A DNA stretch of 57,128 nucleotides, taken from positions 1 through 57,128 of IMG/VR virus record IMGVR_UViG_3300022752_000082; one strand, written 5' to 3'. Positions within the stretch are counted from its first letter, which is position 1; each line of letters begins with the position of its first letter. The notes under the pieces are model-generated. The model searched no databases. It worked only from the letters and a program-made list of their open reading frames with translations, and was not told the DNA's origin. The stretch comes from a virus. Below are positions 1 through 57,128 of this stretch, one piece after another. Position numbers and translations under genes: made by a program.

Positions 1-32
1 GTGGCGCGTGTGGCGGGTGGCGTGTGGCGGGT

Positions 33-116
33 GGCGTGTGGCGTGTGGCGTGTGGCGTGTGGCGTGTGGCGTGTGGCGTGTGGCGTGTGGCGTGTGGCGT
101 GTGGCGTGTGGCGTGT
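33..116. repeat. Tandem heptamer repeat, 12 units
   Basis: Twelve uninterrupted copies of GGCGTGT lie here, with degenerate copies (GGCGGGT) running back to the window start. On the + strand they give a monotonous V-W-R-V-A-C-G open frame that I do not believe is coding. The repeat lies beyond the end of the leftward peptidoglycan-binding gene. Its length is probably variable, and its position at the window edge leaves open whether more of it lies outside. Confidence 0.9.
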
Positions 117-123
117 AGTGGTT

Positions 124-157
124 GCGTGCGGGAGCGGTCCGCGTGCGGGAGCGGTCC
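124..157. repeat. Direct repeat, 17 bp x 2
   Basis: GCGTGCGGGAGCGGTCC occurs twice in tandem and is followed by the start of a third copy. It sits between the heptamer array and the leftward gene ending at 198. No gene is seen in 1-197. Confidence 0.85.
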
Positions 158-197
158 GCGTGCACGTCGCGGACGTGTTCGCGAGTGCGCGCACGCG

Positions 198-524
198 TTA
201 GTTCAAATTGACAACGACGCTTTCATCACCCGCAAAGATCGCTTCAAATGTCGCGGCGTCCATCACACCGGTGGGTTCGATGTCGATCGTCGCTTGGTAC
301 ATCGCGATTGCATTGCGCGTCGCGTCGCCGTACCATCCGTCTTTGTCCGCGACGACGCGCGTGTATCCAAGTTCGATGAGGCGGCGTTGAACATGGTGAA
401 CCGTAAGCGACTTTCGTGTCACGGTGCTTTTATACACGCACCTCGACAAGAACACATCGTCTTTCGCCTTACCACTTACCGCATTACGCGCCGCGTTCAC
501 TTTTGGTCGTCGAATCACCGCCAT
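198..524 (-). CDS. Peptidoglycan-binding domain protein
   Basis: 108 aa. Residues about 40-100 match the PG_binding_1 pattern: 'VQRRLIELGY' followed by 'DGWYGDATRNAIAMYQ' and 'TGVMDAATFEAI', the usual two-helix wall-binding fold. The basic N-terminus (residues 1-35) has no signal peptide or catalytic domain, so this is a wall-binding module alone, perhaps virion-associated. It starts 3 bases after the terminase stop (TGA-CAC-ATG), so it is probably co-transcribed with it. No cassette promoter is present. Confidence 0.75.
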   Translation of the reverse strand: MAVIRRPKVNAARNAVSGKAKDDVFLSRCVYKSTVTRKSLTVHHVQRRLIELGYTRVVADKDGWYGDATRNAIAMYQATIDIEPTGVMDAATFEAIFAGDESVVVNLN

Positions 525-527
525 GTG

Positions 528-1955
528 TCAACGCTGTCCTCTCGGCATGAACACGCGACCGCCGCGACCACCTCCGTTGCCACCGCGAAACGCGGGCAAC
601 CTTCGCGCCGCAACCGACTTCGCTGTCAGCGAACCTCCAACAAATCCTTCCGGCGGTTTGATAAGTAGCGCGGTGAGTGCGTGAACGAGCGCGTCGACTC
701 TGTCAGGCGACTTCCCCTCGCCTGGAATCCACGCGCACATTTGCGATTCGAGGTCCGCAAGGTAGTTGATGTGGTGAACGCGTGACTGTTCGTACGCAAG
801 GACGACCGGCTCAGCGCGAAGCGCCTTACCGTGCTTCGAGTGAACCTCAAGTACCTTCACGCGTGGGTCGATCGTTTGGATCGCGTTGCGAACGAGCGCG
901 CCACCTTGGTTCACTTCAGCGACGACCGGACATCCCCACTTGCGCGCCATCGCAACGACTGTGTTTGCCCACACCTCCGGCGAGCCGTGGATCGTCGCGT
1001 CTTCAAGCACCCACGCCTGTCGCTTGTACAAATCGCGCTCGCCTGTCGACGCGCACACGACGATACCGCACTCGTCTCTCGGGTTCTCCGCGACTGACGG
1101 GTCAACTCCGACGATGCGCAGCGGTGCGCCGAGTGGCGCGACGGTCTGCCGGCCGCGATCGATCAAATCCATCACCCACAGCGCGCCTTCGACATCGCTC
1201 AACATCTCGCCGTACAACTCTTGCGCCGCGAGTCGCGTACCCGCATAGACGCCGGTGATCGCTTCGAGGTACGTGTCAGAAAGGTTGCCCGCGTTGTCGA
1301 GAGTCGACCCGCGTGAGATGACGACGCGCCCGGTGCGTTGTGATTCGTTGATGAGGTTGTAGAGGACGGGTACGCGTTTCGGAGTAGTGGTCGCAATGAT
1401 CTGAGGTGCTGTCCCAAGGCGCGTGCCGACGCGGAGGTTGTCCCATGACGTCATACCCGCAGCGTCAGGCGACTGTCGCCACGCGGCGATCTCGTCAGCC
1501 CACGCATAATGAAACTGCGGACCGCGAAGACCGTCAGGTTCGTCGGCGGTGAAGCAGGTCGCCGTGTTGCCGTTCGGCCAAGTGAGTCGTCGTTTCGACG
1601 GCTCGTAAAGTGGTCGCTCGCTCGGCGGCGTGACGTTTATGATTCCCGACTCGCCTTCAACGATGACGTCACGGACGTCCGCGGCGGTTCGCGCGACCAG
1701 CGCAAAACGCAGCTGACCTTTCGATGTATCTTTCGCTTTTTCACGAATCCACTCCGCAGCGCTTCGCGTCTTGCCGGCGCCGCGGCCAGCGAGATAGAGC
1801 CAGATCGCCCAGTCGTCACCGCCGGGAGGCAATTGCTCTGGGCGCGCCCACGAGCGCCAATCCCACATCAGCACCTCGGAATCGATACCGCGCATCACAG
1901 CGTCGCGCTCTTCGGCGGGCAGCATCGCGATCTGCTCCATCAAACTCTTGCCCAT
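528..1955 (-). CDS. terL: Terminase large subunit
   Basis: 475 aa, normal for the family. The ATPase domain carries Walker A GRGAGKT (57-63) and Walker B ending 'YAWADE' (150-155). The C-terminal RNase H-like nuclease has acidic residues in 'VGVDPS' (D285), 'VVAEVNQGG' (E347) and 'SPDRVDALVHAL' (D421). It cuts and pumps phage DNA into proheads. The gene follows the methyltransferase by 10 bases in the same direction and lies outside the cassette-promoter zone. The small-terminase-like gene is about 26 kb upstream, an unusually wide separation filled by accessory genes. Confidence 0.93.
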   Translation of the reverse strand: MGKSLMEQIAMLPAEERDAVMRGIDSEVLMWDWRSWARPEQLPPGGDDWAIWLYLAGRGAGKTRSAAEWIREKAKDTSKGQLRFALVARTAADVRDVIVEGESGIINVTPPSERPLYEPSKRRLTWPNGNTATCFTADEPDGLRGPQFHYAWADEIAAWRQSPDAAGMTSWDNLRVGTRLGTAPQIIATTTPKRVPVLYNLINESQRTGRVVISRGSTLDNAGNLSDTYLEAITGVYAGTRLAAQELYGEMLSDVEGALWVMDLIDRGRQTVAPLGAPLRIVGVDPSVAENPRDECGIVVCASTGERDLYKRQAWVLEDATIHGSPEVWANTVVAMARKWGCPVVAEVNQGGALVRNAIQTIDPRVKVLEVHSKHGKALRAEPVVLAYEQSRVHHINYLADLESQMCAWIPGEGKSPDRVDALVHALTALLIKPPEGFVGGSLTAKSVAARRLPAFRGGNGGGRGGRVFMPRGQR

Positions 1956-1965
1956 TGTGATTATT

Positions 1966-2778
1966 CTACCCGCGACGCGGCTTGCGCTTCGCTTTCTTCA
2001 CCGCGACCCACGCGTTGTTGCGCGAGTGGTCGGGAAGGAGCGGAGCGGTGAAGCAGGCCATCACCTCGGCGCCGTAGAACTCTCGAGCGCGCTCAAACGC
2101 CCGCAACAGCACTCGAGCGTCGTCAGGCGACATCGTTTCTTTGATTCCTCGCTTCACGTCGGGCCACGACGCAAACGTGCCGAAGCGATCGACGACCTCG
2201 AACCCGCACGATGAAAGTTTGTCGTGAAGTTCGGCGACCGTGTACTCGCGGACGTGGTTCTTCGCCGCTGAGCCGTTGAAGACCGGAGTCGAGATGATGA
2301 GTCGGCCTTTCGGACCAAGCAGCGCGTGAGTCGCGGACAGGTACGCGTCGCCGAGCGGCTCGGTCATGTGTTCGATGACCTCGAACGAGACCGCGAGGTC
2401 GAACGAAGCTCCCCACCGCTTTTTGATCTCACGCCAGCGCTCAACGAAGTTGAAGTCTTCCAAGAGGACCATCGTTCGAGCGAGCTCGCCTTCGGTCTTC
2501 TTTGTCTTCAGCGCGGAGATCTTGTTGAGGTCAGCGCCGACATACAACTTCGGCCGCATGTTCGATCCGCGTGACCGCTTGAGCGCGTGGTACAGCGGCG
2601 AGTCGGCGCCGCAGCCCGGTTCAACGACCTTCACGGTGTCGTTGATGAATGTCGTCGCCCAACCCCACCGCAGTACGTGCGCGAGGTAGTCGCGGTGCAC
2701 GGTGAATCGGTACGCCGTGTGGCGACACGATGTCGTGTCATATTCGGCTGTCGGATCGTGGCGGCGTTCAATTCGCAT
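1966..2778 (-). CDS. Class I SAM-dependent methyltransferase
   Basis: 270 aa. The SAM-binding motif I is 'VVEPGCGADS' (about 49-58), followed by 'FDLAVSFEVIEHM' and 'GRLIISTPVFNG', typical of Methyltransf_11/23 enzymes. The target is not evident: no DNA-methylase catalytic motif (DPPY or PCQ) is seen, so a small molecule, glycan or protein substrate is as likely as nucleic acid. It sits directly upstream of the terminase in the same direction. Residues 1-30 are basic and ordinary. Confidence 0.8.
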   Translation of the reverse strand: MRIERRHDPTAEYDTTSCRHTAYRFTVHRDYLAHVLRWGWATTFINDTVKVVEPGCGADSPLYHALKRSRGSNMRPKLYVGADLNKISALKTKKTEGELARTMVLLEDFNFVERWREIKKRWGASFDLAVSFEVIEHMTEPLGDAYLSATHALLGPKGRLIISTPVFNGSAAKNHVREYTVAELHDKLSSCGFEVVDRFGTFASWPDVKRGIKETMSPDDARVLLRAFERAREFYGAEVMACFTAPLLPDHSRNNAWVAVKKAKRKPRRG

Positions 2779-2819
2779 GAGTAGACGCTACGCGACCGCG
2801 TGCGCCGGCGGCGAACTTT

Positions 2820-2845
2820 GCCCCGGGCACTCGCGTACCCGGGGC
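2820..2845 (-). terminator. GC hairpin, likely terminator
   Basis: A CCCCGGG arm and a CCCGGGG arm are separated by about 10 bases, just past the stop of the gene ending at 2859. There is no U-tract, which is common for actinobacterial terminators. It separates the accessory block from the methyltransferase-terminase block. Confidence 0.55.
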
Positions 2846-2858
2846 GTGTCGCTCGGAC

Positions 2859-3422
2859 CTAGAACCCGAACTTTTTCCGGCACTCAGGCCCGAGTTGAAG
2901 TTCGCGCGAGCGCTCGTCGGTCAACTCCGCGCCGCATGAACCGCAGCACGCGTAGTGCTCGCCGAATGCGCGAGCGTACTTGTACGGGTCCGCCGCGATG
3001 ATGCTGACGAGGTCCTTGACCTGTTGCACGGTGAACTTGGAGCGCGTGAAGCCGCCGGGCGCGCCGTGCAGTTGGCGCATGTACAGGGTGCCGCGGTACT
3101 CGCGGACCTCGAGGAAGACGAGGTCGTTGTTCGTCGTCACCGAGGTGCCGGTGAGGTCCGTGACGCTCACCGCGTACCGGGACTTGGGAATCGACGCGAG
3201 CACCTCGCGAAGGCCGCTGCCGCCGCCGGTCTTCACCGCGGAGTTGCGCGGAAGCGCGAGCAGCGTGGTGATGACGCCGCTGGCCGCCTTGCTGCTGAGC
3301 GTGTCGTGGGCGAGCGCCTGCTCGGTCGCGGCGCGGTACGCCGGGTCGACGGCGCGCTCCGCGAGCAGGCTCGCGATGAACCCGCGCTGCTTATCGCTCG
3401 CGGGGAAGGTGGTGGTTGTCAT
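2859..3422 (-). CDS. DUF6011-like protein with KQR repeat domain and zinc finger
   Basis: 187 aa. Residues 8-58 ('SDKQRGFIASLLAERAV' to 'ITTLLALPRN') form a helical unit that recurs as a complete small protein at 7186-7350. The C-terminus has 'CCGSCGAELTDE' and 'LGPECRKKFG', the CxxC...GPxC zinc ribbon seen in actinophage DUF6011-type proteins. The middle is beta-rich. It has a cassette promoter at 3464-3485, a leader hairpin (GCGGC/GCCGC) and a GAAAGGAC ribosome site. Function unknown; nucleic-acid binding is plausible. Confidence 0.75.
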   Translation of the reverse strand: MTTTTFPASDKQRGFIASLLAERAVDPAYRAATEQALAHDTLSSKAASGVITTLLALPRNSAVKTGGGSGLREVLASIPKSRYAVSVTDLTGTSVTTNNDLVFLEVREYRGTLYMRQLHGAPGGFTRSKFTVQQVKDLVSIIAADPYKYARAFGEHYACCGSCGAELTDERSRELQLGPECRKKFGF

Positions 3423-3463
3423 TGGGGTCCTTTCGGTGGTTGGTGCGGCGGGTGCCGCTGGAG

Positions 3464-3485
3464 TCTATTATAACAGGTTGTAGAA
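3464..3485 (-). promoter_or_regulatory. Cassette promoter (variant) for the gene at 2859-3422
   Basis: Read leftward, the family consensus is a TTCTAAAAG box followed at once by TGTTATAAT (an extended -10, TG-n-TATAAT) and then RGAMTC. This copy has TTCTACAACC in place of the box and is one base longer. No conserved -35 lies upstream. The same element precedes about 35 other transcription units in the window. Confidence 0.75.
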
Positions 3486-3567
3486 AGCACCGCGTGATCG
3501 GCGCGATCGGCGAGCCGCGATCGGCGAGCCGCGTGCGCCCGGGGCTTTCGCCCCGGGCCGCGTCGCG

Positions 3568-3924
3568 TCAGCGCTTGTAGAGGTAGCCCGTGTAGGGATC
3601 CCACTTCGACTTGAGGTCGGCGAGTGAGCCCGCGTCGAGGATGTTGTAGCGCGCGCCGTTGAGGGCGGGTCGCTTCCATCCCGCTGACTTGTAGACGTCG
3701 CCGGTCTCCGCGTCGACGAAGCAGTGAACGCTCGCGCCGCCGCGTGCGCCTGACGGCGACACGGCGATTCGAATGTACTTACGTCCGCCATCGACGAAGA
3801 AGACCTCGGGCTTCAACATCGGGTAGTTCGCCGCGTGGTGCGCGACGTTGGCCTCGTTCATGAAGTCGACGAGTGCGTCGACCGCGACGAGGACCTCTCC
3901 CTTGCGGGTGGTCGTGGTAGTCAT
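3568..3924 (-). CDS. Hypothetical protein
   Basis: 118 aa; I do not recognise it. It starts with a Thr run (MTTTTT), shared by several cassette genes, then a helical segment, then beta strands ('KYIRIAVSPSG', 'VHCFVDAETGDVYKSAGWK') resembling a small phage domain found in proteins that report on food or label-like 'KSAGWK' folds. The end 'DPYTGYLYKR' is polar. There is no signal peptide or membrane segment. It is a single-gene cassette with its own promoter, leader hairpin (GGCAC/GTGCC) and GAAAGGAC site. Confidence 0.7.
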   Translation of the reverse strand: MTTTTTRKGEVLVAVDALVDFMNEANVAHHAANYPMLKPEVFFVDGGRKYIRIAVSPSGARGGASVHCFVDAETGDVYKSAGWKRPALNGARYNILDAGSLADLKSKWDPYTGYLYKR

Positions 3925-3965
3925 GGTGTCCTTTCGGTTGAGTCGGCACCCTGCGTGCCAACGAG

Positions 3966-3986
3966 TCTATTATACGACTTATAGAA
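3966..3986 (-). promoter_or_regulatory. Cassette promoter for the gene at 3568-3924
   Basis: Box variant TTCTATAAG, -10 TATAAT. A hairpin-bearing leader of about 40 nt separates it from the start codon. Confidence 0.75.
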
Positions 3987-4024
3987 GCCTCCCGATCCGC
4001 CGATCGCCGATCGGGCCGCGTCGT

Positions 4025-4045
4025 TTCTAAAAGTGTTATATTGGT
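4025..4045 (+). promoter_or_regulatory. Cassette promoter on the + strand
   Basis: This is the only rightward copy of the full box. The TTCTAAAAGTG box is intact and the -10 reads TATATT. It is followed by a GCGGCGC/GCGCCGC leader hairpin and an ACCGAAGGGAC ribosome site, so the whole cassette start has been inverted as one unit. Confidence 0.75.
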
Positions 4046-4091
4046 CTCCAGCGGCGCACAAGGCGCCGCGACAACCGAAGGGACGAATGAC

Positions 4092-4343
4092 ATGGAGAAA
4101 AGAATCATCATGGCGCGCACGAGCGACATCGGTCCGATGGGCCGAGGCCAGGCGGGCAAGCAGAAGGTGTACGAGATTCTCGTCACCGGCAACACGGTCA
4201 CTTTCTCGTGGGGCATGGCGGAGAAGGTTCAGCGCCAAACGAAGCGCATCACCTGCCGCAGCCACCAAGAGGCCCTGGCCGAAGCGAACGCGAAGGTCGC
4301 CGCAAAGGCCGACCGCGGATACCGCGTCCTGCTCAACGCCTAA
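4092..4343 (+). CDS. Small WGR-like domain protein
   Basis: 83 aa. 'KQKVYEILVTGNTVTFSWG' followed by a basic stretch, 'EALAEANAKVAAKADRGYRVLL', matches the WGR-fold pattern (Y-E-I...V...WG...K...GY). It is a clear paralogue of the leftward gene at 10856-11107, sharing 'PMGRGQAGKQKVYEILV' and 'FSWGMAEKV'. WGR domains usually bind DNA or proteins near DNA ends; here the domain stands alone. An in-frame ATG 51 bases upstream lies inside the leader and lacks a ribosome site, so I take this ATG. Confidence 0.75.
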   Translation: MEKRIIMARTSDIGPMGRGQAGKQKVYEILVTGNTVTFSWGMAEKVQRQTKRITCRSHQEALAEANAKVAAKADRGYRVLLNA

Positions 4344-4357
4344 TCGAACATCGCGGG

Positions 4358-4379
4358 GGCCGGGGCAGCAGCCCCGGCC
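4358..4379. terminator. Bidirectional GC hairpin
   Basis: A perfect 9-bp stem GGCCGGGGC/GCCCCGGCC with a 4-base loop lies between the convergent genes ending at 4343 (+) and 4379 (-). It could stop transcription from both sides. Confidence 0.6.
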
Positions 4380-4654
4380 TACCTGCGCTCGGGCAACGTG
4401 AACCCACAACTGCACGTGTAGCGACCGGCGTCATTGCGTCGAATCTCGCTACCGCAGCGCCAACACGAGGCTGTTCGAAAGAGCACTCCGCGACCCGGAC
4501 GCCCGGGGACTCGCGGTCGGTGCGCATCGTGCTCAGTCGTGTAATGAGTCATGTGCTCTATCGGAGTCGCGAACAGCGCCCCGCACACCATGCAATCATA
4601 CTTCAACTTACTTTTTGCCGGAGCGCGCTTGCGCTTCGGCTTTTTCCGTGTCAC
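4379..4654 (-). CDS. Zinc-finger protein (C2H2-like plus C4)
   Basis: 91 aa. After a very basic N-terminus (residues 1-20, many K/R), 'YDCMVCGALFATPIEHMTHY' has C2H2 spacing, and 'CWRCGSEI...YTCSCGF' is a C4 knuckle. The GTG start overlaps the TGA of the upstream transglycosylase (GTGA), so translation is probably coupled. A longer frame upstream would overlap that gene extensively and is rejected. Nucleic-acid binding is likely. Confidence 0.65.
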   Translation of the reverse strand: MTRKKPKRKRAPAKSKLKYDCMVCGALFATPIEHMTHYTTEHDAHRPRVPGRPGRGVLFRTASCWRCGSEIRRNDAGRYTCSCGFTLPERR

Positions 4655-5202
4655 AGCGCCCAATGGCCGAGTCCGCCGTTGTCGAGGAGGTATCGTGCGA
4701 CCTTGAGGTTGCAGTCGAGGTCGACGAGCGCGAACATCTGCCCCCAAGGCGTCCCGCACACCTCGTGCGTCACGGTCTTCCATGTCGAATTGATCTGGAG
4801 CAGTCCGACGTCGTAAGAACCGTCACGGTTCAGTGTCTTGGTCGGCTTTCCGTCAGGTCCGAACTCTGCGTTGACCTTCGTCGGGTCGCAACGTGTCTCA
4901 CGCCACGCAATGAACGAAAAAGTGCCGATGGGTTCTAGCCCGTATGCCTCGAACAGCGCCTCGAACTCGGGACAGCGCCTCGAGCGCTCAACTTCAGCCG
5001 GAGACCGTTCAGTGACCGCGGTAGTCGCTGCCGTGGCGACTACCGGCGGCGCGGTTGTCGCTACCTCGACCGCGACTGCTGTAGTCGTCACAAGTCGAAT
5101 CTCTGCCGGCTCCACGCCGCTTGGCGTGAACGGCGCGACGACTCCAGCAACCGCTGTTATCGCCAGGCAGAGCGCGCGAGCGACCGGCATGGGCAACATC
5201 AC
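4651..5202 (-). CDS. Secreted lytic transglycosylase/lysozyme-like protein
   Basis: 183 aa. An N-terminal signal-like hydrophobic stretch (residues 1-25) is followed by an Ala/Thr/Val-rich linker (35-65) and a lysozyme-fold domain: 'IAWRETRCDP' supplies the catalytic Glu and 'DVGLLQINSTWKTV' is the SLT-type motif. It resembles the protein at 43035-43658. It probably cleaves cell-wall glycan. It overlaps its neighbours on both sides by 4 bases (ATGA and GTGA), so it is in an operon with 5199-5546 and 4379-4654. Confidence 0.75.
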   Translation of the reverse strand: MMLPMPVARALCLAITAVAGVVAPFTPSGVEPAEIRLVTTTAVAVEVATTAPPVVATAATTAVTERSPAEVERSRRCPEFEALFEAYGLEPIGTFSFIAWRETRCDPTKVNAEFGPDGKPTKTLNRDGSYDVGLLQINSTWKTVTHEVCGTPWGQMFALVDLDCNLKVARYLLDNGGLGHWAL

Positions 5203-5546
5203 TTTGCTCCCATCGACCGCGCGTCCGCGTCCTCGACCTCGTGCATCGTGTGCCAGACGTGCGACGCGGCGTAATAGTACTCATTGCCGCGCGTGACCTC
5301 GAGTCGGCTTTTGTAGTTCGAGTAATCGAGCATCTCGGCCTCGGTCGCGAGGAAGTTCGTGAACTGTTCTCGCGTTGCGATGACCCTGTAGGGATAGTCG
5401 TTGTCCGGAGTCCGCAAGACCTCGAGGTCATAGAGTTCTGAAATGAACTCGAGAGCTTTCTTGTCGCGCGCTCGGACGAGTATCTTGTCGTTGTCCTCGC
5501 TGCTTTGTACCGCGCTGATGAAACCGCGTTGAGTAAATAGCCACAT
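5199..5546 (-). CDS. Hypothetical protein
   Basis: 115 aa, not recognised. It is soluble and acidic, with mixed alpha/beta character ('KILVRARDKKALEFISELYD', 'YPYRVIATREQFTNFLATE'). The pattern 'SHVWHTMHEVEDAD' near the C-terminus is His/acid-rich. The leader has an AAGGAGACAACACA ribosome site with good spacing. It is first in a three-gene run with ATGA overlaps into the transglycosylase and then the zinc-finger gene, so it may act in the same process. Confidence 0.65.
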   Translation of the reverse strand: MWLFTQRGFISAVQSSEDNDKILVRARDKKALEFISELYDLEVLRTPDNDYPYRVIATREQFTNFLATEAEMLDYSNYKSRLEVTRGNEYYYAASHVWHTMHEVEDADARSMGAK

Positions 5547-5611
5547 TGTGTTGTCTCCTTGTTTGTCGTTTTGTCGTTTTGATTGCGCACGGCGTGATGT
5601 GCACCGCGTGA

Positions 5612-5803
5612 TTACTGTTCGGTCTCTGCTGGAAACGAGACGCCGGCGGGGAGGTCGGCCATCGACATCGGCGTGACGTCGACCTGACCGTACTCCTCGC
5701 GCATCGCTTTGACGGCATGGTGCTTGAGTCGTGGCAGCACGTAGGCAACGATCGGTTCGCGACCTGGCCTTGGGACCGTGAGCTTGTAGACTTCTGCTTC
5801 CAT
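5612..5803 (-). CDS. Hypothetical small protein
   Basis: 63 aa, not recognised. 'AVKAMREEYGQVDVTPM' looks like one helix and 'VYKLTVPRPGREPIVAYVLPRL' two strands. It has a strong GGAGGAAAC ribosome site. A degenerate promoter (TAGAAT) lies at about 5815, inside the last codons of the small gene upstream. Confidence 0.6.
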   Translation of the reverse strand: MEAEVYKLTVPRPGREPIVAYVLPRLKHHAVKAMREEYGQVDVTPMSMADLPAGVSFPAETEQ

Positions 5804-5823
5804 GTTTCCTCCGCTATTCTACG

Positions 5824-5967
5824 TTAGTTCTGAAGGTTGAGTAGCGCGGCGATGACGCCGCCCAGCCCGATCGCGAGAACCAACTCCTGCGGACCGCCGG
5901 CCGCTGCGGCGATGACTGCGACTAAACCGCAGCACGCCGCCGCGACGGCGGACCACACGATGCGCAC
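5824..5967 (-). CDS. Small membrane protein, two TM segments
   Basis: 47 aa. Nearly the whole length is hydrophobic: about residues 3-22 (Val/Ala-rich) and 27-44 ('LVLAIGLGGVIAALLNL'). The GTG start overlaps the TAG of the upstream HTH gene (TAGTG), so translation is probably coupled. Holin-like in size, but it lacks a charged tail, so I assign no function. Confidence 0.55.
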   Translation of the reverse strand: MRIVWSAVAAACCGLVAVIAAAAGGPQELVLAIGLGGVIAALLNLQN

Positions 5968-6323
5968 TACTCGCTCGCCTTTGTGCGCGTGCGTCCCTTG
6001 AGGCGCGCCGACGGGTTTCGGATCTCGACTCCGGCAGTTGCGAGCAACTTGCGGACCTTGCTGTAGGTCGTCCCGTACTGACGTGCGACCTCGATCACCG
6101 TCTTGCCTTCGTTGTAAAGCTGGCCCGCAACTTGCGGCGTCAGCTCGGGTGATTGCGGCGTCGATAGCGACGACGCGTCGTTGAATGTTGACATTTGTTT
6201 CTCCTGTGTCTGTGCTGTAGTTTGTACTTGCTCGCCCTGTTGCGTCGACATCGTCGACAGAGTTTCACGCGCCCGGGCGAATAACCCGCGTGACTCTTCG
6301 AGCAGGTTGGTGCTCGAGTCCAT
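5967..6323 (-). CDS. Small helix-turn-helix protein
   Basis: 118 aa. Residues about 63-100 ('LYNEGKTVIEVARQYGTTYSKVRKLLATAGVE') form a Hin/resolvase-like HTH; the tail is basic. The ATG chosen lies 7 bases after a TATAAT, suggesting a leaderless transcript. An internal ATG at 6194 has a good AGGAG ribosome site and would give a 75-aa protein holding just the HTH; residues 30-43 look low-complexity, so both starts may be used. Probably a DNA-binding regulator. Confidence 0.6.
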   Translation of the reverse strand: MDSSTNLLEESRGLFARARETLSTMSTQQGEQVQTTAQTQEKQMSTFNDASSLSTPQSPELTPQVAGQLYNEGKTVIEVARQYGTTYSKVRKLLATAGVEIRNPSARLKGRTRTKASE

Positions 6324-6327
6324 GTAG

Positions 6328-6334
6328 TCTATTA
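6328..6334 (-). promoter_or_regulatory. Extended -10-like promoter without the upstream box
   Basis: TTATAATAGACTAC matches the cassette -10 and initial transcribed bases, but the TTCTAAAAG box is missing. The ATG is 7 bases after TATAAT. Confidence 0.5.
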
Positions 6335-6343
6335 TAACCACCA

Positions 6344-6676
6344 CTACTGCATTTCCGAGGAAGATCGAACTACCCCGAGTAGTGGTGCTGGGTCGGTGAT
6401 TGAGTGCTCTTCGACGACAGACAGGCTGTACCTACGCGCCGCGATGTAGCCGCAGAACCCGAGCACCAGCGGAAGCACGAGCAGCGGCGCGGGCCAAGAC
6501 GTCAGCCACAGCTCCATGGCGACCGTACTCCAGACTCCGACCGTGAGGCCGACACCCGACAGCAGCGTCGCCCTGCGCGCCTTGCGCCGGGCCGCGTTGC
6601 GCTCGACGTAGAGGACCGCGTTGAAGATCTGAGCCTGGCGCTCGATGTCATCGAACACGCTCATGTCTCTCGTCAT
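6344..6676 (-). CDS. Membrane protein, two TM segments
   Basis: 110 aa. A basic cytoplasmic N-terminal helix ('ERNAARRKARRA') precedes two hydrophobic segments at about 38-58 and 60-80, followed by a polar tail. It starts inside the stop of the LysM gene (ATGA overlap). The paired arrangement with a LysM protein and a coiled-coil protein suggests an envelope role; holin-like function is possible but unproven. Confidence 0.6.
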   Translation of the reverse strand: MTRDMSVFDDIERQAQIFNAVLYVERNAARRKARRATLLSGVGLTVGVWSTVAMELWLTSWPAPLLVLPLVLGFCGYIAARRYSLSVVEEHSITDPAPLLGVVRSSSEMQ

Positions 6677-6912
6677 GGCAACCTGACCTCCTGTGTCGGT
6701 CGGATGTCTGCTCCGTACCTGTCAACGAGCGCTTCGACTGCAGCCCGCACGTCGCCGGTGCAGTGTTGTTCGGCGATGCGCGAGAGCGTGTCGCCTTCCT
6801 GCACGATGACTACCGTACCATCGCACGAGTAGTCCGGCGTGAAGACCTCGACCGCGAGAAGTCCTCCCACGGCCAAGGCTCCGACGAGTGCCAGCGCCTT
6901 TGCGCGCCGCAT
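6673..6912 (-). CDS. LysM-domain envelope protein
   Basis: 79 aa. A single N-terminal hydrophobic segment ('ALALVGALAVGGLLAVEVF', 5-23) is followed by a LysM-like unit ('VVIVQEGDTLSRIAEQHCTG...VEALVDRYG...IRPTQEVRLP'). LysM domains bind N-acetylglucosamine polymers, so it is probably membrane-anchored and faces the wall. It overlaps the upstream stop by one base (TGATG) and the next gene by ATGA. Confidence 0.7.
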   Translation of the reverse strand: MRRAKALALVGALAVGGLLAVEVFTPDYSCDGTVVIVQEGDTLSRIAEQHCTGDVRAAVEALVDRYGADIRPTQEVRLP

Positions 6913-7109
6913 CAGCGGTCGAAGATCGAGGTCGGCTCGATCTTGTCCGCCTTGAGGTCCCGCAAGACCGCCTGGATGTCGACGCTTGCGTCGTCGAGTG
7001 CCGTCGCGAGCTCAACGAGCTCTGCGCGACGCTCGGTGATCTCGGCCTGCACCTTTGCGATGCGTGCTGTGATCTCTTCGACCGTGCGTGCTTTCTTCTT
7101 CATGTTCAT
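6912..7109 (-). CDS. Coiled-coil small protein
   Basis: 65 aa. Residues 10-55 are one predicted coiled coil ('EEITARIAKVQAEITERRAEL...LATALDD'). No membrane segment or Cys. It is the first gene of a cassette whose leader contains a GGAGGC-GCAA-GCCTCC hairpin and AAAGGGAC ribosome site; the LysM and membrane genes follow with overlaps. Confidence 0.65.
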   Translation of the reverse strand: MNMKKKARTVEEITARIAKVQAEITERRAELVELATALDDASVDIQAVLRDLKADKIEPTSIFDR

Positions 7110-7153
7110 GTTGTCCCTTTGTCTCGGGGAGGCTTGCGCCTCCGGTTGATGAT

Positions 7154-7174
7154 TCTATTATAGCACCTATAGAA
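7154..7174 (-). promoter_or_regulatory. Cassette promoter for 6912-7109 and followers
   Basis: Box variant TTCTATAGG, extended -10 TG-C-TATAAT. Confidence 0.75.
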
Positions 7175-7185
7175 GTTGCCGGCGC

Positions 7186-7350
7186 CTACTTGCGCGGCGC
7201 CTTCAGCAGCATGCCGATCAGGCCCGCGGTTGCCCCGGGGGAGAGGTCTCTGAACCCCCAGAGGGCCTCGTCGATCAGTCCGCGGTACCGTACCGGTACC
7301 CGGCGCTCGACCGCGAGTCGCTCGAGCAGCTCGCGCTGCTTCGGGCTCAC
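7186..7350 (-). CDS. Stand-alone KQR-domain small protein
   Basis: 54 aa from GTG. 'SPKQRELLERLAVERRVPVRYRGLIDEAL...LSPGATAGLIGMLLKAPRK' aligns along its length with residues 8-58 of the protein at 2859-3422, so it is a one-domain paralogue. The GTG overlaps the TGA of the 32-aa ORF upstream (TGGTGA). The frame stays open upstream as Pro/Glu-rich sequence, so an N-terminal extension or a frameshift joining it to the upstream ORF cannot be excluded. Confidence 0.55.
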   Translation of the reverse strand: MSPKQRELLERLAVERRVPVRYRGLIDEALWGFRDLSPGATAGLIGMLLKAPRK

Positions 7351-7445
7351 CAGCGGCTCCGGCTCCGGCGCGGACGCTGTGCGCGCCGCGCGGTGCCCCG
7401 GGTGAACCGGTAGACCTTGCGTGCTTTGAGGATGCTGTAGATCAT
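7347..7445 (-). CDS. Leaderless 32-aa basic micro-ORF
   Basis: Begins MIYSILKARKVYRFT and ends in an Arg-rich tail. The ATG is 6 bases after TATAAT, as in five other genes nearby, so the start is well supported even though the protein is tiny. It may be a true leader peptide coupled to the KQR-domain ORF, or the N-terminal part of a frameshifted gene. Confidence 0.45.
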   Translation of the reverse strand: MIYSILKARKVYRFTRGTARRAQRPRRSRSRW

Positions 7446-7448
7446 GAG

Positions 7449-7469
7449 TCTATTATACCACTTTTAGAA
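7449..7469 (-). promoter_or_regulatory. Cassette promoter, leaderless type
   Basis: TTCTAAAAGTGG box with TATAAT; AGACTC then ATG. The upstream gene's TTC-TAA stop lies inside the box. Confidence 0.8.
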
Positions 7470-7676
7470 CTCATCGGCGGCAAGTTCTTCGAGCCACTCG
7501 GCCAGGCACTTTTGCGCGAGCGCGTCGGTCTTGTGGCTGTGGCCGCAGCACGTCGTGGTGCCGTCATGCCAGATGATCCTCGCACCGTACCTCGCGAATG
7601 ACGAGTATCCGGCCTGGAGGTATGTGTCTGAGCCCGCGACCTGCTTCGCGGCCGGGGCTGTGGTGGTAGGTTCCAT
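7464..7676 (-). CDS. Hypothetical small protein, leaderless
   Basis: 70 aa, not recognised. 'YSSFARYGARIIWHDGTTTCCGHSHKTDALAQKCLAEWLEEL' has a beta hairpin with CC/HxH, possibly metal-binding, followed by a helix. The ATG is exactly 6 bases after TATAAT (no ribosome site), and its TAA stop is the TTCTAA of the next promoter. Confidence 0.7.
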   Translation of the reverse strand: MEPTTTAPAAKQVAGSDTYLQAGYSSFARYGARIIWHDGTTTCCGHSHKTDALAQKCLAEWLEELAADEF

Positions 7677-7679
7677 GAG

Positions 7680-7700
7680 TCTATTATAACACCTGTAGAA
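7680..7700 (-). promoter_or_regulatory. Cassette promoter, leaderless type
   Basis: Box variant TTCTACAGGTG, -10 TATAAT, drives 7464-7676. Confidence 0.75.
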
Positions 7701-7711
7701 AGTACCGGTGC

Positions 7712-7733
7712 GCCCGGGGCTTGCGCCCCGGGC
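7712..7733 (-). terminator. GC hairpin
   Basis: A perfect 9-bp stem GCCCGGGGC/GCCCCGGGC with a TTGC loop lies between the stop at 7746 and the next promoter. It is the clearest example of the hairpin that closes a cassette. Confidence 0.6.
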
Positions 7734-7745
7734 CCGCGTGTCCGG

Positions 7746-8183
7746 TCAGATGAAGTCGCTCGTCCGGAGCCCGGTGTCGTTGCCCTGGCTGTCGTAGGCG
7801 AACGGGTCGAGGCCGACGCGGTCCCCGTAGCCCGAGTAGTAGAGGGCTTCCGCGTCGCGGTCGCGATCGGACTGCCGGGTGCCCTCTCGGGCCTCGTCGG
7901 CTGCCCACTCGGCCGCGGCTTCCGCGCACCACTCGATGCGCTCGGCCTCGGTCATCTCGAACACCGACATCTGCTTGTCGCCGACGTAGAACCGGTAGTT
8001 CACGTAGGTCGCCGTGAAGCCCTTGTGCAGGGACTGCCAGGCGTCCTCGCCGACTCCGGCTGGTGCCGGCGGAACCTCGAGCGGCGCGTGCCACACGGTC
8101 TCGCCGGTCGCCGCACGGGTGTGCGGAAGCATGCCGTCTTCGGTCAACTCGAGGTTCATCGAGTCGAGGTAGGTGGATGTCAT
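7746..8183 (-). CDS. Hypothetical acidic protein
   Basis: 145 aa, not recognised. The first half has strands ('NYRFYVGDKQMSVFEM') and the second an acidic Ala-rich helix ('EWCAEAAAEWAADEAREG'), ending in an Asp/Gly-rich tail. 'VYVGDRQITLW' in the gene at 9564-9797 resembles its 'FYVGDKQMSVF', so the two may share a small domain. Leader hairpin (GTCGGC/GCCGGC) and GAAAGGAC site present. Confidence 0.7.
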   Translation of the reverse strand: MTSTYLDSMNLELTEDGMLPHTRAATGETVWHAPLEVPPAPAGVGEDAWQSLHKGFTATYVNYRFYVGDKQMSVFEMTEAERIEWCAEAAAEWAADEAREGTRQSDRDRDAEALYYSGYGDRVGLDPFAYDSQGNDTGLRTSDFI

Positions 8184-8224
8184 TGCGTATGTCCTTTCGG
8201 TTAGTGCCGGCGGTTGCCGACAAG

Positions 8225-8245
8225 TCTATTATAACACTTGTAGAA
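8225..8245 (-). promoter_or_regulatory. Cassette promoter for 7746-8183
   Basis: Box TTCTACAAGTG, -10 TATAAT, hairpin leader. Confidence 0.78.
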
Positions 8246-8256
8246 GTGGTCTCGTC

Positions 8257-8430
8257 TCAGACGAGTCCGAACCTCCGGCGCAGTTCGGCGGCCGTCACCT
8301 TGTCAAGGGTCGCCGCGACACCGGCGACGACCTCACGGACGATGTCGTCACCGGACACATCCGGATAGTCGTCCACCGCGTCGTCGATTGCGTCATTCAC
8401 TTCTTGGATGGCTTCGTCAAGTTTGGTCAT
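8257..8430 (-). CDS. Small acidic helical protein, leaderless
   Basis: 57 aa (MTKLDEAIQEVNDAID...). It is almost entirely helical and acidic, with a basic end 'ELRRRFGLV'. It resembles the 59-aa protein at 9854-10033 in layout (acidic helix, 'DYPD'/'DFPDF', second helix), so they may be distant paralogues. The ATG is 6 bases after TATAAT. Confidence 0.65.
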   Translation of the reverse strand: MTKLDEAIQEVNDAIDDAVDDYPDVSGDDIVREVVAGVAATLDKVTAAELRRRFGLV

Positions 8431-8433
8431 GAG

Positions 8434-8454
8434 TCTATTATACCACTTTTAGAA
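8434..8454 (-). promoter_or_regulatory. Cassette promoter, leaderless type
   Basis: Exact box TTCTAAAAGTG with GTATAAT. It contains the TAA stop of 8449-8829. Confidence 0.8.
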
Positions 8455-8829
8455 GTCACCGCGGTTATCATCGAACTCCTCGACTGTGACCGCGAACTTG
8501 AACGTCGACAGCGCGAGCGCGGACTCGGCCGCGTCACGGTCGCGATACACATGCCAATAGTCTGGGTTAGATGAGAACCTTTCGCCTCCGTAGGCCCACG
8601 GACCGCACCACGCCTTCTGGTCGCGTCTTCGGACCAAGACGTAGCGCAGCGCAGACTCTTCTTCACGCTCTTTGGTGGCAACAGGCACTGTCCCCAGCGG
8701 GGTGCCATCAATCTTTGTCCCGCGGCCTGCCGGCGCCGGGAACGCCAATGTAAGCAGCCCTGGCGGAGACCACAGCCGCATGTCGGCCGCCTTCAGCGGC
8801 GGAAGGTATCGTTTCTTGTCTCTTCGCAT
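8449..8829 (-). CDS. Hypothetical protein, leaderless
   Basis: 126 aa, not recognised. Basic N-terminus, Pro/Gly-rich middle ('FPAPAGRGTKIDGTPLG'), then a strand-rich domain ('ALRYVLVRRRDQKAWCGPW', 'YWHVYRDRDAAESAL', 'FKFAVTVEEFDD') of the kind seen in phage proteins that recur as single small domains. Starts 6 bases after TATAAT and ends with TTC-TAA inside the following promoter. Confidence 0.68.
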   Translation of the reverse strand: MRRDKKRYLPPLKAADMRLWSPPGLLTLAFPAPAGRGTKIDGTPLGTVPVATKEREEESALRYVLVRRRDQKAWCGPWAYGGERFSSNPDYWHVYRDRDAAESALALSTFKFAVTVEEFDDNRGDF

Positions 8830-8832
8830 GAG

Positions 8833-8853
8833 TCTATTATAACGTCTTTAGAA
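8833..8853 (-). promoter_or_regulatory. Cassette promoter, leaderless type
   Basis: Box TTCTAAAGACG with TTATAAT. It carries the TAA stop of the gene ending at 8837. Confidence 0.78.
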
Positions 8854-9100
8854 ACGTCTCGTCTGGGTACCGGTCGGCGACCTTCCGCGCGAGTCCCGGA
8901 AGCGCGCGCAGCAGAGCGCGAACGCACACCTCACAGATGTTGAACGCCTCATCCTCGCCCCACGGCTCCCACGGCGCGTCGTCAACGAAGCCGCCGTAGT
9001 AGCCCATGTCCCTGAACGGGACGACGAGCCCGCGAGAGATCAGGTGCTCGTTGACGGAGTCGCACTCGTGTACGACTCCGCACGAGTCACACGCCCGCAC
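8837..9100 (-). CDS. Zinc-ribbon protein
   Basis: 87 aa from GTG. 'RACDSCGVVHECDS' and 'FNICEVCVRALLRALPG' give two CxxC knuckles, a treble-clef-like pattern. The stop codon is the TTA-TAA of the next cassette promoter. A longer frame to 9232 would run through the upstream gene and looks like its shadow; the start between 9100 and about 9110 is uncertain. Follows 9112-9321 by 11 bases. Confidence 0.6.
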   Translation of the reverse strand: MRACDSCGVVHECDSVNEHLISRGLVVPFRDMGYYGGFVDDAPWEPWGEDEAFNICEVCVRALLRALPGLARKVADRYPDETFLKTL

Positions 9101-9111
9101 CGCCGCGGCGC

Positions 9112-9321
9112 TCAGCAGTGTCCCCAGACACGCTGGTGCATCGCGGCGATGTCGTGCGCCTGCTCCGGGCTGGTGCAGTGCATCTCGAACCGCACGGTGT
9201 CGGTCGAGTCGCCTGTCGGGCTCGAGAACCAAAGCTCGACGATGTTGCCAAAGATCATGTACCCGCGGTACGCGCCCTTGTTTATCTGCTCGAGGCTAAG
9301 TTGTTCGTCTGTCATTGCCAT
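9112..9321 (-). CDS. Hypothetical small protein
   Basis: 69 aa (MAMTDEQLSLEQINKGAYRG...). Single alpha/beta domain ('GYMIFGNIVELWFSS', 'VRFEMHCTSPEQAHDIAAMH'). Not recognised. The ATG follows GAAAGGACAAACGAC; a longer frame would start in the leader hairpin. Confidence 0.68.
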   Translation of the reverse strand: MAMTDEQLSLEQINKGAYRGYMIFGNIVELWFSSPTGDSTDTVRFEMHCTSPEQAHDIAAMHQRVWGHC

Positions 9322-9361
9322 GTCGTTTGTCCTTTCGGTTAGGTCGGCTCGTGCCGGTGAT

Positions 9362-9382
9362 TCCATTATAACACCTTTAGAA
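9362..9382 (-). promoter_or_regulatory. Cassette promoter for 9112-9321 and 8837-9100
   Basis: Box TTCTAAAGGTG, TATAATGGAATC, leader hairpin CGGC-ACGA-GCCG. Confidence 0.78.
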
Positions 9383-9384
9383 GC

Positions 9385-9567
9385 CTAGGCCCTTCTTCGC
9401 ATCGCCCACTTTGGAGCGACGCCGGCGGCCTCACAGTCGTCACAGACGAAGAATGCGCCAAGGTACCCGGCGAAGCCGCAGAGGACAGTAGCCCTATGCG
9501 TCTCGCAGGTCTGGCAGACCTTCGGCTTGGCCTTGAACCGGCCGTTTCTCGATCGCGCTTGCTTCAT
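9385..9567 (-). CDS. Zinc-ribbon small protein
   Basis: 60 aa. Basic N-terminus (MKQARSRNGRFKAKPK) then 'VCQTCETHRATVLC' and 'FFVCDDCEAAGV', two CxxC pairs. The ATG overlaps the upstream TGA (ATGA). Probably nucleic-acid-binding. Confidence 0.65.
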   Translation of the reverse strand: MKQARSRNGRFKAKPKVCQTCETHRATVLCGFAGYLGAFFVCDDCEAAGVAPKWAMRRRA

Positions 9568-9797
9568 ACCGCGAGCGCGATCCACTCGGCGAGGTTGAGG
9601 CTCCGCGTCTTGCGGAGGACCCAGACCTGCGCGTCGGCGAGGTCGTCAAAGCCCTCACCGCTCACCGCGTTCTCTTCGCCGCCGTGGCGCTTGATGACCA
9701 CGACCCTGCCGGCCGCATCGCGCCCGACCCAGAGAGTGATCTGCCTGTCGCCGACGTAGACCGCGGCCTGCGGCCACTGCATCCAGTTCGTTTCCAT
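9564..9797 (-). CDS. Hypothetical small protein
   Basis: 77 aa. Strands 'AAVYVGDRQITLWVGRD' and 'GRVVVIKRHGG', then a helix 'FDDLADAQVWVLRK'. Not recognised. Leader hairpin GCCGGC-GTCT-GCCGGC and GAAGGGAC site. Confidence 0.68.
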   Translation of the reverse strand: METNWMQWPQAAVYVGDRQITLWVGRDAAGRVVVIKRHGGEENAVSGEGFDDLADAQVWVLRKTRSLNLAEWIALAV

Positions 9798-9838
9798 GTT
9801 GTTCGTCCCTTCGGTTAGTGCCGGCAGACGCCGGCAAG

Positions 9839-9859
9839 TCTATTATAACACTTTTAGAA
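9839..9859 (-). promoter_or_regulatory. Cassette promoter for 9564-9797 and 9385-9567
   Basis: Exact consensus; holds the TAA stop of 9854-10033. Confidence 0.82.
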
Positions 9860-10033
9860 ACCCAGGTCGGCGAACGCCTCGCTGAGCTCGCGCTGCTGCC
9901 GGGCGTTGAGGCCCTCCGCGGCGACGATGTTGCTGATCACTTCTTCGACGTGTTCGGAGCCGAAGTCGGGGAAGTCCGCGGCCAGGTCCTCAAGTGCGTC
10001 GCTTGCTAGTTGCTTGATGTTGATGGTGGTCAT
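9854..10033 (-). CDS. Small acidic helical protein, leaderless
   Basis: 59 aa (MTTINIKQLASDALEDLAAD...). Mostly helix, ending 'ELSEAFADLGF'. Possible distant relative of 8257-8430 and 12808-12984. Start 6 bases after TATAAT; stop TTC-TAA within the next promoter. Confidence 0.65.
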   Translation of the reverse strand: MTTINIKQLASDALEDLAADFPDFGSEHVEEVISNIVAAEGLNARQQRELSEAFADLGF

Positions 10034-10036
10034 GAG

Positions 10037-10057
10037 TCTATTATAACGCTTTTAGAA
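10037..10057 (-). promoter_or_regulatory. Cassette promoter, leaderless type
   Basis: Box TTCTAAAAGCG with TTATAAT; contains the stop of 10041-10205. Confidence 0.8.
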
Positions 10058-10205
10058 GCTTGATGGCCTCGGCGAGGTCCGGGTGCTTCCAGTTCTTGAT
10101 GCCGATGTTGCGCAGCAGCCACTTCTTGTCGATCGGCTCGAGACGACCCGCAGGGAGATCCATGCGAGCGAGCAGCTCGTGCAGTCGGGTCTGGTCCGCG
10201 TTCAT
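10041..10205 (-). CDS. Small helical protein
   Basis: 54 aa (MNADQTRLHELLARMDLPAG...), with 'KKWLLRNIGIKNWKHPDLAEAI' as a second helical half. Ends CTA-AAA-GCG-TTA-TAA, so the last five codons are promoter sequence. Follows the next gene by 2 bases. Confidence 0.6.
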   Translation of the reverse strand: MNADQTRLHELLARMDLPAGRLEPIDKKWLLRNIGIKNWKHPDLAEAIKLLKAL

Positions 10206-10207
10206 CG

Positions 10208-10345
10208 TCAGTCCCAGTTCCCGCGGCGGCACGCCTTACGGCTGGCCTCCCGCTTCTTGTTGGGAATCGTCTGGGCCTTGAGGACATTCCGATCCGCGAA
10301 GGCTTGGCGGTCTTCTTTGTTCCACTTTGTGCTTGGTTTGGTCAT
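10208..10345 (-). CDS. Small basic protein, leaderless
   Basis: 45 aa (MTKPSTKWNKEDRQAFADRN...), rich in Lys/Arg with one Cys ('KACRRGNWD'). Start 6 bases after TATAAT. Possibly nucleic-acid-binding; not recognised. Confidence 0.6.
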   Translation of the reverse strand: MTKPSTKWNKEDRQAFADRNVLKAQTIPNKKREASRKACRRGNWD

Positions 10346-10348
10346 GAG

Positions 10349-10369
10349 TCTATTATAACACTTTTAGAA
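10349..10369 (-). promoter_or_regulatory. Cassette promoter, leaderless type
   Basis: Exact consensus, drives 10208-10345 and 10041-10205. Confidence 0.82.
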
Positions 10370-10389
10370 CTGGGTACCGCGGCTGCCGG

Positions 10390-10405
10390 CCGGGCTTGTG
10401 CCCGG
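10390..10405 (-). terminator. GC hairpin
   Basis: CCGGGC-TTGT-GCCCGG between the stop at 10425 and the next promoter. Confidence 0.5.
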
Positions 10406-10424
10406 CGCGGCGGCCTTGGTAGCC

Positions 10425-10736
10425 TCAGGCGGTGAAGTTCAGGGCCTGCACGCGCTCAAGAGCGGTCCAGGCTGCATTGCTGAGCTCGGCTTGCTTGTCC
10501 TCTGAGCGGTAGGTGGCCTGCGTGAGGTCCGCAAGGCGGAAGGCTACCACCGGGCGGAAGCCGGCATCTGACCAGCGGAGGACATACGCCTCGTGGTCAT
10601 CCACGCCCGCACGGACTTCAGTGACCACCTTGAAGAGGCCCTTGTCAGTGTTGACCAGGAGCTCCACGGTTGACCTAGCATTGTAGCCATTCGTGTTGAC
10701 GTAGTTCTCAAGCACGGCGTGCGTGTTGACTTTCAT
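10425..10736 (-). CDS. Hypothetical protein
   Basis: 103 aa. Strands 'STVELLVNTDKGLFKVVTEVRAG' and 'AYVLRWSDAGFRPVVAF', then a helix 'DKQAELSNAAWTALERVQAL'. Not recognised. A longer open frame runs upstream through the promoter and leader and is rejected because the leader carries the usual hairpin (CCGGCGC/GCGCCGG) and GAAGGGAC site. Confidence 0.68.
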   Translation of the reverse strand: MKVNTHAVLENYVNTNGYNARSTVELLVNTDKGLFKVVTEVRAGVDDHEAYVLRWSDAGFRPVVAFRLADLTQATYRSEDKQAELSNAAWTALERVQALNFTA

Positions 10737-10782
10737 TCGTTGTTGTCCCTTCGGTTGTACCGGCGCCCTTTGCGCCGGTGAT

Positions 10783-10803
10783 TCCATTATAACACTTTTA
10801 GAA
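10783..10803 (-). promoter_or_regulatory. Cassette promoter for 10425-10736
   Basis: Exact box, TATAATGGAATC. Confidence 0.82.
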
Positions 10804-10855
10804 AGTGGCGCTTGGCGGCCCGGGGCTTGCGCCCCGCGGCCGCCGCGCCTGGCTC

Positions 10856-11107
10856 TTAGGCCTCCAGGATGACCCGGTACCCGCGGTCCACCTTGGCCCA
10901 CTTCTTCTCAGCGGCGGCGGCCATGGCGGCCTGGCTGCTGGAGAAGGTGACTCGGCTGACCTGGCGGCGCACCTTTTCGGCCATGCCCCAAGAGAAGGTC
11001 ACGGTGTTCTCGCTCACGAGAATCTCGTAGACTTTCTGCTTGCCTGCCTGGCCGCGGCCCATTGGGCCGTGGTCGCTTCCCTTGGTGAGGATGATTCGCT
11101 TTTCCAT
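10856..11107 (-). CDS. Small WGR-like domain protein (paralogue)
   Basis: 83 aa, same length as the + strand gene at 4092-4343 and alike through 'PMGRGQAGKQKVYEILV', 'TVTFSWGMAEKVRRQ' and 'KVDRGYRVILEA'. Differences cluster in the middle helix. Leader hairpin CCAGCAC/GTGCTGG and GAAGGGAC site. The two copies are in opposite orientations 6.5 kb apart. Confidence 0.77.
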   Translation of the reverse strand: MEKRIILTKGSDHGPMGRGQAGKQKVYEILVSENTVTFSWGMAEKVRRQVSRVTFSSSQAAMAAAAEKKWAKVDRGYRVILEA

Positions 11108-11152
11108 CGCTGTGTCCCTTCGGTTGTACCAGCACCGGTTTGTGCTGGTGAT

Positions 11153-11173
11153 TCTATTATAACACTTTTAGAA
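11153..11173 (-). promoter_or_regulatory. Cassette promoter for 10856-11107
   Basis: Exact consensus with TATAATAGAATC. Confidence 0.82.
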
Positions 11174-11277
11174 AGTGGTTGGCGCGTTCCGCGCCGGGGC
11201 GATAAGGACGACCAGGGCGAGGTCGCGGTGCGTGTATTCTGCCCGCTTTATTCTCGCCCCGGCCGTCCCCAACCGAC

Positions 11278-11508
11278 CTAGTTGGCCGCGACCGAGCGGA
11301 CCGTGACCTGCGGCTGGCTGAGCGTCAAGAGCGCGCGGCCCAGGGTCTCCTCGACCGTCTCGCCTTTAGCCGAGGCGACGTAGAAGGTCACCGAGTCGTC
11401 GCCGCGCGAGAAGGTGACCGTGATGCGGCCCTCCCAGACGGTGACGTCGACGCCGGGGACACTGCTTTCGAAGCCAGTGCTACCGTGCATGTGAGTTGTC
11501 GTTGTCAT
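11278..11508 (-). CDS. Hypothetical small protein
   Basis: 76 aa. Two strands 'GVDVTVWEGRITVTFSRGDD' and 'SVTFYVASAKGETVEETLGRALLTL'. Thr-rich start. Not recognised. Ribosome site AAAAGGAC. Confidence 0.66.
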   Translation of the reverse strand: MTTTTHMHGSTGFESSVPGVDVTVWEGRITVTFSRGDDSVTFYVASAKGETVEETLGRALLTLSQPQVTVRSVAAN

Positions 11509-11555
11509 TGCGTATGTCCTTTTGTCGTTGTGGTTGGCCGGCTTGTGCCGGTGAG

Positions 11556-11576
11556 TCCATTATAACACTTTTAGAA
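11556..11576 (-). promoter_or_regulatory. Cassette promoter for 11278-11508
   Basis: Exact box, TATAATGGACTC, leader hairpin CCGGC-ACAA-GCCGG. Confidence 0.82.
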
Positions 11577-11586
11577 TCCCACCCCT

Positions 11587-11611
11587 GCCCGGGGGCACCG
11601 CGCCCCCGGGC
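11587..11611 (-). terminator. GC hairpin
   Basis: GCCCGGGGGC and GCCCCCGGGC arms, 10 bp, just past the stop at 11622. Confidence 0.6.
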
Positions 11612-11621
11612 CGGGTCGAGA

Positions 11622-11945
11622 TTACTTGGCTTGGAGGACCGTGTAGGCGGTCTCCGTGAGGCAGGCCGCGTAGGCCTCCGGGAAGGCGGCCTTGAGGGCC
11701 TCGCGGTCGATGTTGCTGCGGTTGCGGTGGTTCACCCGCACGCGCTCCACGCCGTTGATGACGCCGATGTCCGCGCCTTGGAGGAGAGCGCGGATTGCGT
11801 TCTCAGCCTCGGCCTTCTTCGCCTCGAGCGCCTTGATGGCCGCCTTCGCCTCGTTGAACTCGACGATCAGCGCCTCGGCGCTCGGGTCGAGGACCGCGAC
11901 GTGCTCGGAAGACACGACGGTCGTGGTGGTGGTGATTGTGGTCAT
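11622..11945 (-). CDS. Coiled-coil protein, paralogue of 24384-24710
   Basis: 107 aa. Thr/Val-rich start, then a coiled coil ('SAEALIVEFNEAKAAIKALE...'), then a conserved 'INGVERVRV' strand and a C-terminal block 'RNRSNIDREALKAAFPEAY' ending 'YTVLQAK'. The C-terminal half resembles the tail found in some phage YqaJ-type exonuclease proteins, but no nuclease is present. About two thirds of positions match 24384-24710. GAAAGGAC site supports the ATG. Confidence 0.75.
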   Translation of the reverse strand: MTTITTTTTVVSSEHVAVLDPSAEALIVEFNEAKAAIKALEAKKAEAENAIRALLQGADIGVINGVERVRVNHRNRSNIDREALKAAFPEAYAACLTETAYTVLQAK

Positions 11946-11991
11946 TGCTGTCCTTTCGGTTGTTGTCGCGGCACCCTTTGTGCCGCTGGTA

Positions 11992-12012
11992 TCCATTATA
12001 ACACTTTTAGAA
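11992..12012 (-). promoter_or_regulatory. Cassette promoter for 11622-11945
   Basis: Exact box, TATAATGGATAC, leader hairpin GCGGCAC/GTGCCGC. Confidence 0.82.
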
Positions 12013-12020
12013 AGTAGCCG

Positions 12021-12059
12021 GCGGTGGCCGGAGGCGCCATGTGCGCCGCCGGCCACCGC
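12021..12059 (-). terminator. GC hairpin
   Basis: Perfect 11-bp arms GCGGTGGCCGG/CCGGCCACCGC between the stop at 12066 and the next promoter. Confidence 0.6.
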
Positions 12060-12065
12060 GTCGAC

Positions 12066-12299
12066 CTAGACCGCGACCGCCCCGAGGTCCTCGGTGTCGA
12101 GGTTCCAGTGGTACGCGACCGCTTCGAGGTCTTCCACGTCGATGGTGAACTCGTACACGGGCCAGCCGCCTGTCGTGTACTTCGTCTTTTTCCACCGCAC
12201 AGACGGTGCCGCGTCACGCAGGTCGGCCAGCACGTCCTTGAGCGTCTCGTTGTCATCCGAGCCGCCCCAGGCCACCGGGCCCATAAAGCGCATTTTCAT
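12066..12299 (-). CDS. Hypothetical small protein, paralogue of 12419-12688
   Basis: 77 aa. 'TGGWPVYEFTIDVEDLEAVAYHW' parallels 'GGGWPQGRVIIHSKDLPAFAEFF' in the next cassette, and both begin with a short strand plus a helix of equal length. Not otherwise recognised. Ribosome site GAAGGGAC. Confidence 0.7.
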   Translation of the reverse strand: MKMRFMGPVAWGGSDDNETLKDVLADLRDAAPSVRWKKTKYTTGGWPVYEFTIDVEDLEAVAYHWNLDTEDLGAVAV

Positions 12300-12343
12300 T
12301 GATGTTGTCCCTTCGGTTGGGCGACGCGGGTGCGCCGCTGGAA

Positions 12344-12364
12344 TCCATTATAACACTTATAGAA
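12344..12364 (-). promoter_or_regulatory. Cassette promoter for 12066-12299
   Basis: Box TTCTATAAGTG, TATAATGGATTC, leader hairpin around GCGGCGC. Confidence 0.8.
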
Positions 12365-12367
12365 ACC

Positions 12368-12402
12368 GACCGGGCGAGGCGCGAACGCCCTCGCCCGGGT
12401 CG
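12368..12402 (-). terminator. GC hairpin with bulge
   Basis: GGCGAGG and CCTCGCC arms, flanked by further pairing CGACC/GGTCG, after the stop at 12419. Confidence 0.5.
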
Positions 12403-12418
12403 ATTCCTTATTCGATTG

Positions 12419-12688
12419 TTATTCGATTGTTGACGGAAGGTCGTCGGTGAGTTTGAGGAAGAAGTCGTAGTCGTCGCTGTACCCGAAGAACTCCGCGAAC
12501 GCCGGGAGATCTTTTGAGTGAATGATGACTCGGCCTTGCGGCCAGCCGCCGCCGCTTCCTTCAAACTTCCATAACTGCACGAACGCCGACGGGCAAACCC
12601 TGGTCAACTTTTCCAGCATTTGCGGCCACGTGTCGGACGTGTCGTCCCACGGTAGGTCGATGTCGTCGATAAACTTCCATTCCATCAT
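12419..12688 (-). CDS. Hypothetical small protein
   Basis: 89 aa, paralogue of 12066-12299 with an acidic C-terminal extension ('LKLTDDLPSTIE'). The adjacent position of the two suggests tandem cassette duplication followed by divergence. Start may be Met1 or Met2. Confidence 0.7.
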   Translation of the reverse strand: MMEWKFIDDIDLPWDDTSDTWPQMLEKLTRVCPSAFVQLWKFEGSGGGWPQGRVIIHSKDLPAFAEFFGYSDDYDFFLKLTDDLPSTIE

Positions 12689-12729
12689 TGTGTCCCTTCG
12701 GTTGTACCGGCGCCCTTTGCGCCGGTGAT

Positions 12730-12750
12730 TCCATTATAACACTTGTAGAA
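12730..12750 (-). promoter_or_regulatory. Cassette promoter for 12419-12688
   Basis: Box TTCTACAAGTG, TATAATGGAATC; leader hairpin CCGGCGC/GCGCCGG identical to that of 10425-10736. Confidence 0.8.
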
Positions 12751-12784
12751 ACCACGCAGGCTTCGATGGTCGCCATAGATGGAG

Positions 12785-12803
12785 TCGAGGTCGATGTCGA
12801 CCT
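12785..12803 (-). terminator. Small inverted repeat after stop
   Basis: GAGGTCGA and TCGACCTC arms just past the stop at 12808. Confidence 0.4.
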
Positions 12804-12807
12804 CGGC

Positions 12808-12984
12808 CTACGAGCGAGCGAAGACGAGTGTTTCGACGACGGCCTTCTCGAGCGCGCTCAGGCCTTCGGCGGACGCGTACGCGTCGACCAGGGCCTCGGT
12901 CGCCTCTTGGTCGCCTGCGTACTCAGCGTTCGCGGTCGCGACGATGTCGTCGGCGATCTTGATCAGTTTCTCGTTTGGTCTCAT
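12808..12984 (-). CDS. Small acidic helical protein
   Basis: 58 aa (MRPNEKLIKIADDIVATAN...), helix-rich with 'EGLSALEKAVVETLV', comparable to 'EGLNARQQRELSEAF' in 9854-10033. Leader is short and lacks the hairpin but has CGAAAGGAC. Confidence 0.62.
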   Translation of the reverse strand: MRPNEKLIKIADDIVATANAEYAGDQEATEALVDAYASAEGLSALEKAVVETLVFARS

Positions 12985-13010
12985 GTCTTGTGTCCTTTCG
13001 GGTTGTTGAG

Positions 13011-13031
13011 TCCATTATAACACTTATAGAA
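13011..13031 (-). promoter_or_regulatory. Cassette promoter for 12808-12984
   Basis: Box TTCTATAAGTG, TATAATGGACTC. Confidence 0.8.
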
Positions 13032-13036
13032 ACAGG

Positions 13037-13104
13037 CCCGTCTGCACGGCGCGTGCCTAGCGTGCCTGTGCCCGTCTGCACGGCGCGTGCCTAGCGTGCC
13101 TGTG
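13037..13104 (-). repeat. Tandem 34-bp repeat x 2 (CCCGTCTGCA family)
   Basis: Two identical 34-base copies stand between a promoter and the stop at 13107. Each begins CCCGTCTGCACGG and ends GCGTGCCTGTG. The same bipartite core appears at 19369, 19526-19620 and six places in 26.9-27.8 kb, some inside genes. Confidence 0.85.
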
Positions 13105-13106
13105 CG

Positions 13107-13697
13107 TCACACCGGGCGGTGCTGCGTGAAGTAGCTAAACGGTTGGCCCGTCCCGGAGTCGAGGCGTGCCGCGACGTGCAGAGCCTTCTTGGCTGCTTCG
13201 CGCGCTTGCTCGATGTCGTCGGTCCCGTCAGGCAGCATGGCGTGTAGCGCGCCGACAGCAAAGTCTCCTCCCGAGCCGAGCCCGTATAGCCCGGTCGAGT
13301 CCCGTGCCCATGAGTAGTCTTGCCCGATGGTGTAGGCAGCGCCGTTGACGACGACCAAGATCTCCGAGCCGGCCTCGGCCGAGCCCGTCTCCGAGTTGCG
13401 TACCTCGCCGTACCCGTTCTTCTCGAAGCACGACCGCAGTGCCGGAACGAAGTCGCGCGTGATGAACCGATCGAGCTTTGCCTCGACGTATGACTGCGCG
13501 TCCGGCGGAGTGAATGCGTACGCGAGTAGGTTGATCGCCCGCACATCGCCGGCGGCGCCGAGCAGGTACTTGCGATTCCTTGTGACCTTGCTTCCTGCCT
13601 TCGCGAGCGTGTAGGTACGTCCGTACTCCTCGGTGACGCGCGAGTCGGCGCCGACCACGACCCACCGCGGGCCTTGGATAGCGACAAGCGTCGTCAT
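13107..13697 (-). CDS. HslV/proteasome beta-like Ntn-hydrolase
   Basis: 196 aa, close to HslV length. After Met removal the N-terminus is TTLVAIQG, matching the Thr1 nucleophile and first strand of T1-family peptidases. 'VVVGADSRVT' places Asp at position 17 as in HslV and proteasome beta subunits; 'AGSKVTR' supplies the Lys33 equivalent after a short insertion; 'YGLGSGGDFAVGALHAM' matches the HslV 'GSGG' loop carrying the conserved Ser. No HslU is seen, but a MoxR-type ATPase is 9 kb upstream. It overlaps the HTH gene by ATGA. It could be an active self-compartmentalising protease or a degenerate structural relative. Confidence 0.75.
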   Translation of the reverse strand: MTTLVAIQGPRWVVVGADSRVTEEYGRTYTLAKAGSKVTRNRKYLLGAAGDVRAINLLAYAFTPPDAQSYVEAKLDRFITRDFVPALRSCFEKNGYGEVRNSETGSAEAGSEILVVVNGAAYTIGQDYSWARDSTGLYGLGSGGDFAVGALHAMLPDGTDDIEQAREAAKKALHVAARLDSGTGQPFSYFTQHRPV

Positions 13698-13909
13698 TCG
13701 TCTGCCGGCAGTGGGTTCTCGATGAGCATCACCTTGACCGCGTTCTGGATCTTTGCGATGTCGGAGTTCTTCGACTGGAGCGGGTTGTCACAGAACTTCT
13801 TGACCTGTGACTTCTTCACTCCGGACTTCTCTGCTACCTTGTCGATGCCGAGCTTTCGGACGGTGCCGGTGAGGTCGAGCATCTTGTCTGATACCTGCGC
13901 TGTTGCCAT
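13694..13909 (-). CDS. Small HTH DNA-binding protein
   Basis: 71 aa. 'TVRKLGIDKVAEKSGVKKSQVKKFCDN' is a lambda-repressor-like HTH, followed by a helix. Translationally coupled to the peptidase gene (ATGA), so it may regulate that operon. Leader without hairpin; GAAGGGAC site. Confidence 0.7.
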   Translation of the reverse strand: MATAQVSDKMLDLTGTVRKLGIDKVAEKSGVKKSQVKKFCDNPLQSKNSDIAKIQNAVKVMLIENPLPADE

Positions 13910-13940
13910 GTAAGTTGTCCCTTCGGTTGAGGTTGTTGAG

Positions 13941-13961
13941 TCTATTATAACACTTTTAGAA
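13941..13961 (-). promoter_or_regulatory. Cassette promoter for the HTH-peptidase operon
   Basis: Exact consensus TATAATAGACTC. Confidence 0.82.
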
Positions 13962-14048
13962 TCGGGCGCAATGCGAAGCACCGGCACCGGCCCCGCCTCT
14001 CTGGGCATGGGTTGTCGGTGCCGGCGCCACTCGCATGGCAGTGCGACC

Positions 14049-14249
14049 TTACTTCTTCTGCTCCATCACGACGACTCCGGTCGTGCTGTGCCTCTTTGAG
14101 CCGCAGGTCGGCGGGTACTTCGCCTTGAAGTGCAGGACTATTCCCTGCCCACACTTGGGGCACTCCCACTTCACGCTGACCTTGGGCTTCTTTTCTTTGA
14201 CGGCCTCGGTCGACTCTTCAGTCGTCTCCGGCTCGGTTTCTTCTGCCAT
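14049..14249 (-). CDS. Zinc-ribbon protein
   Basis: 66 aa. Acidic Glu/Thr-rich first half, then 'KWECPKCGQGIVLHF' and 'PPTCGSKRH', a Cys4-like or Cys3His ribbon. Strong AGGAGGT ribosome site, unlike the usual GAAAGGAC. Confidence 0.68.
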   Translation of the reverse strand: MAEETEPETTEESTEAVKEKKPKVSVKWECPKCGQGIVLHFKAKYPPTCGSKRHSTTGVVVMEQKK

Positions 14250-14278
14250 GCTGAACCTCCTAGGTTGTTGGTGTTGAT

Positions 14279-14299
14279 TCTATTATAACACTTTTAGAA
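14279..14299 (-). promoter_or_regulatory. Cassette promoter for 14049-14249
   Basis: Exact consensus TATAATAGAATC, no leader hairpin. Confidence 0.82.
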
Positions 14300-14313
14300 A
14301 CAACACCGAGTAG

Positions 14314-14418
14314 TCACTGTCGCTTTCGACTACTGTACTTCATTCCCAGGATGAGAAAGGTGACCACCGCCCAGGTAATCGCGGCGGCTGTGTTTGTGAT
14401 GTCGACCTCGAACCGCAT
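14314..14418 (-). CDS. Single-pass small membrane protein
   Basis: 34 aa (MRFEVDITNTAAAITWAVVT...) with one TM segment and a basic tail 'MKYSSRKRQ'. ATG is one base after the TGA of the upstream gene. Too short to classify. Confidence 0.5.
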   Translation of the reverse strand: MRFEVDITNTAAAITWAVVTFLILGMKYSSRKRQ

Positions 14419-14419
14419 G

Positions 14420-14686
14420 TCACTTGCCTCCCTGCTTCTCGAGCATCGCGGTGAGGCCGCTCATGAGACTCGACATTCCACTCGAGACTTCACGCTCGGT
14501 GATGATGTGGTCGAACGCATCGGACAACCCGACGAGGATGTCGAAGTGGTCGTTGTTCTCTTCAGTGCGCTCGTCCGGCGGGATCTCGAGCAACATCGCC
14601 TGGTACAGCGTGACCGCACACTGCACGGCCTCGAGCGCCTCGATCGGCATCTCGAACTTGATTGAGTGGTTGTCGTTGTTTGTCAT
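14420..14686 (-). CDS. Hypothetical acidic helical protein
   Basis: 88 aa. Helices 'IEALEAVQCAVTLYQAML' and 'ILVGLSDAFDHIITE'. Not recognised. AAGGAGTCATATG start; a TATAGT -10 lies at about 14716, so it may have a non-cassette promoter. Confidence 0.62.
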   Translation of the reverse strand: MTNNDNHSIKFEMPIEALEAVQCAVTLYQAMLLEIPPDERTEENNDHFDILVGLSDAFDHIITEREVSSGMSSLMSGLTAMLEKQGGK

Positions 14687-14747
14687 ATGACTCCTTGTTG
14701 TCGTTGTTGGTAACTATACCGCGTCGCTTAGCGAATCCCGGGATGAC

Positions 14748-14945
14748 CTAGAGGTACCCTTCCACGGCTAGGTACCTCTCGAGGTCTGCGTACATCTCGC
14801 TCGTGATGCCGATGTCGTGCTTCGCGCCATCGAGCATACGCGAGACCGCGTCATACACGTCGTCTGGGTAGCGTTCCTCGGCCTCACGGACGATTGACTT
14901 CGCGAGTCTGTGCATCTGCTTGCGCTGTGCTGCTGCTGTCTTCAT
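14748..14945 (-). CDS. Hypothetical helical protein
   Basis: 65 aa; basic start (MKTAAAQRKQMHRLAKS), then acidic helices 'EAEERYPDDVYDAVSRML' and 'SEMYADLERYLAVEGYL'. The stop-start gap to WhiB is one base (TGA-C-ATG), so it is the last gene of the WhiB operon. Confidence 0.62.
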   Translation of the reverse strand: MKTAAAQRKQMHRLAKSIVREAEERYPDDVYDAVSRMLDGAKHDIGITSEMYADLERYLAVEGYL

Positions 14946-14946
14946 G

Positions 14947-15195
14947 TCACCTCAGCACGATGGACTCGACCTTGAGTCGCCCGCGACGGATGAGCCTGCG
15001 CTGGTTGGCCGTGAGGCCGCCCCACACGCCGTACTCGTCCTCACGCGGTATCGCGAAGGCCCGGCACTCCTCGAGCACCGGGCACGAGGCGCAGATCTTT
15101 CGCGCTTTCGCGACGTTACTCTTCTTCAAGTCATCAAAGAAGAGTTCACCGTGACCGACACACGCGGCCCTTGACATCCAGCGGAGGTTCGTCAT
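14947..15195 (-). CDS. whiB: WhiB-family iron-sulfur transcription regulator
   Basis: 82 aa, typical length. Four Cys at 12, 35, 38 and 44 (C...CxxCxxxxxC) bind a 4Fe-4S cluster, followed by the signature GVWGG (56-60) and a basic tail 'TANQRRLIRRGRLK'. WhiB proteins bind the sigma-A region 4 and are limited to Actinobacteria and their phages; phage copies such as mycobacteriophage TM4 WhiBTM4 can repress host genes. Overlaps 15192-15581 by ATGA. Confidence 0.92.
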   Translation of the reverse strand: MTNLRWMSRAACVGHGELFFDDLKKSNVAKARKICASCPVLEECRAFAIPREDEYGVWGGLTANQRRLIRRGRLKVESIVLR

Positions 15196-15581
15196 GCGTT
15201 CACCGCCGGGACAATCGAAGAGGTAAAGAAGTACATCTTGTCCTCCACCAGGTTGAGCGCAGCGATTGGATACTTGCGGCGGCTTGACGCGATGCCGGCA
15301 AAGGCATACTCTGTCCCGCGGCTCGTAAACTTCTTGCCGAGTAGGTCAGGCTTGAGGCCGTATGACGCAGCAAAGCGCTTGTAGTCAACCGCGTACTCTG
15401 ACGCCATGTTGACTCCGTTCTCGCCACGTGCCACGGCATTCGCCTCAACCTTGAGTGAGTAGATGTCGCCGTAGCCTGCTCGAGACTTTGACAACTCGAG
15501 TCCATGCTTGGCGAGTACAGCCTTCGCGGCCGCGAGAATCTCTTCCGTGATGCTGTCGCACAGCGCCCTTGAGACTGTCAT
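15192..15581 (-). CDS. Hypothetical protein
   Basis: 129 aa, not recognised. 'ILAAAKAVLAKHGLELSKSR' helix, strand 'DIYSLKVEANAVARG', then 'ASEYAVDYKRFAASYGLKPDLLGKKFTSRGTEYAFAGI' resembling a phage/plasmid DUF with an R-G-x-x-Y loop and a closing strand 'NLVEDKMYFFTSSIV'. Operon partner of WhiB with 4-base overlaps on both sides. Confidence 0.65.
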   Translation of the reverse strand: MTVSRALCDSITEEILAAAKAVLAKHGLELSKSRAGYGDIYSLKVEANAVARGENGVNMASEYAVDYKRFAASYGLKPDLLGKKFTSRGTEYAFAGIASSRRKYPIAALNLVEDKMYFFTSSIVPAVNA

Positions 15582-15793
15582 TGGTCGTCATCCTCCTCGG
15601 AGTAGTCTTCCAGGTCTGGGCTCATCTCAGTCGCCTGGTGGATGAGCGCAGTCCACATGTCGAGGCACTCGCGGACCTCCGCCTTGGTGCGGCAGTCGAA
15701 CGTGATGCTGGTGCTGTAGTCGCCGGCATCAAAGAGGACGGTGACCTCTTTGTTGTCAACGGCCACATTGACCGGTGTACCGATGGTTGTCAT
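15578..15793 (-). CDS. Hypothetical acidic protein
   Basis: 71 aa; strand-rich first half, highly acidic tail 'DLEDYSEEDDDQ'. First gene of the four-gene WhiB operon. Ribosome site GGAGAGGAA. Confidence 0.62.
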   Translation of the reverse strand: MTTIGTPVNVAVDNKEVTVLFDAGDYSTSITFDCRTKAEVRECLDMWTALIHQATEMSPDLEDYSEEDDDQ

Positions 15794-15832
15794 TTCGTAT
15801 TCCTCTCCGGGCTGGTGCCCTTGGTTGATAGT

Positions 15833-15853
15833 TCTATTATAACACTTTTAGAA
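15833..15853 (-). promoter_or_regulatory. Cassette promoter for the WhiB operon
   Basis: Exact consensus; leader hairpin GGGC-ACCA-GCCC. Confidence 0.82.
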
Positions 15854-15910
15854 ACAGCGGCTGCGGCGAGACCCGGGCAACCGAACCCGGGCCCCGCCTG
15901 ACCAACCGAC

Positions 15911-16306
15911 CTACGCGGTGATGAAGTACTCGCCGTACTCAAGCGCGTCCGCGAGAGCGATGAAGGTGTCGAAGTCGAACGGCTCGCCGATCGGCACGCC
16001 GATGTCGTTGACAATGACAACCTGCTTGCGCTCCCAGTCGACGACCGCAGACTGAACCCAGTCGAGCATGATGCCGCAGGTCTCGCCGACCTCGATACCG
16101 TACCCGGTCTCTGACGCCCACTGGTCTCCGATGATGCGCGAGATGCAGATGCGTGTCGCGTAGTCGGGCTGGTCCCAGCGCGGGCGAGCCTTTGAGATTG
16201 CCTCGGCCAGGTCCTTGAACTGGCTCGAGCCGCCCCAGTGCGAGTAGAGCCACAGGGTCGGGCCTTCCTTGGTGTTCTTGAAACCGAACGCTGCTCGGTC
16301 TCCCAT
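15911..16306 (-). CDS. Hypothetical protein
   Basis: 131 aa. 'TLWLYSHWGGSSQFKDLAEAISKA' and 'YATRICISRIIGDQW' match a small phage domain of strands around 'HWGG', with the later 'EVGETCGIMLDWVQSAVVDWERKQVVIV' half. Function unknown. Single-gene cassette with the GGGC-GCAA-GCCC leader hairpin. Confidence 0.68.
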   Translation of the reverse strand: MGDRAAFGFKNTKEGPTLWLYSHWGGSSQFKDLAEAISKARPRWDQPDYATRICISRIIGDQWASETGYGIEVGETCGIMLDWVQSAVVDWERKQVVIVNDIGVPIGEPFDFDTFIALADALEYGEYFITA

Positions 16307-16347
16307 TGTTGTGTCCTTTCGTCGTGGGCTTGCGCCCGGTTGATGAT

Positions 16348-16368
16348 TCTATTATAACGCTTTTAGAA
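16348..16368 (-). promoter_or_regulatory. Cassette promoter for 15911-16306
   Basis: Box TTCTAAAAGCG, TATAATAGAATC; contains the TAA stop of 16363-16680. Confidence 0.82.
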
Positions 16369-16680
16369 ACGCACCGGCTGCGAGTCGCCGTCCTCGATGT
16401 AGCACAACGGGTCGAAGTACAGGCCTTCATTGAGCGGCGGCACGATGCTGCGCAGCGCCGTGTCGATGTGCGAGTCGCGGTACCCCTCGGTGCCGTCGTC
16501 ACGCCACTCGAACTCGGTGGCTACCTCCCAGAACAGGTCCCAGCGGTACCTCTTGTCGAGGTCAACGAACTCGTTCACCCGCGTGTAGTCGCCACCGCGG
16601 TACCGATCGCGGCGCTCCTCCGTGTCGAGAGGCGCAATCGCGAAGAGCAGCCTGTCGCGGTCGTGCGCTGAGACCTTCAC
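16363..16680 (-). CDS. Hypothetical acidic protein
   Basis: 105 aa from GTG. Highly charged ('HDRDRLLFAIAPLDTEERRDRYRGG', 'DLFWEVATEFEWRDDGTEGYRD'), ends 'PVRF' with TTC-TAA in the next promoter. The GTG overlaps the upstream TGA (TTGTGA). Not recognised. Confidence 0.63.
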   Translation of the reverse strand: MKVSAHDRDRLLFAIAPLDTEERRDRYRGGDYTRVNEFVDLDKRYRWDLFWEVATEFEWRDDGTEGYRDSHIDTALRSIVPPLNEGLYFDPLCYIEDGDSQPVRF

Positions 16681-16928
16681 AAGAGCCTCGCGTCTCTGCG
16701 TGCGCACCACTCGCGGCTGAAGACCTCGAACTCGAGACACTCGAGGTCGAAGATCTGCGCCTCCTTGTCCTGCCGGATGAAGTCGTCAATCCGCTTGTCG
16801 TCCCACGCCGTGATGTCGCAGGTGATGACCGCCGCGTCGACCTCGCCGGACGAGAGTTTGACGTCGTCATTCGCAACGCGGATGACCCAGTCACCGGTTG
16901 AGAGTGTGTAGTCGATGACGCGCTTCAC
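16677..16928 (-). CDS. Hypothetical protein
   Basis: 83 aa from GTG, overlapping the previous stop (GTGA). Strands 'DYTLSTGDWVIRVANDDVKL' and 'AVITCDITAWDDKRIDDFI'. Not recognised. Middle gene of a three-gene overlapping operon. Confidence 0.62.
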   Translation of the reverse strand: MKRVIDYTLSTGDWVIRVANDDVKLSSGEVDAAVITCDITAWDDKRIDDFIRQDKEAQIFDLECLEFEVFSREWCARRDARLL

Positions 16929-17326
16929 GCCAGCACCAGCCTTGGCGCCTTGCGCTCGTCGATGTGGCTGAGGTCCTTGAACTCGACCCAGGCGTCGAAC
17001 CTGCTCCAGGTCTTGCCGCCGATGCTGACCTGCTGCTTCGGGAGGATGAATCCCGGTGAGCACGGGCAAGAGCACCCTGCGTACTGTGACCACTGCAACT
17101 TGCCGAGGTCGAACACCTGGCCGAGTTGCGAAGACCAGATTGCGGTCTTGTAGATGTTGTACGGCCGGCGCGTGCGGTTGGCCAGGTTGTCGAGAATGGT
17201 CTCGTCCTCGACGTCGACGTACAGGCGCGGAGCCGCGTTGAACTCGCTGCTCTTCGTGTGTCGACCCCACTGGCGCTCGCGCAGTGAGACTTTTGCTCCG
17301 CCGAGGCGGAAGGTGTAGGTATCCAT
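16925..17326 (-). CDS. Cys-containing hypothetical protein
   Basis: 133 aa. 'FRLGGAKVSLRERQWGRHTKSS' start, central 'YAGCSCPCSPGF' triple-Cys loop, then 'WVEFKDLSHIDERKAPRLVLA'. The loop resembles a small metal site. A longer frame into the leader is rejected because GAAAGGAC precedes this ATG. Confidence 0.64.
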   Translation of the reverse strand: MDTYTFRLGGAKVSLRERQWGRHTKSSEFNAAPRLYVDVEDETILDNLANRTRRPYNIYKTAIWSSQLGQVFDLGKLQWSQYAGCSCPCSPGFILPKQQVSIGGKTWSRFDAWVEFKDLSHIDERKAPRLVLA

Positions 17327-17360
17327 TGCTTGGTTTGTCCTTTCGGTTGTGGTTGGTGAT

Positions 17361-17381
17361 TCCATTATAACACTTTTAGAA
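17361..17381 (-). promoter_or_regulatory. Cassette promoter for 16925-17326 operon
   Basis: Exact box, TATAATGGAATC, leader without clear hairpin. Confidence 0.82.
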
Positions 17382-17384
17382 ACT

Positions 17385-17413
17385 GCCGGCCCGGGGCGAA
17401 GCCCCGGGACCGG
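17385..17413 (-). terminator. GC hairpin
   Basis: CCCGGGGC-GAA-GCCCCGGG, extended by outer GCCGG/CCGGC pairing, after the stop at 17425. Confidence 0.6.
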
Positions 17414-17424
17414 CGTGACTTTGG

Positions 17425-17625
17425 TCAGCCTTCGCAGGGGCAGGCCCAGAAGCCGTGGGCGTTGGCCGCGGCCTCGGCTGCCTCGTAGGTATCGAACCCG
17501 GCGAAGTTCGGACCCATCAGGGTGACCTTGCGCTTGCGCCAGATGTGAATCGCGTAGTAGCGACCCTCTGCGGTGGTGTCGATGACCATCTTGTTGACGA
17601 CGGTGCGGCGGGTTGGTGCGGGCAT
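17425..17625 (-). CDS. Hypothetical small protein
   Basis: 66 aa. Strand-strand-helix layout: 'RYYAIHIWRKRKVTLMGPNF', then 'FDTYEAAEAAANAHGF', ending 'WACPCEG'. The same layout occurs in 17671-17850 ('FETLEEARAWAKGYG'), reminiscent of SPOR-like or label domains, but no firm family. Confidence 0.66.
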   Translation of the reverse strand: MPAPTRRTVVNKMVIDTTAEGRYYAIHIWRKRKVTLMGPNFAGFDTYEAAEAAANAHGFWACPCEG

Positions 17626-17666
17626 TGCGGTTGTCCTTTCGGTAGGTACCGGCGGCTGCCGGTGAT

Positions 17667-17687
17667 TCTATTATAACGCTTTTAGAA
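17667..17687 (-). promoter_or_regulatory. Cassette promoter for 17425-17625
   Basis: Box TTCTAAAAGCG with TTATAAT; holds the TTA-TAA stop of 17671-17850. Leader hairpin GCCGGC... present. Confidence 0.82.
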
Positions 17688-17850
17688 ACTCACCCAGCTC
17701 TCGGTCGGTGGCGTGCTGCACCTCTACGGCTGGCTTCGCCGCCGGCATCAAGGCGAGAATCGTGCCGTAGCCCTTGGCCCACGCTCGAGCCTCTTCAAGA
17801 GTCTCGAACGGGCCAAAGTGCACACCGCGCAGCTCAACGATGTACCTCAT
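17671..17850 (-). CDS. Hypothetical small protein
   Basis: 59 aa (MRYIVELRGVHFGPFETLEE...). Final codons CTA-AAA-GCG-TTA-TAA are promoter sequence, giving the ending 'FLKAL', much like 'LLKAL' at 10041-10205 and 'FLKTL' at 8837. ATGA overlap with the next gene. Confidence 0.62.
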   Translation of the reverse strand: MRYIVELRGVHFGPFETLEEARAWAKGYGTILALMPAAKPAVEVQHATDRELGEFLKAL

Positions 17851-18137
17851 CGAACTGCCCTCCACTGGCGCTTGCCGTAGACGAGCGCCGCGTCGTCGAA
17901 GTACCGAACCGAGGCGCGCCGTGCGAGCGCGCGGACGGCTTCCCACTTCGTGTCACAGGTCGTGAGCACGGTGCCCATGTCCGCCGGGTAGACCCAGAAG
18001 GCCGTGTCGAACGTGCGCGTGTCGCGCCGATCGACGACCGTACCCGCGATGATGGGGTCATCGTTCAGGTACTTGAGAAAGACGTCAAACGAGTCTTCAG
18101 TGCGCTTGCGCGTGGTGACTGTGACGATGAAACTCAT
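17847..18137 (-). CDS. Hypothetical protein
   Basis: 96 aa. 'MSFIVTVTTRKRTEDSFDVF' start, a strand 'TFDTAFWVYPADMGTVL' and a helix 'KWEAVRALARRASVRYF'. Not recognised. ATGA overlaps on both sides. Confidence 0.63.
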   Translation of the reverse strand: MSFIVTVTTRKRTEDSFDVFLKYLNDDPIIAGTVVDRRDTRTFDTAFWVYPADMGTVLTTCDTKWEAVRALARRASVRYFDDAALVYGKRQWRAVR

Positions 18138-18370
18138 ACCAGTGCCTCGACTTCTTCGATTGCGCGCTGGGCGAGACCGTCGATGTACTCGGCGACATTC
18201 CCGACCGCGCCCAAGATGTAGTACGGGCTTTGCTCGACGGGGTGTGTCTTGTAGTCGTACGGCGTCGCGAGGTTCTCCATGTAGACCTCCATCTTGGCGC
18301 ACTGAGTGCGGATCTGACGGAGCGCCCACTCGAGTCGCTCGACCTGCTGTAGTAGTTCTGTCTTCGTCAT
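18134..18370 (-). CDS. Coiled-coil hypothetical protein
   Basis: 78 aa. N-terminal leucine-rich helix ('TELLQQVERLEWALRQIRTQ') suggests dimerisation. First gene of a three-gene cassette; leader hairpin GGGC-GCAA-GCCC, the same as 15911-16306. Confidence 0.65.
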   Translation of the reverse strand: MTKTELLQQVERLEWALRQIRTQCAKMEVYMENLATPYDYKTHPVEQSPYYILGAVGNVAEYIDGLAQRAIEEVEALV

Positions 18371-18412
18371 TGCGTTGTCCCTTCGGTTGTGGGCTTGCGC
18401 CCGGTTGATGAT

Positions 18413-18433
18413 TCTATTATAACGCTTTTAGAA
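18413..18433 (-). promoter_or_regulatory. Cassette promoter for 18134-18370 operon
   Basis: Box TTCTAAAAGCG, TATAATAGAATC. Confidence 0.82.
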
Positions 18434-18437
18434 ACAC

Positions 18438-18470
18438 CCCGGGCCGGGGAGCGCCTGCTCCCCGGGCCCA
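18438..18470 (-). terminator. GC hairpin
   Basis: GCCCGGGGAGC and GCTCCCCGGCCCGG-type arms between the stop at 18481 and the promoter. Confidence 0.5.
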
Positions 18471-18480
18471 GGTCGATGGA

Positions 18481-18984
18481 TTAGTCGCCCGAGTCGACTC
18501 GGCTCCAGGCGCCGCACACCGAGCACTTGTACTCGTTGTAGCAGCGGCCCAGGTTGCGAGTCACCCACTTGTGGTTGCAGCCCACCTCGAGTTCGACGAA
18601 CTTGTGGTCGTCGCCGTACCAGTACGGCTCGCACAAGATGACGACGTTGAAGTTGTCGCCGCCGGACTGGCCGTGGTACGGTGGAGTGAAGAGCGTCGCC
18701 TTGACGCTTTCAAGACCGTAGGTGTGGCCAAGCACCTTGCGCATGTCGAGCGGGATGAGGTTGCCGGCCTCACCCAGGTACTCCCACCCGGTGTCGAACT
18801 CAGCGACTCGCTCCAAGATGTGGGCCAGGCGGTAGTGCCCTGGGACCACCTCGGCGCGCACCAAGTGCTTGCGCATCGCGTTGCCAAGGCCACCCCACTT
18901 CTCAGTGAGTTGCGCCATGTACTTCGCCCGGTTGTCGCGGGTGATCTCCCACGGCTGCTTCGGGCGCGTGACTGTGTCTGTCAT
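18481..18984 (-). CDS. Hypothetical protein with C-terminal zinc ribbon
   Basis: 167 aa. The middle 'TLFTPPYHGQSGGDNFNVVILCEPYWYGDD' is strand-rich; the end 'VGCNHKWVTRNLGRCYNEYKCSVCGAW' matches the short zinc-ribbon found in many phage proteins ('C.H.W......Y.C..CG'). Function unknown. Confidence 0.7.
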   Translation of the reverse strand: MTDTVTRPKQPWEITRDNRAKYMAQLTEKWGGLGNAMRKHLVRAEVVPGHYRLAHILERVAEFDTGWEYLGEAGNLIPLDMRKVLGHTYGLESVKATLFTPPYHGQSGGDNFNVVILCEPYWYGDDHKFVELEVGCNHKWVTRNLGRCYNEYKCSVCGAWSRVDSGD

Positions 18985-19022
18985 TGCGTTGTCCTTTCGT
19001 TGGGCCGGCGGATGCCGGCGAG

Positions 19023-19043
19023 TCCATTATAACTCTTTTAGAA
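19023..19043 (-). promoter_or_regulatory. Cassette promoter for 18481-18984
   Basis: Box TTCTAAAAGAG, TATAATGGACTC. Confidence 0.8.
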
Positions 19044-19086
19044 AGTCGCTAGGCCCGGGGCTACGCACCCGGGGCTCATAGTACGA

Positions 19087-19299
19087 CTAGGCGTGAACCG
19101 GCTCGTCGACGACGACCTCGGCGTCAGCGCCGGTGACTTCATCGATTCGATGAATCTCGACGCAGCCGTCTGTGTCGCCGAAGCGCACGAGTTCGTCGAG
19201 TCGCTTCGCGTACTCGGCCTCCGAGTTCGCCTCGAGCGTGTACGTGATTCTGGCCTCTGACGGCCACACGAGCACAACCTTGTGATACTTCTTTGGCAT
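19087..19299 (-). CDS. Hypothetical small protein
   Basis: 70 aa. 'KKYHKVVLVWPSEARITYTLEANSEAEYAKRLDELVRFGD' is beta-alpha, then a strand. Not recognised. Leader hairpin GTCGGC.../GCCGAC. Confidence 0.66.
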   Translation of the reverse strand: MPKKYHKVVLVWPSEARITYTLEANSEAEYAKRLDELVRFGDTDGCVEIHRIDEVTGADAEVVVDEPVHA

Positions 19300-19342
19300 C
19301 GCGTTGTCCTTTCGTTGAGTTAGGTCGGCTGCTGCCGACGAG

Positions 19343-19363
19343 TCTATTATAACACTTTTAGAA
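19343..19363 (-). promoter_or_regulatory. Cassette promoter for 19087-19299
   Basis: Exact consensus TATAATAGACTC. Confidence 0.82.
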
Positions 19364-19368
19364 ACGTG

Positions 19369-19403
19369 CCCGTCTGCATGGCGCGTGCCTTAGCGGGCCT
19401 GTG
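19369..19403 (-). repeat. CCCGTCTGCA-family repeat unit
   Basis: CCCGTCTGCATGG ... GGGCCTGTG, close to the 34-bp units at 13037. Here the 3' part overlaps the end of the ORF stopping at 19390. Confidence 0.75.
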
Positions 19404-19659
19404 TGTCGTCGACTCGGTAGCACTCAACGCACTCACCTCCGAGAGAGTCCTCCCACCAGTGAGGGTCGATGCCAGGCCAGTTTATCGACAAGATGAGTGG
19501 CTGGCCGCAGCTACGGCAAGGCCACACCGTCTGCACCGGCGTGCCCCCGGGCCAGGCGTGCCCGTCTGCACCGGCGTGCCCCCGGGCCAGGCGTGCCCGT
19601 CTGCGCTCAGCGCGCCTAGCGAGCCAGCGTGCCGCGACGAGCGTCGTGATGATGCTCAC
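19390..19659 (-). CDS. Zinc-ribbon ORF containing tandem DNA repeats
   Basis: 89 aa from GTG. 'CRSCGQPLIL...GGECVECYR' is a two-knuckle ribbon. The N-terminal third contains two 35-bp DNA repeats; since 35 is not a multiple of 3, the copies are read in different frames ('HAGADGHAWPGG' then 'TPVQTVWP'). The ribbon half looks real, the repeat-coded part looks like an insertion that happened to stay open. Starts 5 bases after the stop at 19664. Confidence 0.5.
   Translation of the reverse strand: MSIITTLVAARWLARRAERRRARLARGHAGADGHAWPGGTPVQTVWPCRSCGQPLILSINWPGIDPHWWEDSLGGECVECYRVDDTQAR
19526..19620 (-). repeat. Tandem 35-bp repeat x 2 plus partial third
   Basis: Units at 19526-19560 and 19561-19595 differ by one base; a third unit begins CCCGTCTGC at 19596 and diverges. 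They belong to the CCCGTCTGCA...GCC family. Confidence 0.85.
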
Positions 19660-19663
19660 CGCG

Positions 19664-19951
19664 TTAGTGATCGACGGTGAACGCGGCCAGCTCAGCCAAC
19701 TGAGTCCATGACAGCTCGTACTTGAATGTCACGCCTCCTTCGGTCAGGCCACGGAACCTGATGCCGTTGTTGAACACGTCAAGCTCGAGTTCTTCCTCGA
19801 CTGGGTCGTGCGTGTCGCTGATGAAGATGCGGACACGGTTGAACTGGTCGACGTCGAGCTCGCCGGCGAAGATGCCGACCACCGGGACTTCGTCAAAGTC
19901 GACCGTGCCGTCATCGTCTTGGTGCACGATGACATCCTTATTCGTTGTCAT
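19664..19951 (-). CDS. Hypothetical acidic protein
   Basis: 95 aa (MTTNKDVIVHQDDDGTVDFD...), strands 'VPVVGIFAGELDVDQFNRVRIFI' and 'ELDVFNNGIRFRGLTEGGVTFKYELSW'. Not recognised. The ATG overlaps the end of the upstream gene by 14 bases. Confidence 0.63.
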   Translation of the reverse strand: MTTNKDVIVHQDDDGTVDFDEVPVVGIFAGELDVDQFNRVRIFISDTHDPVEEELELDVFNNGIRFRGLTEGGVTFKYELSWTQLAELAAFTVDH

Positions 19952-20192
19952 CGAAGTACTCCGGGTAGACGTTGCCAATGGCGGTGTCTGGGTTTGCGTC
20001 CTCGCTTACCTCGACCCACAGCGAGCCGTCCTCCGGGTTCTCGCGGAAGATGATCGTGAAGATGCTGTCATCGTCGATGAGCACGCTGAGCAGCGCGTTG
20101 CGCGCGTTGCGCTTGCGAACTACCACGTCCTGCATCCAGATGCGGCGCTCGTTTTGTGGTACCTTGCGCTTGGGTTTCTTCTTCTTTGGCAT
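19938..20192 (-). CDS. Hypothetical protein, basic head and acidic tail
   Basis: 84 aa. Very basic N-terminus (MPKKKKPKRKVPQNERR), strand pair 'SVLIDDDSIFTIIFREN', acidic C-terminus. AAGGAGAGACAC ribosome site. Co-transcribed from 20455. Confidence 0.65.
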   Translation of the reverse strand: MPKKKKPKRKVPQNERRIWMQDVVVRKRNARNALLSVLIDDDSIFTIIFRENPEDGSLWVEVSEDANPDTAIGNVYPEYFDDNE

Positions 20193-20222
20193 GTGTCTCT
20201 CCTTGTTTGTTGTGTTGTGCCG

Positions 20223-20426
20223 TTATTGTTGGTTGAGCTCGAGCTTCCCCTGAGCGGGGTTGCTCTCGTAGTTCGCTTGAATCTGCGCGGCGATGTTCCA
20301 GCGCTCGCTGTCGGCGCACATCTCGATCGCCTCGACTTCTTCATCGGACCACTTGCTGGTGTCGATGATGAGAAGCTCCTCGGCGTCGCCGTAGCTTCCA
20401 TCTTTTGCGAAGTATGTAAGTTGCAT
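20223..20426 (-). CDS. Hypothetical small acidic protein
   Basis: 67 aa (MQLTYFAKDGSYGDAEELLI...). 'IIDTSKWSDEEVEAIEMCADSER' resembles the small phage motif with a W-x-x-E-x-x-E-x-I helix. AAAGGAGACAGTGAC ribosome site. Confidence 0.66.
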   Translation of the reverse strand: MQLTYFAKDGSYGDAEELLIIDTSKWSDEEVEAIEMCADSERWNIAAQIQANYESNPAQGKLELNQQ

Positions 20427-20454
20427 GTCACTGTCTCCTTTTGTTGTTGTTGGT

Positions 20455-20475
20455 TCTATTATAACGCTTTTAGAA
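20455..20475 (-). promoter_or_regulatory. Cassette promoter for 20223-20426 and followers
   Basis: Box TTCTAAAAGCG, TATAATAGAACC. Confidence 0.82.
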
Positions 20476-20529
20476 GCCACGCGGCAGGGCGTAGGAAGGA
20501 AGGGAGGGCGCCCCACCGCGTGACCGAAC

Positions 20530-22371
20530 TTATCGGCGCTCACTTACCTGCGTGAGCTGCTGCGCCGCGCTGCGTCCGATGTGGGTCGCGATGTCCTGCG
20601 TCGCGGTCATGCCTGGCTCGATGCGGACGACCACGCCGTTCTTGCGGACAATCTTCTCTGGTGAAGCGTCCGTGGGGTCGAAGGTGACCCAGGTGACCGC
20701 CACACCGGAGGCCGCGCACTGGGCTGCCCAGGCGGACGCCGCTCGCTCCTGGTCGTGCGTGTAGCAGCCATCACTGACTACCACCAGCATCTTGGCGCCG
20801 GTGCCGTTGAGCAAGTTGAGTGAGCCGTCGAGAGCCTTGAAGGCCTGGTCAAACTTCTCGGTTCCGTCACACGCTGTGTACACGTTGACTTCGCTGAGGT
20901 GCTGTCCTGGCTTGAGAGTCGGGAAGACGCCCTGGCCGTAGTAGACCATCGCGGCTCGACCCTGCACGCGGCGCACGGCCTCGCTGAGAATCCACGCGGT
21001 GGACGCCATCGGCTGCATCGCCGCGGACATTGAACCGCTGATGTCGACCATCACGCCGACGGTGAGTGTCGGGTCGTCAGTGTGCTTGCGCACCGTGCGG
21101 CGCCAGGGCTCGACTTGCGTCATCACTCCCTTGGCCTTGAACGCTGCGCCCTGCACCATCGCGCGTGTGCGCAGCCGGCCGGGAGGGATGACCGAGGTGA
21201 CCTCGGTCTCGTCACGCTCGCGGTACTTGGCCTTTTCGAGAAGCTGCGCGAGGCGCACGGCAGAGGTGCGCTCGTCGGTACGCGGCTTGCGCGTCTCGAC
21301 CAGCGAGCTGCTTGTGCGCTCGTCAGCGACCGGGCCTGTGCCCTTGCCGAATACTTTCTGGGCGGTCTCGCGATTCTCCGCCGTGCGCTTTGCTGACTGC
21401 GCACGCGTGCTCGCCTCCTCGCGCCACTCTTCAGTTTGCTGCTGCTCGGCCGCGTCATCCGCTGCACCGATCGACGCGTTGTCGGCTGCTTCCTCGAGCT
21501 CTTTCATCAGCTCTTCCATCATGCCTGCCGTCTCCGGGTCGTCCTCGCCTTCGGTGCCGCCGCCGCCTGCGCCGCCGCCTGCGCCGCCGAAGGAGTCAGC
21601 CATCTCGCCTTCGCCGGCGTCCTTGGCTGCATCTTCGACGAGCTTGGCCCAGCGGCGTGCGATGTCATAAAGCTTTTCGATGTCGTGCGCCTCGGTGACT
21701 TGCGCCTCGCGCCAGAGCTCGGCGAGCTTGTTGAAGAGGTCAACGCCAAGCTTCTTGGTGATGACTCGCTCAATCGACTCGATGTCCTCGAACATGACCG
21801 AGCCTGCGTCGACTCGAGCAGACGTAAGTGCAAGCACCTGTGCGGCCGCGCGTGTCGGCGTGAGCTCGGTGATCGGGTTGAGCTCGAGGTCTGACATCAC
21901 GATGCCAAGCACGCACGCGCGCAGGAAGCACGCGTTGTCCGGGTACATCTTGAGGCCCTGCGCCTCGATGCGGCCCTCCTCCAAGAGCACCAGTGCGTGA
22001 ACCTCGGCCTGAGTAAGCGCCTCGTGCGCAGCAGGCAGGTCCCAGGTCGAGAAGCGAGCGTGAAGCGCCTCGTGAAAGATGAGGCCGGTGGCTTGCGCGT
22101 ACTCGAACTGCACGTTGCGCTCGGTGATGTTGCCGACGCGCTTGGGGTCGACCTTGCCGAAGGCGACGCCTGCGTCGAGCTCCATCTCGGCGGTGAGCGG
22201 CGCGAAGCACGCGGGAGCGCCGCTGCTTGTCCTGCTGCCGATGCGCACCGCGATGTCGCCGCGCCCTGCGAGCATGTTGGCTAACTGACCGGCTTGCGAA
22301 CCGGCGAGCAGCCAGGCCGGGTCAACCGGAGCGCTGGCTCGCGTTCGTTTGTTGTAGTCGATGTGTCCCAT
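20530..22371 (-). CDS. VWA-domain protein with zincin-like HExxH motif
   Basis: 613 aa. N-terminal part has 'LIFHEALHARFSTW' (HEALH, 100-104) with downstream 'LLEEGRIE' (about 129-136), a zinc-metallopeptidase-like arrangement seen in DUF2201/VWA proteins. A low-complexity Gly/acidic/Gln linker (255-330) leads to a C-terminal VWA domain with MIDAS 'DISGSMS' (443-449) and 'VVVSDG'. VWA partners work with MoxR or CobS AAA ATPases, and one lies next upstream. It could be a CobT-like chelatase subunit or a protein-remodelling adaptor; the HExxH favours the latter. GGAAGGAC supports this ATG over one 21 bases upstream. Confidence 0.82.
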   Translation of the reverse strand: MGHIDYNKRTRASAPVDPAWLLAGSQAGQLANMLAGRGDIAVRIGSRTSSGAPACFAPLTAEMELDAGVAFGKVDPKRVGNITERNVQFEYAQATGLIFHEALHARFSTWDLPAAHEALTQAEVHALVLLEEGRIEAQGLKMYPDNACFLRACVLGIVMSDLELNPITELTPTRAAAQVLALTSARVDAGSVMFEDIESIERVITKKLGVDLFNKLAELWREAQVTEAHDIEKLYDIARRWAKLVEDAAKDAGEGEMADSFGGAGGGAGGGGTEGEDDPETAGMMEELMKELEEAADNASIGAADDAAEQQQTEEWREEASTRAQSAKRTAENRETAQKVFGKGTGPVADERTSSSLVETRKPRTDERTSAVRLAQLLEKAKYRERDETEVTSVIPPGRLRTRAMVQGAAFKAKGVMTQVEPWRRTVRKHTDDPTLTVGVMVDISGSMSAAMQPMASTAWILSEAVRRVQGRAAMVYYGQGVFPTLKPGQHLSEVNVYTACDGTEKFDQAFKALDGSLNLLNGTGAKMLVVVSDGCYTHDQERAASAWAAQCAASGVAVTWVTFDPTDASPEKIVRKNGVVVRIEPGMTATQDIATHIGRSAAQQLTQVSERR

Positions 22372-22419
22372 TGTTGTGTCCTTCCTAGACATTGTTGTTG
22401 GTCGGGCTTGCGCCCTGAT

Positions 22420-22440
22420 TCTATTATAACACTTTTAGAA
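22420..22440 (-). promoter_or_regulatory. Cassette promoter for the VWA gene
   Basis: Exact consensus TATAATAGAATC; leader hairpin GGGC-GCAA-GCCC. Confidence 0.82.
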
Positions 22441-22459
22441 ACGGTATTGGTGGTGAGAG

Positions 22460-22529
22460 AGCCGGCCGGGACCTACCACAGTCCGGCCGACTCCCTCCCG
22501 GCGAGTCCTTCCTCGACGAGGAAAGGATG
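22460..22529 (-). terminator. Two hairpins after the AAA ATPase gene
   Basis: GGCCGGGA/TCCGGCC (22460-22492) and TCCTTCCTC/GAGGAAAGGA (22504-22528) lie in the 100-base gap between the ATPase stop and the VWA promoter. Confidence 0.5.
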
Positions 22530-22542
22530 ACTCAAATCGAGG

Positions 22543-23538
22543 TCAGATTCTCGCCGGCCTGAACTCCGCTCCTAAGACGCGGGTCAGGACATCTGCTACC
22601 ACCGGGCGGTCAATCTCGGGCGCTGCTGCGAGCAGGTTCTCCACCGCGAACTTGGTGCCGAACGCGACTTCCAGGTCGCGGAAGGCGAGCAGCTCGCGCA
22701 TCTGCGGAGCCCAGGTGGTCTCCGCTGCCTGCTGCTTCTTGGCCAGGTTCTGCGCCGCCGTGACGAGCGCGGACGAGACTCCAAGCTTGCGAGCGAGAGT
22801 CCAGTCAGTGGTCATCTCCGCCTGCACGGTGAATCGTGAGAGAAGCGCCTCAGACAGGCGCACGCCGGGAGCGTTGGGGTTAGTGGCCGCGATGACGTAG
22901 AAGCCATCGGCCGCCTTGACCGTGCCGCGCTCTGGGTTGGCCGTGACCGTGTACTCGCGGCGGCCGTCCATCAGACCGTAGACGATGCTGAGCACCTTCG
23001 GGTCGATGAGGCCAACCTCGTCGATCAGCAGCACGCCGCCTGACTCGGCAGCCTTGAGCAGCGGGCCGTCTTCCCAGATGAAGCCACCGCTTGGCGTCTG
23101 CACGTAGCCGCCGACCAGGTCAGCGACCTCAGTGTCACCCGAGCCAAGCACGGTGAAGAGTCCACCGTCCTGGTCGTGGAATGCAGCTTCGACAAGAGCA
23201 GTCTTGCCGCAGCCGGGCGAGCCGTAGAGGAGCACGTAGCTGCTCATCTCGCGAGCCTTGCGAAGCACCGCGATGTCGAGGTGGTCGCCCCACGCGCGAG
23301 TGTAGTATAGCTCGCCGTTCGGGCGTGCGTACGACTTTTCGCCGGTGAGGGCATTCGCCGCCACTGTCTTCACCACCTTTGGTGTCTTGGGCTTGAATGT
23401 GCTGAGCTTGCCGTATGGGTCGACTGCCTTGTCAAGGGCCGCCCACGCGTCGGTGCTCACGGCCTGGGTCATCGTGTTGATGACAAGGTCCGAGAGCCCC
23501 GGGTAGAGCTCATTGTACTTCGTTGTGATTGGGTCCAT
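22543..23538 (-). CDS. MoxR/CobS-type AAA+ ATPase
   Basis: 331 aa. Walker A GSPGCGKT (106-113), Walker B 'VLLIDEVG' (169-176), sensor-1 'AATNPN' (Asn220) and arginine finger in 'LSEALLSRF' (Arg235). The 'DLVGGY' and 'GPLLKA' segments are typical of the MoxR/RavA/dynein-related clade. It should remodel or load a client together with the VWA protein encoded next. CobS-type cobaltochelatase ATPases belong to the same clade, so eye inspection cannot separate the two. Confidence 0.88.
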   Translation of the reverse strand: MDPITTKYNELYPGLSDLVINTMTQAVSTDAWAALDKAVDPYGKLSTFKPKTPKVVKTVAANALTGEKSYARPNGELYYTRAWGDHLDIAVLRKAREMSSYVLLYGSPGCGKTALVEAAFHDQDGGLFTVLGSGDTEVADLVGGYVQTPSGGFIWEDGPLLKAAESGGVLLIDEVGLIDPKVLSIVYGLMDGRREYTVTANPERGTVKAADGFYVIAATNPNAPGVRLSEALLSRFTVQAEMTTDWTLARKLGVSSALVTAAQNLAKKQQAAETTWAPQMRELLAFRDLEVAFGTKFAVENLLAAAPEIDRPVVADVLTRVLGAEFRPARI

Positions 23539-23585
23539 TGCGTTGTTTGTCCTTTCGTTTGGTAGGTTGAGTTGGTATTGCTGTT

Positions 23586-23606
23586 TCTATTATAACGCTT
23601 TTAGAA
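23586..23606 (-). promoter_or_regulatory. Cassette promoter for the AAA ATPase gene
   Basis: Box TTCTAAAAGCG, TATAATAGAAAC. Confidence 0.82.
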
Positions 23607-23610
23607 AGCG

Positions 23611-24066
23611 TCACTTGATGAAGGTGGTCGGAAAGCCGTGCTTGCGGCGGACCTTGAGCACGCGGCCGATGAGCTTGTACGGCGTGTTGCGGGCTATGAT
23701 GTCCTCCAGGTCCTTTTCAGAGACCTGCACGACGATCGGCTGCTTGTGCACGCGGAAGCCGCGTGTGTGCAGGCGCTCAATCGTCTGGTTGATGAACTCG
23801 CGGCGCATCTCCGCAGTCGACTCGGGCAAGAACGACGAGTGAGATGGCGAGAGGTAGCGCCACTGCTTCTTCGGTCCGCCGGCGCTGAGCTGCCTGCGGT
23901 AGGTGATCGCCGGGGTCTTGAGCGTAGGCGTGACCTTGCTCTGGGCCTCCGGGCAGATGAGCATCTGGAAGACGCTCGTGTCGATGCTGTGCGGGAGCAC
24001 AAACTCGAGGTACACGGCGTGTCCCACGAGAAGTGAGTCCTTCAGCTTTTCGTCATTTGGTGTCAT
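23611..24066 (-). CDS. Hypothetical basic protein
   Basis: 151 aa, not recognised. 'LLVGHAVYLEFVLPHSIDTSVFQML' strand region, 'RREFINQTIERLHTRGFRVHKQPIVVQVSEKDLEDII' helix-strand-helix, and a basic end 'GRVLKVRRKHGFPTTFIK'. Directly upstream of the MoxR-VWA pair with its own promoter, so it may belong to the same function. Confidence 0.66.
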   Translation of the reverse strand: MTPNDEKLKDSLLVGHAVYLEFVLPHSIDTSVFQMLICPEAQSKVTPTLKTPAITYRRQLSAGGPKKQWRYLSPSHSSFLPESTAEMRREFINQTIERLHTRGFRVHKQPIVVQVSEKDLEDIIARNTPYKLIGRVLKVRRKHGFPTTFIK

Positions 24067-24108
24067 TGCGTTGTTTGTCCTTTCGGGTAGTGGTTTGGTA
24101 TCGCGTAG

Positions 24109-24129
24109 TCTATTATAACACTTTTAGAA
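24109..24129 (-). promoter_or_regulatory. Cassette promoter for 23611-24066
   Basis: Exact consensus TATAATAGACTA. Confidence 0.82.
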
Positions 24130-24140
24130 ACGGCCCGGGC

Positions 24141-24296
24141 CTACGCGTCGAGGACCGCCTGGTCGTCTTGGTGAAGCTTGTCGGCGTAGATGCCGGTGTA
24201 GATGACGAGCTGCCCTTCGTTGTCGACCTCGACATCGAACTCTTCGACGGCGAGGATGAGCGCGTCAAGCTTCTTGTCACTGAGTCTTTTCTTCAT
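24141..24296 (-). CDS. Small acidic protein
   Basis: 51 aa (MKKRLSDKKLDALILAVEEF...), strand 'DVEVDNEGQLVIYTGIY' and acidic tail. AGAAAGGACACAGCA supports the ATG. No promoter of its own, so it depends on readthrough past the hairpin at 24341-24371. Confidence 0.58.
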   Translation of the reverse strand: MKKRLSDKKLDALILAVEEFDVEVDNEGQLVIYTGIYADKLHQDDQAVLDA

Positions 24297-24340
24297 TGCT
24301 GTGTCCTTTCTGGTAGTTGGGATGAGGTTGGGTGCTGCTC

Positions 24341-24371
24341 CCGGCGGCGGATGACCGCCACCGCCGGGAGT
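24341..24371 (-). terminator. GC hairpin, attenuator-like
   Basis: CTCCCGGCGG and CCGCCGGGAG arms between 24384-24710 and the promoterless small gene at 24141. Confidence 0.55.
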
Positions 24372-24383
24372 CGAGCGTGTGGG

Positions 24384-24710
24384 CTATTTGGCCTGGAGGA
24401 CCGTGTACTGCGACTCGGTCAGAGTCGCGGTGTACGCCTCGGGGAAGGCCGCCTTGAGCGCCTCGCGGTCGATGTTCGAGCGGTTCCGGGTGAGGATGCG
24501 GACGCGCTCGACGCCGTTGATGGCGCCGACGGACGCGGTTCCGAGCATCGCGCGGAGCTTGGTCTCGGCCTCGAGCTTCTTGGCCTCGATCGCCTTCATC
24601 GCGGCCTTGGCCTCGTTGAACTCGACGATCAGCGCCTCGGCGCTGGCTTCGAGGTTGGCGACCTCTTCGGTGGTCGTGACGACTGTGGTCGTCGTTGCGG
24701 TGGTTGTCAT
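24384..24710 (-). CDS. Coiled-coil protein, paralogue of 11622-11945
   Basis: 108 aa. Same layout as 11622-11945: Thr-rich start, coiled coil 'SAEALIVEFNEAKAAMKAIE', strand 'INGVERVRI' and tail 'RNRSNIDREALKAAFPEAY...YTVLQAK'. The C-terminal blocks are nearly identical, the coiled coil diverges more. It does not use the GAAAGGAC site; its leader reads GAGAGGAATACCGCA. Confidence 0.74.
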   Translation of the reverse strand: MTTTATTTTVVTTTEEVANLEASAEALIVEFNEAKAAMKAIEAKKLEAETKLRAMLGTASVGAINGVERVRILTRNRSNIDREALKAAFPEAYTATLTESQYTVLQAK

Positions 24711-24753
24711 TGCGGTATTCCTCTCTGGGGCTGGTGCCCCGGTTGTTGTTGAT

Positions 24754-24774
24754 TCCATTATAACGCTTTTAGAA
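24754..24774 (-). promoter_or_regulatory. Cassette promoter for 24384-24710
   Basis: Box TTCTAAAAGCG, TATAATGGAATC; leader hairpin GGGGC-ACCA-GCCCC. Confidence 0.82.
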
Positions 24775-24844
24775 ACGGCGCCCGGGCTGTCTCGCCCGGG
24801 GCGCCTTATCTATAGTGACCGTAGCGCAGGGGTGTTACAGGGTT

Positions 24845-25360
24845 TCAGCAGATGCTGAAGCCGCCGCATGACTCGAGGAAGAGCGCAAACTCGTCGACAT
24901 TCGAGACATCGAACGGGTAGCCCGCGGCCCAGTGCTCTTTGGTGCCGACGCCGTCACAGCCATTGCACCAGCCGTGCGTGCGCCCGGTGAGGATCGCTAC
25001 CTCAGGGGGGAGCTCGCGTGTGGGCATGCCCATGTCTTGGCCGACCTTGTCAGTGCGGATGCCGGTACCTTCGCAGAGGCTGCACACCTCGCGAGGAAGT
25101 GCAGCGAGCTCGGCTCGGTAGTCTTCCTCGTACTTCTTGGTGCGGCCTGATCGAATCTCTGCGAAGAGAATCGCCGCGAGCTTCTGTGCGCCCTCCGCGT
25201 CGAGCCCTGAACCAGCGTTGCTGTGCCCATCGACTTCCTTGCAGAGCTCAGGAGCGACGTGTTCGCAGTAGTTCCAAAGTGGACGCCACCACCACACGTT
25301 GTTCCTGAAGTATTCGCCGGCATCGTCTGTCGGCGCCTTTCCGTATACATCCATTCCCAT
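24845..25360 (-). CDS. Phage protein with DnaJ-like zinc motifs
   Basis: 171 aa. 'MGMDVYGKAPTDDAGEYFRN' and 'VWWWRPLWNYCE' match a widespread phage/bacterial small-protein family of unknown role. 'VCSLCEGTGIRTD' and 'WCNGCDGVGT' are CxxCxGxG knuckles as in DnaJ zinc centres. Ends in a 'DEFALFLESCGGF' helix. Confidence 0.75.
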   Translation of the reverse strand: MGMDVYGKAPTDDAGEYFRNNVWWWRPLWNYCEHVAPELCKEVDGHSNAGSGLDAEGAQKLAAILFAEIRSGRTKKYEEDYRAELAALPREVCSLCEGTGIRTDKVGQDMGMPTRELPPEVAILTGRTHGWCNGCDGVGTKEHWAAGYPFDVSNVDEFALFLESCGGFSIC

Positions 25361-25398
25361 GCTGTTTCCTCCAGTTGTTGTTGGGTTGGTATTGCGAT

Positions 25399-25419
25399 AC
25401 TATTATACGACTTTTAGAA
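25399..25419 (-). promoter_or_regulatory. Cassette promoter for 24845-25360
   Basis: TTCTAAAAGTCG, TATAATAGTATC; contains the TAA stop of 25414-25629. Confidence 0.78.
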
Positions 25420-25629
25420 AGCCTTGATGCCTTCCGACTGGCACCACGGCTCAAAGTCGAGAGCCAGCTCGCGCATCCACTCGCTGACCCAGTTCTTGCG
25501 GCGCTCTTCGAATGTCTCGCCTGGGTGGTCGGGAAGAAAGCGTGCCTCCTCCTCGTACATCTCTTCGGCCTCGACCAGCATCATGTCGAGGTACTCCTGG
25601 TACCGCTCACGGGGAGTTTGGTTCACCAT
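25414..25629 (-). CDS. Acidic helical protein
   Basis: 71 aa; long acidic helix ('QEYLDMMLVEAEEMYEEEA'), 'TFEERRKNWVSEWMRELAL' second helix. Not recognised. Stop TTC-TAA inside the next promoter. Confidence 0.65.
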   Translation of the reverse strand: MVNQTPRERYQEYLDMMLVEAEEMYEEEARFLPDHPGETFEERRKNWVSEWMRELALDFEPWCQSEGIKAF

Positions 25630-25659
25630 GTCATCTGTCCTTTCGTTGTGGTTGACGAG

Positions 25660-25680
25660 TCTATTATACGACTTTTAGAA
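25660..25680 (-). promoter_or_regulatory. Cassette promoter for 25414-25629
   Basis: TTCTAAAAGTCG, TATAATAGACTC. Confidence 0.8.
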
Positions 25681-25724
25681 ACCGCCCAGGGCGAGCTGGA
25701 GGACTTCGCCCCGGGCGGCCGAAC

Positions 25725-26000
25725 CTAGTCGTAGTCTTCTGAGTTGAGTATCGACGCCTCTCCTGGCCACAACAGGCCGCCGATGCAGTCGAGGCAGAGG
25801 ACCGTAGGTCGCTCTGAGTCGTCATCTTCATCGGTGCACGCGGCGAGCGCGCACGGGAAGAAGTCTCCAGCGAGTGGGCCAGTCAGGACGCCGCAGTTGT
25901 CGCACTCGGTGTCGTCGATCGTGAACGCGTAGACACCTACGTGCTCGGCTGCGGCCGCGTCTTCGGCTGACTCGATGATGACGACCTCAAGTGAGATCAT
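25725..26000 (-). CDS. Cys-rich acidic protein
   Basis: 91 aa. 'VYAFTIDDTECDNCGVLTG', 'FFPCALAACTD' and 'VLCLDCIGGLLWPGE' form a treble-clef-like set of Cys pairs. No cassette promoter; it follows 26030-26605 by 29 bases that hold a GGGCGC/GCGCCC hairpin. Confidence 0.62.
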   Translation of the reverse strand: MISLEVVIIESAEDAAAAEHVGVYAFTIDDTECDNCGVLTGPLAGDFFPCALAACTDEDDDSERPTVLCLDCIGGLLWPGEASILNSEDYD

Positions 26001-26029
26001 GCTGGGCGCTCCACGCGCCCAACACTAAC

Positions 26030-26605
26030 TCAGGCCTTGATGACGGAGCGCGCCTGGTTGAGGATCGCCTCGAGCTGCTCCACGCGCGCGCGGAGCTCGT
26101 TGCGCTCGTTGACGACGCGCTCGACCTCGGTGAGGACGTAGGCGCCAGGGACCTTGCCGTTCTTCGCCTCGACGCGCTTGAGCCAGCGCTTGGACGCGCG
26201 GTACTGCGACTCAGAGGTCGCGTTGCCGTCGCCGAGGACGATGTCGGGAAGCGCCTCGGTGCGGCGCGGGACCTGCGCCTTCGCCGAGAAGAGTCGGGCA
26301 AGCTGACCGCGAACCTCGACTCCGCCGCTGCGGACGATTCGCTCGGCCTCGGTCTCGACGCGGGTGCTGAGCGCCTTCGCGGCGACGAGCTGGTTCAGCC
26401 AGCGGTTCGTGCGCTGGTTGTCAAGCTTCTTGCCGGTAAGCGCGTTGTATCGGAAGCAGACCTCTGCGACCGAGAGTGGCTGCTCTTCTTCGACGATGAT
26501 CTGCTTGAGCAGGTCACGCGTCGTTGCGCCGGCGATGCGGCGCTGCTCGACGAGCTGCGCGAACCGCGGTGACATCGTGCGCTTGGTGGGTGGTGATTTC
26601 TTCAT
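26030..26605 (-). CDS. Winged-helix-like and coiled-coil protein
   Basis: 191 aa. Residues about 30-75 ('QIIVEEEQPLSVAEVCFRYN' to 'TNRWLNQLVAAKAL') look like a winged-helix domain; the C-terminus 'VERVVNERNELRARVEQLEAILNQ' is a coiled coil. Probably a DNA-binding regulator. It is the first gene (furthest upstream) of the accessory block. Confidence 0.66.
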   Translation of the reverse strand: MKKSPPTKRTMSPRFAQLVEQRRIAGATTRDLLKQIIVEEEQPLSVAEVCFRYNALTGKKLDNQRTNRWLNQLVAAKALSTRVETEAERIVRSGGVEVRGQLARLFSAKAQVPRRTEALPDIVLGDGNATSESQYRASKRWLKRVEAKNGKVPGAYVLTEVERVVNERNELRARVEQLEAILNQARSVIKA

Positions 26606-26645
26606 GTTGTCTCTCCAGTGTGAGTGCCCGGCGGATGCCGGACGA

Positions 26646-26656
26646 GTCTATTATAA
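26646..26656 (-). promoter_or_regulatory. Cassette-like promoter lacking the upstream box
   Basis: GTTATAATAGACTC is retained, followed by a CCGGC/GCCGG leader hairpin and GGAGAGAC, but the bases upstream read GATCACG instead of TTCTAAAAG. Confidence 0.6.
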
Positions 26657-26705
26657 CCGTGATCTTGGCGATTCCGGGAAGATCGAGGACTTTTTTCCAA
26701 CCTCG

Positions 26706-34071: not shown

Positions 34072-35313
34072 ATGACAAAAAAGACAAAGCGACGACGCGC
34101 GCTCGCCACGGCCGCGGTCCTCGTACTTATCATCGCGGTGGCGCAGCGCGTCGCGCACGCGGATTCGGCTTCTTCGTGGGGGCTTGACCGGATCGACCAG
34201 CGGTCTCTGCCGCTTGACGGCTCGTATATATACGACAAGACCGGATCCGGAGTCACGGCGTACATTGTCGACAGCGGGATCAACTCGTCGCACCTAGAGT
34301 TCTCTGGGCGCATCGGGCAGGGCACCTCGTTCATCAACGACGGCCGCGGCACCGAAGACTGCCACGGACACGGCACGCATGTCGCCGGGACACTCGGTGG
34401 CTCATCATATGGAGTCGCTCGTGGTGTCACATTGGTACCGGTACGCGTCTCTGACTGCGCTGGCTCCGCATGGGCATCGACCATAGCCTCAGGCGTGCGC
34501 TGGGCGACCGAGCATCACCAGCCCGGCGTACCGGCGGTCATGAACGTCAGCGTCAGCGGTCCACTGTCAAACAACCTCAACTGGGCGATCGCAGACGCGG
34601 TCGCCGACGGTATCGTCGTGGTCGTCGCCGCCGGCAACAACAGGGCCGACGCGTGCACGTACTCTCCAGCGTCCGCGACGGCGGCCATCACGGTCGGCGG
34701 CACAGAGTCAAATGACTCGAGGATCTCGATGTCAAACTACGGTTCTTGCGTCGACATCTTTGCTCCGGGCGGCTGGGTTGTCTCGTCGTGGATCGGCGGC
34801 CCGTCTGCCACGCGTACTCTTCGCGGCACGTCGTTCGCGTCTCCGCACGTCGCCGGCGCCGCGGCTCTTATCCTCGGGGTCTCTTCTACGCTGACGCCCG
34901 CACAGGTTACAGAGAGGCTACTTGCGTCTGCGACTCGCGATGTAGTTGTTGACGCGGGCGCCGGGTCGCCAAACCTGCTTCTTTACGTCGACAGGCAGCC
35001 GCCGGTTTCTTCTACGACCGTAGCTCAAACGACTACGACTACTACAACTATTCCGCCGATAGCCACAACGACAACAACAACTATCAAGCCAGCCGATCCG
35101 CAGGTCAGCGCCTCACGCGCAGGCAGAGGCTACTACCTGGTCAAGGTCACAGGAGCGCCAAAGAACACAGAGATCGGTGTCAACGCACTCGACGTGTCGC
35201 GCAGGCCGCAACACTCGCTGACGTGGCTTGTCACGACCGACGGCAGCGGAGGCGCGTCGTTTTTTGTCAAGGCAGAACTTTCAAGGTACTCGCTGTCACT
35301 CGTCATCAAGTGA
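34072..35313 (+). CDS. Secreted S8 subtilase
   Basis: 413 aa. Signal peptide (1-30, 'LATAAVLVLIIAVAQRVAHA'), then the catalytic triad Asp67 ('YIVDSGI'), His100 ('GHGTHVAGTLGG') and Ser253 ('GTSFASPHVAGAAALIL'), with oxyanion Asn in 'VAAGNN' (188). No long propeptide. The C-terminus has a Thr-rich linker (about 330-355) and a small beta domain. Closest in motif to proteinase K/aqualysin-type enzymes. ATG lies 6 bases after TATAAT, so leaderless. Unusual in a phage; its neighbour with similar Thr linkers suggests a pair. Confidence 0.9.
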   Translation: MTKKTKRRRALATAAVLVLIIAVAQRVAHADSASSWGLDRIDQRSLPLDGSYIYDKTGSGVTAYIVDSGINSSHLEFSGRIGQGTSFINDGRGTEDCHGHGTHVAGTLGGSSYGVARGVTLVPVRVSDCAGSAWASTIASGVRWATEHHQPGVPAVMNVSVSGPLSNNLNWAIADAVADGIVVVVAAGNNRADACTYSPASATAAITVGGTESNDSRISMSNYGSCVDIFAPGGWVVSSWIGGPSATRTLRGTSFASPHVAGAAALILGVSSTLTPAQVTERLLASATRDVVVDAGAGSPNLLLYVDRQPPVSSTTVAQTTTTTTTIPPIATTTTTTIKPADPQVSASRAGRGYYLVKVTGAPKNTEIGVNALDVSRRPQHSLTWLVTTDGSGGASFFVKAELSRYSLSLVIK

Positions 35314-35375
35314 CTTGAGGTTTCACCGTTTGACAGATTTGTTTGTATAATTGTCTAACACAAAGGAGACATAGC

Positions 35376-35861
35376 ATGTCAACACAGAAGAAAGAAAAGA
35401 AATCAGAGTTGGCAGACTCATACGCAAAAAAGATCAGCCCGTTTGTCGATGACGCTAAAAAAGCGTATGGCTCACGAAGCAAGAACACAGTCGCGCACAA
35501 AGCGAGCAGACGGTACACCGACCTGTGCGTCGAGTACCGCAGCAAGGGTGGCAGCATTCAGCTGCTCGCCGATAAGCTTGGTGTGTCTTACGCGAGCATT
35601 CGTCGGCGCATCGTCACGTCGTCAACCGTCGTTCCGCCGGCGCGCCGCCGAGTAGGCTTGACGGAAGAAACGATCGCAGAGGCTGTCGAGCGCGTGCGCG
35701 TAGCACGAAACAAGGGAAGCGACAGGTATCACGCGCAGCTCGCAAAAGAACGCGAGGCCGGTATCCCGCTGCTCGCCATCGCGAAGGGGCTTGGTATCTC
35801 AAACTCCGCTCCCCTGTACTACGGAGTCCAGCGGTACTACACCACAAAAGCTGCAAAGTGA
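35376..35861 (+). CDS. Helix-turn-helix protein with two HTH-like repeats
   Basis: 161 aa (MSTQKKEKKSELADSYAKKI...). 'EYRSKGGSIQLLADKLGVSYASIRRRI' and 'EREAGIPLLAIAKGLGISNSAPLYYGVQRYY' are two HTH-like units separated by a basic helix. AAGGAGACATAGC site; TTGACA and TATAAT sit upstream but only 10 bases apart. Probable regulator. Confidence 0.7.
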   Translation: MSTQKKEKKSELADSYAKKISPFVDDAKKAYGSRSKNTVAHKASRRYTDLCVEYRSKGGSIQLLADKLGVSYASIRRRIVTSSTVVPPARRRVGLTEETIAEAVERVRVARNKGSDRYHAQLAKEREAGIPLLAIAKGLGISNSAPLYYGVQRYYTTKAAK

Positions 35862-36094
35862 TAACTCACCCAAGCTACGAAGGCCTGTACCACATCTTTA
35901 TCTCGAAGCTTGCGGAAGACAACGTCGACCCAGCGCGAGCAGAAGAAGACGCAAAGCAGGTCTGCGCGGCGCTGTGGAAGCTTTCTCAAACGATTAGGAG
36001 AAGCGACATTCCAAAGACCGTCGCGTTCATGGTCGAACAAGGTGGCGTAGTCGAGCGGCTTCTTTCTAAAAGTAAAGACGAGGAGGCCGCCTGA
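35858..36094 (+). CDS. Hypothetical helical protein
   Basis: 78 aa from GTG, coupled to the previous gene (GTGA). 'EDNVDPARAEEDAKQVCAALWKLSQTI' and 'TVAFMVEQGGVVERLLSKS' helices. Not recognised. Confidence 0.62.
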   Translation: MITHPSYEGLYHIFISKLAEDNVDPARAEEDAKQVCAALWKLSQTIRRSDIPKTVAFMVEQGGVVERLLSKSKDEEAA

Positions 36095-36095
36095 C

Positions 36096-36371
36096 GTGTG
36101 GCTTCGCAAGCGGATGACAAAGGCGATGAAGAAGACGTATCCCGTTGTCATCCGCCAGGCGAGGTACATGGGAGTGTATGAAGGCGGCCTCTGGATCGCG
36201 ACATCGAGCACTCCAGAGATACCTTCGCCTCGGTTTTTTGACTACCTAACAGGCAGCGACGAGGACGCAATCGAGCTGTTTTTGTCGCCGGACGCACGCT
36301 ACATCGGCCGAGGAGACACGCCTAACGAGGCGCTTGACGACCTCATGAGGCGCCTTAGCTCGCTGGACTAG
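36096..36371 (+). CDS. Hypothetical protein
   Basis: 91 aa from GTG. Basic start, then 'PVVIRQARYMGVYEGGLWIATSS' strands and 'DEDAIELFLSPDARYIGRGDTPNEALDDLMRRL'. Resembles small phage DUF domains with a GRGDTP turn. Its stop overlaps the stop of the facing gene. Confidence 0.62.
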   Translation: MWLRKRMTKAMKKTYPVVIRQARYMGVYEGGLWIATSSTPEIPSPRFFDYLTGSDEDAIELFLSPDARYIGRGDTPNEALDDLMRRLSSLD

Positions 36372-36481
36372 TCGTTGAACGCCTCCACGTCGTTGGCGCG
36401 GTCAACCTCTCTCGCAAATGCGATGACGACCCCGGCCGCAAGTGGATAGACCATCAGCGCTGCTGCAAGTAGGGCCTTCAC
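36368..36481 (-). CDS. Single-pass small membrane protein
   Basis: 37 aa from GTG (MKALLAAALMVYPLAAGVVI...), one TM segment plus an acidic tail. GTG overlaps the TAG of the gene before it (TAGTG). Convergent with 36096-36371. Confidence 0.5.
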   Translation of the reverse strand: MKALLAAALMVYPLAAGVVIAFAREVDRANDVEAFND

Positions 36482-36660
36482 TACTTGTCTCCGTACTTTT
36501 TCTTCTCAAATGTTGACAGGCAGTCGGCACACGTTGCAAGGTGCTTGCTCATGTACGAGGTCATCCAAAGAGACGAATCGTGTAGGCCGCACGCGCTGCT
36601 GTACCACGTTGACGCCGCCGTTCCGACACGGATGTGGACAACTGGGTCTTCTTCGTTCAT
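36481..36660 (-). CDS. Small Cys/His protein
   Basis: 59 aa (MNEEDPVVHIRVGTAASTWY...). 'SACGLHDSS' and 'HLATCADCLSTF' give a possible zinc site. ATGA overlap with the ferredoxin gene, so it is the next gene of the reductase operon. Confidence 0.65.
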   Translation of the reverse strand: MNEEDPVVHIRVGTAASTWYSSACGLHDSSLWMTSYMSKHLATCADCLSTFEKKKYGDK

Positions 36661-36917
36661 TGCTCTATAAAGATGCACTCGCCTGGGCAGTCTTCCGCGG
36701 CTTGAATCACGTCGTCAAGCATTGACTCTGGAAAGTCTGCTGTCTCAGTCATCTTGAGCTTTGGCTCTGAACCTTTTCTGTCTGGACCAAAGAGGTTTGG
36801 CCACGCCGGATCTTTGACATACGCGAGGCCGTCAGTGTGCATCGCAAACACGTCGGGTGCAAGTTCTGCGCAAAGCCCGTCGCCTGTGCAAAGATCTTGG
36901 TCAATCCAAACTTTCAT
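36657..36917 (-). CDS. Ferredoxin (3Fe-4S/4Fe-4S single-cluster type)
   Basis: 86 aa. 'DQDLCTGDGLCAELAPDVFAM' has Cys10 and Cys16 with Asp13 where the central Cys usually lies, and 'AAEDCPGECIFIE' has Cys77-Pro and Cys81. This is the actinobacterial 3Fe-4S ferredoxin pattern that commonly serves P450s or other oxygenases. It starts 3 bases after the oxygenase stop, so the two are co-expressed. Confidence 0.85.
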   Translation of the reverse strand: MKVWIDQDLCTGDGLCAELAPDVFAMHTDGLAYVKDPAWPNLFGPDRKGSEPKLKMTETADFPESMLDDVIQAAEDCPGECIFIEQ

Positions 36918-36920
36918 GAG

Positions 36921-37718
36921 CTAGCGATTATCGCCAAACTTTTCGGTTGTGATGACTCCGCGGCTGTACTCACTGGGGGGAGGAAGCTCTTTGCGCACTA
37001 ACGCGCGCAGCAGCCAGCGGTCTGTCCCGTCGTACCTAGGAGTAAACGAGTACCTGCCGTGGACAGACGTGTTGTTGTCAATGATTAAGACATCTCCCGC
37101 CTTAAGGATAACTTCTCGAACCGACTCTTCAACCGCTTCTTCAAGCCGCCTAAGCGCGTCGTCCGCGCTCGCGTCAACGCCGGTCATTAGGTCTTCGTCA
37201 TATGTCATCGTAAACTTTCCGTCCGGCGCTTGCTTTAAGACTGGCAGCGCAACATACTGGTCTTCTTCTCCTCCGGTCCGAAAGCTTTTGTCTACTGATG
37301 TGATAAACTTTGGTTTAAGTAGCGTCTCTACGGTTACCGGCTGGAGTCGCGCCACAATGTCGTCTACGGTTGCGTAGGTCGTACCGGCGGCTGGATCTCC
37401 TCGCAGGCAAAGTAAGACAACATAGTCTGGCTTATAGGGATGGAAAGCAGTCTCCGTGTGCAGCGCAAGCCTAGTTGTCGATGATCCAGAGATCTGCTCC
37501 GATTCGTGTTCTTTCTTTGGAAAGACATGTTGTATCATGCGCCCTTCTTGCTCCTGCTTATAGGCGACAATATGACCAAGCTTTACCGCTTCTGTAACCA
37601 GCTCGCGGATTGGCACGCTAAGTTGACTTGCGTCTATGTCATCATTTGACAGAGGCGTCGGAGGTATATTTTCGACGTAGGGCGGAACGGTCAACCAGGT
37701 CTTATGCCGAGTTCCCAT
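36921..37718 (-). CDS. Fe(II)/2-oxoglutarate oxygenase, clavaminate-synthase-like
   Basis: 265 aa. 'LALHTETAFHPYKPDYVVLL' holds the H-x-E metal pair (His87, Glu89), and 'NNTSVHGRYSFTPRYDGTDRWLLR' holds the distal His220 and the 2-oxoglutarate-binding Arg. These blocks are characteristic of the clavaminate synthase/AsnO/VioC branch, which hydroxylates free or peptidyl amino acids such as Asn and Arg. Substrate here unknown. A TATAAT with a cassette-like box overlaps the stop of the reductase gene upstream. Confidence 0.85.
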   Translation of the reverse strand: MGTRHKTWLTVPPYVENIPPTPLSNDDIDASQLSVPIRELVTEAVKLGHIVAYKQEQEGRMIQHVFPKKEHESEQISGSSTTRLALHTETAFHPYKPDYVVLLCLRGDPAAGTTYATVDDIVARLQPVTVETLLKPKFITSVDKSFRTGGEEDQYVALPVLKQAPDGKFTMTYDEDLMTGVDASADDALRRLEEAVEESVREVILKAGDVLIIDNNTSVHGRYSFTPRYDGTDRWLLRALVRKELPPPSEYSRGVITTEKFGDNR

Positions 37719-37722
37719 AGGT

Positions 37723-37741
37723 ATCTAATTATACCTTTTAG
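37723..37741 (-). promoter_or_regulatory. Cassette-like promoter before the oxygenase
   Basis: Read leftward: ACTAAAAGG directly followed by TATAATTAGATACCT and ATG. The TAA of the reductase stop forms part of the box. It differs from the family by two missing bases between box and -10. Confidence 0.5.
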
Positions 37742-39795
37742 TTTGTTTTTACGCTGTCCTTTACAAACTTAATCTCGCAGGCGTCAGTCGTGCAGTACCT
37801 CTCGCCGATCGCGTCCGCGGCCATTCCAGCGTAGACACCGGCAAGGTCGACAAGGAACAACTTGCTCACCGCGGCCGTATACTCGTCTTCAGTGATCTGC
37901 GTGTACGGCATCTGTGGGTATGTCTCGTTGCCACTTGGCAAGAACGACACCGTCTTGAGCTGCCCGTCATACATGTGCAAAACGGTCCCAACGTGCTGAG
38001 CCTCTGTGTCACGGTCAAACGAGATGGTGACTGACACCGAGTTGTCAGACCAATGCCGCTGAGCCGTAGCGGCTAGCGACATTTTTTCGAAGATCGTGAC
38101 GTCTTTCTCGGAGCGACGCGCTTCAGACTTGACTGGGAAGAAGACGACCGATGTTGAGTCCGGCGACTCCGAGGCTTGTTCAACCCGGTATCCGGCCATC
38201 TTGAAGAGAGGCAGCATCGGATCTTCATTCGAGAATCTAATAGCACGAAGGAAGAACTGTCCACCTGGTGTCCAGTGTACGCCTGGCGACTCACCCGCGA
38301 GTATCGATACCGTTCCCGACGGCTTTACCGTGGTCATCTTGATTGACTCACGGATGCCAAGCCACTCGGAGTAGACTGTGTCGTACCCCTTGACGGTCTC
38401 GTACCCCGCGTCCATCCAGTCACGCAGCGTTGGCAGGCCGTGGACATCAGCAAAGTTTGCGACTCCTGACATCGAGGTTCCGATCCTGCGGTTCCTCTGC
38501 ATGATGGCGTTTGTCTCTTCCCAGTGTGTCGGAAGCAGCGTTACGGTCTTAGCGTACAAGTATGCAAACTTCAGCGTGCGCCTGTAGTCCTCGATATCCG
38601 TGTGCCTGTTGAGGTATGTCTCGACAAGCGTGCAGCACTCGTATGACTCGAGCGACTGCTCGGCGCATGGGTTGTACCCAGCAACACGCCAATCTTTGTT
38701 GTTTACCGGATCCGCAAGCCGGCCATATTTACGGCTAACGTCAAGCCAAATAACACCGGGCTCTCCATTCAACGCAATGCCATCAATGATCTTTGACAGG
38801 TTGGCTCCAACAGCTGCCTCAACTGAGTTGTTAGACATCCACCCCCACCCAGGCGACTTGGGATCATACGAGTTTCTTTCTGGAAACCTGGCAGGATTTT
38901 TAAGGTCGAGAAACTCTTCATCATCAATACGGCCAAGTAGCAACTCGGCAGATCGCCTGACGTTGCCAGACACCACGCACACACCGATCAGGTTGCCGAT
39001 GTCAGCGACGTCCCGCCGGGTAAGTTTTTGTCCAGCCCGGTCTGCAAAGATGCGGCGGATGTGCGTGTGCAACTTGAGCAGCGGTTCATGCCCCGCCGCA
39101 GTTCCACCAAATGTCTTGATTGGCGTCCCAGACGGACGGATCTTAGCATAGTCAAAGACAAGTTTTCGCTGCTCTGGACGCAGGTAGGAGTTGATCAGCA
39201 TCGCGACTGATTCGACCCACCCCTCTCTTGTGTCAGGAATCTCGTACACAAATGGCTCGGTTGGCTCAGCCGGTTCGTAGATTGTAAAGTCTTTGTCAGC
39301 GCCTTTGTCGTCAAAGCCGACGCCGACGCCAAGCATCGACGCCTCCATCAAAAAGGCAAACGGCTTTGCCGGGTTAACTTTGGTCATCTCTCCAGTAGAG
39401 ACAAACGCGCAATTTTGAAGAGCGGCCGAGTTTTTTAGCTCGTTTACAAGCGGTGTGCCCATGACCCATAGCCCGCGTCCCGGCGGTGTCCACTTGAGGT
39501 TGAACATGCGATCAAACGCCTCGCGCGCCGAAGCCTGCCCTTTTGCGTCATTCCACGGCAGACGGCTTGACCTGCAGTGGTCTTTTTGCAATGAATACAT
39601 CCCGTTGATGACGCGCTCGCAGACGTCAACCCACGTCTCTTTTGTCCCGTCATCTTTAAGCCGTGAATACGTTCGCAAGAACGTGATCTCTCCGACGCTG
39701 TTGCCTCCTGCGTCGCGGTATCCAAAAGGAGGCTGCTTGTCACGGTATGACGCGACAAATTCTTCGCTTAGCTTGAATGAAAACTGCACTGGCAT
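37738..39795 (-). CDS. Adenosylcobalamin-dependent ribonucleoside-triphosphate reductase (class II)
   Basis: 685 aa, monomeric class II type. 'LQNCAFVST' gives the first active-site Cys, 'YNPCAEQSLESYECC' the thiyl-radical Cys, Glu and second redox Cys, and the tail 'YCTTDACEIKF' is the C-terminal redox pair. It makes dNTPs from NTPs for phage DNA synthesis and requires B12. Start has a GTGGAGAG ribosome site. Confidence 0.93.
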   Translation of the reverse strand: MPVQFSFKLSEEFVASYRDKQPPFGYRDAGGNSVGEITFLRTYSRLKDDGTKETWVDVCERVINGMYSLQKDHCRSSRLPWNDAKGQASAREAFDRMFNLKWTPPGRGLWVMGTPLVNELKNSAALQNCAFVSTGEMTKVNPAKPFAFLMEASMLGVGVGFDDKGADKDFTIYEPAEPTEPFVYEIPDTREGWVESVAMLINSYLRPEQRKLVFDYAKIRPSGTPIKTFGGTAAGHEPLLKLHTHIRRIFADRAGQKLTRRDVADIGNLIGVCVVSGNVRRSAELLLGRIDDEEFLDLKNPARFPERNSYDPKSPGWGWMSNNSVEAAVGANLSKIIDGIALNGEPGVIWLDVSRKYGRLADPVNNKDWRVAGYNPCAEQSLESYECCTLVETYLNRHTDIEDYRRTLKFAYLYAKTVTLLPTHWEETNAIMQRNRRIGTSMSGVANFADVHGLPTLRDWMDAGYETVKGYDTVYSEWLGIRESIKMTTVKPSGTVSILAGESPGVHWTPGGQFFLRAIRFSNEDPMLPLFKMAGYRVEQASESPDSTSVVFFPVKSEARRSEKDVTIFEKMSLAATAQRHWSDNSVSVTISFDRDTEAQHVGTVLHMYDGQLKTVSFLPSGNETYPQMPYTQITEDEYTAAVSKLFLVDLAGVYAGMAADAIGERYCTTDACEIKFVKDSVKTN

Positions 39796-39826
39796 AGACT
39801 CTCCACTAGTTGCGGCTGGAAGGTCT

Positions 39827-40048
39827 CTATCTTACTATTTGTTCGTAGATCTCAGCGCATTCTGGGCACACAGGGTACTTTGATCCGTCACGCGACGGTA
39901 CCCATATTTTGCCGCAGAGAGCCATGATCGGGACGCCGTTTACAAACGCTTCCATGATGTCGTTTTCATCGGCGTAGTGAGCGAAGAGGTCGTGGTCTCC
40001 GTTGGTCGTATCGACCGTGATCTCTTTTTTTGTATCACTAGATGACAT
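39827..40048 (-). CDS. DUF3039 family protein
   Basis: 73 aa. 'DLFAHYADENDIMEAFVNGVPIMALCGKIWVPSRDGSKYPVCPECAEIYEQI' matches actinobacterial DUF3039 nearly block for block, including the CGKxWVPSRD and VCPxC elements. Function unknown; likely zinc-binding. Sits between the glycosylase and reductase genes. Confidence 0.8.
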   Translation of the reverse strand: MSSSDTKKEITVDTTNGDHDLFAHYADENDIMEAFVNGVPIMALCGKIWVPSRDGSKYPVCPECAEIYEQIVR

Positions 40049-40057
40049 GAGGCTACA

Positions 40058-40846
40058 CTAACTCTGGCAGCTTGGGCACCAATATAGCGTTCGCCCAGCT
40101 AGTGGAGCTTGCTGAACTCTCGACCGGCAGATTCGGCAACTCTCTTCACTGCGCTTATACACATATGAAAAATGCGCGCAGCCGTGCAGCCTCACCTCGT
40201 CACCGTACAGGTGGTTTTTTGCCACGGTGCGGATCTTCCCGTCGCGGGACCCGTCGCGCAGCAGGGCGCGAGACAGGTCCCAGATCTCTGAGAACTCGGC
40301 CTCAGTCGTCTCTTTGCCGGGAGTGAACGGCATTGTCTTTGTCATAAACAAGATCTCAGCCCTATAGACGTTTCCGATCCCAGCGATGACCGACTGGTCC
40401 ATCACCAGCGCCGCGATAGGCTTGCTGCTTTTTTTGAGCTTCACCCACGCACGATCAGGGTCTGAGTCAGCGTGTATCGGGTCCGGCCCAAGTGACAGCT
40501 TCTTGTCTTCAACCTGTTCGTCGGTCCAGAGCTGGCACGCTGTCGGCGCGATGAGGTTTGCCGCCGTACCGTTGCCCTCAATCCGCATGCGCGTCGACTC
40601 AGTCGCCGGGTCACCGTCAAAGTAGAGCCAGCCGTAAAGCCCGAGGTGGATGTGCACGTTCTTGTCGTCACCAAAGTGCAAGAACAGGTGCTTGCCGTGC
40701 GCCGTCACGCTTTCAAGTGTCTTGTCGTTCAGCGCGTCTGCCTCGGCTTGAAAGCGCCCCTGCGGCGACGCGACCTTCACCTTCTCACCGACAAGCGTCT
40801 CCTCAAAGACGTTGGCTAGGTGCCGTATACTGTGTCCTTCTGGCAT
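40058..40846 (-). CDS. Fpg/Nei-family DNA glycosylase (endonuclease VIII-like)
   Basis: 262 aa. Starts MPEGHSIRHLA with the catalytic Pro2 and Glu3 typical of Nei; 'VIAGIGNVYRAEILF' is the H2TH region; the end 'ESCRICRSRVQQAPLAGRTLYWCPSCQ' is the C4 zinc finger. Excises oxidised bases and nicks the strand. First gene of the leftward operon, 10 bases before DUF3039. Confidence 0.92.
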   Translation of the reverse strand: MPEGHSIRHLANVFEETLVGEKVKVASPQGRFQAEADALNDKTLESVTAHGKHLFLHFGDDKNVHIHLGLYGWLYFDGDPATESTRMRIEGNGTAANLIAPTACQLWTDEQVEDKKLSLGPDPIHADSDPDRAWVKLKKSSKPIAALVMDQSVIAGIGNVYRAEILFMTKTMPFTPGKETTEAEFSEIWDLSRALLRDGSRDGKIRTVAKNHLYGDEVRLHGCAHFSYVYKRSEESCRICRSRVQQAPLAGRTLYWCPSCQS

Positions 40847-41000
40847 GCGTCTCTAGTATCCTATCCTCCCTCCGCCTCCTCCGCTAGGAAGATGAAGACA
40901 ATAGCCGCCGCTGAAAAACTCGGCTTTCGCGCCTCGCTCGTCGATTTAAGATCTTTGAAGCACACGCCACGAGTACTTAAGACTGGACGGACCTCTTTCT
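40847..41000. promoter_or_regulatory. Divergent intergenic region
   Basis: 154 bases between the leftward glycosylase operon and the rightward lysis cassette. GATACT about 8 bases before the glycosylase ATG may be its -10, making a near-leaderless start. A rightward promoter is not clear to the eye. Confidence 0.4.
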
Positions 41001-41279
41001 ATGGCACAGATCAAAAACATCATCCTGCGGATCGTCGCGACGTTCGCGGCGTCGGGCCTCGGCGTCATCGGCGCCGGGACGATCGCTGGAGTTCCGCTCT
41101 GGCAGGCGATCTTCATGGCGGGCATCGGCGGAGTCGCGACGGTCGTCGAGGGGCTGTCTCGTGCGTTCTTGAACGACGGCAAGCTTAGCCTCGATGAGAT
41201 CAACGCGGTGTTTGATAAGGTCGGCAAGCAGAAGCACGATGACGCAGCCTCAACGCAAGAAGAGGCTCCGGCGCAATGA
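41001..41279 (+). CDS. Putative holin
   Basis: 92 aa. 'IILRIVATFAASGLGVIGAGTIAGVPLWQAIFMAGIGGVATVVEGL' contains two TM segments, followed by a polar tail with 'LSLDEINAVFDKVG'. This is the usual layout of actinophage r1t-like holins. ATGA overlap with the lipoprotein gene and an endolysin 0.5 kb downstream support the call. Confidence 0.7.
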   Translation: MAQIKNIILRIVATFAASGLGVIGAGTIAGVPLWQAIFMAGIGGVATVVEGLSRAFLNDGKLSLDEINAVFDKVGKQKHDDAASTQEEAPAQ

Positions 41280-41467
41280 GGCTTGCGGCTCTTCTCGCAT
41301 TTGCGCTCGCGCTGTCGAGCTGCGGCTACCAGGGAAGCTACCGCTATGAGTGCCAAGATCCGGCAAACTGGGAGGTGCCGGAGTGCAACCCGCCGCTCTG
41401 CAAGGTCGACGGAGCGTGCTCAAAAGACCTAATCGGCTTTGATCCAGAGGAGGACTCGCAGCCATGA
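41276..41467 (+). CDS. Small lipoprotein
   Basis: 63 aa. 'LAALLAFALALSSCGYQGS' is a signal peptide with lipobox LSSC; mature part has several Cys (ECQDP, ECNPPLCKVDGACSK). Phage lysis cassettes often include such proteins (spanin-like in Gram-negatives); in an actinobacterial host its role is unclear. Confidence 0.75.
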   Translation: MRLAALLAFALALSSCGYQGSYRYECQDPANWEVPECNPPLCKVDGACSKDLIGFDPEEDSQP

Positions 41468-41757
41468 ACAAGCGCTACACGGCCGAAGAACTTGACGCAC
41501 GACTTAAGTTTGTCGTTGGGTGCATCCTCGGCGGAGTCCTGACGATCACAACGATCGGCGTCTTGTACGCACTTGTCTTTGTGGCCCAGCCAATCGGCGC
41601 ACAGGCCGAGAACGACAAGATGTTCTTTGGCGTGCTCTCGTCCATCGCGACATTCATCACCGGGACGCTCGCTGGCCTGATGATCTCGACCGGCCGCAAC
41701 AAGGAAGAAGAACCAAGTGACAACTCACAACCCCAAACACAGGAAGAAAGCGAGTAA
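41464..41757 (+). CDS. Membrane protein, second holin candidate
   Basis: 97 aa. TM segments at about 15-38 ('FVVGCILGGVLTITTIGVLYALVFVAQ') and 52-72 ('FGVLSSIATFITGTLAGLMIS'), acidic Gln-rich tail. ATGA overlaps upstream; the endolysin follows after 6 bases. Confidence 0.7.
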   Translation: MNKRYTAEELDARLKFVVGCILGGVLTITTIGVLYALVFVAQPIGAQAENDKMFFGVLSSIATFITGTLAGLMISTGRNKEEEPSDNSQPQTQEESE

Positions 41758-41763
41758 TAAGTC

Positions 41764-42597
41764 ATGGCTAGCAAGGTCGAGTGGGACTACATCGTAAAGG
41801 TCACTGCGCCAAAGGACCTCACGGGCGTCAAGCCCGGGCAGCTTCCAGACAGCCTCTTGCGCCCGATCCCAGGCGGCGGTAAGCTGCACTGGCTCGCCGC
41901 ACAGGCCTGGCTCGCGATGGTCGCCAAGGCGAAGGCTGACGGCATCGAGCTGAAGCCAGTCTCGGCTGGCGACACCTACCGCGACTACGAGAGCCAGAAG
42001 CGCGGCTTTCTGTCGCGCTACACGACGACGCCGATCGCTGGCGCATCGACACGGACATTCGAGGGCCAGAAGTGGTACCTCAAGAAGGGCAACGCGCCGA
42101 TGGCCGCCCCTGGCTCAAGCAACCACAACCTCGGCATTGCTGTCGACGTGCACACGGCCGCCGAGGCAAAGCGCCTCAAGTGGCTGGTCGCAAACGTCAA
42201 GGACTTCGGTTTCTCGTGGGAGGTCGTGCCGCAGGAGCCGTGGCACCTCCGCTACGTCACAGGCGACAACGTCCCCGCCGCCGTGCAAGAGTGGGTGGCC
42301 GCTAACGGCGCGCCTGCCGCCGCTCCAGCGGCAAAGAAGGCCGCTCCTGCACCGGCACCGGCGCAAGATGCTCCAAAAGACGACGGTGGCGACCTCAACC
42401 CCGGAGACAGCGGCCCGCGAGTCGCGGCGCTTCAGGCGGCGCTCAAGGAGAAAGGCCACTACCAAGGAGACGCAAGCGGGCAGTTTGACGACGCGACCGG
42501 GGAGGCCGTCAAGGCGTTCAAGGCCGCTAACGGGCTCGCGGCGGACACCAAGGCGGGCGGAAAGGTACTTGACCTGCTCGGAGTGCCGAAGGCATGA
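41764..42597 (+). CDS. Endolysin: M15 (VanY-like) peptidase plus PG-binding domain
   Basis: 277 aa. 'SSNHNLGIAVDVH' (His121, Asp128) and 'EPWHLRY' (His161) are the M15 zinc ligands. An Ala/Pro/Lys linker (175-200) leads to PG_binding_1 ('GPRVAALQAALKEKGHYQGD...ATGEAVKAFKAANGL'). It should hydrolyse peptide bonds in host peptidoglycan. ATGA overlap with the next gene. Confidence 0.88.
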   Translation: MASKVEWDYIVKVTAPKDLTGVKPGQLPDSLLRPIPGGGKLHWLAAQAWLAMVAKAKADGIELKPVSAGDTYRDYESQKRGFLSRYTTTPIAGASTRTFEGQKWYLKKGNAPMAAPGSSNHNLGIAVDVHTAAEAKRLKWLVANVKDFGFSWEVVPQEPWHLRYVTGDNVPAAVQEWVAANGAPAAAPAAKKAAPAPAPAQDAPKDDGGDLNPGDSGPRVAALQAALKEKGHYQGDASGQFDDATGEAVKAFKAANGLAADTKAGGKVLDLLGVPKA

Positions 42598-42881
42598 TCG
42601 AGGTCGCCGTTGCGTTGATCGGCGCGGTTGCCGTAGTAGCCGTCGGCTACCTCGAGCACGGTCGCCGCGCCAACAACGCGCGGTGGGAGCAGAACTCAGT
42701 AGAGCACGGCCACGTCGTTGACAAGATCGAGACGATCGGCCGCTCATTAGGCATCTCGATTGACCGAGTCGAGGAGACAGCTCTCAGGACCGAGCACAAG
42801 CTAGACCAGCATCTCAACGACCACCTCACAGGAAAGCTACACAATGGGCAAAAAGAAAAGCGGCGGCAGCGGATCCGGTAA
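42594..42881 (+). CDS. Single-TM protein with coiled coil
   Basis: 95 aa. N-terminal TM ('VAVALIGAVAVVAVGYLE') then a helical 'NSVEHGHVVDKIETIGRSLGISIDRVEETALRTEHKL'. Common in actinophage lysis cassettes after the endolysin. Overlaps 42844-43038 by 38 bases. Confidence 0.65.
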   Translation: MIEVAVALIGAVAVVAVGYLEHGRRANNARWEQNSVEHGHVVDKIETIGRSLGISIDRVEETALRTEHKLDQHLNDHLTGKLHNGQKEKRRQRIR

Positions 42882-43038
42882 GTCAGCGCAGCAACGCGAG
42901 CGCTGGAACTACATCGAGAAAAAGATGGAGGTTGTACCCGGCACCAAGGCCGGCAAGAAGCGCACCCGTCTGCCGGTAGGCCACCCGCTGCGGACGCACG
43001 ACCTGCACGGCCCAGCGGGGAAGAAAAAGTCCGACTAA
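42844..43038 (+). CDS. Small basic protein
   Basis: 64 aa (MGKKKSGGSGSGKSAQQRER...). Lys/Arg/Gly-rich with no hydrophobic segment. Not recognised. Its stop overlaps that of the facing transglycosylase. Confidence 0.55.
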   Translation: MGKKKSGGSGSGKSAQQRERWNYIEKKMEVVPGTKAGKKRTRLPVGHPLRTHDLHGPAGKKKSD

Positions 43039-43658
43039 GGCTTACGCTTTGAGCACCTGGACTTGTCCCAAGTGCACGGCTCCCAAGGCCCCCAGCCAGA
43101 TTCGTCATACAGCAACTTGCCAGCTTTGAGGTTAGTCAGCGGGTCAAGCAGCGGATCTTGCTCGCAGATCGCCATCTCACGGCAGATCAGCGCCCACTTA
43201 TTTCTGCCGGTGTCATAGTTGACTCCGTTGATTTGAAGCAGCCCCGTGTCCGACCTGTGGTTCCACTCGGTCACCCGAGTGACGTTGCAGTTTTTGTCGA
43301 CCGCGTCTCCGCCTTTTCGATTCGGGCAACCGCCGGACTCGCGCAGGATGATCTGGCCAAGCTTAGGCCACGTCTCTTCAGGCCAACCCGCCTCGGCGGC
43401 CAGCGCAGGCAGCCAGCTGATGTCGCCGTGCCGAAACACGGTCCCGTCGACCTTCAGCACACCCACCTTCCTTGCCTTTCTCTCTGCCTCTCTTTCGTCC
43501 GCCTCTACTAAGGCAACCTTAGCCGCCGTGGCTTCTTGACGTATAACTTCTGCAGATTGTACAACAGGGGCTGGGACGTATCCCACCTCGCTTGCCATGA
43601 CGACGTTTGTCCCGGTGATCGTGCCAAAGAGACATAAAAGCATAGCCATCTTGTTCAT
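43035..43658 (-). CDS. Secreted lytic transglycosylase
   Basis: 207 aa. Signal peptide (1-22), linker, then 'KLGQIILRESGGCPN' with the catalytic Glu and 'SDTGLLQINGVNYD', the SLT motif; six Cys in the domain suggest disulphides. Resembles 4651-5202 but with a different N-terminus. Faces the lysis cassette convergently. Confidence 0.8.
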   Translation of the reverse strand: MNKMAMLLCLFGTITGTNVVMASEVGYVPAPVVQSAEVIRQEATAAKVALVEADEREAERKARKVGVLKVDGTVFRHGDISWLPALAAEAGWPEETWPKLGQIILRESGGCPNRKGGDAVDKNCNVTRVTEWNHRSDTGLLQINGVNYDTGRNKWALICREMAICEQDPLLDPLTNLKAGKLLYDESGWGPWEPCTWDKSRCSKRKP

Positions 43659-43872
43659 GTGTGTGGACGCTCCTTAGTTGATATGTTCAGGGGCTGTCTT
43701 GCAACTGGATCCATCCTACACGCGCGAATCGCAAAATGGTTACGCTTGGATTACAAAAGTACCCCTCATTCCGTTACGGAGCAACAAAAAGAAGCGTAGA
43801 GCAAAAATGCTCGCGAGCGTGGTTAACAATTAGTTGACATAGGTTAGGTTAGGTTCACGGTAGTATTTGCGC
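43659..43872. promoter_or_regulatory. Intergenic region with AGGTT triplets and leaderless promoter
   Basis: 214 bases. AGGTT occurs three times in tandem at 43841-43855, just after a TTGACA. TAGTAT at 43861-43866 is followed by exactly 6 bases and ATG, the same leaderless geometry seen elsewhere. Confidence 0.5.
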
Positions 43873-44511
43873 ATGACGCGAGCGATTATCGCCGCGGCCG
43901 GAGAATCTTTACGCTGGCAAGGCTACCGCGGCACGCCAAAGCACCTCACGGCTGTCAGCGGCGAGGTCTTGTTGCACCGGACGTGCAGGCAACTCACGCG
44001 CTACACAGATGACATCGTTGTCGTCGGACGCGACGAGCGATACGCGGTTCCCGGCACGCAGCTCTACCACCCACACAACGACCCAGCCTGGCTCGACCTC
44101 GGCAAGGTCCTCTCATCACGCGAACTTTGGGCAACCGCTGAAAGAACGGTCCTCCTGTTTGGTGACGTGTACTTCACCGACAATGCTGTCGCTCAAGTCA
44201 TGTCGTCGACAAAAGACTGGGTCTTCTTCCTCCGCCCCGGCCACTCGAGCGTTCACACCGGACGTCCCGAGGTGTTCGGCCTCGCGTTTGACCCGTCTGC
44301 CCACGCACTGCTTGACTCGAGGCTAGAGCTGCTTGTTAAGCACAAGGTCGCCCAGTCGCGTGGAGGTTGGTGCCTGTACCGGGACATGATCCGCCCGTCG
44401 TACGGAGATAGCTTCCGCAATGACCGGCATGTCAAGATTGACGACCTCACGACAGACCTTGACTACCCAAGTGATCTTGACTCGCTCGAGGCTGCTCTCG
44501 GCGTCTTTTAG
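43873..44511 (+). CDS. Nucleotidyltransferase-like protein
   Basis: 212 aa. 'TRAIIAAAGESLRWQGYRGTPKHLTAVSGEVLLHRT' matches the NTP-transferase nucleotide-binding start (loose G-x-x-x-x-R...PK.L), and 'VLLFGDVYFTDNA' the metal-binding Asp loop. Probably activates a sugar or phospho-alcohol. A TTG two codons upstream is a less likely start. Confidence 0.65.
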   Translation: MTRAIIAAAGESLRWQGYRGTPKHLTAVSGEVLLHRTCRQLTRYTDDIVVVGRDERYAVPGTQLYHPHNDPAWLDLGKVLSSRELWATAERTVLLFGDVYFTDNAVAQVMSSTKDWVFFLRPGHSSVHTGRPEVFGLAFDPSAHALLDSRLELLVKHKVAQSRGGWCLYRDMIRPSYGDSFRNDRHVKIDDLTTDLDYPSDLDSLEAALGVF

Positions 44512-44570
44512 TGCTTTCTTAGTCGCCGCGGGAAAGAGGGTTTTTCCGTTGCTGCGTAAGGCTTTCGCTG

Positions 44571-44576
44571 TATAAT
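44571..44576 (+). promoter_or_regulatory. TATAAT -10 before the recombinase
   Basis: CTGTATAATCTAAATG about 50 bases upstream of the ATG, followed by GAGGTCTAGCCT ribosome-site region. No cassette box. Confidence 0.5.
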
Positions 44577-44626
44577 CTAAATGTTAGGTTTATACACGGA
44601 ACTTGTACAATATAGAGGTCTAGCCT

Positions 44627-45349
44627 ATGCCAGCAAAAGGAAAGAAAGTCGCAACTAGGGTAGAGCACGCCTTGCTGTACACAAGGGTGTCGACACAGAT
44701 GCAGGCACACGACGGACTTTCGCTGGATGCGCAAGAGCGCGAGCTCCGCCGCGCCGCCGAGCTAGCCGGGTTCTCGTCGATGGAGCTTGTCAAAGAGGCA
44801 GGCAGATCAGGCAAGAGCATCTCTGGTCGACCGGCGCTTCGCGACGCGCTTGACCGGCTGGACGCCGGCTCGGCCACGGCCATGTTTGTCACCCGGGTCG
44901 ACCGCCTCGCCCGCTCAACCCAGGACTTCCTGTCGATCATCGACCGGGCCAACAAGAACGACTGGCGGATCGTCCTCCTCGACCTCAACCTCGATACGTC
45001 GACCTACCAGGGCCGGTTCGTCGTCACGATCATGAGTGCCCTGGCCGAGATGGAGCGCAACATCATCGCCGAGCGCCAGCGTGACGTCCACAAGGACCGC
45101 CGCGCTCAAGGGAAGCGCTGGGGGATCGACCTCGGCCCCAAGCCAGAGGTTGCCGACGAGGTCCGTGACAGGATCCTCCGCGAGCGCGCCGCCGGCCTGT
45201 CGTTTCACGAGATCGCACGGAGGCTTAACGCCGAGAAGGTCGAGTCAAGCCGCGGCAAGCAGTGGTACGCGATGACTGTCAAGAACGTCGTCGAGCAGGT
45301 TCGACGGTCTGGGTTGGCCGGACCGGAGGAGCCAACTCTCTCAGATTAG
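44627..45349 (+). CDS. Small serine recombinase (resolvase/invertase type)
   Basis: 240 aa. 'LLYTRVSTQMQ' carries the catalytic Ser22; 'GRPALRDALDRL', 'FVTRVDRLARSTQDFL' and 'SALAEMERNIIAERQRD' are the standard resolvase blocks. The C-terminus has a basic HTH ('LSFHEIARRLNAEKVESSRG'). Too short for a large serine integrase, so inversion, resolution or regulatory DNA rearrangement is more likely than phage integration. Confidence 0.9.
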   Translation: MPAKGKKVATRVEHALLYTRVSTQMQAHDGLSLDAQERELRRAAELAGFSSMELVKEAGRSGKSISGRPALRDALDRLDAGSATAMFVTRVDRLARSTQDFLSIIDRANKNDWRIVLLDLNLDTSTYQGRFVVTIMSALAEMERNIIAERQRDVHKDRRAQGKRWGIDLGPKPEVADEVRDRILRERAAGLSFHEIARRLNAEKVESSRGKQWYAMTVKNVVEQVRRSGLAGPEEPTLSD

Positions 45350-45363
45350 CTCAACTCCGGCCC

Positions 45364-45395
45364 GGCCGGGTTTGACGCGGATCTTCGCTTCCGCG
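45364..45395. terminator. Bidirectional terminator candidate
   Basis: GCCCGGCCGGG and GCGGA/TCCGC hairpin between the convergent recombinase and primase-helicase genes. Confidence 0.45.
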
Positions 45396-45400
45396 CCAAA

Positions 45401-48031
45401 TCACCTGGCGAATCTTGTCGCGATTCCCCAGTCTACCTCTCCTGTCGGCACAGCTCGCGGGACGAGCTGCCTACCAGAGATCTGGGCCCGTGACCCAAGT
45501 CCCTCGATCTTTTCGCCGCGGTCCGACAGCTTGCGTTGAAACGCGATCTGCGTCATCGGCTTTTCGCCACGCTCCTCGCTCCACACGCGGTAGATCGCGT
45601 ACAGCGACTTGACCGGCGTCGCGGTTCCCTCCGACTCGCGCGTCTCCTCGGCGAGGAAGAAACCGATGCGGTCTTCGTTCTTGCGGTACATCTCCGCCGC
45701 CTCGCTTACGGCCGTGCACCAGCCAAGCGCATCTCGAGCGCTCGAGCCGAGCAGCTTGATCGCTCCCTCGACGGCCCACGACAAGACAGCCGGCAGCGCG
45801 CCCTCAGGGTCAAAGATGTAGTGCTTGAGGTCAGGGTCTGGATTCTCAGGAACGTTCAGCAGCGGAACGGGCCGGATGCGGCGCCACATCGCGTCATCGG
45901 TGATGATCGGCCTGTGGTTTGTCGTTACCCACAGCTTGGCGCGCGACTGAAACGTAAACGGCTTTTCGCCTGGCGAGCGCGCCGAGATCTCAGACGAGCC
46001 TGTCAGCTTCTTGATCGCGTTTTCCTTGATGCGCTCTGACTCTGGAAGCTCATCGACCCAGACCATACGCCGGCCACGAAGCTCGGCCCAGTGGTACAGG
46101 TCCGAACCGTGCGACATTCCGTCTCCCTGCGCGAGGATGCTGGAGTCAAGCGGCCACGCATACTGCTGCGTGCCCATCGCCTTGACCAGCGCCTCGACCA
46201 GCGTGTTCTTGCCAGAGCCCGGCGGGCCGTAGACAAGAAACATGATGTCGTATGTCCGAAGTCCTGTCAGCGAATATCCAGCCGCGCGTTGAAGCCACTC
46301 TTGCAGCTCCTTGTCGCCACCCGTGACAAAGTCAATAAACTGCTCCCAGCGGACGTTGCGGATTCCGGGGTTGTAGCCGACAGGCGCACGCCGTGTGATG
46401 TACAGGTCAGGTCGGCCTTTTAGCAGCTCGCCGGTGCGGAGGTCGACGACGCCGTTTGCGACGCCGATGAGGTGTTCGTCTGAGTCCCAGTTTTCAACGC
46501 CGACGATGACACGCGGGTCTGATGTCGCACTCTGGATCGCACCTTCGATGCGCGCATTTGACTTCGCCTGCTGCGCCCACTTGATCACCTCAGACTGCTT
46601 GTCAGCGTCGTCATAGTAGTGCGTCACCTCGCTCGCGATGATCGGCGCGATCTTCTTGGCGAGCTCCTGCATCTCGAGGTTTTCAACGTCTGGCTTCCAG
46701 TAGCTTCCGTTCCAGTGAAACCAGCCAAGGCCAGGGGTGTAGCGGACGGCCGCGCCGAAAGAGTCAACAAGCCGCCGGCCGTTGCCGGTGTCTGTAAGCG
46801 TGCGCTTGCCGGGCTCTCCGCCGTCACCCTCGCTAAGCGCGTCGGGGTCGAGCGGAACATCGATGTTCGAGAGGCTGCTCGCGGACGCAAGCGAGTCTCC
46901 GTCCTCGACCGCAGCCGCGATGATTCCGCCGATTGTTCCTGGAAGCGTGGATGACGCCGGCTGAGTTGACTTGATGCTATCAGCAGTTTTCTTCGACTGC
47001 GCGAGGAGCGCGTGCGACTCTTCCTGAGACCGCTTTGCCCACTCTTGAAGCCCGGGCCAGATCTTTTCGGTCCGTGGGTTATCGACGACAAATTGGATCG
47101 CTCGACGGACGTGCATGAGCAGCCCGCCTGGACCTTCAAGCGGCAGTGGCGGACGAACCTTCTCGGCGTTAAACCGAATCATCATCGTCTCGACAGCAAG
47201 CCTGCCCGCCTCGGTGTTGACCGGAAACTTGTTTGCCAGCGCGCACGTCATCGAGTAGATGTCGACAGCTCGCGATCCCTCGTCGATGCCTTCTTCAAGC
47301 AGTCGGTCGATGTCGATGCGCTCACCAGCAAAGTCAAGCTCATTAAGAAACGTCCAGTCTCCTTGACCGACATCAGTGCCAGACCTGCGGTTGCGCTTGC
47401 GAAGAGCGTTAAGTAGCTCTTCTGGAGCCTGTGCCATCTCGGTCTCCCACGGAGCCTTGCCCAGGGCCCAGTTGTAGCAGACGCCAGAGAAGTGGCGCGA
47501 CGGCGCGATAAGTACATATCCGTTGTGCTTGATGTCGATCCCGTTGAGCCCAGACTTCTTGAGGTTGCCTAGTAGAACTTCTGACGGGTCACACCGGTAG
47601 AAGAGGTGACGACCTCGTATAGATCTACCGCCGATAGAGTACTGCCCGGTTATCGCCTCGACCGTCGGCGGAAGAGCTCCGTCAACAAGTGACTCAAACT
47701 TCTCGAAAGAGTCAGGCCCACCCGACCGCGGGTCAATGTCGATGACAAAGAACCCGCTTGGGCGACAGTACACGGCGATGTTGTTTTCAGAGAGCTCTCC
47801 AGACTCGGGCCACCACTGCTGGACGGTATTTTCGTCTGGAGTCGCCTGCGCATTCCACTCCTTGACTCGCGGATGCTTGCCGACGTCTTTTGGCTCAGGG
47901 TGCGAGCTGCCGCATGTGCACCGGCCGTTGATGATGCCGTAGCACGGCAAAATGTGCCAACCCTGCCGGGCGTACCAAAGCGCGGCGTTGCCTAAGCGAC
48001 CAGAGGCTGATTCCCAATCCGTCATTTGCAT
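45401..48031 (-). CDS. Bifunctional primase-polymerase / SF3 helicase
   Basis: 876 aa. N-terminal Prim-Pol: 'FFVIDIDPRSGG' (Asp98, Asp100) and 'GRHLFYRC'. Central D5_N-like region with 'NLEMQELAKKIAPIIA' and 'IGVANGVVDLRTGEL'. C-terminal P4-type SF3 helicase: Walker A 'GPPGSGKN' (602-609), 'RRMVWVDELPES' (Walker B) and 'KLWVTTNHRPII' motif C. It primes and unwinds phage DNA. No separate DNA polymerase is seen in this window. M3 could be the start. Confidence 0.92.
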   Translation of the reverse strand: MQMTDWESASGRLGNAALWYARQGWHILPCYGIINGRCTCGSSHPEPKDVGKHPRVKEWNAQATPDENTVQQWWPESGELSENNIAVYCRPSGFFVIDIDPRSGGPDSFEKFESLVDGALPPTVEAITGQYSIGGRSIRGRHLFYRCDPSEVLLGNLKKSGLNGIDIKHNGYVLIAPSRHFSGVCYNWALGKAPWETEMAQAPEELLNALRKRNRRSGTDVGQGDWTFLNELDFAGERIDIDRLLEEGIDEGSRAVDIYSMTCALANKFPVNTEAGRLAVETMMIRFNAEKVRPPLPLEGPGGLLMHVRRAIQFVVDNPRTEKIWPGLQEWAKRSQEESHALLAQSKKTADSIKSTQPASSTLPGTIGGIIAAAVEDGDSLASASSLSNIDVPLDPDALSEGDGGEPGKRTLTDTGNGRRLVDSFGAAVRYTPGLGWFHWNGSYWKPDVENLEMQELAKKIAPIIASEVTHYYDDADKQSEVIKWAQQAKSNARIEGAIQSATSDPRVIVGVENWDSDEHLIGVANGVVDLRTGELLKGRPDLYITRRAPVGYNPGIRNVRWEQFIDFVTGGDKELQEWLQRAAGYSLTGLRTYDIMFLVYGPPGSGKNTLVEALVKAMGTQQYAWPLDSSILAQGDGMSHGSDLYHWAELRGRRMVWVDELPESERIKENAIKKLTGSSEISARSPGEKPFTFQSRAKLWVTTNHRPIITDDAMWRRIRPVPLLNVPENPDPDLKHYIFDPEGALPAVLSWAVEGAIKLLGSSARDALGWCTAVSEAAEMYRKNEDRIGFFLAEETRESEGTATPVKSLYAIYRVWSEERGEKPMTQIAFQRKLSDRGEKIEGLGSRAQISGRQLVPRAVPTGEVDWGIATRFAR

Positions 48032-48224
48032 GTTTTCTTTCGTTGAGAGAGTTTTTCATCCGCCGAAGTGCGGGAGGCAACTATAACACAGGTTGCTGCC
48101 AAACATGCGGACATCTAAGAAACTTTTTAAGAACATACAAAAGATATCACTCATGGCATTGCAATGTGATATTGTATGATACGGAGATTAGTATAGTAGC
48201 CACAACACGGAGAGGTCCAACATA
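48032..48224. promoter_or_regulatory. Divergent intergenic region of the replication module
   Basis: 193 AT-rich bases. Leftward, TGTTATAGT about 50 bases before the primase gene is an extended -10. Rightward, TATGAT and TATAGT lie near 48177 and 48195, then GGAGAGG for the GTG at 48225. An origin is possible but not demonstrable. Confidence 0.45.
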
Positions 48225-48473
48225 GTGGGCGAGCTTCTTAACCAGATCAAGACAGAAAAGGTTCGTCACGGCAAAAAGTCAAGACTTGCCGACATCCTTG
48301 AAAAGCTGCCAAAAGACCAGCGAAAAGACTTCATCGCCGCGCTCGACGACCACTCGATCTCGGCGTCAAAGATATGCAAGGTCATGGCGCGCCACGGCCA
48401 CAAGATCACACCCGAGATAGTTTCACGGTACCGCCGCGGCCACCTAAGGACGGACCTCCATGAAGTTCAATGA
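48225..48473 (+). CDS. Small HTH protein
   Basis: 82 aa from GTG. 'LPKDQRKDFIAALDDHSISASKICKVMARHGHKITPEIVSRYRRG' is an HTH with a long recognition-like helix, common in phage genes near metallophosphoesterases. GGAGAGG supports the GTG. Confidence 0.65.
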   Translation: MGELLNQIKTEKVRHGKKSRLADILEKLPKDQRKDFIAALDDHSISASKICKVMARHGHKITPEIVSRYRRGHLRTDLHEVQ

Positions 48474-49488
48474 CGAGATCAAGGCTCAAGACGAGATAGA
48501 CGAGCTGCGCAGGGCGCTCAAGCTCGCGCAGGCCGCGGAATACAAGGCAAAGCGCAAGAACGAAGAGATTGTCGAGGCGGTGTATGTCGCTGCACGCGAT
48601 GCCGCGCTCGCTGCCGGTAGGGGAAAGTCTCTTACCGTAAAGTCTGCGTCTCCGCAGCGGCAAAAGAAAGCTACAAAAGAAACCGCCGAGGTCGTGCTTG
48701 CGCACGCAACTGACTGGCAGCTCGGTAAGAAAACAGTGTCTTACGGCATAAAAACATGCGGCGACCGCATGTCGCAGTTTACCGAAAAAACAATACACCT
48801 CACAAACATCCAGCGCGCCGACCACCCCGTGGACGAGATGGTGCTGATGTTCGGCGGCGACATGGTCGAAGGAATCACGATCTTTCCAGGGCAGGCCTGG
48901 GAGGTCGAGGCGCATCTGTTTGAGCAGCTGTTTGAGGCCGCGCGCATCATGGAGATGATGGTCCGCACGTTTTCTGAGCACTACAGCAAGGTCAGCGTCG
49001 TGTGCGAGTTCGGCAACCACGGCCGACTTGGCCGCAAGGGCGAGCTGCCGGCGCACGACAACATCGACGCGATGGCGTACCGCATCGCGCAAGACAGGAC
49101 GCGTGACGTGAAAAACGTCACATGGCAGATGTCCAATGACTGGTATCAAATCGTGACGGTTGGAAGCTACAAGGCGCTCTTGGTCCACGGTGACGAAATA
49201 AAATCATTCGGTGGAAACACTCCTGCTTTCGGAATACTTCGCAAGGCCAACGCATGGGCGACTGGAGTGGTCGAGGACTTTCAAGACGTATATATGGGTC
49301 ACTGGCACACGCCGATGGCACTTACCATGGCTAACGGCGGGCGCGTCTTCGTGACAGGCTCGCCCGAGTCGCACAACGAATACGCTCGCGAGTTCATCGC
49401 GGCGGTCGGCAAGCCGTCGCAGCGCGTGCACTTCATCGACCCGTCGCGCGGGCGCGTCACGGCCGAGTACGTCGTCTGGCTTGACTAA
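48460..49488 (+). CDS. Calcineurin-like metallophosphoesterase
   Basis: 342 aa. 'VLAHATDWQLG' (DxH variant), 'LMFGGDMVEG' (GDxxE), 'CEFGNHGRLG' (GNH), 'LLVHGDEI' (H) and 'MGHWHTP' (GHxH) are the five metal-site motifs, preceded by a coiled-coil N-terminus. Could be a phage nuclease or phosphatase acting in replication or DNA processing. Overlaps the HTH gene by 14 bases. Confidence 0.85.
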   Translation: MKFNDEIKAQDEIDELRRALKLAQAAEYKAKRKNEEIVEAVYVAARDAALAAGRGKSLTVKSASPQRQKKATKETAEVVLAHATDWQLGKKTVSYGIKTCGDRMSQFTEKTIHLTNIQRADHPVDEMVLMFGGDMVEGITIFPGQAWEVEAHLFEQLFEAARIMEMMVRTFSEHYSKVSVVCEFGNHGRLGRKGELPAHDNIDAMAYRIAQDRTRDVKNVTWQMSNDWYQIVTVGSYKALLVHGDEIKSFGGNTPAFGILRKANAWATGVVEDFQDVYMGHWHTPMALTMANGGRVFVTGSPESHNEYAREFIAAVGKPSQRVHFIDPSRGRVTAEYVVWLD

Positions 49489-49529
49489 AAGCTAAAATAG
49501 AAGACGCACGACGCGTGTAAGATACGCGC
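49484..49529 (+). promoter_or_regulatory. Cassette-like and leaderless promoter
   Basis: GACTAAAAGC then TAAAATAG starts inside the phosphoesterase stop (TAA), echoing the cassette box. A second -10, TAAGAT, lies exactly 6 bases before the GTG at 49530. Confidence 0.45.
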
Positions 49530-49922
49530 GTGCCACAGTCAAGAGGCCTAAAGAAGCAGTCAAAAAGCGGCGTGCTGTCTTCTGTCTCTGACAAGGTGGA
49601 AAAGTGCCTTGAAGACAACCAGCTCGAAGATCTCACCAGGACAGCCGCGGTTTGGTCCGCGATGCTTGACCTCGAGTCAACCATGCTTCCGTCTCAGGTT
49701 GCTGCGCTACTGTCAGTCTATAGCACTATCAGAGCGACAACACTTGTCGACGCAGAAGAGCACTGGACAGATGCCGCCGTGCTTTCAGTCGCCGCCGCTC
49801 ATGCAGACATTGCCGCAATATCGGCCAGCAAAGAGCTCAACATACAGCAGGATACGGATTTGCCTGATGCGCCGGCAAAGATCGGGTTTGCCTCAAGCAT
49901 TAGCAATCAACAGCAGTCTTAG
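49530..49922 (+). CDS. Hypothetical helical protein
   Basis: 130 aa from GTG. 'VEKCLEDNQLEDLTRTAAVWSAMLDLESTML' and 'DAAVLSVAAAHADIAAISASKEL' helices; Gln-rich end. Not recognised; it precedes the tail-fibre genes and may be structural or a small terminase-like protein. Confidence 0.6.
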   Translation: MPQSRGLKKQSKSGVLSSVSDKVEKCLEDNQLEDLTRTAAVWSAMLDLESTMLPSQVAALLSVYSTIRATTLVDAEEHWTDAAVLSVAAAHADIAAISASKELNIQQDTDLPDAPAKIGFASSISNQQQS

Positions 49923-49990
49923 ATGTTACTATCTCCTTCTAGGTTTCTAGCGACTCGCGCCCTAAAAACGCCTATCTGTACGGAGAATAA

Positions 49991-55084
<5,094 letters not shown>

Positions 55085-55143
55085 TATGCACAGGCGTTGT
55101 AGTATCTATAAAGTCCAAGCGCGCAATGTAGGCAGGTCTTACC

Positions 55144-57128
55144 GTGGCAATTAATTTTCCAAATAGCCCGTCTGTCAACGACACGCACACGGTCGGCAAC
55201 CGACGTTGGATCTGGACCGGCTCAACCTGGGACCTTGATAGAGACTACATCAACGACCTCGAGGACGTCAGTATCACGGGCCCTGCCAACGGCCAGCTTC
55301 TTGTCTACGACGGCACCGACTGGAAAAACGAGGTCATGCCGTCAAACGAGCCGATGGGCCATGAGGACATCACCGAGAGCACTATCTCGTTTAACAACGC
55401 ATCGCGCACGTTTACAATCACACCAACCGGCGCGTCGTTCACCGTGTGGGTGCAGGGTAAGCGATTTGTAAAGACGACGTCGCAGTCAGTCCAGGTGCCT
55501 AACAACACCGGTCTGTACTACATCTACTTTAACTCATCCGGAACCCTCGCGCAGAAGACAACGTACTTTACGTGGGACCAAGACGCTCCAACAGCTTATG
55601 TCTATTGGAATTCTGGAACTGGTGCGGCCTACTACGTTGCAGACGAGCGGCACGGAATCACTCTTGACTGGCAAACGCACGAGTATCTGCACCGCACACG
55701 GGGAGCAGTCATCGCGTCCGGCTTTGGTGCAACCGACTACACAATTACAGGCGACGGTTCACTCGATACTCACGCGCAGATCACTCTTACCGGTGGAACG
55801 TTCTTTGACGAAGACATGGAAATTGTCATTGTTGACGACCCAACACCGGCTGCAAATACATTTGAGCAGGATCTTACGATCGCTAAGATTCCGATGTTTT
55901 ACCACTCAGGTTCGACCGGAGCGTGGATAGCAGACACGGCGACAGAATTTCCGATGAAGCAGGGCGCGCTTCGTGCCCGCTACAACTTAAACACCGCCGG
56001 GACGTGGTCAACAGCCGACATCACGTCAAATGACTTCGGTATCACCTGGATCGTTGCGACAAACAACATCGGTAATCCAATCATCGGTATTCTTGGCCAA
56101 GAAAACTACAACACGATCGGCGCTGCCGAAGCGGCGTCGTGGGACGACCTTAACCTTACAAACTTTCCGTCTGTAGAGTTCCGCCCGCTGTACAAGGTCA
56201 TCTACCAGACAAACAACTCGTACGCGAGCACGCCGCACACGCGACTTCGTGGAGTCTGGGACCTCCGCCAGATCGGCGCGGTTGGCGCCGGATACACCGC
56301 AAACCCAGTATCAGACCACGGTCTGCTTTCTGGACTTGCTGATGATGATCACACGCAGTATCTCACGACTGGCCGACACGACGTCCATGACCACAGCACC
56401 GCACTCGGCACGGCGTCGCTCGGTGACCTGGGTGACGTCACGGTCACAGGTCCCGCCAACGGCGAGATCCTCCGCTACAACGGCACACAGTGGGTCAATG
56501 ACTCGTTCACACCGGTCGCAAACGCAAACCTCGCGGACCTCGCGGACGTCAACGTCACAGGCCCTTCTGGGCCGGTTGACGGTGAGTACCTGCGCTGGAA
56601 CGGCACCGCCTGGGTCAACGACGACATCGACCTCGGCGCTGACACGGTTGGCAACTACGTCGCCTCGGTCTCTGCTGGAACAGGCGTGTCGATCACCGGT
56701 CCGACAGGCGAGGGCGCGACGCCCACGATCTCCATCGGACAGGCCGTCGGTACAACTGATAACGTCACGTTCAACGACGTCATCGTCTCCGGTAACCTCA
56801 CCGTAAGCGGAACATCGACGACGCTCAACACCGAAAACCTCTATGTCGAGGACAACTTCGTCACTCTTAACTACGGCGCAACAGGCGCCGCCGCTCTTGA
56901 CGCAGGCATCGAGGTCGAGCGCGGCACCGACCCCAACGTTGCGATCCGCTGGAATGAAACGCAGAATTACTGGGAGTACACAAACGACGGCACAACGTAC
57001 TACCAGCTTCAACCAACCGGACCGACCGGACCGACCGGGGCGACAGGTGCAGCAAGCACTGTCACCGGTCCGACTGGTCCTCAGGGTGGCACGGGTCCAA
57101 CCGGCGCAACAGGCGACACCGGTCCGAC
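55144..57128 (+). CDS. Second fibre protein, partial at window end
   Basis: At least 661 aa from GTG (MAINFPNSPSVNDTHTVGNR...), open to the edge. 'GNRRWIWTGSTWDLDR' matches the phage fibre/baseplate 'W.W.G..W' module, also seen in 'GEILRYNGTQWVND' repeats at about 440-530. 'HGLLSGLADDDHTQYL' is the common fibre shaft motif and 'NVTFNDVIVSGNLTVSGTSTTLN' a trimeric-fibre signature. The last part turns into GPTGPTG collagen repeat. It extends past the window. Confidence 0.85.
   Translation, partial: MAINFPNSPSVNDTHTVGNRRWIWTGSTWDLDRDYINDLEDVSITGPANGQLLVYDGTDWKNEVMPSNEPMGHEDITESTISFNNASRTFTITPTGASFTVWVQGKRFVKTTSQSVQVPNNTGLYYIYFNSSGTLAQKTTYFTWDQDAPTAYVYWNSGTGAAYYVADERHGITLDWQTHEYLHRTRGAVIASGFGATDYTITGDGSLDTHAQITLTGGTFFDEDMEIVIVDDPTPAANTFEQDLTIAKIPMFYHSGSTGAWIADTATEFPMKQGALRARYNLNTAGTWSTADITSNDFGITWIVATNNIGNPIIGILGQENYNTIGAAEAASWDDLNLTNFPSVEFRPLYKVIYQTNNSYASTPHTRLRGVWDLRQIGAVGAGYTANPVSDHGLLSGLADDDHTQYLTTGRHDVHDHSTALGTASLGDLGDVTVTGPANGEILRYNGTQWVNDSFTPVANANLADLADVNVTGPSGPVDGEYLRWNGTAWVNDDIDLGADTVGNYVASVSAGTGVSITGPTGEGATPTISIGQAVGTTDNVTFNDVIVSGNLTVSGTSTTLNTENLYVEDNFVTLNYGATGAAALDAGIEVERGTDPNVAIRWNETQNYWEYTNDGTTYYQLQPTGPTGPTGATGAASTVTGPTGPQGGTGPTGATGDTGP

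What the first reader, a model, noticed from the sequence alone, without database searches (positions are those of the whole stretch)
3464..25680. Thirty-six copies of one compact promoter, each before a different small gene or mini-operon
A 21-base element occurs 36 times with few differences: TTCTAAAAG, then TGTTATAAT, then RGAMTC. It always faces the following gene; the single + strand copy precedes the single + strand gene of the block. TG-n-TATAAT is an extended -10, so a -35 is not required, and upstream bases are indeed unconserved. The TTCTAAAA box at about -24 to -17 is not part of a usual sigma-70 site and may be read by a phage factor, by WhiB-modified polymerase, or as an operator. 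Partial or variant copies lie at 6328, 26646, 37723 and 49484.
Basis: partly seen in the sequence, partly recalled or inferred. Interest (0 to 1): 0.85.

Follow-up and report, generated by a model that had tools for sequence, protein, structure and literature searches.

The report
Phage-wide array of compact composite promoters
An uncultured actinobacterial phage puts the same 24-base promoter in front of 36 transcription units made mostly of small genes, its relatives do the same with sequences of their own, and a DNA-binding protein gene found only in these phages may be what reads it; if so, this is a new version of the way phages redirect their host's transcription machinery.

Summary
In detail: 35 copies of TTCTAAAAG-TGT-TATAAT-RGAMTC within 3 mismatches (0 expected) plus one with an inserted base, each facing a gene. 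The element is 24 bp, not 21. It is very likely a real promoter. Over 22 related phages, ATGs fall exactly at the predicted +1 in 47 copies, then almost nowhere until +17. In the window, 5' hairpins often begin at +1 to +3. The box-to-TATAAT distance is fixed, and conservation stops at -26. Relatives carry 14-33 copies of their own version before the same orthologous genes: a CTAAAG-like clade (A) and an ACCTGATATAAT clade (B). More distant relatives, and cultured Microbacterium phages, have ordinary TTGAC-N17-TAnnnT promoters there instead. The exact core is not enriched in 396 Actinomycetota genomes, and no phage sigma factor was found. A fast-evolving winged-helix gene at the head of the block (window 26030-26605) is in 13/13 compact-element phage records and 0/10 others. 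Best reading: host SigA polymerase uses the extended -10, and the box is a fixed-register site for a phage factor, most likely this protein, working like T4 MotA. That assignment is inferred: the association is clustered on the tree and shows no finer co-variation with the box. A repressor role is not excluded.

The parts
3461..3485 (-). promoter copy with 1-base insertion
3963..3986 (-). promoter copy
4025..4048 (+). promoter copy, the only + strand one
7151..7174 (-). promoter copy
7446..7469 (-). promoter copy, leaderless gene (ATG at +1)
7677..7700 (-). promoter copy, leaderless gene
8222..8245 (-). promoter copy
8431..8454 (-). promoter copy, leaderless gene
8830..8853 (-). promoter copy, leaderless gene
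9359..9382 (-). promoter copy
9836..9859 (-). promoter copy
10034..10057 (-). promoter copy, leaderless gene
10346..10369 (-). promoter copy, leaderless gene; leaderless in 7/7 orthologues
10780..10803 (-). promoter copy
11150..11173 (-). promoter copy
11553..11576 (-). promoter copy
11989..12012 (-). promoter copy
12341..12364 (-). promoter copy
12727..12750 (-). promoter copy
13008..13031 (-). promoter copy
13938..13961 (-). promoter copy
14276..14299 (-). promoter copy
15830..15853 (-). promoter copy
16345..16368 (-). promoter copy
17358..17381 (-). promoter copy
17664..17687 (-). promoter copy
18410..18433 (-). promoter copy
19020..19043 (-). promoter copy
19340..19363 (-). promoter copy
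20452..20475 (-). promoter copy
22417..22440 (-). promoter copy (613-aa gene annotated as cobalamin biosynthesis protein in DSL-LC01)
23583..23606 (-). promoter copy (AAA ATPase gene)
24106..24129 (-). promoter copy
24751..24774 (-). promoter copy
25396..25419 (-). promoter copy
25657..25680 (-). promoter copy, the one nearest the head of the block
26030..26605 (-). winged-helix protein with C-terminal coiled coil; candidate reader of the box
26644..26655 (-). TATAAT-AGACTC promoter of the winged-helix gene, without the box
13694..13909 (-). 71-aa protein with weak helix-turn-helix matches, seen mainly in clade A; second candidate
14947..15195 (-). WhiB-like protein (not specific to this promoter type)

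Best explanation
Each copy is a complete composite core promoter. Host SigA RNA polymerase recognises the extended -10 (TGT-TATAAT) and starts at the seventh base after it, with no -35. The TTCTAAAAG box at -24 to -16, in a fixed register with the -10, replaces the -35 as the phage-specific specificity element and is read by a phage-encoded factor working together with the polymerase. The best candidate is the winged-helix protein encoded at the head of the block (26030-26605), which would bind the box and recruit or stabilise the polymerase, as MotA does at T4 middle promoters. The result is a regulon of small genes, each with its own promoter and a leaderless start or a short leader. Indicated by sequence: promoter geometry, start point, regulon membership, absence of -35, lineage-wide replacement, co-occurrence of the winged-helix gene. 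Inferred: that the protein binds the box, that it activates, and that the class is early.
For: Start point: ATG at exactly +1 in 47 copies and +2 in 15, about 1 per position from +3 to +16, over 22 phages; one 45-aa gene is leaderless in 7/7 orthologues under different boxes; hairpin stems begin at +1 to +3 in 15 window leaders. Fixed box-to-(-10) register in about 280 copies of 12 phages, with few shifts. Orthologous genes carry each phage's own element: 22/22, 21/22, 21/22, 15/15. The element is confined to the block in the complete DSL-LC01 (32/32) and nearly so in other long contigs. TTGAC-N17-20-TAnnnT density is 0-2.6 per 10 kb in 30 winged-helix-positive loci and 2.2-9.5 in 16 of 17 negative ones. 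Winged-helix family in 13/13 compact-element records and 0/10 others; its model is confident with a winged-helix domain and DNA-binding regulators as hits. No sigma region 2 in six relatives; core not enriched in 396 Actinomycetota genomes.
Against: No binding or expression data. The winged-helix/promoter association is clustered on the tree (4 changes; only 1 independent pair on well-supported branches) and could be one or two historical events. Within clade A, winged-helix divergence does not track box divergence (r=0.03, p=0.4). A perfect TGnTATAAT may need no activator. The winged-helix gene's own promoter carries the box in only about half of the phages.
Confidence: 0.45

Rival explanations
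1. The box is an operator. Strong extended -10 promoters are read by host SigA alone at once after infection, and a phage regulator (the winged-helix protein or the small helix-turn-helix protein 13694-13909) binds box plus -10 to switch the whole array off.
For: Perfect extended -10 in nearly all copies. In DSL-LC01 the element is close to a dyad, GATTCTA-N12-TAGAATC. The winged-helix gene has the element before it in about half the phages. A coiled-coil dimer suits a repressor.
Against: The dyad is not kept in the window (right half varies) or in other relatives. Box-to-(-10) distance is fixed and box matches away from promoters are at about chance level, unlike typical operators. Loss of -35 elements is not explained.
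Confidence: 0.25
2. The whole element is read by the polymerase of an unsampled host (SigA with actinobacterial cofactors such as RbpA or CarD) without any phage factor; differences between phages reflect different hosts.
For: Some base-specific contacts upstream of the extended -10 are known for sigma factors in general (own knowledge). More distant relatives use ordinary SigA-like promoters before the same genes.
Against: CTAAAGNNNTATAAT is not enriched in 396 Actinomycetota genomes (about 42 matches against about 72 for the reversed control, hand count). Nine contiguous near-invariant bases exceed what sigma is known to read there. The winged-helix co-occurrence would be coincidence.
Confidence: 0.22
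3. Copies are kept alike mainly by recombination or by spread of promoter-gene cassettes (concerted evolution), and the box has no reader.
For: Within-phage uniformity and between-phage difference are typical of concerted evolution; a few paralogues exist.
Against: Conservation stops within 1-2 bases of the element while flanks are random; downstream genes are mostly unrelated; the same orthologues keep an element in 15-22 phages.
Confidence: 0.06

Closest known systems
T4 middle promoters (MotA box plus -10, AsiA/MotA sigma appropriation; PMC6755090, PMC2988021)
   Same: An excellent -10, often extended, a phage-specific box in place of -35, many copies, host polymerase reused.
   Different: The MotA box is centred near -30; here the box abuts the extended -10 at -24 to -16. 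No MotA or AsiA relative was identified; the candidate is a different winged-helix family.
Cluster K mycobacteriophage SAS/ESAS (PMC3203893, PMC12699233)
   Same: Repeated, oriented elements before many small non-structural genes, with consensus differing between subclusters.
   Different: SAS is an RBS-like 13-mer next to the start codon and ESAS a 17-bp inverted repeat; neither is the compact box plus extended -10 with leaderless starts seen here.
Cluster A stoperators (as described in PMC3203893 and PMC4351075)
   Same: Many oriented, asymmetric copies of a short element in actinophages.
   Different: Stoperators silence transcription elongation; here each copy contains a -10 and sits at a transcription start.
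Ordinary SigA promoter arrays of Microbacterium phages Pumpernickel, Cece, Zooman
   Same: Related AAA ATPase, small-gene region, many promoters on the gene strand.
   Different: They use TTGAC-N17-19-TAnnnT (20-28 per 49 kb on one strand, 0-2 on the other).

Membership tests
Sigma-70/SigA extended -10 promoter | TGnTATAAT at -15 to -7 with start 7 bases after TATAAT | tested here: met
   G at -14 in 33/36, T at -15 in 27/36, TATAAT in 35/36; ATG spike at +1
Sigma-70/SigA extended -10 promoter | -35 hexamer dispensable or absent | tested here: met
   columns -56 to -27 below 0.3 bit
Sigma-70/SigA extended -10 promoter | transcription by host SigA holoenzyme | not testable with these tools
   no RNA or in vitro data; no phage sigma region 2 found; PF00940 search had no positive control
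T4-type middle promoter (MotA/AsiA) | activator box centred near -30 | tested here: not met
   box centred near -20, directly upstream of the extended -10
T4-type middle promoter (MotA/AsiA) | MotA and AsiA homologues | tested here: inconclusive
   no match named MotA or AsiA in the scans made, but only part of the proteins was scanned; the candidate winged-helix protein is a different family
T4-type middle promoter (MotA/AsiA) | phage activator needed for activity | not testable with these tools
   inferred from co-occurrence only
Cluster K ESAS | 17-bp inverted repeats next to a SAS ribosome-binding element | tested here: not met
   no such structure in the aligned columns
Cluster A stoperator | copies outside promoters, in transcribed regions | tested here: not met
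   only two boxes without -10 in the window, about chance level
Rfam RNA family | match to a curated RNA model | tested here: not met
   only a tRNA found at gathering threshold

The most novel reading that the evidence does not exclude
A previously undescribed, modular phage system re-specifies actinobacterial SigA polymerase: a winged-helix factor replaces -35 recognition by a box abutting the extended -10, and whole regulons of about 15-36 promoters have been rewritten between lineages along with it.
Probability: 0.33. Interest if true: 0.85.

Novelty: new variant of a known kind. Interest (0 to 1): 0.7.

Why it matters
It offers a natural comparative experiment: many related phages with the same genes but different promoter boxes, some with ordinary -35 promoters, and one gene family that separates the two groups. 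That makes it possible to ask how a phage rewrites dozens of promoters together and how a factor can act at -24 to -16, where few bacterial activators are known to bind. It also gives a strong in-sequence prediction of leaderless transcripts in uncultured actinophages.

Tried and rejected
WhiB as the specific reader: present in 15/16 relatives of both promoter types. Helix-turn-helix protein 35376-35861: full-length relatives in both groups. Phage sigma factor: none by region 2; weak region-4-like hits only in two clade B phages. Host promoter class: exact core not enriched in 396 genomes; candidate contigs G088 and G204 were chance hits. Winged-helix/box distance correlation: none. Covariation of window 5' stems: not significant. 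DNA-level relatives: only DSL-LC01, over 793 bases. An exact 18-mer search of viral contigs gave only 20 single matches, read as chance hits. Gordonia phages with related ATPases: no array. Literature searches found no description; only open-access papers are held.

Full report
WHAT WAS CHECKED. The 24-mer TTCTAAAAG-TGT-TATAAT-RGAMTC occurs 35 times with at most 3 mismatches in the 57-kb window, none expected, plus one copy with an inserted base. Aligned on -10, columns -24 to -4 carry most of the information; upstream of -26 each column has under 0.4 bit although the window is 60% G+C. TATAAT is unbroken in 35/36 copies. The window is a virus record with no end repeats reported, probably a fragment; terminase, tape-measure/endolysin-like, primase and class II ribonucleotide reductase genes mark a tailed phage.

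IT IS VERY LIKELY A PROMOTER AND ITS START CAN BE PREDICTED. If +1 is the seventh base after TATAAT, six window genes begin with ATG exactly at +1. Pooled over 22 phages with such arrays, first ATGs fall at +1 in 47 copies and at +2 in 15, at about one per position from +3 to +16, and otherwise mostly at +20 to +45 behind a GAAAGGAC-type ribosome site. Part of the +1 signal could reflect a CA(T) initiator preference, but the gap up to +16 and the 45-aa gene 10208-10345, leaderless in all 7 orthologues under differing boxes, argue for true leaderless starts. In the window, 24 of 30 leaders fold better than shuffles at p<=0.05 and 15 stems begin at +1 to +3; this is much weaker in relatives. Upstream, 16 of 36 copies follow a hairpin with z<-2 against 9% of control positions, so many units look insulated by a terminator-like stem.

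RELATIVES HAVE THEIR OWN ELEMENTS. Contigs found with the AAA ATPase and the metagenome-assembled phage DSL-LC01 (OQ999401.1; predicted host Actinomycetia, PMC10611076) share the gene block. De novo motif search and anchored consensus give clade A (CTAAAG-like: TTCTAAAGATGT in DSL-LC01, AACTAAAGTTGT in L031, ATCTAGGGATTG in L034, TTCCAGAG in L037, and others) and clade B (ACCTGATATAAT followed by AGTACT, TATCCTA and similar). Orthologous genes carry each phage's own version. Box-to-(-10) spacing is fixed in each phage with few exceptions. All 32 copies in DSL-LC01 lie between 22.6 and 43.3 kb of 129 kb. More distant relatives have canonical TTGAC-N17-TAnnnT promoters before the same genes, as do cultured Microbacterium phages in their small-gene regions.

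WHO READS THE BOX. The core is not enriched in 396 Actinomycetota genomes, though the true host may not be among them. Six relatives lack sigma region 2. Comparing long contigs, a winged-helix protein at the head of the block (window 26030-26605) was found in 13/13 records with compact elements and 0/10 others; L090/L091, whose element is AAGTGTAC...GTATAAT, also has it. TTGAC-type promoter density separates the groups. AlphaFold gives a confident winged helix plus a long C-terminal helix; Foldseek hits are Fur, PadR and Orc1-type DNA-binding domains, with low whole-chain TM-scores. It is the least conserved of six proteins compared in clade A (28% mean identity). Limits: on the ATPase tree the trait needs 4 changes and only one independent pair lies on well-supported branches; winged-helix and box distances do not correlate within clade A. 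Several of the records without the gene are fragments, so absence is firm only for the longer ones. The assignment is the best candidate, not a demonstration.

MECHANISM AND RIVALS. Fixed register, absence of boxes away from promoters and loss of -35 favour a composite core promoter read jointly by polymerase and a bound phage factor. A repressor reading (perfect extended -10, near-dyad in DSL-LC01, element before the winged-helix gene in about half the phages) and direct reading by an unusual host polymerase remain possible.

COMPARISON. It works most like T4 middle promoters (PMC6755090) but is not a member: the box lies at -24 to -16 rather than near -30, and no MotA or AsiA homologue was found in the scans made. 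It resembles cluster K ESAS (PMC3203893) in layout and clade-specific consensus, but not in sequence or structure. No open-access paper describing it was found.

Noticed in passing
window 3440-25660, leaders after +1: Most leadered copies begin with a GC-rich 5'-terminal hairpin starting at +1 to +3, different in sequence between copies; possible mRNA 5'-end protection. Specific to this phage, weak in relatives.
   Followed up: partly
window 10208-10345 (-): 45-aa basic protein, leaderless in 7 of 7 orthologues with different promoter boxes; function unknown.
   Followed up: partly
window 4092-4343 (+) and 10856-11107 (-): Paralogous small genes, one inverted; DSL-LC01 and G401 have two to three copies each.
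   Followed up: no
window 11622-11945 and 24384-24710 (-): Strong paralogue pair (76% identity) weakly matching the C-terminal part of a RecE-like exonuclease family (phrog_434).
   Followed up: no
window 34060 (+), 37733 (-), 6336 (-): TATAAT sites without the box before other genes; 34060 gives an ATG at +1 for a subtilase gene.
   Followed up: partly
L065-L069, L096, L072/L082: Other relatives have different repeated motifs on both strands (TTAGTAGCA, 38-46 copies; CCTTGATAGCA, 33; AACTTCnAACGAA, 35-36), unexplained; possibly operators or terminators.
   Followed up: no
L113 (DSL-LC01 record) 12767-13225 (+): A third WhiB-like open frame in DSL-LC01 that is not annotated in the record.
   Followed up: no
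DSL-LC01 84381 and 99705: Genes outside the block have ACCTGTTATAAT promoters resembling the clade B element inside a clade A phage.
   Followed up: no
window 49991-55084 (+): 1697-aa protein with many collagen triple-helix repeats.
   Followed up: no
window 44627-45349 (+): Serine recombinase-like protein (integrase/invertase families).
   Followed up: no
window 29254-29330 (-): tRNA-Thr (anticodon TGT).
   Followed up: no

What the first reader, a model, noticed from the sequence alone, without database searches (positions are those of the whole stretch)
13107..13697. Phage-encoded HslV/proteasome-like peptidase
N-terminal TTLVA after Met, Asp17, a Lys33-like residue and the GSGG loop follow T1-family peptidases. 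HslV-like proteins are rarely noted in phages. It is coupled to a small HTH protein and lacks an HslU gene nearby. It might degrade host regulators, mature virion proteins, or work with the MoxR-type ATPase.
Basis: partly seen in the sequence, partly recalled or inferred. Interest (0 to 1): 0.72.

Follow-up and report, generated by a model that had tools for sequence, protein, structure and literature searches.

The report
Phage proteasome-like threonine peptidase
The gene encodes a small proteasome-related protein-cutting enzyme with its active site intact; such enzymes are already known from phages, but this one belongs to a large branch seen here only in viruses, often next to a gene regulator of the WhiB type.

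Summary
The ORF (13107-13697, minus strand, 196 aa) is a proteasome-fold Ntn hydrolase: PHROG 1040 'peptidase HslV family' E=1.3e-23; AlphaFold2 pLDDT 91; best solved match BPH, Foldseek E=2.6e-11. Thr1, Lys33 and Asp166 equivalents are invariant in 59 of 59 distinct sequences, Asp17 in 58.

It is not HslV: 24.9 bits against a cut-off of 137, and profile comparison ranks an AAH-like cellular/phage group first (E=7e-30), then BPH (9e-22), then HslV (3e-13). It is not rare either: at least 523 IMG/VR stretches encode a relative. Fuchs, Alva and Lupas (2021) already described phage proteasome homologues, found no co-occurring AAA+ partner, and knew of no actinophage AAH.

Added here: a lineage seen only in viruses (97/90). 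WhiB lies near the peptidase in 38 of 82 loci, within 300 bp downstream in 32; it is the neighbour most often shared by both halves of the lineage.

Most likely a self-activating, compartmentalised, early-expressed peptidase without a dedicated unfoldase. Substrates unknown. New member of a known kind.

The parts
13107..13697 (-). Proteasome/HslV-superfamily (group I, AAH-like) N-terminal-threonine peptidase, 196 aa; Thr1=T2, Asp17=D18, Lys33=K37, Gly47 region 47-51, Ser129=S142, Asp166=D180, Ser169=T183 (the last three by recalled numbering and spacing)
13694..13909 (-). Small HTH-like protein, 71 aa, overlapping the peptidase start (ATGA); family found within 750 bp of the peptidase in 9 of 82 loci
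   Evidence: (weak transcription-regulator hits only)
13941..13954 (-). Promoter-like element AGTGTTATAATAGA upstream of the HTH-peptidase pair; one of 36 sites in the window at up to 2 mismatches (0.27 expected)
14049..14249 (-). Small CxxC protein (66 aa, zinc-ribbon-like by eye); its family is also a neighbour in both halves of the peptidase lineage
14947..15195 (-). WhiB-type regulator, 82 aa (Pfam Whib E=1.1e-19); in 37 of the 38 loci that have one it lies downstream of the peptidase, here 1.25 kb upstream

Best explanation
The gene encodes a phage version of the small proteasome homologues of 'group I' (the HslV/BPH/AAH/PPH set of Fuchs et al. 2021), closest to their AAH-like members and belonging to a lineage seen here only in viruses, in good part actinophages. 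SHOWN: predicted fold, complete active-site residues, a start codon directly before Thr1 in 80 of 80 relatives (no propeptide needed), no HslU-type gene in the window, recurrent neighbours. INFERRED: host methionine aminopeptidase removes Met and frees Thr1, so the enzyme needs no self-processing. Subunits form a closed ring or double ring with the active sites inside, as BPH does. The mobile, mostly acidic loop after helix 2 lines the entrance and selects substrates. No dedicated unfoldase is needed, so substrates are short, unfolded or delivered by host chaperones or unfoldases. The gene is expressed with the small-gene region from the repeated TATAAT-type promoter, early in infection, beside WhiB and HTH regulators. 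It most likely removes or trims host or phage regulatory proteins during takeover. The role is the weakest step (about 0.35 on its own); fold and active site about 0.97; compartmentalised, unfoldase-independent action about 0.65.
For: Sequence family. Structure: pLDDT 91.1, pTM 0.88; Foldseek ranks 1-4 are BPH chains; VIA Z 20.7 BPH, 19.9 archaeal beta (tied), 18.8 HslV. Active site. Start next to Thr1 in 80 of 80. Profile ranking AAH-like > BPH > HslV. Tree. Loop with net negative charge in 49 of 59, median 14 residues by my definition, pLDDT 62 for residues 101-110. Long acidic pore loop, no partner found in pull-downs, inert on standard substrates: described for BPH in PMC5777263 (passages). 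No AAA+ partner for the new homologues: PMC8665760 (sections 10 and 14). WhiB neighbour: 38 of 82 loci, 37 downstream on the same strand, 32 within 300 bp; most shared neighbour of both halves, 11 of 26 and 16 of 34 loci. Promoter array: 36 sites against 0.27 expected.
Against: No biochemistry exists for AAH-type enzymes that I saw, and BPH itself showed no activity in vitro. Ring assembly was not tested. In the window WhiB lies upstream, not downstream; 44 of 82 loci show no WhiB in the stretch held, and 40 of the 73 loci with at least 1.5 kb downstream lack it. Conserved gene order among related phages may reflect descent only. The window's promoter motif was not found (exact match) in any of 157 loci, so a promoter array is known for the window alone, and early timing is inferred. 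In 3 of 80 relatives (L031-L033) another in-frame ATG lies upstream of the Thr1 start; upstream GTG/TTG were not counted. One relative (L039) has Glu for Asp17.
Confidence: 0.6

Rival explanations
1. It is an HslUV-like ATP-dependent protease whose unfoldase is the phage's MoxR/CobS-type AAA_5 ATPase (22543-23538).
For: Both genes occur in the window and in phage DSL-LC01; AAA_5 is over the cut-off in 8 of 12 larger related contigs that I chose.
Against: The ATPase has its own partner, a 620-aa protein with a VWA-type DISGS motif; the DSL-LC01 equivalent weakly matches VWA_CoxE, under the cut-off. MoxR/CobS ATPases paired with VWA proteins are a known separate type (recalled). The ATPase is about 9 kb away, with a promoter-like site of its own just upstream (23586). 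AAA_5 was not over the cut-off in 4 of 12 related contigs (fragments possible), and in one of the 8 (G012) the match is a ClpB-type protein.
Confidence: 0.08
2. It borrows a host unfoldase (ClpX, ClpC or the proteasomal ATPase ARC/Mpa) as its motor.
For: Actinobacterial hosts have such unfoldases (recalled); only 1 of 14 related phage records carries an AAA_2 unfoldase over the cut-off, a ClpB-type one.
Against: No docking site was tested. BPH pull-downs found no ATPase (PMC5777263, passages).
Confidence: 0.15
3. It is a virion maturation (prohead) protease.
For: It lies on the same strand as the terminase gene in the window; in DSL-LC01 the terminase gene starts 5.4 kb and the portal gene 9.8 kb downstream of it. 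Phage head proteases are common (recalled).
Against: In the window it sits among small genes about 11 kb from the terminase gene, and in relatives near WhiB and HTH genes. No capsid or portal gene is annotated next to it in DSL-LC01; the IMG/VR neighbours were not annotated one by one. The inside-the-ring active site of the family does not suit shell proteins (inference).
Confidence: 0.08
4. It is a specific processing enzyme or protein ligase, like connectase, rather than a degradative peptidase.
For: The family holds connectase, a monomeric ligase (PMC8665760); BPH is inert on standard substrates.
Against: The S3/S4 two-helix insertion that marks connectase is absent: the model has no helix before residue 53.
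Confidence: 0.07
5. It is an inactive relic or a non-enzymatic scaffold.
For: None beyond the lack of known substrates.
Against: Active-site residues are kept in relatives at 41-55% identity to the window protein.
Confidence: 0.02

Closest known systems
[quoted passage not shown]
   Same: Group I proteasome homologue of bacteria and phages; best plasmid matches of the window protein are in Rhizobium, Sinorhizobium, Mesorhizobium, Streptomyces and Paraburkholderia; profile E=6.8e-30; no AAA+ partner known
   Different: The cellular and related phage members compared here mostly begin T-C-[IV]-V-G, the window lineage T-T-x-x-x-x-Q-G. The window lineage is a separate clade seen only in viruses. 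The 2021 paper found no Actinobacteria-specific phage with AAH. The AAH label of my comparison group is inferred from its hosts, not from the authors' alignments
BPH (bacterial proteasome homologue; 5ovs, 5ovt, 5ovu), PMC5777263
   Same: Top structural match; Thr1/Asp17/Lys33; loop after helix 2; no unfoldase partner found
   Different: 16-18% identity; outside the 44-row clade that holds the window; the BPH rows compared here are all bacterial
HslV (ClpQ)
   Same: Fold, Thr1, Asp17, Lys33, GSGG
   Different: 24.9 bits against a cut-off of 137; lacks the T-A-D-A and K-D-W-R blocks invariant in the six HslV rows; no HslU found; HslV forms its own clade
PPH (proteasome homologue of phages and their hosts)
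   Same: Phage-borne group I homologue
   Different: PPH is about 140 residues and lacks helix H2 (PMC8665760); here 196 residues and both helices, 53-61 and 72-93
'ATP-dependent protease subunit HslV' of Actinomycetia phage DSL-LC01 (OQ999401); 'protease' of Microbacterium phage Pumpernickel and Arthrobacter phage Hum25; PHROG 1040
   Same: Same lineage (DSL-LC01, 54% identity) or its nearest outside rows
   Different: Annotated in records; 'HslV' and 'protease' have 0 occurrences in the held text of the DSL-LC01 paper

Membership tests
Proteasome-like Ntn hydrolases (MEROPS T1 type) | Proteasome fold (sandwiched beta sheets, helices H1-H4) | tested here: met
   AlphaFold2 pLDDT 91.1; Foldseek E=2.6e-11, probability 1.00; 1000 of 1000 aligned chains Z>=8
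Proteasome-like Ntn hydrolases (MEROPS T1 type) | N-terminal Thr/Ser nucleophile, Asp17, Lys33 | tested here: met
   T2 59/59, D18 58/59, K37 59/59 distinct sequences; start codon directly before Thr in 80/80
Proteasome-like Ntn hydrolases (MEROPS T1 type) | Ring or double-ring assembly and peptidase activity | not testable with these tools
   needs protein
HslV (ClpQ) | Scores above the NCBIfam equivalog cut-offs | tested here: not met
   24.9 against 137 and 23.5 against 157.75 bits
HslV (ClpQ) | Cognate HslU encoded with it | tested here: not met
   PF07724: no match in the window record (possibly a fragment) or in DSL-LC01; 1 of 14 records over the cut-off, a ClpB-type protein
HslV (ClpQ) | Falls in the HslV clade | tested here: not met
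   HslV rows form their own clade, 100/100
BPH | Falls with BPH sequences | tested here: not met
   the window sits in a 44-row clade without BPH rows, 100/100; the BPH rows themselves are not resolved as one clade. Profile E=9.3e-22 against 6.8e-30 for the AAH-like group
AAH (Fuchs et al. 2021) | Nearest cellular relatives in alpha-proteobacteria and Actinobacteria | tested here: inconclusive
   For: 21 plasmid records, Rhizobium 9, Sinorhizobium 7, Streptomyces 2, Paraburkholderia 2, Mesorhizobium 1, the best at 33% identity over 97%. Against: the scan of 84,980 genomes gave 31 loci, none with an actinobacterial title; actinobacterial chromosomes were not searched with the profile
AAH (Fuchs et al. 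2021) | Membership in the authors' AAH cluster | not testable with these tools
   the published alignments and cluster map are not held here
PPH | About 140 residues, lacking helix H2 | tested here: not met
   196 residues; helices 53-61 and 72-93
Connectase | Two-helix insertion between S3 and S4, no first helix pair | tested here: not met
   no helix before residue 53, first helix pair present

The most novel reading that the evidence does not exclude
Actinophages carry their own subfamily of self-compartmentalising peptidase, kept together with a WhiB-type iron-sulfur regulator as an early takeover module. The peptidase controls, or is controlled by, WhiB-type regulators: it removes host WhiB proteins or limits the phage one, with no ATP-driven unfoldase. 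It would be a virus-made proteasome core acting on a defined class of transcription factor.
Probability: 0.12. Interest if true: 0.72.

Novelty: new member of a known kind. Interest (0 to 1): 0.36.

Why it matters
The substrates and partners of proteasome homologues such as BPH, AAH and PPH were unknown in the papers I saw (PMC5777263 passages, PMC8665760 sections). A large viral lineage with a recurrent WhiB neighbour gives a concrete hypothesis and short, expressible proteins with which to test how such enzymes work without an unfoldase. Two phages next to the lineage in the tree (Pumpernickel, Hum25) have named hosts in their records, so a deletion can be tried. It also updates the 2021 statement that no actinophage with AAH was known: DSL-LC01, Pumpernickel and Hum25 are now in GenBank, if their proteins count as AAH.

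Tried and rejected
A single-protein scan of viral contigs with the window protein found no relative; the alignment-based scan did. Pfam PF00227 with the genome tool missed the window gene at E<=0.001, though hmmscan placed it exactly at the cut-off. PADLOC gave nothing for the peptidase or HTH protein, and only weak hits for the AAA_5 ATPase. Of 289 Alphaproteobacteria genomes searched with A3, 79 had a match, most of them short C-terminal matches that I take for HslV without testing each; the two best, both long, were L133 and L134 (L135 is the BPH gene already held as L112). The 50 VIA rows shown list no Anbu chain; that is no evidence of distance. One listed paper (PMC12345140, passages) mentions HslV only as a host gene.

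Weak points: the genome-contig scan used one 10-residue pattern taken from phage sequences, so 'seen only in viruses' holds for that scan (31 loci among 84,980 genomes, full-length identity up to 29%) and for the tree rows. The tree used 22 of the 80 viral loci plus window, DSL-LC01 and 39 others; its bootstrap had not quite settled (0.989); its script labelled one bacterial row (L134) as 'other phage', which does not touch the window clade. Near-identical rows were not merged beyond exact identity: 80 viral loci gave 58 distinct proteins. The window row is counted as WhiB-bearing although its WhiB lies upstream. In one search families antisense to the peptidase were set aside; one of them (13 and 23 loci) is commoner than WhiB and is a reading shadow of the peptidase gene itself. 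The AAA_5 and AAA_2 searches took 12 contigs that I chose among the longer ones of the 80.

Full report
WHAT IS THERE. The ORF at 13107-13697 lies on the minus strand and encodes 196 residues. It begins M-T-T-L-V-A. Pfam Proteasome matches at exactly its gathering score, 22.4 bits; PHROG 1040, 'peptidase HslV family', matches at E=1.3e-23. The closest phage record is Actinomycetia phage DSL-LC01, 54% identity over 99%, annotated there as an HslV subunit. Of 50,697 phage records 17 (13 distinct phages by name) matched at E<=1e-3.

ACTIVE SITE. The 80 viral proteins reduce to 58 distinct ones; with the window 59. In all 80 a start codon stands directly before Thr1; in 3 of them (L031-L033) another in-frame ATG lies upstream. 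T2 and K37 are invariant, D18 is in 58 of 59, D180 in 59 of 59; residue 142 is Ser or Thr (37 and 22), residue 183 Thr or Ser (42 and 17). These match Thr1, Lys33, Asp17, Asp166, Ser129 and Ser169 of the proteasome; the last three equivalences are recalled and from spacing. Residues 141-150 were part of the search pattern, so their conservation is partly by construction.

STRUCTURE. AlphaFold2 on the 59-row alignment gives pLDDT 91.1 and pTM 0.88. Foldseek ranks BPH (5ovs, E=2.6e-11) first, then 5ovt, HslV and proteasome beta. VIA-align gives Z 20.7 for BPH (rmsd 2.6, 178 aligned) and 19.9 for an archaeal beta subunit (rmsd 2.6, 168 aligned; tied), 18.8 for E. coli HslV (rmsd 3.0, 169 aligned). 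Among viral models the best is an uncultured Caudovirales protein named HslV, TM 0.94, and 35 models match at E<=0.001. The least confident stretch, residues 101-110, is the loop after helix 2. In BPH this is the long acidic pore loop (PMC5777263, passages). Between the invariant Y96 and S111 the 59 proteins have 7-16 residues, net negative in 49.

WHICH FAMILY. It is not HslV by NCBIfam cut-offs, by tree, or by the lack of an HslU-type match in the window and in DSL-LC01. hhalign of the 59-row profile gives E=6.8e-30 against a 12-row group of cellular and phage proteins, 9.3e-22 against BPH, and 3.1e-13 against HslV. The 12-row group holds Rhizobium, Mesorhizobium, Streptomyces and Paraburkholderia plasmid proteins, four loci from Myxococcota genomes, one alphaproteobacterial genome and phages of Psychrobacter, Moorella and Geobacillus. 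That distribution broadly fits AAH of Fuchs et al. 2021 (PMC8665760; abstract, sections 10 and 14 and passages read), but their alignments are not held here, and no record with an actinobacterial title turned up. In the tree (63 rows) the window, DSL-LC01 and 22 viral rows form one clade (97/90). Pumpernickel, Hum25 and ct2KA10 proteins are the nearest outside rows (27-row clade, 99/89), all viral. In 84,980 bacterial and archaeal genomes the same scan confirmed 31 loci, with full-length matches at no more than 29% identity.

SURROUNDINGS. Upstream, and probably in the same operon, is a 71-aa HTH-like gene whose stop overlaps the peptidase start. Its family lies within 750 bp of the peptidase in 9 of 82 loci. 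A promoter-like element AGTGTTATAATAGA precedes the pair. The window has 36 such sites at up to 2 mismatches (0.27 expected), 34 on the minus strand between 3.4 and 26.7 kb, the region of small genes. I read only the sites before the HTH and CxxC genes in their context. The exact motif was found in none of the 157 loci then held. A WhiB gene lies within the fetched stretch in 38 of 82 loci: 37 downstream on the same strand, 32 within 300 bp; in the window it lies 1.25 kb upstream. Of 73 viral loci with at least 1.5 kb downstream, 33 have it and 40 do not. WhiB is the neighbour family most often shared by both halves of the lineage, 11 of 26 and 16 of 34 loci, antisense shadows aside; a CxxC protein comes next, 11 and 6. 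WhiB is stated to be confined to actinobacteria and their phages (PMC10611076, passages), so at least the WhiB-bearing part of the lineage is actinophage.

PARTNERS. The window's AAA_5 ATPase (22543-23538) is paired with a 620-aa protein carrying a DISGS motif, as in DSL-LC01. AAA_5 is over the cut-off in 8 of 12 larger related contigs, one of these being a ClpB-type protein, so it is not a strict companion. AAA_2 was over the cut-off in 1 of 14 records and is ClpB-like there. This agrees with the published lack of AAA+ partners for these homologues and with BPH pull-downs.

HOW IT PROBABLY WORKS. Met removal frees Thr1; subunits assemble into a ring with inward active sites; the acidic loop guards entry; unfolded or short substrates are cut without ATP. 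All of this is inferred from BPH and the proteasome. The gene's setting suggests early regulatory proteolysis rather than capsid maturation. Substrates are not known.

WHAT IS KNOWN IN PRINT. PPH and AAH in phages: PMC8665760. 'HslV' without HslU in Salmonella jumbo phage pSal-SNUABM-04: PMC7823757 (passages). 'BPH' in Citromicrobium phage RXM: PMC8953757 (passages). A search for phage + HslV + WhiB returned 0 papers; the titles listed (partly capped lists) name no WhiB-peptidase pairing, and apart from the papers cited in this report I did not open them. The library holds open-licence papers only.

VERDICT. A real, ordinary-in-kind but little-studied enzyme: a new member of a known kind, with two additions worth recording, the viral lineage and the WhiB neighbour.

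Noticed in passing
window 3464-26660, minus strand: Array of promoter-like AGTGTTATAATNGA elements across the small-gene region (36 sites in the window at up to 2 mismatches, 34 on the minus strand, 0.27 expected); the exact motif is absent from the 157 loci then held.
   Followed up: partly
window 13036-13103: Two perfect tandem copies of a 34-bp GC-rich sequence directly after the peptidase gene; possibly a terminator or regulatory element.
   Followed up: no
window 20530-23538, minus strand: MoxR/CobS-type AAA_5 ATPase followed by a 620-aa protein with a VWA-type DISGS motif; similar pair in DSL-LC01.
   Followed up: partly
window 34072-35313, plus strand: 413-aa protein matching PHROG 3677 'protease' at E=2.2e-64, a second candidate protease in the window.
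   Followed up: no
window 36921-37718, minus strand: TauD/CsiD-type dioxygenase (PF02668 E=2.4e-16), directly after a B12-dependent ribonucleotide reductase.
   Followed up: no
L039 6001-6570: Natural Asp17 to Glu change in an otherwise intact peptidase.
   Followed up: no
L018, L019, L042, L036 and others, C-termini: 14 of 59 distinct peptidases carry positively charged C-terminal tails of 12-39 residues; the window protein has none.
   Followed up: no
L005 6001-6558 (Moorella phage MTATph1): The annotated CDS starts at 6043, downstream of the in-frame start that precedes the catalytic Thr; the record probably truncates the enzyme.
   Followed up: yes
L153, L156, L157: AAH-like peptidases occur on large plasmids of rhizobial genera (Rhizobium, Sinorhizobium, Mesorhizobium, Paraburkholderia; 19 of 21 matching plasmid records).
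   Followed up: partly
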